The position numbers were made by a program, and so were the translations under genes. The notes under the pieces were generated by a model. It saw only the letters and a program-made list of their open reading frames with translations. It did not search any database and was not told the DNA's origin. Below, one piece after another: positions 1-64,000 of a DNA stretch of 64,000 nt. How positions within the stretch are numbered: the first letter of the stretch is position 1; every line of letters begins with the position of its first letter. The DNA comes from Verpa conica (taxonomy: Eukaryota > Ascomycota > Pezizomycetes > Pezizales > Morchellaceae), in contig JAUFSD010000010.1 of NCBI GenBank assembly GCA_033030425.1, positions 124,001-188,000 on the forward strand. Reading direction: 5' to 3'.

Positions 1-74
1 GTAATTTCGTTTCACTGATATCTCTTTTGTTTACGATTTGCTAAGTATATCCACTGATGGGTTCTTTAAATGTG

Positions 75-300
75 CTTTCCCCCCACAAACAAGTGCCCTC
101 TCCCTCACCAACAAGTACATTCTCCCTCACTAAGTGCCTCCTCCCTCACCAACGAGTGTCTTCTCCCTCACAAACAAGTGACTTCTCCCTCACCAACAAG
201 TGCCTTCTTCCTCACAAACAATTGACCTCTCTCCCACCAACGAGTGCCTTCTCCCTCACAAACAAGTGACTTCTCACTCACAAACGAGTGCCTTCTCCTA
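75..300. repeat. CT-rich degenerate minisatellite
   Basis: About ten imperfect copies of a roughly 23-base unit built on CTCCCTCACCAACAAGTG lie directly upstream of the DUF3435 pseudogene. The unit stays open in one frame for about 70 codons, but the translation is pure repeat, so I do not regard it as a gene. Confidence 0.8.
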
Positions 301-397
301 CATTAGCGGGTGTTTTTGCTTCCTTGATATCTAAAACCAATAACTCAGTACCTATCTACGATTACCACTTCTCAATCAAGTTACGAATCAACGCCCA

Positions 398-2792
398 GAT
401 GCCTCCACTAACCACAGCTGAGTGGAAGAAGAGATACCAGCAGTACCAAGAAGGGTTGATTGAGAGTAGCGCTGTAGAACACGCGAGTTCAACCCAGGCA
501 AATATCGATAAATTCCGTGGGCGTTGGCAATGGTAAGGCATTTATGTGCATCTTTACAGTGGAATATACTAATGGATGGCTTTAGTTTTTGCAATGACAT
601 CATAGGTCAAGATCCCGACTCCACTCTCAAGAATCTTGGCGAAAACCAAGTCAAGCCCTTTCTTGAATGGCTTGTCGAAGGGTCAACAAAGACGAAACTT
701 TGTAAGACAACAGTTCAGTATTATTGGAAGCACCTCCAGATAATCTACCGCCAAGCCACAGGAAATTCGACTAGGGTGGAGCTAAATAAAGAGATTAATA
801 GGGTTTGTATACCCTAGATAGTATCCAATAGGAGATCCCGCTGAGTTTTGGAATAGTACATTGGGAGCGAGTTACTCGAACGTTATGATTTAGTTATTGG
901 AAGTAAGCACAAACCGGTGTGCTTGGTTAGCGACCTTTATATCCTCTTAGACTACCTTTGGCGCCAAGATATGAAGACTTACCTCCACAAACGCTATCGA
1001 ATACAATTAGCACTTATTATGCAATTGTTTGCGTATACCGCTAGCAGGCCAGGTGCTATAGTTGAATCGAATTGTTGAAGAAGGACTAATGAGGCGCTAC
1101 TATATGAGGTAAGTTAATAGCTCTAGCTATACTTCGGTTATTTTTGTTTATATTATAACTAATCACCTTATATTTAACTATGTTAGAACATGAAGCTAAC
1201 GTTACTACGCAACACCGTAAATGAGGACGATGGTGATATTCTCGTGCTTGAGGTCTCAACAACTTTACTAAAGGGGAAAAGGAACAAGAAAGAACCGTAT
1301 GAGCCCTATATTTGCATCTCAGTCCCCCAGTTACTTATATGACCCAGGGTGATTTTTGTTCTCCACGAGCGAGATGACGGTTTGGCGTTTTGCCCCCTCC
1401 TATTATTCCTAGCACTGGCCTTCTCAGACAATGCTTTTAGTGCGGATATTAAAACACCCCAGGAATTGTTTGACGTGAGGGTTCGAGACGGAAATGGAAA
1501 CCGCAATTCTATCGAGTTTTGTTGGAAAAAGTCGATATTAAAAACACCGGTTTTTCGGGCTGTTGAAAACTGCCCCTCTGGGCAAGGCTACTGTATCTCA
1601 GATACTAGGGCTTTAAGCTATAGCGGCTTATCGTCACAAATGGGTAATCTCTCAGTAAACGCTGGCTTCAGCCAGAAGCTTAATCCATACGACTTTCGAA
1701 GAGGGGCAGCCAATGCTATAGAAGGTAACTAACCTAAGCCGTTAACTGAAGCGTGACAACCGCTAAAACCTGCTCTCTCTAGCCAATGCTACTGATGCAC
1801 AGCGTAATCAAATCATGGGGCATTCTCGATCCAGCGTTTTTAAACATTATATATCGCAAACAACACAGGTCGATACACAGGCGGCCTTTCTTGGTGCACC
1901 GGCGCGTGCAGATCTTATTGCTGCTGTTGGCCGCATGGCTAAAACAAGAGACGAAAGGGCACCTAAAGCCCTAGGTAAAGATGCCCGGGACGAAATAACA
2001 AAAATACCTGAGCTCATGGACCTGGGTAGGAAGCGCAATGAACTGAAAAGGGAGCTAATTCAAAAATATGGATCTATTAAAGCAGCTTCCGGGACCGATC
2101 CGCATCAGAAGTTCGAGCTAGCAGACCGAAAGTTTGCGACTTTACGCAACAAGCTTCGGAGGGAAACGCTCAAGCAAAAGAGAGAGCATTTCTTTGATAC
2201 TATAAATGATCTTGAGATTAAAGCTCAGTTGACTAATCAAGATCTCTCACCAGCATTTCCAGAGGAGAGTCGGATATACCCATTTCCAGAGCGCTATCGA
2301 ATCGCCGCGGCTTTATTCTCTGATAAACCACCCTCTCGGTCAAGTGTTATTGAAGATTTGATTAAACTCTGTCAGATCAAAGCTTCGAATGCTCGTAACA
2401 TAAATTCAGCCGGCACAGATTGTGATATCTGTGGTGACGGACTCCAAGATGGTTATGAGGAAAACCATTTCACAGCGCACCTCGAGACAGTCGGTTTTAA
2501 GATTCCTGACCATTGCCTATTCTGCGTCGGAGATACCACCTTAAGGCCCTCGCTACGACTTTTTCGTTTTGAAAAGAGTTTCAATCTGAAACGCCATGTG
2601 CAAACACACCTTACGCATATCGAACTGCCTATAAACTGCCCCCATCCTTACTGTAAAGATGTGGTGTTGGAAACCGATATGAATTTAAAAAACCATTTTG
2701 GACTTATTCATCAAGTCATTCTTTGGTCAGTACACCTTATTTTGACTAGAGTCTTGATATCTGCTTACATACCCGAGTCTAGAAAGACGTAA
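398..2792 (+). pseudogene. DUF3435 tyrosine recombinase (Starship captain / Crypton-like family), decayed
   Basis: Translated pieces follow the DUF3435 family in order. The N-terminal part contains QVKPFLEWLVEG, then YYWKHLQIIYRQ and NKEINR; next come VSDLYILLDYLW and FAYTASRPGA; then IKLTLLRN-like and VLHERDDGLAFCP; then NPYDFRRGAANAI; and finally QIMGHSRSSVFKHYIS followed by VDTQAAFLG. The C-terminus carries C2H2-type finger pairs around 2420-2720. The family catalyses strand exchange with an Arg / RRGA / Tyr set, and the Arg in ASRPGA, the Arg in YDFRRG and the Tyr in VFKHYIS are all still present. Introns fit at about 535-588, 1110-1187 and 1726-1783. The gene cannot make a full protein: TGA codons stand in frame at 1076-1078 and 1340-1342, and the stretch 800-880 is disrupted. 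The start is the ATG at 398, which opens MPPLTTAEWKK. It could belong to a Starship or to a smaller Crypton-like element. Confidence 0.85.
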
Positions 2793-3282
2793 TTTCCACT
2801 TTTCAGTCCCATGGCTAGTGAACAGGGCTAGGGTATTCCCCCTCTTTGTTTTTCTGTATGCGAGGAATGAAGGTGGTGGTATGGAGACTATGGTTCTGTG
2901 ATATAGATTCGATTATATTGTTGTTTTTTGCATAGGAATAGAACTTGTATCTTAATTAATATATGGTTTCGTATTCGTTATGGTTATCCTAGTCCGCTGG
3001 CTTGACCTAGCATAATAGCCTTAGTTTCTTCCCCCCTCCCTCAATAATCACAATATTCTTAGAGATTATACGTGTAAAAGTAGCAACTCAAGTAACTAGT
3101 AGCCATTCTTTAAGGTGTAAATCACATAATTCTATAAGATAGAACTAGGAAATAGAACTCACCCAGCAGAAAAAGGTCAGTATATTAGTGCCTTATGCAC
3201 CTACCTTCAAAATATAGAAATGGTTTTTGCCCAGACCGCTAATCTTTTATATAAGAATCCTTAAGGTGAAACTCTCGAGGAT

Positions 3283-3494
3283 GCACTCCCGTCACCAGTG
3301 CGCACTCCCGTCACCAGTGCCATCCCCCTCCTCTATGCTTTGTGTTAATTTTATATAAGTTTGGAATTTCGAAGGGGACGCGTTTTATTTATAGGAAGGG
3401 GAAGGGTAGTTTTTAGGTCATAGTTTATACTGCATACCAGATTTTGTACCCAGAATAATAAAAATCACTTGATATAAAAAAAAAAAAAAAAAAA
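3283..3494 (+). mobile_element. Poly(A)-tailed retroposon (SINE or short retrocopy) with 15-bp target duplication
   Basis: A 212-bp insert ends in 19 consecutive A residues (3476-3494). It is flanked by perfect direct repeats GAAACTCTCGAGGAT at 3268-3282 and 3495-3509. The insert opens with two copies of GCACTCCCGTCACCAGTG, and an AATAATAAA stretch lies just before the tail. An A tail plus a 15-bp duplication is the signature of target-primed reverse transcription by LINE machinery in trans. I do not recognise the body, so I cannot say whether it is a SINE or the 3' end of a cellular transcript. Confidence 0.8.
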
Positions 3495-3619
3495 GAAACT
3501 CTCGAGGATAGAACACGGTAAAGATAGAATATCTATTGCTTTTGACAGGATACTCTGTGACAGTGTTACCCGTGTTTTGATCATTATATCGTTGATAGTT
3601 GCGGGGCTGAAAAGGTTGG

Positions 3620-3760
3620 GAGGCCTTGGGGGATGGGAGACCGTAGGGGATGGAAGGCCGTAGGGGATGGAAGGCCGTAGGGGATGGAAGGCCGTAGGGG
3701 ATGGAAGGCCATAGGGGATGGAAGGCCGTAGGGGGTGAGAGCCCGTAGGGGATTGGGGTT
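3620..3760. repeat. 17-bp minisatellite
   Basis: Eight to nine tandem copies of GGATGGAAGGCCGTAGG. The central four copies are nearly identical and the outer ones diverge (GGATGGGAGACCGTAGG at the left, GGGTGAGAGCCCGTAGG at the right). Confidence 0.9.
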
Positions 3761-4931
3761 AGGTGATTTCCTAAGATAAATACCTTATACTATAACTACC
3801 TAAATAGTAACCTAGGCACGGGACTAGACAACACTTGGAAAGGAATTAAACACACGCCTATGTAAGCGCACCTTCTATGAAATGTTAGCCTAGGCCGGTC
3901 TGGTTGGCTATTAATAGCCTTATTAGTTACTGGAACTATTTCCCCTGCTCCTATGTTGATATATTCGTTTAATTGGGCTGCTGCTCGGGAGTGTTACCTA
4001 GGTTTGAAGATCGATGAGGTCAGTGGCACTGGAGGCCTGAAGATCAATGAGGTCAGTGGCACTGGTGTACAGCTTCGCCAGCCGTCGGGTCTGTCTGAGG
4101 ACGCGACGGACTCCACAAGACCGGCTGGGCGCCGTCCGACGGTAGACTGACTACAGTCCCTAATCACTGACTACAGTCCCCTAAATTAAAGAACACTGGG
4201 GGTTCACATTGCCACAACTCTGACACAAATATGATTCAATCTTTATCTAAGAAAGTGATCTAGAGTACTAATTGAAGAAAGATGACCAACCATACCATTC
4301 AGCACTGGGAGGTACTAGATTTAGAGTAGGCACAAAGGAAAATTACTACTTGTCACTCTATACTATTGCCAGTGTATATTTTACAAGTTGATAGTGCTCT
4401 AAAAATAGACAGTCCGTCCGTCCGTCCACATATTGGACGGACTGGCTTGGCTGGAAGTCTGCAGTCCCTCGCAGTCTCTCGCAGTCTCTTGTAGTCCTGA
4501 CGGGACTTGCCTGGTGCCGTCGACTACAATCGACTACCGTCGGCCTGGACGACTGGCAGCGCTGCTGGTGTATGATGTTCGCAGCAAAGTACAAGACTCT
4601 TTATTGTGTAATTAAAATCACAAATAACTAATAAAATCGCGTCAAACATAGTACATAGTTCTATAACCTGGGCTTTATTGAGGAGAGTTGGGTCTGGGTT
4701 GATTTAAGGTAATTTTAGGATAATATTTGTAAATATAATATGAAATTGACGTAAACAAAGTGAAGGATAAAACTGCAAGAGCACATGTAATAAAGAATAA
4801 ACAGCAAAGGAACGACAAGCTAGTAAGAGAAATTCCATGTAAAAATCTATATAAATTCTTCGAGGGAAAATCTAGCAGATAGAGATATTAACAAAGTTTC
4901 TTGTATAACTAGCGATAGTATATCATACCAT

Positions 4932-5285
4932 TCATGTTAGTGAATTTATATCTACATAGCCCCTGCACTCCAAGCAAATTGGGATCACCACGGCATCTAA
5001 AGACAGCTCATTGTCGTTGTCGTAAATTTCCGCAATGGTTGGCGGGTACATTGAGATAACCACATGCTCTGCCGTCCCTCCTCGCGTCACGCGATAGTCG
5101 TAATGGATACAGACATCCTGGTTCCGGCTGCGAAGTGGATTGTAGTACCCTTTCAGCGCGAGAGATGATTCGCGTGCCTGTTGTACCTCTAATGAGGTCC
5201 CAAGTGTTGAAACCACCAACGCGCCTTGGACCTCATACTTATTGTGACGGCGGCTTGTCGTCTTGGTAAGGAGAACGGTATACAT
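4932..5285 (-). CDS. Hypothetical protein, 117 aa
   Basis: A single-exon open frame from an ATG (5285) to a stop (4932). I do not recognise the family. The protein is mixed alpha/beta in composition, with no signal peptide, membrane span or zinc ligands; a hydrophobic stretch near the C-terminus (DAVVIPICLECRGY) includes one Cys pair. Support for it being real comes from upstream: three TCTATAAAAG-type TATA boxes oriented toward it lie in tandem 93-95 bp repeats starting about 130 bp from the ATG. Codon usage looks ordinary and no splice site is needed. Confidence 0.5.
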   Translation of the reverse strand: MYTVLLTKTTSRRHNKYEVQGALVVSTLGTSLEVQQARESSLALKGYYNPLRSRNQDVCIHYDYRVTRGGTAEHVVISMYPPTIAEIYDNDNELSLDAVVIPICLECRGYVDINSLT

Positions 5286-5344
5286 ATCAAAAGTAGAAGG
5301 AAAAGCAAATTAAATAGTATAGCAATTTTGGAGGTCTAGTCGTA

Positions 5345-5621
5345 GAGAGGTGCTGTTGAAATCGTAAAAACTATTGCGTAGTTGATGAGGATGAGAGCTG
5401 TCAGCTGGGGCAAGCACCTAGCTTTTATAGATGGTGCTGTTGAAAGCGTAAGAGCTGTTGCGTATTTGATGGGGATTAGAAAGATGAGAGCTGTTGGTTG
5501 GGGCAAGTACCTGGCTTTTATAGATGGTGCTGCTGGGGGTGTAAGAGTTGTTGGGTATTTAATGAGGAATAGAAAGATGAGGAAGCTGTCAGCTGGGGCA
5601 CGCGCCTGACTTTTATAGATA
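5345..5621 (-). promoter_or_regulatory. Triplicated TATA-containing promoter-like repeat
   Basis: Three tandem units of 93-95 bp each contain, on the minus strand, a TATA box of the form CTATAAAAGC (plus-strand TTTTATAG at 5423, 5516 and 5611) and a conserved CAGCTGGGGCAAGCACC-like block. They lie upstream of the minus-strand gene at 4932-5285. Promoter function is inferred from the TATA sequence and position only. Confidence 0.45.
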
Positions 5622-7809
5622 AATCTATCCTACCCAGCAGGACACCCCTTGCCCCTCTGGCTGCCTTGTCAGAGATGTTTTTAAGACTACCCAATAGAGT
5701 AAGAAATATGACCTTGAAACACAGGTTCATGCTAACAGAACTGGAAATTCATCCACTGACGCATGGCTATGACCAGTGACAGGCGTGCTATTTGTGGATC
5801 CGGTAGTTCATGGATGACTTGAGATTAAGCATGGTAGAAAATGCCAATGAGCTTCGGGTCCGCTTCAACAACCAAAAAGCCCAGGTCTACTATAGAACTA
5901 TAGCTAGCAAGGGTTTCTGATTTGCGAATGCTTTAGCTAGTCATTCAAGAATCCCTAAGGCGGAGAACGTCAGAATGCCTCGTAACAGTAAGTTAATGCA
6001 AATAAAAATTTGGGTCCCTACCGGATTCGCGATCAAACGGCAAAAGGTTAATATCAGTTATGAGAATGGAAAGTATTGGCTTGAACTACTCCTCTAAAGG
6101 TGTACCGTGGCCAAATAATCTAATATAAGCACCAGTTCTTAGTTATTCTTGTCTAGAGCTAGGTGTTACCAAAAACCAGAAAGGGATCTTAGCAAGTTAA
6201 AACATGGCTAGAAGGTAGGCGAGATGTTGTAGTGAGACGGAGTAGGTGGGCGAAGAGGAGTGAGAAGGAGGATTGGTTCAAGTACCTAACGCAAAGTTAC
6301 CCGTTAATAATCGATCTTTGACTAATCTCTTGAAGCCTGTTACTATTTTATAGGCTAAGGCTCCTGAAGAACTTTCAGTAGTACCTGTAACGGAGGTACT
6401 CCCAGGGGAGTACTGCCGTACCAAAAAAACCAACAACCTCCCTTTCTGACGAGAAGCTTCAGCAGCGAGGCTTAGAACCGCTCGTCAACACGGAAGGTCA
6501 ACAGTCCCTAGGCAAAACAGGAATAAGGATTTAATGGATAGATAACTAAAGACTTTTAAAAGGCTCTGCTTCCTGGGGGAAGACAAACGTCTTTAGCAAA
6601 GAGTATGAGGGTCTCTGAACAACGGTTGTTCGTTGACTAGCAAGAATGATTGTCCTGGGGGAAGGACGGGTTTAAGCTATGATTTTGATTGCGAGCAGGC
6701 TGCCAAGGAGCGGGGGAACAATTCCTCCGCGCTTGGAAATCAACTGAGTCTAGAGCGCCCCTAAGAACTAGCGGGGTCGATAGACTAGCGACTAAAAAGC
6801 GTTGGTTACTAAAAGCTCTGTAACTATTGCTAAAGTGGTCCGATTTCAAATCCGATTGCACCTATGGATTTGCAGCACTGTCCCCCATATACCCTCTGAG
6901 TTTGGTTCGGTTGGACGAATTTTCCTGACGGTTTTGGGGTTATTTTTGGGGTCCAAAACTTGTCTTTTTGTTAGGGAATCTGCAACTCAGGGGGGCCCCC
7001 TCTGCAAACGGCGGGTGGCACAGTGGGGCGCCTCGCGGGTGTTAGAAAACACAGAGTCCCCTAGGCAGGGTAACCCACTGGTGATTCCTGCCGTTGCTTA
7101 GATTCCTTTCCCACGTTCCTAGTCCAACCTGGGGACGTGGCGGAGAGGTAATCTTGATCCATAAGGACCTTAGGGCGAAGCACAAGGCATAGCCCCGTAT
7201 GGTTCGATTCGTGACGCCGCCAGGTTAATTATTAATTTTGCTGGCGGCCCTAACTACTAAGCATAGCTTTGCTCTCGTCTCACGGCTCTCGGCCTCCCAT
7301 AAGGTTGGCCATCAGCGAAGCCGTTGTTATTCCTCCTAGAGGAACAGGAGCTTAACTCTGTTCATGGAGGCAACTGCTTCAGTCTCATTGCACTAGTATC
7401 TCCCGTAGCTATAAGCTACAGACGCATTACTCTGGTCTCTGTCGCATACCGACGACGGTGAGCTTCGCTCCGTCCTAGGAGCTCGCCAGCTCGCTTAGGG
7501 ATCGGGCTATCATAGTAATGACTTTCCTTAGTATCTATTGACCGGAATGGGATAGCTAGTCCTATCCCTCAAGGGAGATCCTTAGGTGTCTCTATATGGA
7601 GAGGTACTTGAGACTAGTCATGACGATGGTTAGATCGTCACAATGGTATTCGAATGCAAGTTGTTGCGTGAAGCACTAACTAACTGACAGAGATGCGTCC
7701 CTTTTATACCCTTTCTGGAGGGACGCTGGGATCAACGATGAGACAATATGAAACCAAAGGAGCAACCTCCTTCTACATGAAACTATAGACGTCTCGTCCT
7801 GCGAGGCGT
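5622..7809. other. Non-coding flank of the gypsy element
   Basis: No gene seen. From about 6630 to 7800 the composition becomes more GC-rich and even than the AT-rich surroundings, with motifs such as AGCTTCGCTCCGTC and short inverted repeats. This suggests an inserted non-autonomous element or LTR remnant, whose ends I could not define. The five bases ACTTT at 7810-7814 are the left target duplication of the gypsy element. Confidence 0.4.
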
Positions 7810-7814
7810 ACTTT

Positions 7815-8462
7815 TGTGGCGGGGCGGTTGGGATGGTATGGTAAAGCCTAGGCAACGGGACGGTGACAGCGACTAAGACGGCGACAATGAACGGTGTTAT
7901 GGCAAAAGATATTACAAGTGAAAAACTCTGTAATATTTCTTTACTAGACAATATAAACAAGACGTTGCGTGCCTAAAAAAATCCTCGGGGCGAGGCCCCT
8001 CCTTATATGTTTCCCCTATTTCTTCCCTTCTTCTCTGCTTCCAAAATAACCTTAACGCCAAAGAAAACTTTTTCACTCCAACTAAATTTCCCCCACTGTT
8101 TCTGTTGGATATGTCATATCCAACAGAAAGGTATCTTTCCCATACAAACCGCATACAAAGTGTACAAAGAGCTCCCAGGGTCATACGATAACGTTACGTA
8201 AATTCCGAAACTACCACGAGGGCCGTCGGAGGAGAACCTTATTGCCAAAGACACAAACCCCCATCAACCTCGCGTGCGCGGATACGAGCCTTCCTGCGCC
8301 CATTATTCCCTTTCCGTTAAATTGCTCACAATGCGCGCATTCAATCGACTCGATCGCCGAGTGGGGGCGAGGTCGAAGGTGACTCTCTTACTGGGGTGTG
8401 GTCCGGTTTTGGTCTTGTTTCGTGCGACGGTGGCGTTGGTATCCTCGGAGCTGCCCGCGATA
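7815..8462 (-). repeat. 3' LTR of the gypsy element
   Basis: 648 bp, the left LTR on the plus strand. It starts TGTGGCGGGGCGG and ends GCTGCCCGCGATA, where the right copy keeps CA. It contains a 27-base perfect palindrome at 8101-8127. No clean polypurine tract is visible next to its inner edge. Confidence 0.93.
8101..8127. other. Perfect palindrome in the LTR (copy at 13964-13990)
   Basis: Arms of 13 bases (TCTGTTGGATATG and its complement) around a single T, identical in both LTRs although the LTRs have diverged elsewhere. It could fold as a hairpin in the transcript. The arm also resembles the TGTTGGA...TCCAACA ends of some LTRs, so it might mark an older nested end. Confidence 0.8.
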
Positions 8463-8569
8463 TGGAGGCCTCCCGGCGTTCGACTTCCCGTGAGAATCTA
8501 GTGAGGCTTTGGCGAAAGTCAGGCTTGGTTGGATGTCGCTGATAGAAGATGTCGAGGGCAGCGCATTGT

Positions 8570-11395
8570 TCAATGTATTCGGGGCTCCCACGTAGGTAGG
8601 TCATAGCCTGTCCACTTGACGAGGTACTGAGGGCCTTTGATGCCATGAAGCCGGGCGTCGAGAATCTCCTCCACTTCCCACTCCGTTTCTCCTTCAACAA
8701 TAACTGGGGGAGCAGGGGGAGGAACATGGCCGGGAATGGGATCAGTGGCGACGGGGCGAAGCTGGGAAACGTGAAACACGGGATGATTGGCCATGGTAGC
8801 TGGAAGATCAAGTTCGTAGGCATAGGGACTGATAACCTTCTTAACGGTAAACCGACCAAGTTGTTTCCAGTCCAATTTCTTTGAGGGCCTCTGGGTTCGG
8901 ATATTTTTGGCAGACAGCCAAACTTGATCTCCAACTTTATAGTCGGGAGCAGGGATACGATGGGCATTGGCAGTGTTTTCTTGGGCATCTTGAGCGAGCT
9001 TCATTTCTCCGCGAAGGTAGTCGTGTAAGTCTTCCATTTTCTGGGCAAACCTCCGAGCGTCGATACTGGGGGGGGACCTATCATGAGGGACCAAGTCAAG
9101 GGTAAACCGAGGGTGGAATCCGTAATTGGCGAAGAACGGGCTAACTTTGGTGGTTTCCGAAAAGTGATTGTTAGCCGCGAACTCGGCAATGGGAAGCCAG
9201 CTGGACCAGTCGTCTTGTTGATAAGACACAAAGCTTCGGAGGTACTGTTCCATTACAGCGTTGACGCGTTCTGTTTGTCCATCGGTCTGAGGATGGAAGG
9301 CCGTAGATAATTTGGACTCAATCTTCAACTGTTTACACAGGCATTGCCAGAACTGGGACGTGAACTGAGTTCCGCGATCCGAGATTACCGTAAGAGGGAG
9401 GCCGTGAAGTTTCCAGACGTTTTCAAGGTACAAACGTGCGACGTCTTGAGCGTTGGCAGTGGTATGGCAGGGGAGGAGATGGCGCATCTTGGAGAGTCTA
9501 TCGACCACAACGAAAATGGCATCGTACCCATTACTCGACGGTAGGCCAGTGACGAAGTCCATGGAAATGTCCTGCCAAGGTTGATTTGGAATGGGCAGGG
9601 GACGAAGAATTCCAGACGGGGCATTGTACGATGGTTTGCTGCGGCTACAAGTGTGACAATTCTTAACATATCGCTTCACGAAACTTCCCATCTTTGGCCA
9701 GTAGTAGTCTCTACTCAGAAGTTCGAAGGTCTTTGAGCGTCCTGGATGGCCGGCGGAGGGGGAGTCGTGGTACTGTTTCAGCAATTCCAGCTTTAATTCG
9801 TTGTGGTCTGGGACGTAAAGGGTGCCTCGATAGCAAAGTTTTCCATTGACGTTGGTGCACTCAGCCAGGGTTATTTCCTTTGAATGTTGCACACCCTGGC
9901 GAAGAAGTTCTAGAATTTTTTGAGGGGCGGAATCATTAGCATAGGCTTTGGTAAACAACTTTTCCAGTGGGGTCGTTCCTTGAGCGGGTTCATTTGACAA
10001 AGAACCCGTAAACAAACCAAGCTTACTGTCAAAATTTTCCCTTTTCAACACTGTTTGACTCTGATGAGCCAATCTTTCATCCCCCTCTTTAGGTAGATCT
10101 CCAGATCTCCTAGTTAGTGCATCGGGTTTCCCCCCTTGTTTCCCTGGACGATATGAAATTTTAAAATTAAAACGAGATAGAAACTCGGACCACCTGGCCT
10201 GGCGACGATTCAACTGCTTGGTGGACATAAAATATTCCAGATTACGGTGATCGGTGATGACGGAGATTGGCTCTTCGGTACTCTCCAACTCTGGTCTCCA
10301 TTCTTCAAAGGCTCTGATGATTGCTAGTAGCTCTTTGTCGTAAATTTCGTAATTGCATTCGGCGGGCGAATGTTTTTTGGAGAAAAAGGCCACCGGACGG
10401 AGGACGTTGTTTTCATCATACTGGGACAAGATACCCGCGGAAACATAATCGGAAGCATCGGTTTCCACCACTATTGGTCGGTCGGCGTCAAAGTGCATGA
10501 GAATGGGAGCTGAGGTAAAAGCTTCTTTCATTTTCTCGAAGGCTTCTTCGCACTCCGGAGACCATATGAACGGTGTATCCTTTTTCGTAAGAGCAGTAAT
10601 AGGAGAGGCAAGATTAGAAAAACCCAAAATAAAACGCCGGTAAAAATTCGCAAACCCAATAAACCCTTGTACTTCCTTCACATTCCTTGGGGCAGACCAT
10701 TCCCTGATGGCAGACACTTTCTTAGGGTCCATCGCGATGCCGTTAGGGGAGATAATTAGACCCAAGTACTTTGTGGATTGAACGTGAAATTCACATTTCT
10801 CAGGTTTGAGAAAGATCCCATTTTCCTTCAGAGCTTCCAGTATCTTACGAACGTGGACCTTGTGTTCTTCCAGAGTGTTACTGTAGATCAAAATGTCGTC
10901 AAGGTAGGCAGTGCAAAAGACGTCGAGGTACTTGCGTAAGGAATCATTGATAAAGTGCTGAAAGGTTGCGGGGGCATTGGTGAGTCCGAAGGGCATTACG
11001 GTGTATTCAAAGTGGCCATACCGGGTCCTGAAGGCGGTTTTCCATTCCTCGTTTTCTGCCATGCGTACTTGATTGTATCCCATCCTGAGGTCCAACTTGG
11101 TGTACCACTTTGCTTTAGCTAAGCGATCCAAGGTTTCTCGAATGAGAGGAAGGGGATATCGATTTTTAATAGTTATTTCGTTAATTCCTCGGTAGTCAAC
11201 ACAGAGACGGAGACTTCCGTCGTCTTTCTTGGCGAACAATACAGGGGCACCGGCAGGAGAGGAGCTGTCTCTAATGTATCCTTTGGACAAATTGTCCTCT
11301 AGGTATTCTTTGAGTGCGACGAGTTCCTCGCGAGACATTCCATATAGGGGGCCAAAGGGGGGTTCCTTTCCATCCCTCAGGAATCTTATGATCAT
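8570..11395 (-). CDS. pol: Gypsy Pol: reverse transcriptase, RNase H, integrase, chromodomain
   Basis: A 941-residue frame. RT motifs are clear: [12 protein letters not shown] near residue 65, [13 protein letters not shown] near 134, and the catalytic YLDD at about 164-167. RNase H begins near [13 protein letters not shown] (about 308). The integrase has its HHCC zinc motif (H..H...CHTC, about 552-595), followed by the DDE core in [18 protein letters not shown] and GQTERVN. A chromodomain follows at the C-terminus ([27 protein letters not shown]). The frame stops just after TWEP. The residues expected next are in another frame, and one extra C in the run at 8581-8584 (plus-strand G run) would explain the break. 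Upstream it overlaps the protease frame by ATGA; RT-leader residues lie in a third frame there, so another frameshift is likely. Confidence 0.93.
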
Positions 11396-12120
11396 AAATA
11401 CGGCGTGGGCATGTTTTTTGCGATCTGTTCGTCGAACATATCCAAAATATCATGGTACTCAACCGGAACTTTAGCCTTCCAATCCTCTTTGGTAGTCTTA
11501 TGGTCAATAGCTTTGTTAATCTCATAAAGGGAGATTGACAAAATGCGAGAAGACTTCTTTCTAGCCAAAAAGGAGAAGGGGACAGCCCCAATCATTGCAA
11601 TGGAAATTTTCTTGAGAGCGGGAGCCGGGGGGGAGATACCAGTGGAGACGACGGGAATGGTGGAGGAGGTGCAGTGTTTCATGCAGTAATCGGAACCGAA
11701 GGAGACATGATTGGAGGCAAACCTGATGGCCACATCATGGTGCTTCATCCAGGGAATGCCTAAAACAAGAGGATAGTGTCCAAGGGAAGTGACAAAAAAC
11801 GGCGCATGCTCCTGGTGTCCCCCTATAGAGAGACCAAGATGGGAAAGATGGGTAATGTCCCCGGAGGCTACGCTTCGGCCGTCTATGACTTCTAGAGCCC
11901 GGGGAGTTTTTAACGGTAACAGGGGAAAAGAATGCTGGCGCGCGAACGATTCATCAATGAAAGCATATCCGGAGGCACCAGTATCAATCAGAGCGTGGGT
12001 TTTTACTGTCTTTGTATTGGTGGATAAGGTACATGCTACTACCAAATGCTCACCATCCAAAGAATCTTCCTCCACAACAATGTTTGATACCGAAAAGCCA
12101 GAAATAGAAAATGCAGTCAA
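11392..12120 (-). CDS. Gypsy aspartic protease region
   Basis: A 242-residue frame with the retroviral-type aspartic protease signature [14 protein letters not shown] near residue 45, where the Asp of DTGA is catalytic, and the second conserved hydrophobic-Gly segment [12 protein letters not shown] near residue 115. It cleaves the Gag-Pol polyprotein. It lies between gag and RT in a frame different from gag and ends in the ATGA overlap with the RT frame. In chromoviruses protease and RT normally form one frame, so the stop at 11392 is probably a mutation rather than normal architecture. Confidence 0.88.
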
Positions 12121-12170
12121 AGAAAAATCGTTAAAAGGTCCCTGGGCAGGGCCAGTTAAAGGCCCAGGGA

Positions 12171-13643
12171 CTACTGAAAACCCTGCTGATCGGAAGAAGA
12201 AGATTGATAACGCGGGTCGCCGCCCGAACGAGAAGAAGAAGCAAAGGAAGACCTAGGTGGCGCACCGGCCACAGAAGACGAAGAAGGAACAGGAGAGCCA
12301 GAAACGGAAATATTGGAGATGGGGACACCGCCCGCAACAGAAGACCCAGAAACAGAAGCAGCAGCACCAGAAAGAAGACCAAAAGGAGATGGAGTAATTG
12401 CGGCGCCGCGCATACTAAAGGACGAAGGGGTGGCACGTGGGCCGGAACGAGATAAAGGACAATTGGCAAAAACATGGCCACTCTGGCCGCAATACATACA
12501 AAGCCCCGAGGCAAAACGCCTCTGTTTTTCCTCGGGGGAAAGAGGACCACGGGGTTGACCAGCAGGACGGGGGACGAAAGCACTGAGATTCATGGGAGCC
12601 AAACCTCCAGGGGCGAATGACGGATGGTAGCCAGAACTGGCAACGGGGGCAGGAGCAGAAGCGCGGGGGGCAGGTTGATGTTGGAAGTTTCCGAAGGACC
12701 TTGAGCCCCTCTTCTCTTCCTTGCGAACACGGAGGTCATTATCCACAACAAGAAGGTCGGCGACGTAGAGATCGAACGTGGCTGCACCATGGGCATCAAC
12801 AGGGACGCGGCGACCGACAAGTTGGTCCTTCATTTCCTCAGAGAGACCCTCCCGAAGGGCGTCTCTCTTGGCGGAGTCATCGTACCCAAGGTCTGCCATG
12901 ATGCGACGGAAGTCAGCGAGATAGGAGGAGAAGTCCTTGTTTTTCTGTTTGAGGTTGTGGAGTTCCCTCCTTGCAGTTCCATGAGGATCAGGGTCGGCGA
13001 AGGCAGAGTTCAAGACGGTGATGAGAGCTTCAACGTTGGCAAAGTCAATTCCAGTGGCAGTTGCATAAGGGAGTACCTGGTTCAAGGCGACTCCCTCCAG
13101 ACGGTTAAAAGCATATCCGACTTTGGCGGCTTCATTGGAAAAACGATCGGCATTGTTACGGAGTTTATTGCGAAGTTGGGCGACAAAGGGTTTCAGGGCC
13201 GCGCGGTTACCATTGAACATTGGAGGGTCAGGGATTTTGTCAGATCTTCTGGGGGCGACGGGGTCATTGATATCGAGGGGAGGTGGAGTTGGAATTCTCC
13301 CTCCTTCCGCGGCGGTTCGGGCTGCACGAAGATCGTTTTCCAAGCTGGTTACTCGGTGAGCAAGAACGGTGTTGGCGGTGGTAAGACGTTGGGCGGTTTC
13401 TTCAGCGGTGACGATGGCTTCCTCGGCATTGTTGAGGCTGGCTTGTGCCTCCGTAGCCGCTTGAAGGTGTCCGTTTCTTTCGTTGCGGAGTCGGATGTTG
13501 TTTTCCTGGAGTTTGGCTGCATACTGCAGAAGATTGGCGTGGAACTGGGCGGCGTCGGTGTTATAGGCGGTGGTAAAATCATCAAGGGTAGCTGGGAGGC
13601 GAAATGCCGGAGGGTCCCCGGGGGGGCCACTACTGGCAGACAT
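12171..13643 (-). CDS. gag: Gypsy Gag with CCHC zinc knuckle
   Basis: An intact 490-residue frame starting at the first ATG after the 5' LTR. The N-terminal third is a coiled coil with a leucine/alanine heptad pattern (about 40-110). The capsid-like core contains KIPDPPMFNGNRAALKPFV and the ELHNLKQKNKDFSSYLADF segment typical of Ty3/gypsy Gag. A single zinc knuckle CMYCGQSGHVFANC follows near residue 390, then a Ser/Gly/Pro-rich tail. It forms the particle and binds the RNA. Confidence 0.92.
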   Translation of the reverse strand: MSASSGPPGDPPAFRLPATLDDFTTAYNTDAAQFHANLLQYAAKLQENNIRLRNERNGHLQAATEAQASLNNAEEAIVTAEETAQRLTTANTVLAHRVTSLENDLRAARTAAEGGRIPTPPPLDINDPVAPRRSDKIPDPPMFNGNRAALKPFVAQLRNKLRNNADRFSNEAAKVGYAFNRLEGVALNQVLPYATATGIDFANVEALITVLNSAFADPDPHGTARRELHNLKQKNKDFSSYLADFRRIMADLGYDDSAKRDALREGLSEEMKDQLVGRRVPVDAHGAATFDLYVADLLVVDNDLRVRKEEKRGSRSFGNFQHQPAPRASAPAPVASSGYHPSFAPGGLAPMNLSAFVPRPAGQPRGPLSPEEKQRRFASGLCMYCGQSGHVFANCPLSRSGPRATPSSFSMRGAAITPSPFGLLSGAAASVSGSSVAGGVPISNISVSGSPVPSSSSVAGAPPRSSFASSSRSGGDPRYQSSSSDQQGFQ

Positions 13644-13685
13644 TGGTACAGTGTTGTTGGGTAGGCTTGAAGGGACGCAACGTAG

Positions 13686-14328
13686 TGTGGCGGGGCGGTT
13701 GGGATGGTATGGTAAAGCCTAGGCAACGGGACGGTGACAGCGACTAAGACGGCGACAATGAACGGTGTTATGGCAAAAGATATTACAAGTGAAAAACTCT
13801 GTAATATTTCTTTACTAGACAATATAAACAAGACGTTGCGTACTAAAAATCCTCGGGCAGCCTCCTTATATGTTTCCCCTATTTCTTCCCTTCTTCTCTG
13901 CTTCCAAAATAACCTTAACGCCAAAGAAAACTTTTTCACTCCAACTAAATTTCCCCCACTGTTTCTGTTGGATATGTCATATCCAACAGAAAGGTATCTT
14001 TCCCATACAAACCGCATACAAAGTGTACAAAGAGCTCCTGGGGTCATACGATAACGTTACGTAAATTCCGAAACTACCACGAGGGGCCGTCGGCCCGGAG
14101 AACCTTATTGCCAAAGACACAAACCCCCATCAACCTCGCGTGCGCGGATACGAGCCTTCCTGCGCCCATTATTCCCTTTCCGTTAAATTGCTCACAATGC
14201 GCGCATTCAATCGACTCGATCGCCGAGTGGGGGCGAGGTCGAAGGTGACTCTCTTACTGGGGTGTGGTCCGGTTTTGGTCTTGTTTCGTGCGACGGTGGC
14301 GTTGGTATCCTCGGAGCTGCCCGCGACA
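13686..14328 (-). repeat. 5' LTR of the gypsy element
   Basis: 643 bp, the right LTR on the plus strand, running from TGTGGCGGGG to CCGCGACA with canonical TG..CA ends. It is followed by the target duplication ACTTT at 14329-14333. It has the same 27-base palindrome as the other LTR. Confidence 0.94.
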
Positions 14329-14411
14329 ACTTTTTACATGACCAATAATAACAGGAATCCTACGAGATATGAAACGATACATGAAACAAGGAGACAGACA
14401 AGGCAGACTAG

Positions 14412-15045
14412 GAAATGGGTGTTCTTGACAATGTGTGCTACTGGAATCGGTATCGCCGGACAACTACTTTATATAAAAACACTGATTGAAGGACATATCA
14501 ACTACGAAACTAAAACCAGAAAGATCTTTCTATACTGGGAGATGGATAGTGGATGTGAGAATATCTCCTACCTATTATCATCAGTCTGGGCTAGGCTAAT
14601 AACTAGAAGGCCACGTGTACTGGGTATATGAATGGATGAAGACTTTGTTGAATCTAGACACGCACCATGTAGGCACCCAAACTCCAAAAGTCGCGAGAGT
14701 ACTAATATTGCATAGATTCTCAAGATAAAAGTCTTTATGCTTGCTCGTACACTTGATCTTGACGGCTTTTATGGGGACAAAGAAGAAAAGAAATTCGTGT
14801 CGCCACCATTTATGAGCGGGCCCAATTTGAGAAACTTATAGCACAACACTTGGTAAATCAAAAAGGAAACACTGTTGTCACAGGTAAGGTCTTATATAAG
14901 TAAGAATATTACGACCCCGCTAATGCTATTATTTTCTTCCAAAGCTTGCACGGATTCTAATACAAAGGATAAAATTTGTGGAACTGTTGTTGGAACGCTT
15001 AAAGAGGGTGTTCGGTTCAAAGAGCTACATTTTTGCCCTTCTTAA
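14412..15045 (+). pseudogene. Ferric reductase 3' fragment (NADPH-binding half)
   Basis: Decayed paralogue of the ferric reductase at 53.2-55.0 kb, on the opposite strand. Matching pieces are ATGIGIAGQLLYIKTLIEG, KIFLYWEMDSG, then after a 50-60 bp intron WVYEWMKTLLNLDTHH, then ILKIKVFM, then QFEKLIAQHLVNQKGN, then after a last intron CTDSNTKDK and VRFKELHFCPS before the stop. The introns sit at the same codons as in the other copy and even share the donor GTAGGC, so this is a DNA-level duplicate and not a retrocopy. A frameshift near 14815 breaks the frame. The membrane and FAD-binding halves are missing: similarity stops about 80 bp from the gypsy target duplication, and I see no 5' part on the far side of the element. 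Confidence 0.85.
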
Positions 15046-15320
15046 CAGAGCTCTTTAGGCAAATTTTTTTAGAGAAAATATTTTATAATACAGAATACAA
15101 TATATATAATACTAATAACACCTCCTTTCCCACCTTTAGACCTCATATTTTACAGACGGCGCTGTAAATCCTGACATAAAACCACCGTGACGCGATCCCA
15201 GATGGGCTTAGAAATCTATTTGAATCCTGTGTCAATTTTATTTATGAACTGATGGTCAATCAAGGCGCTGGAGTTGATACCTACCTAGGTACGTATGGTT
15301 GCACTACACTTTCCAGGAAC

Positions 15321-15566
15321 TCAAAAAAGTTCCTTGGCTTGCATGTACCATACTTCGGCCTCGACAGCCTGCTTTAGCTCCCTTGCCAGCTTTCTGATAG
15401 GGATGAACAAATCCTTATGCTCTACTACTCTCCGTAAGTCACGTGCACTGTAAGATTCTTGAAGCCTCTCTAGTACTAACCTCTCTAGTGCTTCAATTCG
15501 CAAGAACTCGTCAAGTCCAGGAATGTCAGAAGAATTTTTTTGACTGTGTAGAAGTGCTGCCTGCAT
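15321..15566 (-). CDS. Hypothetical helical protein, 81 aa
   Basis: A single open frame with ATG at 15566. The sequence is rich in Leu, Glu and Arg with amphipathic helix periodicity (RIEALERLVLERLQESY, RKLARELKQAVEAEV). No signal peptide, membrane span or known motif is present. It may be one exon of a larger gene or a chance frame. Confidence 0.35.
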   Translation of the reverse strand: MQAALLHSQKNSSDIPGLDEFLRIEALERLVLERLQESYSARDLRRVVEHKDLFIPIRKLARELKQAVEAEVWYMQAKELF

Positions 15567-17017
15567 ATTTTATGACGGCTAATGATGGCTAGTTCGAGTT
15601 TGCGGACCCAACCCAAAGATGTTGGAACACCTAGCATTTATATGACCCTCTTCAGAATAACTAACGCGACCAGAAATTAGGAGATTTTCCCAAATGCTAG
15701 GGGACTTAGGTAAAGTGAGGCTAAAAATGATATCAAGAATGTACTAATAAATTCTGAGTACACAACTCTTTGTGAGTCCTAGTAGGGGATAGGCGCCTAG
15801 ATAAAATTTAGGGAAATCAAATCGCTACTTCTATACACTAGTGCGCATCTAAGCGAAGCCCAATTATTTGTAAGAACACGTTCCTATATTATATTATTAA
15901 CGCAGCCCTTTAGAGGTATTATGGCTATATTATTCCCTAAATGCTACGGGTACCGGGATAAGTCTAATGGCACCTAGCAGTAACGGCGCTAATTTTAGAT
16001 AGGAAATACAGTACCAGTCATACTCTCTGCACCGCCTGTCAACAGACTTACCCGTGGTACTTATAATGACGCTAAGAAGCTGCTTCAATTGATACCTTTA
16101 TGAGGCAGCGCCTAAGGAAATAGCACAGTTCTTTACGATGGTGCATAAACAGTGACAATTGATTTAACTGCTTGCGAGGGCGCACGCCTAAGAAATCGCC
16201 GCAACTCTTTGTGACGACGCGCATAAGTGCAACCCTTTGTGAGGGTGCCTAAACAGTGACGTAACACGTATAAACGATTGACGCAACTCTTTATGAGGAC
16301 ACGCGCCAAAGAAATTGACGCAATTCTTTGTGAGGGCCGCGCCTAAGAAATTGACGTAACTCTTTGTGAGGGCACGCGCATAAGTGTAACCCTTTGTGGG
16401 TGCCTAAATAGTGACGTAACACGTGTAAGCAATTGACGCAACTCTTTGTGAGGGCGTGCGTATAAGAAATTGGTGCAACCTTTGTGAGGACACGCGCCTA
16501 AGAAATTGACGTAACTCTATGCGCCTAAACGAGTGACGTAAATAGGGCTTAGTTCCACGATTCCATGATGGGGCCTTAATTTTGCCGGCAGGTAAAAAGC
16601 CAACTTGCCTAATCTTTATTACTAGGAGGAAATCTAGGTAATCGATGATAAGCTAAATAGACGTATCTATTAATCTCTTCTGATAATGGTATTATGTAGA
16701 GATTGGTCACTTTCAATGCTATAGCATAGCATTTACTTATATAGTTTCCCGAGTTGAAGTAAGAATACTTTAAGTATATAGAGAGATTCTGGCTCACAAA
16801 GCACAACCTTACATAAAACATAACTAATTAAGAACCTCTTTCTGTAGCTATTTGCCAAGACACTCCCAAAATCCTCCTAGGGAAGCCGTAAGAGGTGGTA
16901 TACCAACACCCTCGCATCTTCGGGGCACACTACACCATCTCTATATTGAATGATACCTTTCAAAAGGTATACGGGAATGTCGCTAAAAAAAGCCTGTGCC
17001 GATGTATTAATTAAGTT
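15567..17017. other. Intergenic with degenerate minisatellite (16080-16560)
   Basis: No gene seen. Between about 16080 and 16560 there are roughly nine degenerate copies of a 40-55 base unit built on CAACTCTTTGTGAGGGC, GCGCCTAAGAAATTGACG and AGTGACGTAA. The copies vary in length and look old. The 60-70 codon open frame at 16609-16821 on the minus strand has no recognisable content. Confidence 0.6.
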
Positions 17018-18176
17018 CTATCCTAGGACTAGGGTTATAGTTATACTAACCTCCCATCTTGAAATACCATCGACTCCAACGTGTTTATCCAAGCCATGAA
17101 TGATCTTATGAAGTATATCACTAAATATTTCATAGTTGGTAGCATGTAGTTGAGTAAACAAAGCTTCAACTGACTGAGGCTGCGGAGACGTGCTATCAGG
17201 AATAAATATAGGATCAATGATGGTTCCGATGGCCACAAAGAGTGATTGGCTCACACCCAGTTGTCTACAGTAGTAATGCAGCTGCTGGAGAGCCTCGGGA
17301 TTGATTGAATATTTAATGTGGGAGTAGTAGTAGTACTTTCCGCCATATGGAATATGGCGGACTGCTTTAGAGTACCAATTATGCGCAATCTCTTCCCACA
17401 TTCCACTATCTTTGATGTTTAGGTAGTAGGTACTGATGTCACCCAAGTACTTAGCCCAGGTGTCTGCAAAAGCAGGAATAATCTCGTATACTGTGCCAAC
17501 ACAATTAGCATAGGGTATCAAGTCTTGAGTATTCTTAGGTTAACCCACACATAGCCAACATTCCATATAAATAGTGAATAAAGGTGGATACGTATTCCAT
17601 ATGATCCCCCCTATCCCCAGAAATAGATACCATATCAAATAGCAGCTCCAAAGGACCAGAGATACCATACTTCCATATAGTTCCTGGCATATCGGTCCCG
17701 AGAATAAGGCTTCCCATAGAAGGGCTTGCTGCAGGGTGTTGTGAATCTAAGAGAACATCGAAAAATTTATGTAAGAAGTCGTGGTGTGACGAGATAAAGG
17801 ACTCCCACTGCTCTTTAGTGTATGGACCTAGGGAAATGGCGGCAAAGGTCTCGCAATATTTGTCTTTGACTGTGAGAAACTTATAATAATCGGCTATAAA
17901 GGTATCTAGAACTTTCTTGGAGTCTAAAGACTCTACTTCTACAAAAGGCTGCGGGCATGTAATCGTATCTTCCTTGTGCTTATGATTCCCTATGAATAAC
18001 TTGGTAAGTTCTAGCTGTAATCGGCCGTTGTCACAAAGTTCTTGGAGAAGCTTCAAACCTTTTGCCCCGATTACCCTATATTTTAACAGATAGGGAGCGT
18101 AGGACCTCCCAACCTTGTTCTTTTCTAATAAATTGGCGGTATCTCTGGTGTGATATAAGACTATTGCCGATACCAC
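17018..18176 (-). pseudogene. EST1-type DNA/RNA-binding domain protein, partial
   Basis: Two exons joined by a 58-bp intron (17491-17548, branch TGCTAAT). The joined protein carries the hallmarks of the fungal EST1-type family: GTDMPGTIWKYGI, then FIHYLYGMLAMLYEIIPAF, then WAKYLGDISTYYL, then AHNWYSKAVRHIPYGGKYYY and the ALQQLHYYCRQLGVSQSLF motif. In yeast and metazoan relatives (EST1/SMG5-7) this domain follows a 14-3-3-like TPR region and acts in telomere maintenance or mRNA decay; the fungal multicopy relatives have no assigned role. No ATG fits the start (first codons at 18176 read from GTG) and the end runs into what looks like another intron after GISRWEV. I treat it as a fragment or an incompletely resolved gene. 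Confidence 0.7.
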
Positions 18177-19080
18177 TGTCAGTCAGCTTCAAACTAGGAT
18201 TAAAAGGTGATTATCACGGAAGCAATCACAAAGAAAGATTTATACCAATAGTCATACTCGTACTCCCCACTCTTCCCCGGCCCCGCCGACATAGATATAC
18301 AAATAAAATCATATTTGTTAATAACAGAGCTATAATAAAAGCCAAAGCCTTACTAGTTATTAGTATTATCTAACAGATATAAAAACAACAGAGAATCACG
18401 AACCGTTTGATGACCAAAGGGCAAAAATCTACCCCAAGGAGGTTTACCGAGCGCGGGGGACATGTAGCCCAAGGTCCGAGGGGGCATTAGGGCCAATTCA
18501 CGAAGATATGTTTGGATAGGGTGAGGAACTCGAGCGACTAAAGCTGATATGTATGAGGCTTGGTATAAGGAACGCAAAACTGTACGCTTATTTCGAGTAA
18601 CGTTTTTATGGAGGCAGATTTCTATGGGCAGTGGGAGATGGCCATGGGACTAGCCCGTATCTTTATACCGAGATTCCATTGTATAAACTTTTCAGGCTGT
18701 TTAGCTCAACAGAGTTTATGCTACACAAGGCACATGCTTCACCTCTCACCAGGAGAAACAGCTCGAGTGATTAGTGAGATACTTTCCATCTATTAGGAGG
18801 CCAAAGATACCCACACGGTCGACTTGAAACCACGAAATGATTGGTTGGAATACTACCATTTTGAAATTGGTTACTTTTTCTAGAAATGAATAATAATATA
18901 CCATTTGGTAATTCCGGATCTATTACCATTTCCATCCCAACCGCGTGAGTCCCTCACTGAGCAGTGATCTTATTTAGATCACCCATGCTGACATGGGCTC
19001 GTCTCTCATGTCTCACTCCATGTAACAGATCGTGCCAACACGAAAAAGCAAGAATTTTAACCCAGCCCGCCATTGCCACC
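18177..19080. other. Intergenic, no gene seen
   Basis: Open frames at 18353-18577 (minus) and 18608-18796 (plus) have no recognisable motif. They could be lost upstream exons of the EST1-like gene, but I found no consistent splice path. Confidence 0.4.
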
Positions 19081-19093
19081 TCACTCCGGGTCT

Positions 19094-19153
19094 CCCACTT
19101 TTGCCTTCCACTTTTGCCTTCCACTTTTGTCTTCCACTTTTGCCTTCCACTTT
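19094..19153. promoter_or_regulatory. Five tandem TTCCACTTTTGCC units upstream of a gene
   Basis: A 13-bp unit repeated five times, ending 166 bp before the ATG at 19319, with a TTATATAATA TATA-like stretch between (about 19225). The same core occurs inverted near 22.5 kb and 26.3-26.6 kb, again next to gene starts. Confidence 0.5.
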
Positions 19154-19318
19154 GACCCCACCAACCTATGGCTTTGACCTCTAGTTAACTCAGCTACCCG
19201 CCCCTTACACTCCAATCCGGTAATTTATATAATAGCCCTCAGCCTTGTGCTTCTAGCAGACTATCTAACAAACGTATTTCGCTTCGCACTTCGCACTACT
19301 TCACTTTTCTCTAGAGAG

Positions 19319-19880
19319 ATGGCAGCATACAAACAGACTAATCAAGACCGCTTCTCCATCACTATAGAACTTACACCTAAAGATGACGTATGGAAATACC
19401 TAGGAATCCATACGTGACTTTATCTGTACTGACTCAAAAGCAGGAGAGACACGCAGGAGAAGGAATAAGAACTAATTCCGTTACTGTAACACCGCATAAT
19501 GCCCCGGTAAGTATGCTGAGAACTTTTGAACAGTTTCCCATGATTCTGATATTAGCCTTATAGGAAGGCATGATAGACGTCACATTTAGTATAGAAGAAA
19601 GCATCAACGGTAGTATATGGTTCTCCGGGGACTCTACACGCGGTAAATATAAACGAACTAGAATATAAGTCCTAAAGGTCTGGAATTGGCTAACAAAGAT
19701 ACAGGCACAGCAGAATCCTTTGAAAGGAAGAACTATCGTATTACCGTCTCCGAATGCCCGGTGGCTGAAAGCCCAGCGAGTTTTTATGTCTTGTTGGGTG
19801 AATGGTCTACTGATCAGCTACCACTTATTCCGATAGAAAAAATTACCCCTCCTAAGAGGCAGTGTTGCAGCCTCATGTAG
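19319..19880 (+). CDS. Small protein with C-terminal CaaX prenylation box, 130 aa, four exons
   Basis: Exons 19319-19387, 19444-19506, 19564-19642 and 19699-19880 join in frame through three introns of 56, 57 and 56 bp. These have GTATGG/GTAAGT/GTAAAT donors and TACTGAC or GCTAACA branch sites. The product starts MAAYKQTNQDRFSITIELTP and ends KRQCCSLM, where CSLM is a CaaX motif; a terminal Met favours farnesylation, so membrane attachment is expected. A basic pair (KR) precedes the box. The body is rich in beta-forming residues and has no family I recognise. Three introns that all keep the frame, plus a functional-looking C-terminus, argue that the gene is real. Confidence 0.68.
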
Positions 19881-20989
19881 TCGGTTATGTAGTCTGGGGC
19901 AGTATTAAGGGCAAATCACTCTAAACTGCGCTCGTTCTCGATCATCTACCTGTTACGGGTAACAAGAGTTTCTTGCTTATAAATTCATTGTATTCTTTCT
20001 TACTATACATCTGACCTGCATCATAGCTCTTATTCGAGGTACAGAGGTATCATTTTGCTTCTTTGCCTTATTTCTTTTTTAAAAATGCACCTAACTCTCA
20101 AATTTGATGTTCTAGACCGAAGAAAGTGCATTGAAGTGATTTTTTCTTTTCCCAAATGATTATTTGCTTTTATGTGAGTGTAGTTAGCTAGTAGCTCTAC
20201 ACTATCTATTGAATAGCGATCGAGCATTCTAAATAGCTTTGATGAGTTAAGCTTGTAGAAATATCTGGCTATAAAGTTTGGTCCCCCCCCAATTCCCAGA
20301 ACTGTGCACTAAATTAGAAATCCATGGTATATATATACGTATGGCGCCCGAGGTTTTCACGAATTTTTTAAAACTACCGGTATCTCAAAGGCTGGAATAC
20401 GCTAAAAAAATGGACCCAAATGGAAGCATCTGATGTAGTCAAATACTTGCCGGACTATACCAGGAACCTCGGTATCTAGCTCCTTGCTAATTTCGCTACA
20501 TTGACTGAGTGCTAATGGATACGTTTGGTGGTATATATAGGGGGAGGCAGCACCAATCTGAAACAAACCCTATTCGGATCTCTCTATCAAGCTCACTACG
20601 ATGAATTTATGAGTCCCCTTGAGATGTGGGAGAAGGAGTTAATTAAGAGGGAACCAAAGTAGTTATTAATTCCTAAAGCACAATACACGACCTCCGACAC
20701 AGTCGCGGACTTCCTTAGTAAGTGGGAGTCACTAGAAGGGGGAAAAGAGAACGATCCGTGAGTGCTAAATATCTCTGCTTAAAATATTCTGAATTTAATA
20801 TATACCCCCTAGATCAAGACCATGACTACAAACAAAGGCGTTAAAGGACCTAGAGGCTAGACGGAGTAATAAAAGTGGATAAAATGGGGATCTATATACT
20901 ATATAATTCAGGGGTCGTTGCTCGCTCAGTTTCCAGTCACAACCGCATATATAGTTCCATAAATAAAATCATTCCTAAACTACTAAGCC
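19881..20989. other. Intergenic, no gene seen
   Basis: AT-rich, with only short frames. Around 20340-20740 there are short coding-like stretches on the plus strand interrupted by stops, possibly an old pseudogene that I cannot identify. Confidence 0.35.
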
Positions 20990-22381
20990 CTAAAATTCCC
21001 CTTCCTGGCCTTCCAACCATCCCTTCACCTTCTGTACGCCCAGGCTCTTCATCCCTTCGTATGAGTCACTAAAGAGATGTAGCATTTCACCAGATGGCCC
21101 CTCCATAACTTGACGCTGTTCTGAATAAGCATTGTTTGTTTCATAATTAGCTAAGGCGAAGAAGTTGGCGACGGACTTGGAGCTAAAATGACTATGGGGG
21201 GCTAGCGAAGGCCCAAGTAGCTCCTGGGGCGATTCGATCGAGCAAGAAGAAACACCTTCTTTTGCTGTATCTCCCCATTCATCATCAGAGAGGTCATCGT
21301 CCCCGGCGCCTCCGTGAGGGCGAGCTATCTTGGTAATGATGGAACGTGCCCAAAGTAATCCAGGATCCGGTAAAGGATATACCACAGGGTCCACGGTCCT
21401 GAAGACTATACGGTCTCCGGTACAGATTCCGCGATAATAATTGTATCCCCCAGGACCCACGATTGGGGCCTGGTGGAACCACTGAGGGGCCGCCGCAGTG
21501 CTAGTAGGCTCGACTTGCCAATGGAATACCGCGGTATATTCCGTAGCCGTTATAGTTCCAATTTCCGGGACTAGATACCACCTCAACTTATCAAATCTAT
21601 CATGACAATCTTTAGTCATGGCGATGCCGTTACTGCAAAGATTGATACCACCTTTCCCGTCGATTCTGGTGCATTCGTCCATGATGGCTTCCACCATCTC
21701 TGGGGGCCAGAAGCAACGCAACAACTCCCATAAATGCTCCTGCTTTTTGTTGCCACCGCCAATCGAGAAGGGAAAGATATGAGCACCAGTTAAATCAGAC
21801 CCTCTACCCGTGCTCCCACTAATCTCACAAATGGGCGCGCTTGGATGGCGCTCTTTTAGCCTATTGGTAAGATCTCTATTGCGCTTTTCACGCTCTCCGG
21901 CAACAGATCGCGAAGGAGGTGGCGTGGAGTCTTCGCCTATGTAGTTTTACGTATGAGCAGCGTTGAGAAAAAAATAGTTGATGGACAAAGACCTACTGAT
22001 TAAGCTAGCATGGGAACTTCCAACAGATGGTGTTGAACCCCGCCCAGCCCCACTAGTCCGAAGGAAGCGCGTCCCCTCAGTAAAAGCTTTGGCAAATTGC
22101 ACACAATTGTTTGCTTTTTTTTGGTTGGAGATAACCGTCTGCGCAAGGCGGCCAACATCCGGTATATCGGGTATCGAGAAAACGACTTTAGTGAGGTGGT
22201 CCTTGATAGCCTGAGGAATACCAGGGTCTTCTCTAATCAGGCCGATTGCGGTATTGACCGTCTCAATCACGCAGTCGTCCACAGGTGTGTGGGCGAAGAG
22301 TCCGAGGAGGCGGAAGGGCACTGTAGGCCTTGGGGATGGATCATCGCGAGCGTTATTAGGATACGAGGCGCCTGTTGACAT
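20990..22381 (-). CDS. HNH endonuclease domain protein (HNH_2 type), 443 aa
   Basis: Two exons, 22381-21997 and 21936-20990, join in frame across a 60-bp intron (GTAGGT...ACATAG). The N-terminal 130 residues are helical with no known domain. The middle has the HNH_2 pattern: ICEISG, then DLTGAHIFPFS, then a 40-residue spacer, then SNGIAMTKDCHDRFDKLRWY, where the His residues in AHI and DCH would bind metal and act in cleavage. The pattern is widespread in ascomycete proteins of unknown biological role, often multicopy. The C-terminal 150 residues are acidic and Ser-rich (GAGDDDLSDDEWGD). It reads away from the dioxygenase-like gene, and the intergenic stretch holds the GGAACACAAAAGTGGAA motif cluster. 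Confidence 0.8.
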
Positions 22382-22464
22382 CTTAATGAGTGTTACAGGT
22401 ATTCACAAAGAGCGCTGAGATCTAGTGGGTATGTCTTGGCGAGGGGTGTCAGGTGAATAAATAT

Positions 22465-22632
22465 GGAACACAAAAGCGGAGGTCCAGGTGACCAAGGAAG
22501 CGGAACACAAAAGTGGAAGTCCAGGTGACCAGGGGCAAAGCGGAGCCTTTGCCGCGCAAGACAACTGCGGGAGTTTGGCCTGGCGGCAGGGGTAAAACCC
22601 GCCCGCATAACACTGGAACACAAAAGTGGAAC
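22465..22632. promoter_or_regulatory. Three GGAACACAAAAGTGGAA-type motifs between divergent genes
   Basis: Copies at 22465-22480, 22502-22518 and 22615-22632 lie in the spacer between the minus-strand HNH gene (start 22381) and the plus-strand gene starting at 22889. The spacing is irregular, unlike the tandem array at 26.3 kb, which makes a regulatory role more plausible than simple repeat expansion. Confidence 0.45.
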
Positions 22633-22888
22633 TGCAAGAATGAGCACCTTGCATGGGAATTAGTACAATCATGGAGCCTTACGTTTATAAACACTTTCCT
22701 CACTCTCATCATCATAGCAAGGCTCTCAAGTATTTTCAATGACGGCCATGTTAGGTGTTTACGTGGCAAAGTTAGTCTCGCGATATAGTTGTAAGTTTCA
22801 ACAACGGTATTGTTTCCCTTGTGTTGGTTTTATTCCCATCAACCCCTCACTTAACTCCTCGCAAATTTCGACCTCACATTACCCAGAT

Positions 22889-23502
22889 ATGTCAGAAGGA
22901 ACAAACGCTGATCGATCAGTTGCCGGTGACCTAGAGCGTGATGGTTTCGCTGTCGTCCAGGATCTTATGGATTCCTCGCTAATCGACGGGGTTGGGCAAA
23001 CGATACCGGATTTTGCCGAACAGATGGCTTATTTCACCGCTCAGACCGCGAAAATATCCCTAAGGTGTCCATGGACAGTCCTGCCGTGGGGTTCCGAATG
23101 TGATCAAGTTGTTCGAGACTTTGAACAGGTAAGCCCGAGTATCTTTACAACTGGTATTCTACGCAGCAGAAGTGTAAACACTACTAACTGAGCGGCGGGT
23201 ACTAGAAGAAACCCCAAATCGATGGCCTAAAGTCACAAAAACACTCGAGTCGTGTGTTCGTCCATTTTCACCCTAAAGAGATAGAAGCATTAAGTGCAAA
23301 ACGAAAGTCCGGTAGTATTGATGTTTTGATTCCTATCAGGCTAGACGCCGGGTACCCACGGTGTGTCAAGGGTGAATCAGCGGTCAAAATCCCCTTAACC
23401 CTAGGTTCTGTCCTTATTTGGAATACTACAGCTTTTATGGTATTCCCTCCTGTTCAAGATTTCGAGAACGGTGGTGGCTTTGCTATTATTTTGAGCTATT
23501 AG
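22889..23502 (+). CDS. Small protein resembling phytanoyl-CoA dioxygenase-like enzymes, 178 aa
   Basis: Exons 22889-23128 and 23206-23502 join in frame across a 77-bp intron (GTAAGC donor, CTACTAAC branch, ACTAG acceptor). The start is the ATG that opens MSEGTNADRSVAGDLERDG. The segment LERDGFAVVQDLMDSSLID resembles the start of the PhyH fold, and GSVLIWNTTAFM near the C-terminus resembles its G-x-L-x-x-x-N strand. A usable iron site is not evident: there is no clear HxD, only HFHPKE in the middle. It is shorter than the family (250-300 aa). The gene model is well supported; the family link is tentative. Confidence 0.65.
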
Positions 23503-23617
23503 CTAGATTTGATGTTGGGTTGGGTGTTTATGTCATTCTATAGAGCTCTTATAAAGGAATTTTAGATAAATTACTAGATTCAGTACGGCGATACTTTCTT
23601 TCCCGCGTGCCCAAAGG

Positions 23618-24647
23618 TTATGCGCCACCTGCCCAAGTGTTGTTTGCCACTCCGTACCATTCGCGCCACTCGCGCCAACATGATGGTAATGAAGAGTCAA
23701 ACCACACCCAACTTTCTAAAGACTTACTCCCAGAACTTACAATACTATACTGTTCCTTAACCCGATAGTCTTTAGTAATTACGAGACCGTGCTGAACACT
23801 AGGCCCAGTTCCGGCTTCTCCTATAGATGGCCCATCCTCCTTCTGTGACTCGATTCCACCTTCAATGGCATCGATGTTACGCTGAATACTAGGTCCCGTT
23901 CCAGCCTCTCCTACATAGCCATTAGTGGGAGTTATACCAGTAAAACCCCAGAGTGAGTAGGAGCTTACTTCCTCCCTTGACTGAGAGTTGGTCAACGAGA
24001 TCATGTTGGGTGCTAGACTCCGCTTCCGGATCTCCTATAAATTTCTTAGTGATGTTTACACTATCGGATTTCGGGTAAACTACTTACCATCTCCTCCGGA
24101 TGCAAGTTGAACCTCCTCGACTGCTATGAGATTATGAGATATAGATTACCAGCAAGCTAGGAGAAAACTCACATTCTGTAATACGCTGTCGTTCATTGTT
24201 ATAATATTCGGGATGCGTATTCTTTAAGTGGGTGTTGCGGGCAGCTAAAGTCCCGAAAGTCTTAGGACACGGACAGCTCTTCGTCAGGTAGCTTCTATTC
24301 TTGTGTTTTTGCTCGCAATGGCTGTATAAGCGGTCTATACGACCGTATTTTTTGTTGGGACAATCGGGGCATTTAAACACTTTCTTCGGAACTGGTTTGT
24401 CGGATATCTCTTTGAATCTTTTTAAATGGCCTTGGAGAGAGCGTACTATTGACTGAAATGTCTCTAAAAGAGATTCATCAACTGGAGACTCCATATCTTT
24501 TCCTAATTCTCCAATATGACGTTGGAGAGTCCTCAGATCGTTCCCAAGGGATTTAAAACCCTCCTGTAGAGACTCTTCCCCGCCATGTACAGTCTTTCGT
24601 TTCTTGGTCGCGCTTTCCATATTTATCTGGTTGGTGATAATTGGCAT
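23618..24647 (-). CDS. C2H2-like zinc-finger protein, 289 aa, four exons
   Basis: Exons 24647-24173, 24123-24088, 24034-23969 and 23910-23618 keep one frame through three short introns (GTGAGT, GTAAGT and GTAAGC donors). The first exon encodes a coiled segment (about 20-90) and then a paired finger region: FKCPDCPNKKYGRIDRLYSH..H followed by KSCPCPKTFGTLAARNTHLKNTH, which looks like two C2H2-type fingers. Later exons encode repeats of GEAGTGPSIQ/VQ. The genomic repeat includes the intron 3' splice sites, so part of the gene grew by duplicating exon-intron units. A nuclear, nucleic-acid binding role is likely from the fingers; the target is unknown. The C-terminus is Trp-rich (WREWREWYG). Confidence 0.7.
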
Positions 24648-26300
24648 AAACGTTAATTAAAGGAGGGGGCGACGAAGAAAATCTTCATTCCACGCTAGCC
24701 TGTTTAGGAATCGTATAGTCACGGCGAACGTCTAAAGGTGATTCGCTGCCAAAGTAACCGCACGAACCTGGCAGGAGCACGACACTTATAATATATAATA
24801 AGTACCCTCTCCTTACTCGCCCGATCCCACTATACCCAATACACTAGGAATACTCGAGGCAGGCAAGGGGTATCCGACAATGTAAGTCTTACTCTCACTA
24901 GAGCCGTTCGGCGAACTAATAAAAAAGATGCTGATATGTAATAAAAGAAACCTAAAACAAAAATGCTATCAACCTTCGGGGATTGGCACTTTGTTTATCT
25001 TGTGGGGTGCAGCGCCACTAGCTTAGACGCTAAGACATAGCTTTCGTAAGTATTTTCGATAGCAATAGCAACGACCATAGAAATAGGATAGAATGGGTTA
25101 GATAAGGCGTACAGAGTCATTTGTCTCTTGGCTGAGCATATAACAATTATTATAGAATAGCAAGGGTGTTTTCCTTGGATTAATATTACATAACTACCTG
25201 TGCGCCTTGAAAGAGATTTTAATTACGACCTCAGCACAGGCGCTCTATTTAAACCGCCATGTCTGCTTCACATCCTCTATCCCGCGAGCTATGGCCCATG
25301 GGGTCTCCCCCCCGGGCATTCCTCTTACGTTCAGCTCTTTTATCTCCTCTTCTTTTGTCCGCTATAGATAAAATGAGAGAAGACAAACTTGCATGAAGGT
25401 TTCATAATATATGGTAATTCTGTCGGAGGACTTAATTTGTAACCTTGAAACCCTCACAGAGGCTCACAAGTATGCTGGGAATGTGTCTAAGAGAGTAGAT
25501 TTTATTATTCATTTTCTTTAAATACCACTTCGTTGTCGTAGGAATATTTGAATAGATCAGCGCTTTCCCTACGCGGGAATAAGATTTTAAAAAAGTACCA
25601 AATATTTTGATGCTACCTAGCAATACTTCTACACATACAATTTCTTTTTTCTCTTTTGGTTTATATCAGTAAGCACGTACATGTAACTTCCAGGTTATGG
25701 AACCACGTACTAGCTCTAAACGCATGAGCTATATATATTCCCATCAATTAATCATTCTTATCTAATACGCGCCTTTAGAGTGGCCTAGACAGACCATAAA
25801 ACTCAGCTATCAAGTTTCAAAAGTACTACATATAGCGCATGCACCTTAAAACAGGTTTGTTGGCTCTTGTTCTAATCATCACGATGTGTTGCACTTAAGA
25901 CATAAAGCAAATAAATAAATTTACGGAGTCAATCTGGTACACTTGAGTCCAGTAACTGGCCATTTACCAGTAGTTCAGGCGTGATCTTCATATATCCTTG
26001 TAGACATTAAACAGTCAGAGTTTTCTAGCCTATAGATCCACCCCCATTGTTATATACTCGTCGCCCAGGAAGGGAACCAGAAAACCGGAGGGGTGTTTAA
26101 GTGGCGGAAGCACGTATTTTGACACTATTTACTACTGGTAGTAGAAGTTTTTGAGCCATTATAAGAGTAGGAGTAATACTTTTTTTTGCCTTATTTAGGG
26201 TTACTAGGTGGATTTGAACTTCCGAGACGCCTCCATGCGTACCCCCCCTGTTTTCTGATTCTTTCTCTAGAGGGTGAGTACGAGTGGGTCCACGGGTAAA
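24648..26300. other. Intergenic, no gene seen
   Basis: AT-rich DNA with only short accidental frames. A G-run (CCCCCCCGGGC) sits near 25307. No TIRs, LTRs or RNA genes are recognisable. Confidence 0.5.
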
Positions 26301-26640
26301 GGGACGCAAAAGTGGAAGCTCCGCCAACAAAGGCTGAAACACGGCCTGCAGCGCAGTGGAACACAAAAGTGGAAGCTCCGCCAACAAAGGCTGAAACACG
26401 GCCTGTAGCGTAGTGGAACACAAAAGTGGAAGCCCACTAACAAAGGCTGAAAAAGGCCTGCAGCGCAGTGGAACACAATAGTGGAAGCTCCACCAACAAA
26501 GGCTGAAAAAAGCCTGCAGCGCAGTGGAACACAATAGTGGAAGCTCCACCAACAGGTTGAAAAGGGCCTGTAGCGTAGTGGAACTCAAAAGTGGAGGTGA
26601 GCCCTGGCAGGCCTAGGCCCTCCACTTTTACGTTCCACTT
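26301..26640. repeat. 55-57 bp tandem array built on GGAACACAAAAGTGGAAG
   Basis: Five units plus a partial one, starting at 26301, 26358, 26415, 26470, 26525 and 26580. Each begins with the GGAACACAAAAGTGGAAG core and continues CTCCGCCAACAAAGGCTG. At the right end the core appears once in the opposite sense (CTCCACTTTTACGTTCCACT, 26620-26639), so the array ends in an inverted pair. It stops about 180 bp before the gene at 26822. Confidence 0.88.
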
Positions 26641-26821
26641 TTACCTACATGTGCAGTAATCATAGCCACGACCCTACGGGCTGCATTATGCAGACTTATA
26701 AGTGCAAGAATCCCAACTACTGTTCAGCAGATCAGACCCATACACCATTGCCCACAAATTCCCCGCCTACTGCACCTAGGAAGTCAACTAAATAGGCTTA
26801 AAGCTGAACCCGACTCTCGTC

Positions 26822-27867
26822 ATGCGCAGTACTAAAGCCGATAAACGTGGTACCAGACCCGGCGCCCTACCCGAAAAATCCGATAAGGATACTACTAAAC
26901 GCCAAAACAGCATATTTAGAGAACGCCGTATGTTATGGGAGCCTAACATTACTAGTTTCTTAATTGCTAATTGTCACTTAGGTGATGTTCCTCTATTCAA
27001 GCACAAGAAACCCCCAAATAAGCCTGAAAATAAATATACCAGCTGTCGAAATTTCTTGCTGGCGGATGCTGACGGTATAATACAGCCCCTACAAGGTTTG
27101 TTTTATGCCTTAACTCCCTCCCATCGAGTACCTCCCATACTATACATACGTATAGTATAAATAAGACGAACCTATCTGAATATTACCTCAGTTACTAACC
27201 CTTGTTTCGTACAGAGTCAGCCGAGAATGCAACTCTACCTAAGAGATATGCGAATATCGCGGAGGTTTTAGCACTCCCTCTAATTACGAAAACCAAGCCT
27301 AGCACCCTTTGCTTCAATAAAAATACACCACCGAGCCCTCAGGACTTTCTACGATCTCAGACTTCTCAAACCGTCCCACCTCTGTCCCAGGGTACGCTTT
27401 CATCTAGGGGATGCGAGAATTCTACTGAAAAATATGTGTCCCCTGCTTGGCTCGAAATCCAGCCTACAACCCCCAAACCCCAATACGATGTGCAGACAAA
27501 TCTGCCGGATTTCCCACCGGAAAATTTTGCCCAACCTCCCTGCTCCACGGCTCAGGATATGCCTCCAACTAAGCGGTATACGGATATTAGAAACCCAAGT
27601 GTATCATCTGCCTACTCGGGAGTCCAGCATAGCACTCCTAGTAATACTACGCATAACTGGACTAATCTAAAGAATTTTTCAACAAGGAAGAACTCCCAAG
27701 TCCCCCCCGCAATGCTCGAATATATACTTAGGTGTCTCAAGGGTAAGGGGAATTTTATAGATGGCGATGTAATTGAAGGCCTCTGTGTAGTAGGATCAGA
27801 TATAAAAGTGGCGGTCCGTAAGTCTAGCAATATTGCGGGGTCTGAGGGGCGCATGGGACAAAACTGA
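26822..27867 (+). CDS. Hypothetical Pro/Ser/Thr-rich protein, 308 aa
   Basis: Exons 26822-27095 and 27215-27867 join in frame over a 119-bp intron (GTTTGT donor, TTACTAAC branch, TACAG acceptor). The N-terminus is very basic (about 30 residues rich in Lys/Arg), which could serve as a nuclear signal. The middle 150 residues are disordered in composition with many SP/TP sites. The C-terminal 60 residues (PPAMLEYILRCLKGKGNF, VIEGLCVVGSDIKVAVR) look folded. No known domain. The start is the first ATG downstream of the motif array and of a TTATAAGT TATA-like sequence at about 26697. Confidence 0.6.
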
Positions 27868-30800
27868 GGGTGCGGGGATCTAAGGGTGTGATTATTTTTT
27901 TTATTCCTACTTCTTTCCCTAAAGTATACATTATGCATATTCCTTTATTTATTATAATGTTAAATCAAATATATCTCGTTGGATCTCTGGTATGTTTTGA
28001 CATGAGGCATAAAGCAAGCTTGCAAACTATAGTATACGTATATATGGCTGAGTGTTGTTCTTAAAGAAATCTTAAAGCAATGTGCTAGCTAGCAATTAAG
28101 CTATATAGCTTAACTAAATTATCCTATGAAACTTTCTTTCAAGTTCGTACAGGCGTACTAGAAGTACTAGAAGATGACGTAGTTGTAAGAGGTAACATCT
28201 CCGGTAGACTTTGTTCATTATAGCAGCCTTAGTGAGAGAAACAAGTGGCAGACAAAGGTTACCTATAATAGTAAGAAACAACTGTATGTACATATACCAT
28301 ATCCTTAAAAAAAGTTTCTATCTATTTACCTATCTATCTATAAGTTAATATGCGGGAGCGTAGGCCAGTAGGTGGGGAAATATAGAGGTTATGTAGAAGA
28401 ATGGGGACGGAGATCCCGAGAATGAAAGCTATATATGAGAAAATGTTTCCACAGTAGGTAAGAACAATAGTCAAAGACTATGAAAAATGGGACCAAAGTA
28501 TAACACAAACGGAGACCAAAGAAAATAGGGATTGAGGCAAAAACTAGTGATTTTATACATTAGATAGCAGCGGTTCTCAAGCGGGGGTAGCGGTAGCCTA
28601 GTCTCTATATGGGGCGCCCGTAGGTCGAGACTATGGCGGCGTAGAAGTGTAGAGCAGGTAATCACTCCGAATCCCCCGAGATTACTTTAGCTTGAGGGTA
28701 GCGTATTGTAATATACCATGGTATGGCGTTAGGAGTTTAGGGGAACCTATAGAGTGATTATACGTGTAGGAGTACCAGGCGAGCGAGAGGCGAGCGCCAG
28801 GGACGTACTATGGTGCTGTGGGTAGAGGGTGCGTCTACAATACACTCAGGAATAGCATGTGCCCCCTTGCTGATAAGAATGTCTGTTAGGTATAGCGCGT
28901 AGCGTATTCCCGAAAAAAGGCTACTGTTAGCGGTATACGACCATCCACGAAAGAGATCTGAACCAGGGGGTAAAATATGTCAATATCTGACTATAGGGAA
29001 ATATATAAGACTTTGGATAACACAAGAGCGCTATCCACAGGAGCGAGCTATGTCAAAGATTGGTATCTCCTATGGCTGTAAAAATTAAACTAGCGAAAGT
29101 TCAGAAAAAGTACTTACAAAACTGGCTCTTTGTACTTATAATCAATTAATTAATTTCATGCCTGAAAAAAAAAACCACAAAACTAGAGGCATTAAATTCA
29201 AAGAATTAGAGAAGGCTGGGTTGGCGAGCATGACGCTAAATGGTAAACCTGCGTATATCTTGACTCGAATTAGCGCTACATGAACAGTTCTTATATCCTT
29301 TGTCGAAAGCACGTCTTGTTCTAGCCTAATACCGCTTGCCGCGCAGCCAAGGAAAATTTGTATACAATTATGACAGCGGACTGCCTACACCTAGCAAATA
29401 TCTGCTCAGGTCTTCTTACCAAGGAAGACGAGAGTTGATGTGTTTAGCAGAGAGTCCATTGTTTTATCGATATACCTTAAATAATTAGTGGTGTATACAT
29501 ACCGTGCGTTTTTTGATAATACAATGCCAACCTCAATCACCACAGTCTAAGAGGGATTGAATTAATTGATTAATCATAAGCACTCCAAGGAGGATTGCTC
29601 GCATAACCCATTGAAAAATGCTGCCTCCCCAAAGTGGCGGTGGCTTTATACGCAATAAATTTCAGGCTGATCAATGAAAAAATCTCAAGATCTGGGGAGG
29701 ACAGCTTCACCAGATTATGAGATACTGAGGGAAGGATGCGGAGGGAACCATGGTAGTACTACAAAGATAGGGAGGATGTAGGCAAGATTTATACAAAATA
29801 ATTCCTGTGTCAATGCCTAATGCTGGTCAAACAGCCCACTGCCGGCGTGTTAGGCGGAAGACTAAAGTCAGCTCATGTGTTGGTACCTCAGGCAGAACTC
29901 TGAGGGGTAAAGTGAAAGGGCTTGTTGGTGGCATAGGCCGGGATGTCACCGTATCGTAGCCAGTGTGCGAAATAGAGTGGAGGTAGCATAGCTGGAGATG
30001 TCACTATACTGAGGGTATCGAATCGAGGCTACAACCATGAAACTTACTAGACCCGGCCCTCGTAATTGACAAAATTAAGCGACAATATAGCAAGAGATAT
30101 AATTGCGGTAGATCATTAGCTCTGAGTCTTTGGGGCCTTCCTACCAAGTTTGACAGCTGGGTTTGTGAGGCCCGTGGCTACAATTCCTATTCGACGACTT
30201 AATTAAAGCCGATATACCTTAGGCAAAAACTGTTAATGGCACAGCCGGAGATGTCAGCATCGTAAAGCTACCGGAAATATTATTGTTGGGGTTTTTACTG
30301 GTCTTTCAGATTCCCGGTGAAAGTTCTAATAGTGAGTATCGGCCATAGAACCCTACTTGTAAACGGATAGTCTTACCGGTCATTATAGGAAGAGTAGTGG
30401 TAGCCAGAGGTGTTACTATATCTTAGGTAGAAAACTGGGGCGGAACATATCTGTTAGTGGCACAGCTAGAAATTTTCATATGATAGGCTATTGGTTGCAC
30501 AGCCGGAAATTTCAGATAGCTATCCACGTGAGGCTGAAAGCTAAAAATGAAAGAACTAGGCAGAAACGCGGCGCGACCGGGTGGGCGCCAAAATGAAACG
30601 GTACGTACCTATATATTGGTGCTGACTGGCTAAAACTCAAATTGCGAGATTGCAGCCTGTGGAACCGCGCGCGTAGAAATTATATGGAGGCTGTTAGTCT
30701 CGGCGCGTAGCTTGTTGTCCTCTTGGGCAAAGCTTACCGCTAGAAACGTCTTGCGCTGAGATCGGGGGGCAAAATAAAGCCCCATAAAATAAATCTTTGG

Positions 30801-32329
30801 ATCTCTTTCTGGTCATCAGTACCCATTTCTAGCTCCTTCTGCTCTTTCACGAGTATTGTCTTTTTGCAATGCTGCCAAGAAACCCCGCCATCGAATTAAA
30901 GTGCCGTGTCTCTACACGACCTCACACTTAGAATCGATCTCCATTCTGCCCTGATTTTTTGCAGTAGGTTACTCAACGCGTGTTAGCAAATGATAGTCGC
31001 TGCAAACACGGGTCGTAAAAGTTCAGCGCCCATGGTTTCAGTATCTTAATCTCCGCCGCAGTAGATCATATCTGATCGGAGAACATAGAGTTTAGTACGT
31101 CTTCAGATGCGCGCCTAGTTTATCATTTTCGGGGCAAAACACCACGGACAAAGATGAACCTAACAAGATACACACGAATAAAAGCGAAACGCTCGTGGGG
31201 AGCTACCTTTGAGATAAATGCCTCTACCATCGCAAGATCATACATATCCGAGGAATAATCCCTCAATCTGCTTATAGACGTGCATTTTCAGCTGGTCACT
31301 GCTCATGCATTATAGACATTAGCGAGGCCATGTGGTTGTAACCTTTTTCGGGAAGATATTACATGCATACTAATTAATGCGTACTCATATTTAATGGAAA
31401 GAGTCTGCTGGATAATATAATTAATGGTTCTATAAAGGCATCAGTAGCCTATGATTGTGTAGAAGGTGAACACACTACAGGGTTCCCAGGTAGTTATAAA
31501 AGAATGTCTCTGATAAAAGTATATTTTTCTCTGAGATTAAGTTTTCTTCCGAGCTGTTCTATAACTCTATTATAAACAGACACCATTTACGTTTAATTTA
31601 TAAGCTAGTGTAATTTTTCGAGTCGACTAAGTCAATGTGCTACTAAATATGCATATGTAGTAGCACTTTGTGCGAGATTTCGAGTATAATTAACACTTAT
31701 TTTCTTTTTCTTTTGGAAATTCATTACGTGTGCAGGTCAGCAAAAACTAGTAATGAGTTCGACCAGGAGTATGCAGTGACCGGGAAAATCCCGAGCGATT
31801 CTTAATTGTAGCAGGAAGCGTATACATGCAAAGCATGTACGTATGTAGCATAAACCTGAATTGGTAATCGCATAACCTTTAGAAATGCTTTTAGGAGTCT
31901 AGTAGAGGTCATAGCTCATAGAAAACGATCTTCATGTAATCTGCATCCTCAAATCATGCATTCCACCTATTTGGAAGAGTAGATCGAAATTATCACAAGA
32001 TATGTTGCCATAGCTAAGATTTTCAGGAAGCACGTAATTGAACGCCACCTACGCGTGACTTACATCAATATATCATGAGGACCATACTAGATGCACGGGC
32101 ATTTTTAGAGTATTTAAGACTACTTCACACGCCTATGTCAAGTCTCATCAGGATAGAAACTGGACAAGCTTCGATATCTCTTCAGACGCCTAAACCCCAA
32201 CCAACTTCAGCATTGGTACCTAAAAAAACGAACAAACTTCACTCGAATTCTTTTGATTTACTATTAGCTCCATTCAAGCTCTCTTTCAGACCACACAGTT
32301 ACCGCCTATCTTTCAAATAGCCAGATAAA
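27868..32329. other. Gene-poor 4.4 kb region with degenerate repeats
   Basis: No supportable gene. From about 29840 to 30510 a degenerate motif close to GGCACAGCCGGAGATGTCA recurs at least six times at irregular spacing. A short coding-like stretch at about 29190-29283 (plus) ends in a stop, but no upstream exon fits. The remainder shows no structure I can name. Confidence 0.5.
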
Positions 32330-33034
32330 ATGCCAGCACGAGCAACTATTCCAGTTCCCGGTCAACCCGAGCAGACATACTTCTTCTCAGGTACCCAGTA
32401 TGCACGAATCACCTGGAGACAGGGCAAGTCAGACGATACTGTCTACAGCGGACCGAAGGACATAACTGCTGGCTGGCCCGCTCTCAAAGAGGCTGGCTTT
32501 ACTACCGTCGATTCCGTGTTCCAAAGCCCATTGGACAGCAGCGTGTTGTATTTCTTCCGTGGACCAAAGTATGTTAAGGTTAAACTCGACCCCAATACGC
32601 TACAGGATACCATCCTCTTTGGGCCAGCGAATATCTCCGCTGAGTGGCCATCCCTCGTAACAGCTGGATTCGACACCGTAGATGCTATTCTTCCAAGCCC
32701 AATCGGTGGTGGTGTGACATATTTCTTCAGCGGACCGAAATACATCAAAGCCAAGCTCGAACTTGTCGGCAATAAGCTGCAGGACCGCATCCTCTATGGG
32801 CCGGCAAATATTTCCGATGAATGGCCTTCACTTGTGACTGCTGGGTTCAACACCGTGGACAACGTGCTTACGAGCCAATCAGACAATACCGTTGTCTATT
32901 TCTTCAGTGGAGATCAGTATGTCAAGGTTCAGCTGAAGGCTGAGGGCGCTGATTCGACACGTGACTCTGTGCTCTTTGGGCCTACAAAGGTCAGCAACGA
33001 ATGGCCATCACTTGTGGCTGCTAAGTTCTACTGA
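32330..33034 (+). CDS. Four-bladed hemopexin-fold protein, 234 aa
   Basis: A single exon of 234 codons, the usual length for a stand-alone hemopexin propeller. Four repeats of about 55 residues each carry the family signature: a strand with YFF(S/R)G..Y(V/I)K(A/V)(K/Q), then D..L(Y/F)GP..IS..WPSLV.AGF.TVD. The same arrangement occurs in plant albumin-2 proteins and some fungal and bacterial hemopexin proteins, which bind polyamines, heme or sugars. No signal peptide is present, so a cytosolic location is likely. Codon use is richer in GC than the surrounding DNA and the frame is fully intact, so the gene is probably functional and under selection. The ligand cannot be read from the sequence. 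Confidence 0.93.
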   Translation: MPARATIPVPGQPEQTYFFSGTQYARITWRQGKSDDTVYSGPKDITAGWPALKEAGFTTVDSVFQSPLDSSVLYFFRGPKYVKVKLDPNTLQDTILFGPANISAEWPSLVTAGFDTVDAILPSPIGGGVTYFFSGPKYIKAKLELVGNKLQDRILYGPANISDEWPSLVTAGFNTVDNVLTSQSDNTVVYFFSGDQYVKVQLKAEGADSTRDSVLFGPTKVSNEWPSLVAAKFY

Positions 33035-34361
33035 GGACTCTAACCAACTCGGTTATAGCCGGATGTGGCTACGGTATGTGTTATCCTCTAATCCCTAATA
33101 TCAAAACGGTTGATATCATCTTCAATTTCTCACAATCAATGTTTCATAGTGTAGCCTTTATCTTCCGCTTTTTTGTTTGAGATTTCGGTGACTGGAAATG
33201 GCTAGCTTTGGGGTTGAATGGGCGGGAGGGTCCGTATTGTTTTCTTGTAGCTAAAAACAAGAGTGAAACTTTTTTATTTTTATGATTTGTTTACTCCTTG
33301 GTCCATTATCTTGAACTGTAGCCGGGGGAAAGAGTTGTTAACAACTCACAAGGCTTCGGCCTAGCTAAGCAGAGATACTTACATGTGGTATCTGTTATTT
33401 CTGCTGAGTATGCGGGGTCAAACTGCTCTAAAATTAGTAAATATGCCCATTAGCTGAGGGTTGGACGGTGCTATGGCTAAGTCAACGCCGAGACACAGAA
33501 AATCGAGTGATAGCTGATGAGCGCCCGTGACAGTTATGCATCTATCAATATATACCTAAATTACTAAAGCCAAGCCGTGAGCAACTGCACAGAGAATCAC
33601 CCCGGATGCGCGTGGATATAGTGTCGTACTCCCGCATTCGGCACTTGAGGCTCTGGTGATGTAGATGGGGCTTGTTTAGAGTCTCGGCTACCCCTGTCGC
33701 GTCGTACCTGCATCTACCCACATGGATGGCGTAGCTTACCAATGAATATAATACAACTACACCGGTTGTGCCACATGTCTCAGCGTCCTACCCCCATTCC
33801 CAATGTAAGATAAAGTATCGATCTTACCATTTGAAATTTCTTTACTAAGCTCTGCTGAGTGATAGGGGTTCAGTGCTGCCGGGTTTACTGTTAAAAATCT
33901 TGGATATCAGTAACAGCTACTAATTATGTCTCTGATGTCTGCTTAGTAAAGTATGGTAATCAGGAAGGAAACGTAGAGCGAATGAAAGAGAGTCTTTTGT
34001 GCGCTACTGGTATATTTATTGGGCGGCTTTTCTCTGCAAACATTGACCCTCCATGTCTATCTTGGCGTATTACTGTTCGTCTTGGGGTGGTTAGGGGCCT
34101 AATTATCTGCAAAGGAACTGCTCTAGTAGGGGAGCAACCAGCGGGTCACCTGTTGGGCTCACTGTAATTAATTAGGTTAAATTTCGATTAATGTATTTTT
34201 TTAGGGAGCAAACCCACCCCGGGGATCGGGGCAGTTGGGGGGGGGGGTTTCATGGTGCAGTTCCCCGGTTCGTTTGGCGCACCGACCCCCCATGACGAGT
34301 ACTAATAATCCCCCATCTCCCTGTGCTCTCTCTTATCCTTAGCCCCGGTAAGGTCGTATAG
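33035..34361. other. Intergenic, no gene seen
   Basis: No supportable gene. A G9 run at about 34240 and a mirrored GACCCCCCATG stretch at about 34286 stand out. Open frames at 33545-33742 and 33982-34167 have no recognisable content. Confidence 0.45.
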
Positions 34362-34541
34362 ATGTGGTTCCACCATAACATCTATTCCTCCGGTGGCTAT
34401 GGAAGCTACAGCGACCACATCGGCAATGCCGGTGCTATCTGCTGTAGCACCTACTCTGACCACGGGGTTCAATTTGTCGGCATTCTAGGCGGCGTAAAAG
34501 GGCAGACGTATAGCAACGGTAAACACTGCAGCTACTTGTAA
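34362..34541 (+). CDS. Possible short Gly/Ser/Tyr-rich ORF, 59 aa
   Basis: A short frame from ATG 34362 to TAA 34541. It opens MWFHHNIYSSGGYGSYSDH and continues with a paired Cys and an His/Gly-rich middle. The third codon positions are GC-rich, unlike the flanks, which is the only argument for coding. It may be an isolated exon of a lost gene. Confidence 0.28.
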   Translation: MWFHHNIYSSGGYGSYSDHIGNAGAICCSTYSDHGVQFVGILGGVKGQTYSNGKHCSYL

Positions 34542-34712
34542 GGTGGTGGAAGCGGCGACTTTTGTATAAACTCTCCAGGCGTGAGGAGACTCTACCTGGT
34601 CAGGCGTACGGGGGCGTGTAGTATCATGAGCCTGATGGAATGTGAGGAAGACTTTGTGTTCGCAGTCGGGGTGGATATATTTGTATGAGTTTGTTGAGGC
34701 TGAGGGGTGAGA

Positions 34713-34924
34713 TACCGTAGGCACTCGATAAATCCGGACCGTTGCCCAGAGCCTTATTTTCTAAGCTATCCCAGTTTAGGGGTCAAAATAACAAATCTAG
34801 AGGGAGAAAGGGCCTCAGCACACGGTTTGACATACAAGAAAATTGCTGTAGTTGGTTTAATATACTCGTATTCTTGCAAGCCACGCTCTCGGCAACGGTC
34901 CGGATTTATCGAGTGCCTACGGTA
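34713..34924. mobile_element. MITE with perfect 34-bp inverted ends and TA at both borders
   Basis: The segments 34713-34746 and 34891-34924 are exact inverted copies, beginning TACCGTAGGCACTCGATAAA and ending in its complement. TA stands at both outer edges, as expected for a Tc1/mariner or pogo-type target duplication. The interior of about 144 bp has no coding content. A diverged copy of the left end and adjacent interior lies at 63103-63173. Confidence 0.75.
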
Positions 34925-34998
34925 CGTTGGAGATCTATCCGGAGAATTGGTATTGGGCCTTGAGGGTGCTACCGAAGAAAGCTTAACCCCCAAAATTC

Positions 34999-35466
34999 GA
35001 GCGAACGTTTAATATACCATGAAAGACAGGGGTCCAAGTTTCCTTTACCATGTCGTGCCATGTCTAACTACCAAAACCTGAACATAAATGCATACAAACA
35101 GTGCATACTAACTAGCTTGCAGAGTCAGTCTACTGCCACATTCACTCTCAATACTATTATTAAAATCACCATGATCTCAAGTACTGAACCTGACTAAACT
35201 CCTCTCTCTAATAGGCTGCGCCCTAGGGGCTTTATAGAGGCAATTGACTTCCTGAGCGCACATGTTGGCGAATAGTCTATTGCTGCGACGCGTACTTTTG
35301 GGGGGGGGAGGGCTATAGCGTGGTATCTATGGGTCTTTGCAGCTTCAGAAGAGGGAATACGCACAGTTCCTATGCACTTATGTTCGGGTTTTGGTAGAGA
35401 GACATGGTATGACATGGTAAAAGGAACTTAGACCCCTGTCGGTCATGGTATAACAAACGTTCGCTC
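34999..35466. mobile_element. Mutator-type MITE with about 100-bp inverted ends and 9-bp target duplication
   Basis: The ends 34999-35095 and 35371-35466 are inverted copies with scattered mismatches, the outermost bases being GAGCGAACGTTT and its complement. The 9-bp direct repeat CCAAAATTC flanks the element at 34990-34998 and 35467-35475. Long TIRs starting with G plus a 9-bp duplication are the Mutator (MULE) signature. The 270-bp interior codes for nothing recognisable, so the element depends on a transposase elsewhere. Confidence 0.8.
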
Positions 35467-35480
35467 CCAAAATTCAGCAT

Positions 35481-35661
35481 CCCATCAACGTCTCATGCGA
35501 CGGCACAGGCCTTCGTAAAGTTTGGGTATTACCGCGTACACAATCAGCTCGATCTCCTCGTGGGGGCAATGTCGAAGATGACCCGCTTCCGCAGGCACCG
35601 GTCCAGTTTGGAATCAATTGTTCTATACATTTGCCCGGTATCCCCTGAGCTGCTCGCGACA
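35481..35661 (-). mobile_element. Solo-LTR remnant related to the gypsy LTR
   Basis: This stretch follows the last 190 bp of the gypsy LTRs: CCCATCAAC, then GCCTT, then GTGGGGGC, GTCGAAG.TGAC and the terminal GAGCTGC.CGCGACA. It is much more diverged than the two LTRs are from each other. The left boundary falls right next to the Mutator MITE's target duplication. Confidence 0.65.
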
Positions 35662-38408
35662 CTAAGACCGCTTTTATCTTGAGCAAGACTCCCCTTCAAA
35701 TAAAGCTACTTTGATGTTATTTTTGCGAGAACACTAAACTTAGCCCTAAGGGCCTCAATAACTCTCAAATCCTCTAAAAGATCACTCGATGAGTACAGTT
35801 TATGTCTCAAAGAGCGCTTTCGTATCTTGAAACCGGGGGTCATCTTGAATCCTCATTTAACCATGACATGATCAATGCTGGCCCTTTAAGTACCAAGTTA
35901 TTAGTGAAGTTCGCAGCTACGCTTGTTTCTAGAGGCTATGATACCACACCAACAAAAAGCTGAATCTTTAGACTAAATTATGTAGGCTTCGAAGAAATCA
36001 AGTGTTGTTGGCTATTTGTGCCTGCAGGCCCATCAATACATACCCCTACCTAGTGAAAAGAGGGGGCGGGAAAAATTTCCCATCAAAACAGAATTCAGGG
36101 GGGCTTCAGTTGTCGTTGGGTTAGCTGGGAGTTTCCTCTGGGAGAAGTGGGTATTAAAGGCGATGCTGGGATAAGCGAGTCAAGAATTCATGATTAGAGG
36201 AGGCAAGGGAAAGGCGCTCTTGGTGGAGAAATTTGGTTGGCTGGGCGAGAAGGCCGCTAAACCTATAGTGCTCTCAAATATTTTTTTTCTTAAAGTATTG
36301 GCGCCCCCTAAAGGGGATTTGAATACAGTAATACTATGGCGGTTGCTCCGGGTACCGTATGGATTCGAAAGAACCGCCCGGGCGGATGCTTTCGAATCCT
36401 ACAGTCTCCGGCAAGAAAGATCGAGAAACCAGGGTTAGTGAGTAGGGGCCCTACAGCCAGTACAATTGCTAGAATTTTTGCCACAATACTGAAAAGCCAA
36501 TAGAAGTCCTAAATTCGAACCTCACGTTTCTTGATCTTTGTTGCCGGAAGCTGTAGCAGGAGAGCTATGTGTCTTTGCTAAACGAGCCTATACAATTGGT
36601 CTCCCAGTTAACTTTGCCACTCAACACTAAATATCTCTCTATATTGAGTATAGAGTACCGTAATAACTCGGCGATACCGAACACGACTGTGTGATCAAAG
36701 GAATTCTGAGATTTGTTGAATGCACATTGAGGCTCAGTTATGGCCAGTAAAGCTAGACGCCAAGCTCGACTCAAACAGACTTTGGCCACTAGTAATATTC
36801 TGCGCTCTCACACAGCTCTGAGGTATACGCCCCTACATGGATTCGACCTGTAGGGCCTGCTGCAGATGCACTGCCTCGAGATTTATTTCATCTTAAAGTG
36901 GTTGTAGAGAGCATGTTTTGGGATCTTTTTATTTTGGGGTAGGTTTTACCTAGACGCTATCTGCTTTATTCAAACGCTTGGGCTATAACAGGCTGTAGGC
37001 TGTAACAAACAACTTATACGCTCGGTTCTAACAGCGCGCGCCTGCCTATTTTGGCTCGCCGGGCGCCTACGGCACAGCCTAGCGGATAGCGGCGCAGGCG
37101 GCACAGCACCAGACACGTATCGCAACACCCACAACGTACTATGACACCCACAACGTACTGTAACACCCACAATGCACCACAACACCCACAACGTATCACA
37201 GCCACCAGCTGCTAGCCTTGAGCTGACTTCACATCAGTTTATTCTATTTCGATACTTTTTTAGTGCTCGTGTCAAGGCTAAAGTATTAGGATATATTGAG
37301 AAGGGAAATATAACAATCGCTCAGATCCGTGATACAATAAAACCAGCGAAAAACAGCCAAACACGATGATAGACGTAACAGAACAGAACTATATCTGCTC
37401 AAATCCGTGATAGCCTAGTCTATCCTAATACTTCACCCACGGCACGAGTACGTATTCCCCAAACCAACGTGGAATGTGATATGGCTATATTTTATGGCCT
37501 GCGCGGGCTGGATCACGCGCTGCTACTTTCTAGTCCGTACCTTTGGCAAGGATCTCGTCATCATGATAGAACCCCAAATAGGAGCCTGAGACTAGTGTTT
37601 CTGGCCAGCATCTCACCAATAATTCGCCACCCTACGGAGATCCCGCCTTGATTTCCATCTGTTGTGGTACCACACAGTAAAGTTATAATTCCTATAGCCT
37701 ATCAAGCCTACAATGTAATGCGTCAAGTGGTCAGTGATCCAGATACAGCCTCCGGTAGAATTATTCTGGAAACAGGGATTATCGAGCAGGGGCTTCTAGC
37801 CAATGCTATTGTCCAAACCTTCGTCAAAAATATAGAAGACGAACTATCGTGCGCGCCACATTTCCAGAATAATTCTACCGGGAGCTGTAGCATGAGTATC
37901 CTGATAGTGATATACTTAGGGCTATGAATTAGGGGTCTTGCTTGGTCGTTAGGAATTCTCGATAGTGTACGTCCTTTGTTATAAACAAGTACTATGGCAC
38001 TCGATTTACGTTTCATGTAATCAATTTCTCCATGGCATGGCGCGGCTCAATACCTGGGGCATATAATAGGGCTAGAGTTTATACTTTTATACTTACAGTG
38101 TAGAGGGCCTCGTACTGGATATGGAAGAATCTGGGATACTGAATGTATTCTTTAGTAAAAAAAAAAAAGTTTTGGCCAGGGGACTTCGTACGAGGCAGCA
38201 AGGGGCCCGGCGTCTAAGCTCCGGCATAGCAAGATGCGACCGTATTTGCATGAGTTCAATAAAAGGACTGAACAGGTCCCCAGGTATCAGCTAACTGGTA
38301 CTTAGGGCGAGAAACTTCTGAGCTTACTCTTTTATTTGAAGATACCCTATAGAAATTTCTTCTGAGACCCAAGCGCCCCGCTCGAAAGTAAAAAGTACAT
38401 ACCGCACC
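35662..38408. other. Intergenic; hairpin and tandem repeat, no supportable gene
   Basis: It contains a strong hairpin at 36361-36399 and a tandem ACACCCACAACGTACTGT repeat at about 37125-37200 (four to five copies of 19-20 bases). Open frames at 36190-36438, 37172-37369, 37469-37651 and 37664-37927 are short and unidentified. The last two lie in succession and might be decayed pieces of one gene. Confidence 0.45.
36361..36399. other. Nested palindrome / hairpin
   Basis: Outer arms GGATTCGAAAG and CTTTCGAATCC are perfect inverted copies. Between them lies the 12-base palindrome CCGCCCGGGCGG. The whole could form a stable cruciform or RNA hairpin. No adjacent T-tract or gene end explains it. 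Confidence 0.75.
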
Positions 38409-38915
38409 CTAAGTATTCATTTCTCTCACAGTATTATTTAAAGAACGAATTATAGTGGTAACCTCGCGACTCCACTCAGTGTCCTTCTGACCCCTCTCAA
38501 TACAATACTTCCATAAAGTAACAATATCCTTGTTCTGGTCCGAAAGAAGCGCCTCCAACTTAAGGAAATTCTCCCCCAACTGGTCAACCCTCCCAGACAA
38601 TTCATCGACTCTCTTAGACAAGCTATCAGCCTCCGCCAACAAGTGGTCAACCTTTCCCGACAAATCATCTAACCTCCTCCCTATAGTCTGAGAACCGTCT
38701 AGGATATCCCCCCTAATCAGCCCCAGAGCAATATCATTAGACTCCCGCATCTCCCGCATAGCACGAAGGATAAGGGCTGTATCAGAGGACTTAACCTCTG
38801 CAGCCCCAGCAGATCCTAGAACTGTTTCGGTGATATGACTAGGGCCTGAACGCGGTCCTACCGACCCCGATCCCGAACGGATCGTAGACTCAAGGACGGT
38901 ATATTCAGAAGCCAT
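38409..38915 (-). CDS. Hypothetical coiled-coil protein, 168 aa
   Basis: Single exon starting at the ATG that opens MASEYTVLESTIRSG. Residues 1-45 are Ser/Gly-rich. Residues about 55-130 form a long amphipathic helix with repeated heptads LSGKVDHLLAEADSLSKRVD and ELSGRVDQLGENFLKLE, a pattern of an elongated homo-oligomeric coiled coil. The C-terminus is also helical. No catalytic motif is visible. A CCCTAACCCTACC telomere-box-like sequence lies about 180 bp upstream. I do not recognise the family. Confidence 0.6.
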   Translation of the reverse strand: MASEYTVLESTIRSGSGSVGPRSGPSHITETVLGSAGAAEVKSSDTALILRAMREMRESNDIALGLIRGDILDGSQTIGRRLDDLSGKVDHLLAEADSLSKRVDELSGRVDQLGENFLKLEALLSDQNKDIVTLWKYCIERGQKDTEWSREVTTIIRSLNNTVREMNT

Positions 38916-41421
38916 AGCTAAAATCAAATACTAGCAAAAGAAATAATTAGCAAAAATCACCCCCAAGAAATCACAAATCCGAGAGGAGGTCTTACCGAGG
39001 CGTGGAGCTTTGGGTTATGGTGGCACGTTGTGGGAGCTGGGATTTTGGGGATGCGATGACAACAAGGGGTACCATTAGTAGGAGATTATATAAACCCTAA
39101 CCCTACCACCCACTTAGACGTAATAGAATCACAATATGTAAAAATGTGTCGACAAAGAGGCTAAGGATGCTATAAAGTTATCAGCTAATAGCGCTCGGTA
39201 TTTGGGGCTAGAAAATTTTAAGATTTTCAGGCTCGCTCGGCATATGAAGTGCTTTCCGGCCGGCCTTCTGGCATAAGCTCAAAAGGTACTGATATCACAA
39301 TTATGTTATAGGTGTATCACTATTTGCTTTATGCACTCTATTTTATTTAAAAACTGCCCATCTTTAGAGAATTCAATAGTGGGCAGGTGTGACTACGTGG
39401 CAATTTTCTTAATGGCCCATTTGTCAAGGAAGAGACGTTTAATGGACGACTAAGCTACATGTATCATTACTAGAAAAATTTCTGTTTGGTAGAGGTAATG
39501 GTAATTATATAATCTATTATATCTACTTGATGGCCAGTCACTTATACCCCACACTTGAAATAATCCTAACTTCTGCGTAACTGAATATGATATTAAGTCA
39601 TTTTCCAACTTTCTTACTAACTAAGAGATACAATCACCCCATGTGCAGCTAAATACAGCCCTACGGACTTCCTAAGATTCCAACTTTGCTATCAATTAAT
39701 CCTTGATATTCGTCAGCAAACGAACTCCCTTCGTTGATGTAGGATAGTTGATTTTCGGCTTCGGTGTGTAGTAACCTTCGATCATGGACCTGATCACGCG
39801 ACCCGTAGTAACCGAGTATATATTTTGAGGTAGCATTTTTACAGTTCCAGTAAGCCCAGTAGTAACAGTCTTGCTGTTTCACCTCCATGTACCCTTTTGG
39901 GGGTATCGCTGATAACTGGTGGCACTGGCTAGCGCTTTAGGGAGGAAGAGTTAGTTAGGTTAAAAGGGATGGTTGGGTCTCAAACCTCATAACCGTATGC
40001 TTTGGAATCCTGACTAAGAAATTAGTCCTATAGGCGTCAGGTACTATAGAAGAATTTGTCCAGGCCGAGACTGGGAACATAAGGTCATAGGTGAAAGTAG
40101 ATCCGGGGGGGTTTTTAGAAAGAGCTTCGCAGAAGAGTTGGTTACATGCTCGCAGGGCCACGGTCACTCTCGTTTCCGAAGCCAAATTACATCGTGGAGT
40201 ATCCACATGGAGGCAATATAATGTCGTAGTATAGGTATGGCATGTAAAAGATAGCTGCGTGGTGATGCACATTTCCTTCACTAATGTCAGTCGTTGTAGT
40301 TTATTTTCTAAAACTAGGAGAATACTTACAGCAGATCGTATGGAGTACCAAGATGCTAGAGGATACTACAAGAAAGTTACTATCAGAAGGTAGGGGCGAC
40401 CCTTAGGTATTTATTTGCCCAACCAGTACTCAAGGCGAGAGCCGCTAGGTACCTGACGTACACTACTTCTAGCATGCTGCGATGCGCCAAGCTAGGTTCG
40501 ACAAGTTGGTGCACAAGGGAAAGTGAAACGGTATACGTGCCACCGGGTATCCTGGTCTCCTGGGTGCAGTGATTGCCCCGGGCCACTCAGTCTCAGCAGG
40601 AAAGTGGTAGGTGCGATACGCTAAATGTGCAACGATACGGGAGGAGAAAGTGAAACAGTATATGTGATATGCTACATGCGCCACCACATAAAGTACTGGC
40701 TCTCGTCGGCCGGCAAAAGTCCCGCACTGTCAAATTTCCGACCTTCAACATCTTCCAACATATTCAAACACCCTTAACAAACTCAAACACCTTTATTGTA
40801 CCGAGCGCCAAATGGCATATATGATATACCAAATCTATAACCACCTGACAAGCGGAAAAATATACCATATCTACTCACTATCTCCGCCACTAGCTTCTAA
40901 GGGAATGTTCTGAGGCTTAACTGGGGGCTTGGGGGTCTTGTGGGTGATTCTAGGCTTTTCTGGGGAGGTTTAAGGCTAGTTCGAGGTGATCCGGAGATTT
41001 GACGCTGGATAGTGAATTGTTCGGTATGCGATTTCTAAGATATATATCTGGACATGTAGTGATATCACTCCTGCCCCTGCTAGAGCGTCACAAGCCTTCC
41101 TAGGCGGGAATAAACTCTAAAATAGTTCTAGCTAGGGCCAAGAATACTAAGAGGTTTCCATTAAACAATTTATGTCTTATATCTAATCTACAAATAGCCC
41201 TCTCAGTTACGTTACATCTTCGAATTCTATCGTCACCATGGCCTAAAAGAAGCCACCTCTGTCCCTGTCTTCCGTGCCTCGTCCGGTACCTGTGTATTTG
41301 GCATGACCTCGCTTAGGGCCTCGTGGTCTGGTATCTCCTGGTCTAGTATCGGTTTATTTGGGGTCGCTTCGCTTGAGGTCGGGTTTGGAGTAGCCCTCAC
41401 TCGATCCTTGTTATTGACTTG
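38916..41421. other. Intergenic with possible gene remnants on the minus strand
   Basis: Frames at 39955-40281 and 39661-39888 on the minus strand could be two exons of one gene: an acceptor ACATTAG lies just upstream of the first and TTATCAG just before the second, but no ATG exon fits. The first is Cys/Thr-rich. The stretch 40590-40700 carries copies of a repeat also found at 43.9-47.3 kb. Confidence 0.35.
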
Positions 41422-41854
41422 TTAGTACCTAGTATCTGTTAATTGACAAAGAGGGAGGGGGGCTTATCTAATGACTTACCCTTTAGCCTTTTTAGTTGCT
41501 TTGATTTCCTAGTGTTTTCATGTTTCCTATTCTGCCAACTCTTACCCCATGCATCATTCGTTAAGCGTGTTAAACATGCGTAAAACTCTTCCCTCTCATT
41601 CTCATCCTGAGGAATCCGTGTAGGTAAAACCCTCCTTCTAATCTCATTCTCAACCTTCTTTATGATTTCATCATCCAACTCTGTCCAGCGGCGTACGTCG
41701 ATCTTCCAGTACTCTCGAAATATCTCCTACTCTTTGTTAGCATAGTAATGTCACACTATTATACGAATTAATATACCCGGAGTGGTTCTGGTTTAAGGGT
41801 GTTTCCCATTTGCTCCATCAGCGCTCTAAACTCTGGTGCTACTTGTCTTGACAT
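41422..41854 (-). CDS. Hypothetical helical protein, 112 aa, three exons
   Basis: Exons 41854-41777, 41726-41480 and 41435-41422 join in frame through two introns of about 50 and 44 bp (donors GTATAT and GTAAGT; branch TGCTAAC in the first). The product starts MSRQVAPEFRALMEQMG and has a charged helical middle with EIRRRVLP and W..SW..RKHE. A similar arrangement (E-L-R-R-K-L-P, later W..IWLLHNRHRG) occurs in the protein at 45227-45715, also on the minus strand, so I read them as distant paralogues. The function is unknown. The last exon is only 14 bases, which makes the exact C-terminus uncertain. Confidence 0.6.
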
Positions 41855-42432
41855 ACCGAATACTCTTTGCTGTGGTGTTGATGGGATGCGGGGCAGACTC
41901 CTCTGAGGTTAAATACTCGTGTCGAGATTTTCAGCCCCTTTCGTGTGTCCGCGCTTGTGGGTTTAAAGGTGTTGTTCTTGGCACCCGCTCCCATCTTTTA
42001 CACCCTAAAAATAAACATAACATTATAGCTTGAAACGAGATGTGTCTTATTTAGTTAGTTACAAGGAAGAACACCAATGATTTATCTCCACCGATTCCCC
42101 GGGTATGAAAGTTACTGGCGTTACGTATAGTCACTTGGCTAACCGCGGTAGGAGTTTCCAGCCCGTTACTCTTTAGATCCCTGGTCACGAGCGACTGTAC
42201 TAGTATGTTCACAACGTGTAAATCTTATATGTACTGCGCACCATCAAGAAGCCACAAGGCTGCGCCCGATTGGTTTATATATCCTAGGATGCCCAGGCTC
42301 ATCCTAAGGGCTCATGGAAAGTATAGTAATTGAACTTGTGATCAGATTTAATCCTAAAAGCACAACTCGAGTAAAAGGAAGTATGTAACCAGTTTAATTT
42401 GTCCTCCACGATAAAACACATGTACCAACGCT
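41855..42432. other. Intergenic, no gene seen
   Basis: Short frames only. It probably holds the promoter of the minus-strand gene ending upstream and the 3' flank of the RasGEF-like gene; no specific signal was recognised. Confidence 0.4.
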
Positions 42433-43278
42433 CTAGTTCATTCTAGTCTTAGACCGCCCCCAAACGCATGAAATGCTCAGGAATTGCAACAACCTCTTAC
42501 AAAACCCTATCTGTTTGGGGCAGAGTAGGACCGACATGCACTCGTCGGTTGTAAGATTCTGGTGGGTCAAGACACGAAGGTCTACGAGGTGTAGAAAAAG
42601 GACTGGGATCCGTTCCTTTCCTTTAATGATTCTCTGTCTAAGGATTTTGCGGTAGTTGGAATGGTTTGGACCACCCTGATTCTTGCTCAAGGAGTCGAGA
42701 ATTTGTTTTCCAGAATCGGAGAGGATCCCAAGGCGGTAGGATAGATCTATAGCCAAAGGTAAGGCTAGGTTATAGTTCCCTTGCTCCCATAACTCCTATT
42801 ACATTATGAATAAATCATACCTTAATAGGTATAAGGATCTAGACTTACATGTACAATAAGAACAAAGTGTTCAATCTCGTTGCGATCCTGTAGCCTCTTC
42901 ACAAAATTGCACAGCATCTTAATATGGCAACACATATCGAGATAACGGTTCTCTTGTGTGATTTTGTAATCACTGGCCTGGAAAAACTGCTCTGCGGTAA
43001 TTTCACGGTAAGCCTTTAGGTGTATCTCCGTGAGAATCTGGGCCGCTTCTGCAGCTGGCTTCGTCACCAGGCTTGCAAGAATGCCGTCAAAGTCCAAAGA
43101 CCCTACGGATAGGTTAGTCTGATGATAGGGAAAGAGGGAAAGGTCGGTTAAACATACTATCTATGAAATTTTCTCTGTCTGATAGGCCTAGAGAGGATGG
43201 TGGAGGGGATGTTGTGGGGGGGGACCGAGGCAGAAAAGAATGCACAATGTGTCCCGGGTGAGGAAATTGCGTTGTCAT
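42433..43278 (-). CDS. RasGEF-domain-only protein, 245 aa, three exons
   Basis: Exons 43278-43158, 43102-42849 and 42795-42433 join in frame over two introns (GTATGT/GACTAACC/CGTAG and GTAAGT/TAATAG). The joined protein reads like a compact RasGEF (CDC25) catalytic domain: AAQILTEIHLKAYREITAEQF at the start of the domain, HIKMLCNFVKRLQDRNEIEH as the central helix, HELWEQGNYNLALPLAIDL corresponding to the N-N-F-N-S helix, then SNYRKIL and ERIPVLFLHLVDLR matching the IPFLG-x-x-L-x-D-L motif. Such domains exchange GDP for GTP on Ras-type GTPases. Known fungal RasGEFs are far larger and carry an N-terminal RasGEF_N module, which is absent here. Catalytic helical-hairpin residues look diverged, so activity is uncertain. 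Confidence 0.62.
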
Positions 43279-44733
43279 TTTTTTTCTACTATAGGGAGGA
43301 TATTCTTGCAGTGTAACAGAGTGCACAAGGCTGGATGTGCACGTAGTAGGCTGGATGTGCACGTAGTATAAATACCTTAAAATGTTATCTAAACTTCCTT
43401 ACCTCTAGCCAGGCTTTTAACAAGGGTCAACTACCTTGTCTGGTTTTGTCAAATTTCTTGCCACTCCCTCTACAAAACCGAGCACTCGAACAGAGGCACA
43501 TTCGTCTCAACTATGTGAAAGACCCACTATTCATGTTAAACCCCCGTAAACTTAGGTAGTATATAGGCCCGTCCATCTCAGAACTTTATGAGACCACGAA
43601 CACCTTGAATATCACTGGCTAAGATAGACGACCAAAGAAGCGGCTGGAGCTGACCTGTATCAAGGTAGTTCCAGGTGTACGTAACCCGACATCCATAGTT
43701 TACTAGGACATCCTCCAACATCCTCCAACGTCCTCCAACATCCTCCAACATCCTCAGACACCCTCAATATACCTTAACACCCCCAACGTATGATAAGGCC
43801 CAAGGCAGTGGATGGCCCCAGTATCTTGCATAGACTGCACCCCATTGGAGCTATGTCAATTACCTCAACATGTGATGAAATAATACCCTCATGGTATGTG
43901 TGGTAGTACACACTGGCGCAAAATGCTAAATACGATTTGCTACATATGCAACGGAATGAACTCCCGCAAAAAAGAAAAGACCGGTGATTGCGTCTAGATA
44001 GGCCCATAACTCACTTAGACAGCTATAGGACAGCTTCCAACATGGTTTACGTAGGAGGCCATCATATTACGGACTTATCCAGTTGAAACTATTTGAGTAG
44101 TTTCACCGTAGTTAGAAATTAATATTGATTATATTATATAGTAAATAAATTTATTAAGAAATATTCCTAGACTTGACACTATTTTCTCATGGTTTATGTT
44201 CTGTCTCTAAGCCTAAGCTACAGTGCTGCGAATGTCCCTCAATCACCTGCTTGAGTTTATTGGGCCTGATTGGGGGTATGAACGAATGAATTAATCATAA
44301 ATACATGGGGCGCCTAATTGGGGGAATCTGTGAGGGGTTTCGGCGGCGTCGTAGCTTCGCCAAGGAATATGGTGGCTGGAGCGTTCGCAGCATGCAAGGC
44401 TTCCCGTGCGCACGGCGCTAAATGATAAATGCGATATGTGAAATGATAAACGTGCCACGTAGATAATATACAACATGATTATTACTAAAAGCAAAGATAA
44501 TCAAACTCCCTAAAACCGTACAGAGATTGATCTAGCCAGACATACAGCTTTTGAAGTAGATAAATGGCTCAATAACCCCGTCAATTCTTTTTCTATCCAT
44601 ACGCCAATAACATAGTGCAACTTGGTTTTTCTACGAGTCCAGTGAAATCCTTCCGATCAATATAATTTTTTCTTCATTTTTTCGGTTTGTATATGTCTCC
44701 TAGCTGTTATAACGGTTGCTGACACTGAGTTAG
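43279..44733. other. Intergenic with CATCCTCCAA tandem repeat, no gene
   Basis: Six to seven near-identical 10-base units CATCCTCCAA run from about 43708 to 43760 and grade into ACACCC motifs. Copies of the 40-47 kb dispersed repeat lie at about 43900-43950 and 44385-44470. No coding region is supportable. Confidence 0.6.
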
Positions 44734-45018
44734 ATGCCACCGACTGAATCAATTGATGAATCTGGGGCGGCTGGTCCTACGGTGTCTTTGTTTGAGGAGA
44801 GGGAGTTCTACATGGCTGATGTTTGGATTTCAATCATGGTAGTACTCAGTATTTTGTTATATTTTCAATTTTTAAAGGTATGTGTTGAAGGTTTATCTCA
44901 AAGCATCTCGAGCTTATGTTCGTTACTATGGGAACTAATTTGTGGGTATATGTAGTTCTTGTGGCGTCGATACAAGCAATCGGGAGTCTTTTTTGAGGAC
45001 CGCTTAATTATTGGCTAG
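44734..45018 (+). CDS. Small single-span membrane protein, 68 aa, two exons
   Basis: Exons 44734-44877 and 44956-45018 join in frame across a 78-bp intron (GTATGT...TGTAG). The protein has a short polar N-terminus (MPPTESIDESGAAGPT), a hydrophobic segment DVWISIMVVLSILLYFQFL of about 19 residues that can span a membrane, and a basic tail (WRRYKQ) that would sit in the cytosol by the positive-inside rule. No cleavage site follows, so it is a membrane anchor and not a secretion signal. The family is unknown. Confidence 0.5.
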
Positions 45019-45226
45019 CGATGGATATCTTGGTATGAGTTTTTGACGCGCATGTAGTGTCCTTGCATAATTTCTGTAGCACTAGTAAGAAAGAGTCGTT
45101 TACTAGAGATCGTAAATTTATAAAATATGTTATCAAATCTAAAACTATAAACGAGCCTGGTCATTTCTCCTCATCCCCTAAAAAGAAATCACAACTTTAG
45201 TTTATAACAATAAATTACTTTTTTGG

Positions 45227-45715
45227 TCAAAACATACTTTGTTCTTCATCGCCACCTGACCCAGGTGTTCCTTCAAGATCACTGATCTTCTTACCTCCCC
45301 GGAATCTCCCCCTATGTCGGTTATGTAGCAGCCATATTCCGTACCAATCCCCCTCGCATTGCTCGAATACATCAGGCAGCTTTCTCCTTAACTCCTCTAC
45401 CGCTTTCATCATAGTCTGTTCAGGAATGTCTTCGAATGCAACATCAACACTTTTTAGGTGGGCTTTATAAACGTCCCGGACCACTACAGGGTGACCGAAT
45501 TAGTCGAATTTCTCAGGACTCCCGGTATTCCGTAATCATTCTACCATCTTCCCAAGCCTACCTTTATTTATCTCAACTCTGCGAGTGTGAGTAACCGTAA
45601 TAAGTGAATAGACTGTCTTTGCTGTTAGCTGATGAGGTTTTGCTGCTGGCGCTGGGATTTTGGGAGCTGAGGCCGACGCCGACGCCGACGCCGAAGCAAC
45701 TGTATCTGTATCCAT
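45227..45715 (-). CDS. Hypothetical protein with Ser-Ala repeat N-terminus, 136 aa, two exons
   Basis: Exons 45715-45562 and 45483-45227 join in frame over a 78-bp intron (GTAGGC...CTGTAG). The first exon opens MDTDTV and then encodes an (Ala-Ser)n run from a GTCGGC hexamer tract, followed by Pro/Ala-rich sequence. The second exon encodes a helical domain with MKAVEELRRKLPDVFEQ and GDWYGIWLLHNRHRGRFR, then an acidic tail. It resembles the product of 41422-41854 in the E-x-R-R-x-L-P / W-x-x-W / RH spacing. The basic RHRGRFRGGKK patch suggests nucleic-acid or nuclear import contact, but no known domain is matched. Confidence 0.6.
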
Positions 45716-46330
45716 TGTGGCGTGAGGGAGGAAGTGGGGTAGGCGGGGTGAAACAATAAAGTTTACTCGGCTTGGCAGCGTTCGAGATCTTGGCAGGTGG
45801 GTACTTTAGCGCTCAAGACACGCGGTTGAGCACACACTTTAAAAGAATATATGAAAGCTTGGGGGTGACCTTGGAAATTTGTTGTATGTGCGGTAGATAT
45901 AGTGTATGGCAAAAAAGATCGAGAAATAAGGGTCTGCTAACAGGGTCTTGCGGCCAACCCTACTACTAGAGTCTTTTCCAAAAACCTAAAGAACGAATAG
46001 AAACGCTGATTCTCGTGTCTCGGGTTTCTGGATCTTTTTTTACCGTTCCTGTACCCCTGGAAATATCCTTACTGTATATTAGGATCTACGAAGTAAGGGG
46101 TTCAAGTACGAGATCTAGACTGTGTATATATACGCTAAGTGCGGTAACTGTATGCTTAGCGCTGTGGCGTGTTTTGCATGTAGCATTTCACAAAACGACC
46201 GGCGTGATGCGATATCAAAGCGCAGAGGTCAAAACTCCGGGGTTAGGGTAGTTAAATCATCGAGCTTTCTTTCTGGTCAATCTTGTTATAAACGGCTTGA
46301 AGCCCAAGTATTTGGACTAAGGTAGTAAAC
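45716..46330. other. Intergenic, no gene seen
   Basis: Contains a copy of the dispersed GTAGCATTTCACA repeat near 46165-46210. Open frames at 45772-45969 and 46015-46251 show no recognisable content. Confidence 0.45.
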
Positions 46331-46728
46331 ATGGATCTCTGTCAGATACTAGACGTTAAAGAGGTGCTTAGAGCCCCAGAAGATCAGGAAGAAAGTCTAT
46401 TATGCACGTTGGTAGTGGATCAGCCCTCCGAAACTCGAAGCGAATTGACAGCAGACACGAACGTACGGCCCTCACTGTGCTTGCCAGGGACGGCCAGGGC
46501 TCTCGAAGAATGCACCGACGATCCAGAGTACTTGATGTAAGTTACCCTTAGCACTGTATTCTTTCCTCTAACTAAGTTGATTTGGGTCATAGTGAGAACA
46601 CCATAGAAGGACATCATCACAGTATCGTTATGAAGACAGTATTACCTTCTCGGCCACCTCTACACCCGCGGAGGAGGAAACGCCTCTACGGTAACTCAAC
46701 GAATCAATTTAGAAGAAATGTCAGATGA
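46331..46728 (+). CDS. Hypothetical protein, 113 aa, two exons
   Basis: Exons 46331-46536 and 46593-46728 join in frame across a 56-bp intron (GTAAGT...GTCATAG). The product is acidic at the N-terminus (MDLCQILDVKEVLRAPED) and basic at the C-terminus (HPRRRKRLYG). No known family. The next frame, MSDEEFESTYFIEKVEN from 46718, overlaps its end and is followed by a donor-like GTAAGTTA whose context resembles this intron, so the two may be degenerate duplicates. Confidence 0.42.
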
Positions 46729-46972
46729 GGAGTTTGAGAGTACCTACTTTATTGAAAAAGTAGAGAATATCGACTGGACACAAGAGAATAGCACTGATCG
46801 CAACAATACCATCGAGTTCATGGCATATAGCGGCTTTTCTACCGAAGCACTCATACCCGCTTTTCCGGAAGCAGATGCAGTCGAGGTAGTGATGTATGCA
46901 TGTATCGGCAAGATACGGTTTCAGAATACGGCCCTAGACTTAATGAGGCTTGCTGCCTTAAAATTGGTGTAA
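46718..46972 (+). CDS. Hypothetical acidic protein or exon, 84 aa
   Basis: An open frame starting MSDEEFESTYFIEKVEN. Its last part (VEVVMYACIGKIRFQN, DLMRLAALKL) is helix-rich and loosely recalls the C-terminal helices of BTB domains, too weakly to assign. It overlaps the previous gene by 11 bp in another frame and ends next to GTAAGTTA, so it could be a 5' exon whose downstream partner has decayed. Confidence 0.35.
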   Translation: MSDEEFESTYFIEKVENIDWTQENSTDRNNTIEFMAYSGFSTEALIPAFPEADAVEVVMYACIGKIRFQNTALDLMRLAALKLV

Positions 46973-47490
46973 GTTATCTCCCTTATGATTTTTTCTTTAG
47001 TAAGCTAAGTTAAATTATAGTAATAATTCTAGTAGAGCAAATACCCCATAGAGGATATATGCTATTTACCAGTTAGGTAATTTGAGTCTCGGTAGAGAGG
47101 GGCCTATTCTTTGCGAGTAGTGGATAGTCTTGTTACTTAGGTTGAAGCTAGTAATGCCTGCCCTGTGGCGCGTTTCAAATATAGCATTTCTCAATATGAT
47201 ATAATATTATACCGTATGAATGATCCTGCACTGCAGCGCGTTTCGCGTGTAGTGTCTCACATGTAGCAGTTCACAATGCGATAGGATACTATACTACGAC
47301 GTACGCCTTGCCTATGCCGGGGGTTTTCATACAGCTTTACTGATTCAACTGGTATAAATGCCACTCAGTCCTTCCCTCGATCAGCTTTTCTCTCCATTAT
47401 TTCTTCCCTCCATTAGTTCCCTCCATCAACTCTTCCCCATCAGCTCCGCCTCTTCATCTTCCTATCCACCATCTCCCTCAAGGATATAGA

Positions 47491-48408
47491 ATGTCCACAT
47501 TACCTATTTTACCCATGGAAGTAATCCTTGCCATAGCCAAGTGCCTTGACTACAAGGATTTGTCCCGCCTTCGCCGAACTTGCCATATGCTTAATTCCTC
47601 GCTTGGTAAAGTGTTATATGACCGTATACCTATCGAGCTGTCACTTTACAACGCCGTACTGTGTAATAATCATGATCTCATGAGATTCCACAAGAAGTAT
47701 CAACCGGCTGGTATCATCGACAAGATAGGAACCTGTGGCAACCCCCCAATACTCTTAGCTCGGGATCTTGAGAGTCTTTCAATATTGATAGATGGCGGAG
47801 CCAATATCAAGGTGGGGGGGACTGGGTATCGATATACAGTACTTCATGCCGCAATCCTACTGGATAACATAGAAATGGTGGAGCTTCTTTGTCGGAACCG
47901 CATTCTTGGCGATTGGGTGGATACCCCTAACCCCCTTCTCTGCACTGCAGCCCTCCAGTCTCGCAGCCCGGCTATACTAAAGTTCCTTGATCAACTTCTT
48001 AGCGAGGGTATCATATCTATTAATACTCTCGACCCCCATGGTGCAACAGCATTTTATCTTTCATGCTACGAGTTTAATAAAGTTATGATAAAATTTCTTA
48101 TCGAGCGCGGCGCTGATGTCAACCGCGGCTGTAAAGGTCGCAGTCCCCTCTGCATGTTAGCCGGTAATGGTCCGCGTGGACATGATGGTATAGTCGAGTA
48201 CATGTCCTTGCTGCTTGAGAAAGGTGCCCTAGTCCATCAAGAGGGGGAAACCCTTTCGCCATTCGAAAACGCATATACTTCTGGGACTATGGAAGCTTGT
48301 TGGTTCTTATATCAAAATAAGAACTACGTCAGCGGTATATTCGAAGGGGGGAAACTACTCAAACCGATCGAATCCCGCCCCCTCACCCTATTAGCCCTAT
48401 TAATGTGA
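47491..48408 (+). CDS. F-box / ankyrin-repeat protein, 305 aa
   Basis: Single exon. Residues 5-45 match an F-box (LPMEVILAIAKCLDYKDLSRLRRTC), which recruits SKP1 in SCF ubiquitin ligases. About residues 80-280 hold four to five ankyrin repeats, the clearest being YTVLHAAILLDNIEMVELLC, ATAFYLSCYEF followed by LIERGADVN, and RSPLCMLAGNG followed by LLLEKGALVH. These would bind the substrate. F-box/ankyrin proteins are common and expanded in ascomycetes. The ATG is preceded by a pyrimidine-rich promoter stretch with repeated TTCCCTCCAT (47395-47465). The frame is intact. Confidence 0.9.
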   Translation: MSTLPILPMEVILAIAKCLDYKDLSRLRRTCHMLNSSLGKVLYDRIPIELSLYNAVLCNNHDLMRFHKKYQPAGIIDKIGTCGNPPILLARDLESLSILIDGGANIKVGGTGYRYTVLHAAILLDNIEMVELLCRNRILGDWVDTPNPLLCTAALQSRSPAILKFLDQLLSEGIISINTLDPHGATAFYLSCYEFNKVMIKFLIERGADVNRGCKGRSPLCMLAGNGPRGHDGIVEYMSLLLEKGALVHQEGETLSPFENAYTSGTMEACWFLYQNKNYVSGIFEGGKLLKPIESRPLTLLALLM

Positions 48409-49002
48409 AGAGTTTGATGGGTGGCGCTATATAGGCAACCCTCGATCGTGTTTCAAAGCGTTGATATTTCGCTGGATACTAGTTTTTATTTCGTTGAATA
48501 TTTATTTTGTACTACGTTTTACTTTGTGGGATATCTATGGGTGTACTACCTGTTTTACGGAGAAATCGATGTAAGCTATCATCTATATATAGCGGGGTAA
48601 TTTGGCCCTCAATAGAGATCGAAAAGTTGTATTCTTCCGTGATTTATCAGGCGGATTTTTCCACTGTTATATGTTATCGGTGTTTAGTTTTTTGTTTAGT
48701 TATCACTCACCTCGGTAGTCTTCTTTTAGTTTCTCACTAGGCTACTGTTGTGCTTCATAGTTTATTATATAGCAAGGCGTTAATTGATGGGATTTTAGAA
48801 TAGAAAGAATGTATTTTTGAGAAAACATCGCGCTAGCGCGGGAAACATATCTTAGGAAAGAAACAAAGAAACAAAAACAGAATAGAGCTAAAAAGGAATG
48901 TGTAAAAAAAATAAAAAATAAAGTTAACCTAGCGCAGCACCTCCATATAGTAAAGTAGTGTTATATTACAGCCAGCTGCAATATATATTTCATGTCGGTC
49001 TA
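48409..49002. other. Intergenic between convergent genes
   Basis: 3' flank of the F-box/ankyrin gene and of the convergent KEKE-rich gene. AT-rich, with an A-rich stretch at about 48905-48925; no feature beyond that. Confidence 0.5.
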
Positions 49003-50403
49003 TTAAGTCAAACCTTCGGTTTTCACTTTGTTTTTCCCCTTACTCTTCTCCTTCTTCTCCTTCCCCTCCCCCTTCTCCTTCTTTTCCTTCTTCCTCTCCT
49101 TCTTCTCTTTCTTCTCTTTCTTCTCCTTCCCCTCCCCCTTCTCCTTCTTTTCCTTCCTCTCCTTCCTCTCCCTCTCCTCCTTCTCCTTCCTCTCCTTCTC
49201 CTCCTTCTCCTTCCTCTCCTTCTCCTCCTTCTCCTTCCTCTCCTTCTCCTCCTTCTCCTTCCTCTCCTTCTCCTCCTTCTCCTTCCTTATCTTCTCCTTT
49301 CTCGCCTCCTCCTTCCCCTTCTCCTCTTCATCATCAGAGTCGGAGTCGGAGTCGGAGTCGGAGTCGGAGCTGTCGTCGGTATCGCTATCTTCAATTTTGA
49401 TATGCTTTTTCTTCCAATCAGGATCCTCCTTCTTGTGCCAGTTCGGGTTCTTCTTGAGAAAACGCGCCGCATCCCCCTCAAACTTTTCTGCGGCCTGGAA
49501 AATGCACTTGTCCGCACCCATTTTCCCATAAAATGAACGCAACACTGTTCTAGTTTCCCAAGTAGTTGAATCGTTATCACTCCAGCGTACCTTTATATAC
49601 GTAGGCGGGAACTTTCCTTTTTTGCCTGGAGCATAATTCGATGGATCTATGATATCTGGCCCGCGGCCCTTATCGTCGTATGCAACCCCGAGGATCTTAA
49701 AGGTAGGTCGATCAGTCTTAGAACTATCATTTTCAAGTTTCCGGCCCGCAATTTTGTTACTCCCAGCACTAGTCCATGTTCCAGGGTACGTGCTAGATGC
49801 GATTAGGCGGTAGATACAGAATCTCCGTGGTCCACGTGCTATGAGCAATCGATGTCCAAACCCAGACTTCATACAGCCTTCGACACGGCCATTAAAGCTC
49901 CACATATTATTATCAAGTTCAAATACTGGATCTTCATCAAGCTCTTCTTTGGTGTATTTCCCACGTTTCTGGCGTTTCTTGTGTTTCTCCTTCTCCTTAG
50001 GCTCCTCTACTTCCTCCACCACATCATCCATAAGCTCCTCTACTTCCTTCACTTCACCCCCTTCTCCCTTCTCTTCACTCCCTTCTCCCTTCTCTTCACT
50101 CCCTTCTCCCTTCTCTTCACCCCCTTCTTCCGCTTCATCCTTCTCCCAATCCATTACTTCCGCAGCTGCTGTGTCTATACTCTGTTGCAAATCATCAATT
50201 TCGCTCTGTAATTTCTCGTACTCGAGCCTTTCAACCTCAGTGGCACTGCCGTCCATAACAGGCTTCTCTAATTGAAATTTTCTGCTCGTTGAATTTTCGA
50301 AAATCTTCCTCCAACTGCTCAGAAGTTCTCTCTTGGTCTTTCGGGCTGCGACTTCAGCCATGGTTTTCTTTTGAACTTTCCCCGTATTTGAGTCTTTCGC
50401 CAT
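49003..50403 (-). CDS. Hypothetical charged protein with KEKE repeats, 466 aa
   Basis: Single intact exon starting MAKDSNTGKVQKKTMAEVAA. Residues about 1-90 are helical. An EEKGEGS-type acidic repeat follows (about 95-125), then a basic stretch (KHKKRQKRGKY). About residues 165-330 form a globular domain of unknown family (NNMWSFNGRVEGCMKSGFGHRL, then PTYIKVRWSDNDSTTWETR). After a run of Ser-Asp (DSDSDSDSDSDD), the last 110 residues are almost entirely Lys-Glu-Arg (KEEKERKEKEEKERKEKEE). KEKE tracts often mediate protein-protein contact. The gene's 3' third forms a 300-bp polypyrimidine strand on the plus side. Confidence 0.8.
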   Translation of the reverse strand: MAKDSNTGKVQKKTMAEVAARKTKRELLSSWRKIFENSTSRKFQLEKPVMDGSATEVERLEYEKLQSEIDDLQQSIDTAAAEVMDWEKDEAEEGGEEKGEGSEEKGEGSEEKGEGGEVKEVEELMDDVVEEVEEPKEKEKHKKRQKRGKYTKEELDEDPVFELDNNMWSFNGRVEGCMKSGFGHRLLIARGPRRFCIYRLIASSTYPGTWTSAGSNKIAGRKLENDSSKTDRPTFKILGVAYDDKGRGPDIIDPSNYAPGKKGKFPPTYIKVRWSDNDSTTWETRTVLRSFYGKMGADKCIFQAAEKFEGDAARFLKKNPNWHKKEDPDWKKKHIKIEDSDTDDSSDSDSDSDSDSDDEEEKGKEEARKEKIRKEKEEKERKEKEEKERKEKEEKERKEKEEKERKEKEERERKERKEKKEKGEGKEKKEKKEKKERKKEKKEKGEGKEKKEKSKGKNKVKTEGLT

Positions 50404-51113
50404 ATTTGAGTGGTATGGTAAAGACTCTAAGAAAAGGGAATATGGGAAAGATGCGAGTGTAGTAGCTAAGGGTGAAAAGAAAGGTCTGTCTGTATGTCTG
50501 TCGGGAGTTGTGATAGATAGGGCGGGATATGTATAGGACGTTTTAGGTTCTTTAAGATGGTGTTTTTAGGTGTTATTATTTCTTGTGAGAAAGTCGAGGT
50601 CTGTAATGAGACTTTATATCTTTGCGAGGAGCAACTTTGAGTTGCAAGTAGTAGGCGACTGTTTTTAGTTCCCATTAGGTGAACGACTTCACCTCAGCGC
50701 AAACAATTAATATATCTAAATATAGTAGTGTAACTGACCAGAACAAGATAGTGTACTCCTTTTATGTATATCACCTAAATTATACAAAGTGTTTAGCTAT
50801 ATGTAAGCTCAAAGGGCTAGTTGTGGTTCCATGAAGTTGGCTGTGGTTGTATGGAGCCGGTTGTGGTTCTATATAGCCAGTTGCCACCCCACAGAGCCAA
50901 TTGTGGTTCCACAAAGCCATTTGTCACCCCGTAGAGCTGATTGTGGTTCCAACGCCAGCCATGACCATGTAGTCAGTTATGGCTAAGTCTGGAGGATGAA
51001 ACACAGGAAAAAACCAAGCTACCATGTCCACAGTATATTTAATCACCTGCGACCGCCTCTACTTCCACTTCGGAAAACAAAAGCAACCGAAAAATTGAGT
51101 CAGACTTCTAATA
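50404..51113. other. Intergenic between divergent genes
   Basis: At about 50820-50990 a degenerate 25-28 base repeat (AGCCGGTTGTGGTTCTATA and variants) occurs six times. No gene. The space contains the promoters of the minus-strand KEKE gene and the plus-strand GPI-anchored protein gene. Confidence 0.55.
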
Positions 51114-51772
51114 ATGTATCTCCCACCTTATATTCTTGTGCTTGGTGTTTTGATCTCTGTGGGTTCAGCTGAGCTGGAGTCCAAAGTCCGGTACCTACTA
51201 TGCTTTCTATATGAAATTTTGATGTATGCCACTGACCTAAATTTAGTTCCCAGACCTCTCATATCTGGGAGGACTCTATAGTTCAAACTAAGCCAACAAG
51301 CACTTACATGTGTCCGGGGCCAACCGAATTTATCGGTACCGGGTCCAGGTGTGCCTGGGCAAGCACTGGGGGCATCGTGGAAACTGGGACTTTCAGCACT
51401 TTGTGGGGAAATTCCACACATCAAACTGAGCAAATAAACACACAATTGTATCCGAGGCCAACTGGATGGGCTGGTAACGGATCTGACTACATCTGGGCAG
51501 GCAATGGGAGTATCGTGGGAGCAGGAGATTCTTTTAACACTTCTCGGGGAAACTCCACAGGACAAGCCGAACAAACAAGTATATGTTCTGGGTGTATCTG
51601 GACTGGTACGCCTGATTCTTTCGGAAATGGGGGCAACCTTACAACAACCTTTCAACCCATAGCTACCGGCTATAATAGTACACCAGCCCACTCAGCCACC
51701 CCGAATGGAGTTGGGTCATCCGGTCCTCATCTTGCTTTAGTTGTGCTTGTTATGAATCTAGTGTGGCTTTGA
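51114..51772 (+). CDS. Predicted GPI-anchored cell-surface repeat protein, 200 aa, two exons
   Basis: Exons 51114-51190 and 51247-51772 join in frame across a 56-bp intron (GTACCT...ATTTAG). The N-terminus MYLPPYILVLGVLISVGSAE is a good signal peptide with cleavage after Ala at about 19. The C-terminus has a small-residue site followed by a hydrophobic tail (SSGPHLALVVLVMNLVWL), the pattern of a GPI-attachment signal. The mature part is rich in Gly, Ser, Thr and Trp with several N-glycosylation sites (NGS, NTS, NST, NLT). Three degenerate repeats of 30-40 residues centre on C..P....GTGS..AWA..G.IV and its variants. A long minus-strand frame covers the same DNA but lacks such signals. Likely a fungal wall or membrane surface protein. 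Confidence 0.78.
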
Positions 51773-52374
51773 TCCATCTGTGCTAGCTAGTTTGAGGAAT
51801 TAGTTGGAATTTGCGCGTATATGGTCTAGATAGTTTGTGGGATTTGTTGGAATTAGTTTGAATTTGCGCGTATATGGTTCGAATTTCAGTACTATTATAT
51901 AGGCATTCTTTAAAGTTACTAAATAAAAATATATATTTTTTGAAAAAATGGTTTACCTTGATCGAAGAATTTAAGGGAAGTAAAAGGAAATGTAAATTGA
52001 ACTCATTCCATTCAGCTAGCTAAAGATCGAATTTAGCCATGTAATTTCCTAGGATCAACTATAGGTAGCTAGGTCATGTATTTAAATTTTCCGATAGGTA
52101 GCATGTGAGAAATCTGCTATTCCACACGATGGCTACACTATAGTAGGTCTGGAGGCATGTGTACTACGCGCATATATATCTATTCTGGTTTGCTATGACT
52201 GGTAGGATGCATGTATATAGGTACGTACAATTATAGTAGTAACTCCGACGATAATAAACATACAGGCGATAATAAACGTATAGACGATCTAGTTTAAACT
52301 ATTCTTAAAGAAATACAAATTGCAAATAATCCACCAAATATGATCTTCTCTGTGGTTGAGGAAGGGTTAGATAT
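51773..52374. other. Intergenic, no gene seen
   Basis: The repeated TTGGAATT.GCGCGTATATGGT stretch at 51800-51895 is a two-copy direct repeat. The rest is AT-rich without features. Confidence 0.5.
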
Positions 52375-52795
52375 TTATTGATCTGAATCCTTCGGGGGGC
52401 CAGGAACTAAGTCCGATAGTATCTGGTCTGGGTCTAAGGAGGGAGGTACGAGGACGGGGTTTGGTTTTCTTGGGGGAGTTGTCTCAGCGACACGCTGTTT
52501 CTCAAAGTGAGCTGGGAGCCTGTGCTCAGGTGAAGGGTAACTTTTTTGCTGGGATTTATTAGCAACAGACGTAGGTATTGGAGAGGTATTAGCTAACAAT
52601 TTCCTTCATCGTTGGTGGCCACGATTCATTCTCGGTAGATCTGAAGGTATAGTAGCGGCCGTCCTTTTCTATGATTAAGGAAATTTTTGCGTCGCAGAGC
52701 TTGCTGAGCTCATAAGCCTTGTTCATGATGGCGCCTCTCCGTCTTCTGAACTTGTTTCTCGCGTTCCGTTTCTCTACAGACTCTTTTGATGTCAT
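52375..52795 (-). CDS. Short MADS-box protein, 123 aa, two exons
   Basis: Exons 52795-52598 and 52548-52375 join in frame across a 49-bp intron (GTTAGC donor, TTGCTAAT branch, CCCAG acceptor). Residues about 9-62 match a MADS box: KRNARNKFRRRRGAIMNKAY then ELSKLCDAKISLIIEKDGRYYTF. The canonical order of basic DNA-contact residues followed by ELS.LCDA and a beta strand is preserved, though the basic stretch is diverged. MADS factors dimerise and bind CArG boxes in the nucleus. Typical fungal members (RlmA, Mcm1 types) are over 200 residues with a conserved SAM extension, which is absent; after the box there is only a Pro-rich tail. It may be a dominant-negative-like or specialised factor. Confidence 0.75.
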
Positions 52796-53231
52796 GGTTC
52801 CTGTGGTATGAATTGCGTGTCGGTGGGGATGGAATTTCTTGTGAGGTGCCAGTCTTTATAGAGCCTGTAGCTTCTAGCGATCCCGGGGGTCTCCCGGATT
52901 CTTACTTGGGGTGAAGTTTAATCTAGGTCTGAAACTGTCTGGGAAGCCGTGGGAACCGTCACCAAACGATAAAATAATATCGCTTATTGGCTTAGATTCT
53001 ATTCTAGAGGAGGGGCAAGGACCATAAACTAGTTGCATCGACACCTCTTGGAACCGTGACATCAATTCTATCAGGCGCGGCGGCTATATACCGCCTAATA
53101 CGAGGACGATCTACAGTGAGTCGTACCAACAAGCAACGCTAGTTTCAGCCTCCTTGAGATAAGTGGGAGTCTAAGTAGGTCTATATGGTAACACTATGGA
53201 ATTGATAAAAATAATAGCGATATATCCCCTT
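52796..53231. other. Intergenic, no gene seen
   Basis: Upstream flank of the MADS-box gene and 3' flank of the ferric reductase. A TCTTTATAGAG segment at about 52852-52862 could be the MADS gene's TATA region. Confidence 0.4.
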
Positions 53232-55012
53232 TTACGGGCAAAAATCTAGCGCTTCAAATCTAACGTTCTTTCTAGGCATTCTCCCTACGGTTTTGCGCAC
53301 CCTGTCCTTAGTACTAGAGTCTGTGCAGACTTCGGGAAAAAAGGTCAGTATAGTCTCAGTAATTAATATATACTATTTCGGGGGTCTAACCTGCGAAAAC
53401 GATACGCCCATTCTGCTCTTTTATCTTGTCCCTTACGAATGCCTCAATATCCGGTGGCGTGCTCTGATAAAACTTAGTGATGCGATTGCTACTCCCATAT
53501 TTTACTTGATGACCTGGTTGGCTTTTTGGGTTTTTGAACTGTCCGAGAACAAAAAGGGATATTTTGAGAATCTAGATGAGTTTTGTTAGTAACCTAGTGG
53601 TTTATAGACCTTTTTGAATGCCTACTTTATGTTTATCCAGCTCCAAAAGCTCATTCATCCATTGCTTTACCCAATCTTCATGACCTTCAAATTATGCGGT
53701 CAGCCCAATGCTAAAGACAATAAGGTGAGTACAACTCTTACATTCCTTATCAAACTGCCAATGGAGGAAGATATGGTGGGTTATGACTTCGCAGTTATTG
53801 TATCCTTCGAGAAGTCTCCTTATATAGAGAAGCTGCCCTGCAATGCCAATTCCAGTTGCAAGCATAACAACAGTTCCATATGCTCCAAAATCTTTCTCAA
53901 CCCCGTAGGGGCCTTCAATAATAGTAGTAAGTGTGGAGCCCACATGTTTTAGGATATTCCGTGTAAATCCTTTGTGGGGTTGAATTAGGAAAACTGCTGT
54001 CGTATTACCGTTTACATCTTGGTACCACCACGCAAGGACAAATGGGTGAGACTGAAACCAGGCGAAGAGGCTGACTCTAGGCATGCAAAGATACATGTAT
54101 TGACCTGCTTGAAACTTCCAAGGCCTTTGAACTTTCAGGATCACTTTAACCGTATCGTTGACTTAGGCTTCGTTCTCATCACCGCTGTGGATTCGTTGAA
54201 TCACTGCTTTCCCCGCGTACCGGCCTTGGCCGAAGTTTCGATACAGCAATAGGGAAACCCGTAAGACAAAAGCAGCACCTAAAACTGATACTATTACGAT
54301 GAGGTAGATCTTGGAGGTCTTGGATAGAACATGGTACCAGAGCGCGATCACCGTTGCTACTGCAAAAAATAGGTGGAGTTTGAGGAAAATCTCGTAAAAT
54401 AGGTGACGGATAAAAGAAAGTGATAAGAGAAAAAGCAACGAAATCCCTCCAGCTGCCTAAAGATACACATGCATAAATATAAGTCAAATACGTGGATGAT
54501 TTTGATGAACTAGAAATTGATAGACGTACCAGTAACCCAGGGGGTTTGACAAGCCCTAGTTCCGATTTTTTTTCTATAATAGCAATAATGGCGTGTGTGA
54601 GGCCTTGAATAACCGCTACCCTGCCGATCCATCGGTGCATACGACTGTAGTTCTCGTATGATAGACCGCAAATATCTACCACCATAGTTACGCGACCACC
54701 CACACAGAGAGGTATCACGTTGACCAAGGACATCAACCCTGTTCGGTCCCTTAGCTGGGCAATACTTGTTGTCCTGAATGACACACACAGGACGTTTCCA
54801 GCAGTGTATAATAATATAATAAGAGAATGTAACCGAGTTATCGTACCTTTACCTCTCAGAAGTTTGGGGATTTGAGGATAAATTAGGTGCTTCAGGATAA
54901 AATATCTTCCATAAGTATGTGCGACCGAGAGTGTAGCAAGAAGTAGATGATAGGCTAGGGAGAGGGCTACCAGAGCCCCGAGCGAAATAGCGTACCATTG
55001 AGTGATTTCCAT
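53232..55012 (-). pseudogene. Ferric reductase (FRE/NOX-type transmembrane oxidoreductase) with one nonsense codon
   Basis: Five exons (55012-54530, 54456-53742, 53684-53626, 53571-53391, 53329-53232) keep one frame of 511 codons. Exon 1 gives several membrane spans. Heme-ligand His candidates lie in MHRWIGR, GLTHAI, LKLHLFF and LWYHVL. The FAD site is seen in FQSHPFVLAWW, and the NADPH site begins ATGIGIAGQLLYIRR. The C-terminus ends VRFEALDFCP. Ferric reductases pass electrons from NADPH through FAD and two hemes to external iron. The only visible defect is a TAA at 54163-54165 in an otherwise open frame; a single C-to-T change (CAA to TAA, in a CpA context) would cause it. The protein would end before the FAD domain. 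A sequencing error or a very short unspliced segment is the alternative. Confidence 0.85.
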
Positions 55013-55333
55013 GGTTTGACTGACTGGCTCAATAGAAGTGTTACGAAAGGTAGTTCTTATACACTAAGTATATTACCTATAGAGGATCTATTTTTGGTTA
55101 TACTAGGCTCTAAACGGCTGGAACTAGCTACGGAGAGCCGGTGTGGGTTACATGAAGCCGGCGTGAGTTCGAGAGAGCTTAAATATGCTAGTCAAGGATA
55201 CTCCTATACTGGATCGGGATTCGGGTAATTACATGGGCCTAGTCTTAGGAGTACTCTATAGCCTCTTATAAAACTTCACTTAGGTCAGTTCTTATCACCA
55301 ATTCCCTGGCAAGAACAAACCACGAAACCAGCC
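55013..55333. other. Intergenic between divergent genes
   Basis: About 320 bp separate the start of the ferric reductase (minus) from the pseudokinase (plus), so they share a promoter region. No specific site was recognised. Confidence 0.5.
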
Positions 55334-56387
55334 ATGGAAACTAGCGAGAATCGACTTACCCGCTGGCCTGGCCAGTATAATGAGGGCTTCCGCACACGAG
55401 AATCAGTCATCAGTTTATCCGAACCAGGAATCAATGTATCTCGTCCAGGAACCAGCCTATACGGCCCAGGAACCAATGTATCTAATCCAGAAATCAATGT
55501 ATCCCGTCCAGGAACCAACCTATACGACCCAGGAACCAATGTATCCGATCCAGCAACCAATATATCGGAATCAGGAGCCAATCTATCCGAACTAATTTTA
55601 AAGCCCTCACATATGCCAGTAGCTCCCAGAGACATACCTGAGGGGAGCCATGTTGTCCTCAATATGGGAAAGCCTTGGAAATATTACAAAAGCTTCTTGC
55701 ACATTGAGCTCGGAGGGCCAGCAATACTTGCATACCGAAGAAAACCAGAGCGCCAAGTAGTTGCTGTAAAAGGGTTTCAAGGTACGATTGAAGAGGCTAA
55801 GGTGCTGTTAGCGAATCAACACAAAAACATTGTTCACTGCTATGAGGGGTATCACATGCACGACAAAATCTTTCTGATTGAGGAATGCATGGATGTTTCT
55901 TTGTTGGAAGTAATTGCATGTACTTGGGATCTTGAAGAGGACCAGATAGCCACAGTGTGCTTAGAAGTAAGTTTGCTGGCTAACATCTTATTTTTCTCGG
56001 ATTGGGGCTCACATTTAGGAGGTGTTAAACGGGATCAAGTTTCTGAATTCCTTAGGTCTGACCCATGGAGAACTTAATCCCCAAAACGTGTTGCTTTCGA
56101 TCAGTGGTGCAATCAAGATCGGAAATTTTTCACACTGCAAAAAACTAGGGTCTAGCCAGAGTGATCTGGATACGCGCGATATCAAACCCTTGAGTCGTTT
56201 GGCTATGCAGATGATGGATAGGAACGCTTTTGTGGTTGCAGGTCTGAGTGGGACTTCTCCCACGTTACAAAACCCAGAGCGCTGGAGTGCGCAAGCCAAG
56301 AGCTTTATCACTGTAACCTCTTGGCCCTCAATGAATAATGATTTAGCCGATGTAAGTCATCTACCACTGAACAGCCGTGCAGATTAA
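55334..56387 (+). CDS. Pseudokinase with 8-residue N-terminal repeats, 333 aa, two exons
   Basis: Exons 55334-55966 and 56019-56387 join in frame across a 52-bp intron (GTAAGT, GCTAACA branch, ATTTAG). Residues about 28-92 are eight tandem octapeptides of the form PGTNVS-x-x / PGTNLYDP. A kinase-like fold follows: VVAVKGFQG (the Lys of subdomain II is kept), a helix with NQHKNIVHCYEGY, hinge FLIEECMDVSL, then GLTHGELNPQNVLL where HRD has become HGE, and IKIGNFSHC where DFG has become GNF. The missing catalytic Asp residues indicate a pseudokinase. The C-lobe is short. PAK/STE20-like pseudokinases with HG.L..NVLLS are common in ascomycetes and are thought to act as scaffolds. Confidence 0.78.
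55425..55605 (+). repeat. 24-bp minisatellite inside the pseudokinase gene
   Basis: Seven to eight 24-bp units beginning CCAGGAACCAA(T/C)(G/C)TAT in phase with the reading frame, each coding eight residues. Several units are nearly identical, which suggests recent expansion or homogenisation and probable length variation between strains. Confidence 0.88.
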
Positions 56388-57107
56388 TTAAGTAAAAGCC
56401 ATAGCATCACTTTTTAAAGAGGGTCGCCAGTTGTAGTAGTCTAGTACCCCATATTAAGATGGCTATGGCGACAGTACGGAGGGAATGGAGATGTATAGAT
56501 GCTTAAAGCACATGTATTTCATAAGCAAGACAAAAATGAGGCGGCTATCTGTCTCTCGAAATTAATTTCTATAATTACTTGGGCTGTTCGCGATTGGATT
56601 TGATTTAGACGGTGCGCCCTAAGTACGTGTGACATCACAAACTGAAGCATTAATAAATAAATATACTAACCCTAACCCTAAGAGCATCTCGTGTATGCAT
56701 CCATGGGGGATTCTTGTCCTTCCATCCTCTGTGCTTTATAAGGTCGTATTTCTCATGTCTTATTATGTCTATTTATATAACTTGAAGATACGTACGGAAC
56801 TATAAAGCAGTTGAAAAGGGACTAAAAGGACCCAACTTAATTGGGGATTACATGTATGTAGGTATAGCTAAAAGTTTCTATAAATTTAAATATTTCACCC
56901 CATGATAACGACTACTTAAAAACAGGAACCTTCTAAGTAAAGAAAACAGCACGAGAACCTGATCCTTGCAATAATCCCACTTTCCTTTCCAGTACAACCA
57001 TTAATCGGCATCTTGTCCAAATATATCAACACCTATCTCCGGAGAAAGTCTTGTTTGAAGTAATGAGGGTACTGGTCAACTTAAGAGGGTTAGGAGATAC
57101 TACATAC
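56388..57107. other. Intergenic with short telomere-like motif
   Basis: No gene seen. CTAACCCTAACCCTAA (two and a half units of the TTAGGG telomere repeat) lies at about 56668-56683. The rest is AT-rich. Confidence 0.55.
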
Positions 57108-57470
57108 CTACTTCTTCGAATTTTGATACTCAAATTCTTCATCATCAATCGCAATTGCAAAAACTCTTTTCAAAGACACCTTTTTTGCCCCCTGGGGGGT
57201 GCTGAAATCTGATAGGACCTCCGAAACTGCAGAGATAGCAGCCAATGTGGCCTCCCTGAAGCGTTGGTGATCAGCTTCGATTTGGTCATGAAGCATGCGA
57301 ATTCTACGCCAAGATAACGTGTTCCGAAGTTTTTTTATTTCATCCTGGAGTGTTTCTATTTGTTGTTGACGTTCCTTCAGCTCCTGTCGTGCTTGTGATA
57401 GGATGAAATTGGTATCAGCACAGCTAGAACAGTTATCGGGTTTTATAATCATAGTGGCTGTAGAGTGCAT
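57108..57470 (-). CDS. Hypothetical coiled-coil protein, 120 aa
   Basis: Single frame from ATG 57470. A short Cys-containing N-terminus (DNCSSCADTN) precedes a helix with strong heptad character (LSQARQELKERQQQIETLQD and EIKKLRNTLSWRR), then another helix and a basic/acidic tail (GAKKVSLKRV, DDEEFEYQ). It resembles many short ascomycete coiled-coil proteins and may oligomerise. No specific function is apparent. Convergent with the pseudokinase gene. Confidence 0.58.
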   Translation of the reverse strand: MHSTATMIIKPDNCSSCADTNFILSQARQELKERQQQIETLQDEIKKLRNTLSWRRIRMLHDQIEADHQRFREATLAAISAVSEVLSDFSTPQGAKKVSLKRVFAIAIDDEEFEYQNSKK

Positions 57471-59377
57471 GTAGTTGATGTGCTTTATTAGCCATAGCTA
57501 GATACTCATATATATATCAGATAGTATAGAATCCCTGAATGTAGGCAAAGCTCACATCTCTTACGAGTTATAGTCACTTTTAGCCCTTCTAAGGCTCCTA
57601 GGGCCACTTCTTGTTCCTTGGAACCACTTCCTATTTTCGTAAACCTAGTTTTGACTCCCTTATGATTAATTCAACTTCCATAATTAGACTTCTACATTTA
57701 GATTTACCCCTGTTTAACTATGGGTATCAAACGCCTAGAAGATGTTATATCCCTATAATCTAAGGCCACAAAGTTTCATAAAACACCCTACTTTCACGGA
57801 GGGATCAGGGACGCAAGGGTGAGCCTTATCGTGACTCATGCAAGGAGGGAGGTAGGGTAACAGGTGTCGAAGGTGGGGAACAAAGGCATTGTGCGAAGCG
57901 GGGATTTTGTATAAATAGGGAGCGTTGCTCCCTCGCTGTAATAGTTTTCTCTTCTTCTTTCCTTACGCAACGTTTCTTACGCCGCGACCGAGCTTCGCTC
58001 GGTCACGGCTACCACCATCGGTCCCCCCATTCTTACGACTCTAGAGTTATAGCAAACCTTCGGGCGCGCTGAGACTCCATCTTACGGCAATACTGGGCAC
58101 GTAGGACGGGAGTTGTTGAAGCAAACCTTCGGGCGCGCTGTAACTTCTTTGTCGACCCAAACTTCGTTCAGGTGCCCCTCGGGGAGTTGCGTCCACCTGC
58201 CCCCATTACCTCCGGATTTCACACTGCCAGTCTCTGTAAGCCTAGCGCTGGAACCTCTGTCAAAGTCCTCCGGAAACCCTCTCCATTCCATTTGGTTTGG
58301 ATGAGCCCTTACTCGTTGCCTTCGGGCATTCATTATGATGTTGGAGGTATCTCACCCGAGAACCAACCTCCCCACCACCAGCGAGCGGGCAGTCCCCCTC
58401 AACAACACTTTATTTTACCGGACCAGGCAGACTCGATTCTCCAGGTCCTTTACTATCCATAAACACTTTCTCCGACCGGAGAAAGTGCTCTACTTGACAG
58501 TTGGTTGACATCCGAGATCACCAACCCCCCCTCTACCTCAACGGCATACCGAATGACACCGGCCCCATGCCTTACACTACCATACTTCGGCTCCGTCCGA
58601 GCCCCTAACCTTCTTTACACCTTTGCTTTTTTCCCTTTTCACCAGATTATGTGACCGTGTCCGCTTCGGCGGGGGTAGAACATTTTCCTTGGTACCGGAG
58701 CTCCCCTAGGATGATTATAGCCTTGAGCTATAGGACGACTGGACCGGATTACACGCCAGGAATCAGCCTCTCTCGTTACTACGTCGTTGGATCGGAGGAT
58801 TAGTGCTAGGAGAGTTGGGATGGGTTTATACTTGGTTTACTACATGTTCTTTCTTTGGTGTCGCTTAGTTAGTTCTATGTATTACGTTCTTTGTTGAGGT
58901 CCCTCTATGCGTTTAGTTCATAGATACCCGTTCACTCATTTTGTTATCGGTACTCGATACCGATAAGTTAGTTAGTTAGTTAGTTCGTGCCACCTAGTGG
59001 CTTACCTAGTGGCCCTCGGGGCTAGATGGGAAATAAGATACTTTACTTTACTTTACTTTACTTTCTTCAGTTAGAGTTAATACAAACTTCTTTCTTCGCT
59101 GCCTCTCCGCTGTTTTCATCGCTTCGCGATCGTTGAACCCACTTCATACTTCACAAACCTTTGGTATTTTGCTTGTAACGGATAGTTACCTTGCCATCGA
59201 GTTAGTTGTATCCTGTGGTTACGCTGCCCTCACGCTGTCCCCCTTGAAACCTACCCGTCACCGTACTTGTTTTTAGCCCCCTCAAAAAAATTTCAACTTT
59301 TGAATAAAGATAGGAGATATCTGCACGTTTAGAATGCAATTCCAAAATATATTCTTGAACATCGATAATATCTGACA
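57471..59377. other. GC-rich non-coding block (about 57.8-59.3 kb), probable element remnant
   Basis: From about 57800 to 59280 the DNA is clearly less AT-rich than its surroundings and has no coding frame. It includes a TATAAATAGGGAGCG promoter-like sequence (57911), the hairpin GACCGAGC-TTCG-CTCGGTC (about 57986), a 23-base direct repeat AGCAAACCTTCGGGCGCGCT at 58051 and 58119, (GTTA)n at about 58969 and (CTTTA)n at about 59040. This looks like a non-autonomous LTR element or its solo LTR, but I could not find matching ends. It lies directly before the first codon I can assign to the patatin-like gene. Confidence 0.4.
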
Positions 59378-62300
59378 ATGTGCAGGCACACAGAATGGCT
59401 CAGCCTTGCGACCGGTTCGCATGGAACTACACTTCTTGAATCTAGCAGACTCCAAACCCTCTTACATTCGTTCCCAAACCCTTCGACACAAACACCATCT
59501 CTAATCACTTTTGTCGGCGGCAGGTTTAAGACACAGGCCATAAAAAAGCTAATGTCATCATCGGGAGAGCCTAGTCTCTTAGAGTATAATACTGGTGTTC
59601 ATATACATGAATACTTTCCTACAATTAAGCATAAAAGGCCAATCCTGCTGGCAGATTATACACCTTATGTACAAAACCCGGGCCAAAACGTTTATTCTCA
59701 TACCGACTGTCACGAAATAACTGGGAGACCTTTGCTGTGGACTAACCAGTCGGTACAAGAAATTAAACCGGAAACTGTAGCAGAAATACTACTAGCCCGC
59801 TTACTAGTACCATTTAGTGATATAGTGTGCATTTTTTCTTCAGACTTTGGGGGCCTTGTAGGCGTTGCGGAGATGTTGATTACCGTGGTGAGCAGAGGGC
59901 GTGGATCAACCCTACCACAAGCCATTTGCCCAACAGTATTTGTTATTGTGGATAGCTGTGCCTCTCTTCCTCATACAGACTTGGTGGCAACCCAATTCCT
60001 ATTGGACATTCTACAGGCGGAGGCTAGTGGGAAAATATCCAGTTATTTTTCTGGCTTGACCGTACTCTGCGCCCCTCCTCAGTCACTGTTGGACTATTTA
60101 CTCCCTGAGGTAGATGATATGCAGAAAAAACGCAAAATGACCAAAAGTCTCTTCTCACTTCAACATTTTACGGCGCTCTTTATGCTTGGATGCGATCATT
60201 TTACTAAAACCATCACACAGCCATTTGATTTTGTTAAGTCTTCAAGGGTTCGAAACCCAGTACCACAGGGGTTTTCCCGGCATATCGCCGAGTTCCTGGA
60301 GCATCTGACTACTGAGGCGGAGCTTATTAGGTTGGGCCTTCCCATGATTGCTTCAAGTCTGCTTCTGGATAGCAGCCCCCCAGATATGCATAGTAAGGGC
60401 CAATATCACTCACTCCCTCCTTACTCGCGTAATAAATACATTCAAAATTAGAAATATTTCTAACATGGCTTCTAGTTTTCGATCCAGTTGATACATTCAA
60501 GCTATTTTATAAAGACCACTGCATAACTGCTATCCAAAATCATTCACTGTATGAACACCAGGCTCCTATTACAGAACTGACATCCCTGCTTGTGTCACAA
60601 TTCAAGCGCCTTGTTCTTTGCGTTGAAAAAGGTGATAAAACCTCCGCACAATTACACCATAAAACTCTCGAAAATCATAGGCAGGTTCTAAAAGGGTTAA
60701 GAAGCGAGACAACATGTTTCTCCTGCCTCGGCCGTGGACCTGAAAAGGGCCTTCCTTGTGGTCATGCTGTGTGTGAGGTTTGTATTCAGGTATTTGGCCA
60801 TTCAGTACTAGCGGAACCGTATACATTCATAATCGATAGCTGTTCCTTTGTGGTGCTGGATTTTCGGGTTTCAAGGCCCAGATAAAGCCTCCAACTACAG
60901 GTGTTCGGGTATTAAGTGTGGATGGAGGTGGGATACGCGGGGTGGTCCCTTTGTCTATTCTATGTGAGCTGGAGGAGACAATAAGTAATCTAGTTGGGTT
61001 TTCTTATCCAATCCAGGAAAATTTCGATCTGGCGTATGGTACAAGCTCAGGTAAGCTCGGGTCTATGCTGTTGGTGAATTTTCTAACAGTCACAGGTGGC
61101 CTCATTGTTGCTGGGTTGTTCCTCAACGGATGGTCAGTAGAAGAGTGTTTAGAGAAATTTGTCAAACTCGCCAAGAGAGCCTTCAGCCCTAGGCAATTCG
61201 CACATATTCCTTTTATACGACCAATACAAGACATCTTGATCTCGTATTTTGCAGATAGCCAATATAGCGCAACCGGAATAGAGGACGCTCTAAAAGAAGC
61301 ATTCGGAAGCGGTGCTATGCTCGATTGGTCTGGGAAGCGTGATTTTGGGACCAAGGTTGCCGTGACAGCCACCACAATCGAAGACTCTTCTCCGTGTATA
61401 TTCACCAACTATAATGGTATTGGGACTAGGTCACCGGAGTGTGGTATTTAGGAGCTTCTTAGCCCGTTCAATTTCTATAGATACTGACCTTTTTACAGGT
61501 TATAGAATAGTGAAGGATAGCTCAAAGAAAGTCTCTATCTGGGAAGCGTAAGGCTTTATAAAATTCCGTTCATTTTCATGCGCTGATATGGAGATTAGGG
61601 CCCGGTGCACTTCAGCTGCTCCATGGTTCTTTAAACCAAAGTGCCTACCAGGCCTAGGGACTTTCCAAGACGGAGGTCTTCGACATAATAATCCAGTCAA
61701 CATCGCTCTTTGGGAATCAAAGGTAATATGGTCACCAAATGAGAGTAAGCTAGATATTGTCCTTTCAATGGGTACTGGCTCGTCAGTTTTACCCGACCCC
61801 ATTCGTGAGTCTCTCGGTCCTAGGGGAATTTGGAGAGATGGCTTTATCCCCCGCCTTGTACGTTCATTTTTAGGCTCCATGGATGGTGAGGATGCATGGA
61901 AACATCTCTGCAACCAATTGCCAAAGGAGTCAAAAGACAGGTATTTCAGATTTAATATCAAATATGACGGCAGTGAGCCTGCTATAGATGATATTGATAA
62001 GATGCAGGGGCTGGAGCAAAGGGGAAGAGCCCAGACTAGTCTGGAAAACAAAGTTGACGCGGCAGAGTCGCTCATTGCAAAACAGTTCTATTTTGAATTA
62101 AATGCATTACCAATATATTACAAAGGGCGGTACCAATGTACAGGTCGTATAGTCTGCCGCTTTTCTGGAGCCCAGCGATCAGTATTTCTCAACCGCCTAT
62201 CTCAGAACTCGGCCCATTTCCTTTTAGGTGAAAGACCATACAGCACAGTATTTCAAGAAACCATTGCATTCAGCGTAAAGGACCTGAATGAGGAAGTGTC

Positions 62301-62499
62301 TATTTTCCTAGGGAGCCCATCTACAAAACCGCGAAGCATCAGCGGGCTCCCAACTTCGATGACGTCGCTGATTCATGCTCAAGGTCTGGATTCCTTCTTT
62401 GGGGTTTCGAATCATTCAAAAAGAAAGTACCTAAAAGAAAGCCCTCCCACCGAGTATGATTTTGTGCATGGAGCCAAGCGGCGATGTGTTAAAGTTTAA
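59378..62499 (+). pseudogene. Patatin-like phospholipase with N-terminal P-loop-type region and zinc-binding motif, frameshifted
   Basis: Exons 59378-60392, 60476-61050, 61096-61443, 61499-61547 and 61599-62499. The N-terminal 330 residues match the GTPase/P-loop-like part of large fungal patatin proteins, but the nucleotide loop is altered (FVGGRFKTQ in place of G-x-x-G-x-G-K-S/T). A zinc motif follows (CFSCLGRGPEKGLPCGHAVC then C). The patatin core has the oxyanion motif DGGGIRG, the nucleophile serine in GTSSGG (created across an intron) and the catalytic Asp in FQDGGLRHNNP. It would hydrolyse lipid acyl esters. The frame is lost by one base near 60841-60850, between YTFIIDSC and LCGAGFSGF. 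The N-terminus also seems incomplete, since the open frame begins right after the GC-rich block. Starship elements often carry genes of this class (PLP). Confidence 0.85.
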
Positions 62500-63249
62500 A
62501 GATCTAAGGAATATTAATTTTTGTACTGGGTGGGGCTAGACAATTTGTAATGAGTTTAGGTAAAGATTTTGAGGAATTAAATGCACTTTTTTATTCTATT
62601 TATTTACAGCTACTTAGTATTAACTCAGTACTATTAAGAAATTAAATTACTGTTTACTATAAGCTATAGCCGTGAAAGCCTGAGATCTTTATTATGTTCT
62701 ACGATGTATTTGTGCCTCTAGAGTAGTGTGCTACGTACTCCTACCGGATAGCCGGAATGCCCATGTAATAGACGATAAAAAACTCCTAGTGGTTAGAGCG
62801 AGTGATAATGGCGCTCGCGATAGGAGAGACTCACCCCTCCATTGGCTAATACGTAGCGCTATATGTGGCAAGCTGCAGGTCAACTATACTAGGCACGAGA
62901 TGTGATAACCTTGGGCGCTACTGGTGATGGATGTCTGGCGTTTATGGCGCAAACCTAAATAAGCTCATGGAAGCGAAGTACGATGTCTCATATTATATGT
63001 GTAAAACAATTATCGGCGGCAATAGCGTATCTAGTCGAAATTAGGTTACCCCAATCACTCTACAAAATTCTAAGTGATGTAATGGAAATTAACACAGTAC
63101 CATACCATAGGCACTCGATAAATCTAGACCGTTGCCCAGAGCCTTATTTTTCTAAGCTATCACAGTTTAGGGGTGACGTCAAGCGCGGGTACTGCGTAAT
63201 TCTCGCTTCTGTGCTCTACTTTGAGATAATAAACCTACATAGCTATGAG
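62500..63249. other. Intergenic with a truncated MITE copy
   Basis: No gene. The segment 63103-63173 matches one end plus adjacent interior of the MITE at 34713-34924, again beginning with TACC. The other end is not found nearby. Confidence 0.6.
63103..63173. mobile_element. Partial copy of the TA-flanked MITE
   Basis: About 71 bp are some 90 percent identical to 34713-34782, including GGCACTCGATAAATC, GACCGTTGCCCAGAGCC and CAGTTTAGGGG. Only one terminus is present, so it is a truncated or rearranged copy. Confidence 0.75.
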
Positions 63250-64000
63250 TTATATATCTCTAGGCCGTGCCCTTCTCGAGATGAGGTTATGCCTGGGTTT
63301 ATGATACAATTTAGACTTAGACTGGCTCGGAGGCACATAGCTGCTACTCGCATTCCCAATATTCCCATGATCGGCATCAACCTGCATCTCATTACTGCTC
63401 TCAAACTCTCCATCACTACCTGTACTATTACCCATTTCCTCATTTCTTTGACCCCATTGATCCCCTTGATCCCCTTGATTGCCTTTTTTCTGCCACTGGT
63501 TCCCCTTTTGCTCCCACCGGCTCCCCTTCTGGAACTGAGCCTTGGCCATAAGACGAATTGTCCCCGGGTTTCTCCCAAAATACGTTTCTGGATCCTGTAT
63601 GGATAAGCCTTTTTCGTCATGAAGTATAAACCCAGCATGCAAGTACTCTGTTATAATTGCCGGAAGTTCCCTTGCCCCTTTGGTACTGGCCTTCAATTCG
63701 CCTGCTTTATTAAATGCGTCAATTTTTATGTTGTCTGGTGACGTGCGTATTACAACAGACATCACGCTCTCAAGCTCTACCACATCATTCACTTCGGCCC
63801 CCCTGGGCTGTTGCTGCTCACGCCTAGCTTCCTGAAGTTTGTTTCTTTCAAGTTCCTGTCTCCGCCTTTGTTCTTCGCGTAGTTGGTGGCCGTTTCTTTC
63901 AGATTCTTCCTGCCGCTTTTTTTCTATTTCGGCTACTCCCCTGAGTCGCAGATTTTCAGATTCTCTTTCTATTTCCTGTTCTCGTAGACGTTCAAGCTCT
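63250..64000 (-). CDS. Hypothetical coiled-coil protein, C-terminal 250 residues (5' part beyond the window)
   Basis: The frame is open from the stop at 63250 to the right edge, with no stop upstream, so the gene is cut by the window. The part nearest the edge is a long charged helix (ELERLREQEIERESENLRLR and ERNGHQLREEQRRRQELERN). A short folded-looking segment follows (VMSVVIRTSPDNIKIDAFN, then EYLHAGFILHDEKGLSIQDP). The C-terminal 100 residues are low-complexity, with Gly/Gln/Asn/Lys repeats (GNQWQKKGNQGDQGDQWGQ) that resemble RNA-binding disordered tails. The start is unknown and no family is recognised. Confidence 0.55.
   Translation of the reverse strand, partial: ELERLREQEIERESENLRLRGVAEIEKKRQEESERNGHQLREEQRRRQELERNKLQEARREQQQPRGAEVNDVVELESVMSVVIRTSPDNIKIDAFNKAGELKASTKGARELPAIITEYLHAGFILHDEKGLSIQDPETYFGRNPGTIRLMAKAQFQKGSRWEQKGNQWQKKGNQGDQGDQWGQRNEEMGNSTGSDGEFESSNEMQVDADHGNIGNASSSYVPPSQSKSKLYHKPRHNLISRRARPRDI

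Follow-up and report, generated by a model that had tools for sequence, protein, structure and literature searches.

Starships, giant transposons of Pezizomycotina, are described in passages of two sources (PMC12153272, PMC12134995) as elements of 20-700 kb that carry a DUF3435 recombinase gene, the captain, first at the 5' edge and are bounded by short direct repeats; DUF3723, patatin-like and ferric reductase genes are among the gene types sought as common in them, according to a section of the second source (PMC12134995). In the portion of PMC12153272 dealing with targets, Osiris navis, a member of the Enterprise family from Aspergillus fumigatus, is stated to insert into 5S rRNA genes and to split them, and direct repeats longer than 6 bp are stated to go generally with 5S targets. 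Parts of PMC12134995 propose captain swapping from discordant trees and treat the recombinase groups of Cryptons and Starships as very distantly related.

The window analyzed here, i.e., the whole stretch of 64,000 nucleotides, corresponds to C10:124001-188000 (contig 10) of a genome searched as 45.8 Mb in 25 contigs, and all comparisons were made within this single genome. We consider it almost certain that window 36860-64000 makes up about three quarters of a 36.4-kb Starship, hereafter copy A, the captain of which lies beyond the right edge of the window and reads inward. The element is like the Starship superfamily, as characterized in passages of PMC12153272 and PMC12134995, in its 5' captain, short direct repeats, DUF3723, patatin-like and ferric reductase cargo and size, and unlike it in the distant captain (50% at best), the Pezizales host and the bracketing of the captain by two arrays. 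With Cryptons it shares the character of a fungal tyrosine-recombinase DNA transposon, differing from them in the PF11917 match and in the unit of 36-40 kb. Cryptons are small and are not known to carry such cargo. Within the window, copy A is represented by the following features:

36860-64000, minus strand: Starship copy A (C10:160860-188000, running on to C10:197262), edges set by comparison with copy B
36860-36863, minus strand: direct repeat (GCAG) marking the end of copy A on its 3' side, paired with the one at C10:197259-197262 beyond the window
47344-48408, plus strand: cargo gene for an ankyrin-repeat protein with an F-box (PF12796, 50.9 bits; PF00646, 21.0 bits)
52592-52855, minus strand: cargo, MADS-box (SRF-TF) exon (PF00319, 42.3 bits)
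53235-55063, minus strand: cargo, ferric reductase with transmembrane, FAD-binding and C-terminal pieces (PF01794, PF08022)
55262-56384, plus strand: cargo, protein-kinase-like gene of two exons (PF00069, 23.7 and 25.4 bits, both below the cut-off of 31.7)
57792-59249, strand not assigned: dispersed 1.46-kb transposon with short inverted ends, in many genomic copies
59369-62499, plus strand: cargo, patatin-like gene (PF01734 in two exons, 60.9-61.7 kb)
63253-64000, minus strand: probable C-terminal part of a DUF3723 gene, in a 275-aa ORF that continues past the window end

The extent of the element was established by comparison with a second copy, copy B, using repeat-poor query pieces shorter than 10 kb. 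Copy A as a whole occupies C10:160860-197262 (36,403 bp including both repeats, of which 9,262 bp lie past the right end of the window), and copy B occupies C12:1330473-1370480 (40,008 bp including both repeats). The match between the contigs begins at C12:1330473 and C10:197262, covers window 59252-64000 and 50900-57770, and stops at window 36860 and C12:1370480. Of 3,000 C12 bases spanning the 3' edge, just the first 1,480 match C10 there, and the query window 28000-37700 recovered its own locus in full and, at the C12 site, positions 36860-37700 alone (best 40 of 337 candidates scored). The flanks are unrelated at all four ends. The three long stretches compared initially showed 98.8-99.6% identity between the copies, and 9.5 kb of alignment gave 99.5%, the letter-by-letter comparison comprising 9,512 of about 36,000 common bases (four stretches); in its stretch of about 7.5 kb at C12:1334235-1341780, copy B is about 6.2 kb longer than copy A is at C10:190930-192236.

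GCAG stands at all four edges (two per copy) as the direct repeat common to copies A and B, the letters common to both edges of copy B being CTGCAG. In both copies, next to four differing flanks, the element opens at the 5' edge with GCAGTATTGTATGTCGAG and closes at the 3' edge with CTCGAGGCAGTGCATCTGCAG. The sequence-only reading had suggested a possible Starship, which the bounded copy A, the second copy and the GCAG edges bear out, and had found no terminal repeats, which the edge search corrected by locating the direct repeats at the true edges. Inside the edges, TCGAGCTTT and TCGAGATTT, 13 and 14 bp in, are alike in eight of nine bases, as judged by eye; such putative terminal inverted repeats, a feature frequent in Starships though not universal, would be short and imperfect, and are counted against the assignment of copy A. 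A 19-bp tandem array (window 37115-37200) lies within copy A at about 0.25 kb from its 3' edge; rich in A and C on the strand that does not encode the captain, it is possibly a counterpart of the 5' array described below. Short dispersed repeats, each about 155-165 bp long and present in dozens of genomic copies, occur at window 36401-36556, 36657-36821 and 45898-46053, the first two adjoining the Starship 3' edge.

A genome search for DUF3435 gave eight matches at four captain loci:

Window 929-2324, plus strand: at the left end of the window (PF11917, 144 and 130.7 bits)
C10:193738-194546, minus strand: in copy A, 5.7-6.5 kb past the window
C12:1331858-1332735, plus strand: in copy B
C10:395926-397085, minus strand: a third captain, outside both copies

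In copies A and B the captain is followed by DUF3723 and then by patatin, in the same order. In copy A the captain gene is found 5.3-8.9 kb beyond the window on its right side, oriented leftward. In copy B the captain is the first gene, its ATG being 396 bp from the 5' edge, and reads inward; its model comprises 693 codons with five introns, from ATG 1330869 to stop 1333218 on C12, several splice choices being open, of which the 693-codon one was used. Residues Y347, R350, H372 and Y382 are invariant in four of four aligned proteins, as is the R of SRPGAL in the three covering it. This captain is distant from all proteins found, the nearest match being from Maublancomyces gigas (Discinaceae, Pezizomycetes) with 50% identity. 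A profile search for further captains returned the same three proteins again, and a search of solved structures gave one chance-level match (E 0.1). The third captain (C10:395926-397085) is distant both from that of copies A and B and from the one at the left end of the window; some 22 kb downstream of it, and on its strand, there is a DUF3723 fragment (C10:373180-373644), and the pair perhaps marks another Starship.

When joined at one GCAG, the flanks of copy B restore its empty site, a 125-nt sequence (TACTGCAG continued by TGGGTGACC) that matches intact 5S genes of the genome. At least 39 other places match it at 87-100% (40 of 45 candidates scored), and among the matches listed eight are perfect (100%), of which two extend through the junction to cover 125 of 125 bases; the site of copy B itself (C12:1330390-1330477) matches bases 1-88 only, i.e., a broken 5S gene. 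The Rfam model 5S_rRNA gave 33.4 bits (E 0.0006) on the 5' half, the gathering score of 38 not being reached, and the predicted fold of the joined sequence was no better than that of shuffles (z -0.59) and was not used as evidence. That copy B is inserted in, and splits, a 5S rRNA gene is well supported by these sequence matches. The evidence from an empty site pertains to copy B. Beside copy A and the captain at the left end of the window no 5S half genes were detected, C10:1-250000 yielding merely chance matches of 11-12 bases. One element is thus found both in a 5S gene and at a GCAG site outside any recognizable 5S gene; its insertion is not confined to a single fixed target, a point counted against the assignment. 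Compared with Osiris navis and the Enterprise family, as presented in a part of PMC12153272, 5S insertion is shared by copy B alone, while the direct repeat is 4-6 bp here and copy A lies outside a 5S gene.

Most likely, the captain would bind the two ends of the element and then insert it by recombination at the 4-bp GCAG core, which would leave GCAG at both edges; the target was the GCAG of a 5S rRNA gene for copy B and a GCAG site elsewhere for copy A. What we infer here is the order of events, the catalytic activity, a crossover located at GCAG and a circular intermediate, if there is one. Having two near-identical blocks in one genome could also be explained by segmental duplication, or by duplicate assembly, of chromosomal DNA that happens to include a recombinase gene. 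We regard this as extremely improbable, as the C12 block lies inside a 5S gene whose halves rejoin exactly, both blocks start and end at GCAG with the captain at the same end, and each copy has its private insertions and substitutions.

Cargo of copy A agrees with its assignment to Starships, three of four Starship-typical cargo types being present (DUF3723, patatin-like and ferric reductase). The ferric reductase gene at 53-55 kb and the patatin-like gene at 59.4-62.5 kb, both proposed as Starship cargo from the sequence alone, do lie inside copy A; PF01734 was recovered in two pieces of the latter at 60.9-61.7 kb. Of the two ferric reductases initially recognized, the one at 53.7-55.06 kb is confirmed by PF01794 and PF08022, and the sequence at 14.4-15.0 kb turned out to be a decayed C-terminal fragment only, by likeness to which the C-terminal pieces of the former were themselves recognized. 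The HNH, hemopexin and MADS genes are real (HNH_2 at 20993-21946, hemopexin at 32321-33031, SRF-TF at 52592-52855); as to their role as cargo, the MADS gene belongs to copy A, and the HNH and hemopexin genes lie outside its edge at window 36860. DUF3723, noted as missing, was found by the flank search in the same element outside the window, as a PF12520 domain at C10:188162-189807, and we infer that the 275-aa ORF at the window end joins this adjacent match in one DUF3723 gene. NLR domains, also noted as missing, were indeed absent from the 40 window ORFs scanned. Copy A holds in addition several ORFs without a Pfam match. Further DUF3723 genes were noted at C10:27223-28447, C11:5886-6935 and C13:1520869-1521940, 5-29 kb from contig ends, and enrichment of DUF3723 near chromosome ends is possible. 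A 605-aa patatin-domain protein of the genome is 71% identical to that of Morchella snyderi and 49-50% identical to those of three Tuber species, which, together with the Maublancomyces match of the captain, places the host probably in the Pezizales near Morchella.

Copy A looks like a decaying copy. Its captain is split by a solo-LTR-like repeat of 1.26 kb with TG..CA ends and a 5-bp duplication, GAAAG, the family of which is also found at window 6386-7649 and C10:237481-238744; judging from this insert, the captain of copy A probably can no longer mobilize that copy. The 1.46-kb transposon at window 57792-59249 is present in copy A alone, copy B running from C12:1349458 to 1349477 at that point, and the first DUF3723 match of copy A holds a stop that is missing in copy B. 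The sequence-only suggestion of a decayed element is apt for the damaged copy A and not for copy B, the captain of which is open. In 9,512 aligned bases the copies differ by 50 substitutions, i.e., 41 transitions and 9 transversions; in 36 of the 41 transitions a C or G of copy B faces a T or A of copy A, and five of the nine transversions fall in a stretch with a 4-base gap. Repeat-induced point mutation (RIP) was considered as the cause and is not invoked because the dinucleotide indices lack a strong signal in seven C10 stretches; the C-to-T-type bias of copy A is equally explained by ordinary or methylation-linked decay.

As the element spans C10:197262 to window 36860, window 1-36859 lies outside copy A. 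It comprises:

72-298, plus strand: 22-bp tandem array upstream of the left captain, about 0.1 kb before its ATG
399-2792, plus strand: left captain (DUF3435), of another lineage and not in copy A (gene model, PF11917)
3617-3753, plus strand: G-rich array of 17-bp tandem units, 0.83 kb past the end of the left captain gene
6386-7649, plus strand: solo-LTR-like repeat of the same family as the insert that interrupts the copy A captain (copies 96-97% identical)
7815-14329, minus strand: Ty3-type LTR retrotransposon, LTRs 97.7% identical
14425-15042, plus strand: decayed C-terminal fragment of a ferric reductase gene, recognized by likeness to the 53.7-55 kb gene
20993-21946: HNH_2 (Pfam match)
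32321-33031: hemopexin-repeat gene (PF00045, 54 bits), outside the Starship

Hemopexin-repeat genes are rare in fungi. The Ty3 element is complete, with gag, protease, reverse transcriptase, RNase H, integrase and chromodomain matches, and has a second, inverted copy at C10:59197-65729 (96.3% identical). The ferric reductase fragment consists of two stretches that share 43-53% identity with the C-terminal region of the gene at 53.7-55 kb; an opposite-strand ORF gave one match to this gene at 38%, and the ORF at 14065-14628 had no Pfam match.

The left captain had been read as a DUF3435 relic at 0.4-2.8 kb. The PF11917 match at 929-2324 upholds its identity, and "relic" is too strong a word: in the best model, from ATG 399 to stop 2792 with five introns, there is one premature stop, and all but one of the eight stops that the genome search counted in the first part of the match fall in introns. 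We conclude that the gene is nearly intact but carries at least one disabling change. Its identity to the captain of copy B (two stretches) is 27-30%, and it is nearer to a captain from Arthrobotrys (Orbiliomycetes; 32-36%); given this low identity and the differing nearest relatives, it represents a lineage other than that of copy A. The sequence-only reading had proposed it as the captain of one old Starship with the whole window as cargo, and it does point inward between captain-type arrays, with the ferric reductase fragment 14 kb downstream in the same orientation (about 12 kb past the captain gene). We find this distinctly unlikely, because the C12-shared unit stops at window 36860, with GCAG and differing flanks there, and has a captain of its own at the opposite end. 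A larger left-captain Starship with copy A nested inside is another conceivable arrangement, for which no edge was found. The left captain probably heads a second Starship of another lineage, beside copy A.

Both captains are bracketed by similar arrays, a firm observation in this genome. To the upstream array of the left captain corresponds a 22-bp array at C10:197071-197126, about 0.2 kb before the ATG of the captain of copy A, the units at both captains sharing the core ACMRACRAGT on the captain strand; to the downstream array corresponds a 17-bp array at C10:192309-192515. The 17-bp units, CGTAGGGGATGGGAGGC and CGTAGGGGATGGAAGGC, are alike in 16 of 17 bases, and the arrays start 0.74-0.83 kb past the stop codon. 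Strand, order and approximate distance are kept in both lineages, and DNA comparison of the captain regions revealed no likeness outside the tandem arrays. Genome-wide, a 28-base pattern of the downstream array gave, with up to three mismatches, 15 matches (seven at the left captain, four in copy A and four in copy B), as against none for the same pattern backwards. A spaced pattern of the upstream array gave ten matches with up to one mismatch and none in the control; seven were exact (five, one and one at the three arrays), and of those with one mismatch two were at the left captain and one on C6, so that neither pattern revealed a further array. Both patterns were designed after the arrays had been seen, and these counts therefore test absence elsewhere and are not a discovery; for the upstream array it is the spaced pattern on which the case depends. 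When the upstream regions were aligned plainly, the score was 34, a value reached at 23 of 1,917 random C10 places, the best of 200 shuffles scoring 39. On the strand of the captain, the downstream array shows a strong excess of G (G4Hunter 1.32 and 1.26); a quadruplex role was given no weight, C10 having other G-rich places. Viral contigs held neither the 17-bp pattern nor a relative of the patatin piece, which says little, the collection not being fungal.

At the protein distance of these captains unconstrained DNA should have lost its likeness, which would imply, for two lineages in one genome, that selection keeps the arrays or that elements have exchanged them. The arrays are candidates for a cis-acting "captain cassette". 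Captains only 27-30% alike sit between like arrays with no other DNA likeness, which would fit a conserved cis module that binds or controls the captain across lineages, and between the arrays of which captains might be swapped together with the target choice, the cargo being kept; on sequence grounds we hold this to be possible, though doubtful. To the alternative that the arrays are ordinary satellites without function, derived from common descent or local exchange, we give an even chance. It accords with the restriction to just two lineages in one genome, with the upstream alignment being no better than background and with the third captain locus, where neither array was found within about 0.7 kb before or 1.15 kb after the gene, nor by pattern at any distance, so that the arrays occur in two of the three captain lineages of the genome. 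It accords poorly with downstream units alike in 16 of 17 bases beside such divergent captains and otherwise dissimilar DNA, and with the retention of strand, order and approximate distance by both arrays.

Our literature search found no description of captain-bracketing arrays, which does not show their absence from print. "Tandem repeat", "minisatellite" and "subterminal" were absent from PMC12289983, PMC12506042 and PMC12153272, and the first two terms from PMC11623301; in PMC13066641, "Starship", "captain" and "tandem repeat" co-occur, the passages concerned being on rDNA assembly, and these terms also occur together in PMC13376923. Among the papers searched there was no Starship report for the morel lineage, Pezizales being unnamed in them and Pezizomycetes appearing in a reference list alone.

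The Starship itself is a known kind of element, and the new part is the arrays bracketing the captain. With the present locus, the morel lineage gains a Starship of known bounds, in two copies and with an open captain; that one element is found inside a 5S gene as well as away from any is informative about target choice by captains. If they recur in other species, the arrays would be a first sequence handle on where a captain may act within its own element, would help to mark hidden Starships and would offer captain swapping a route open to test.
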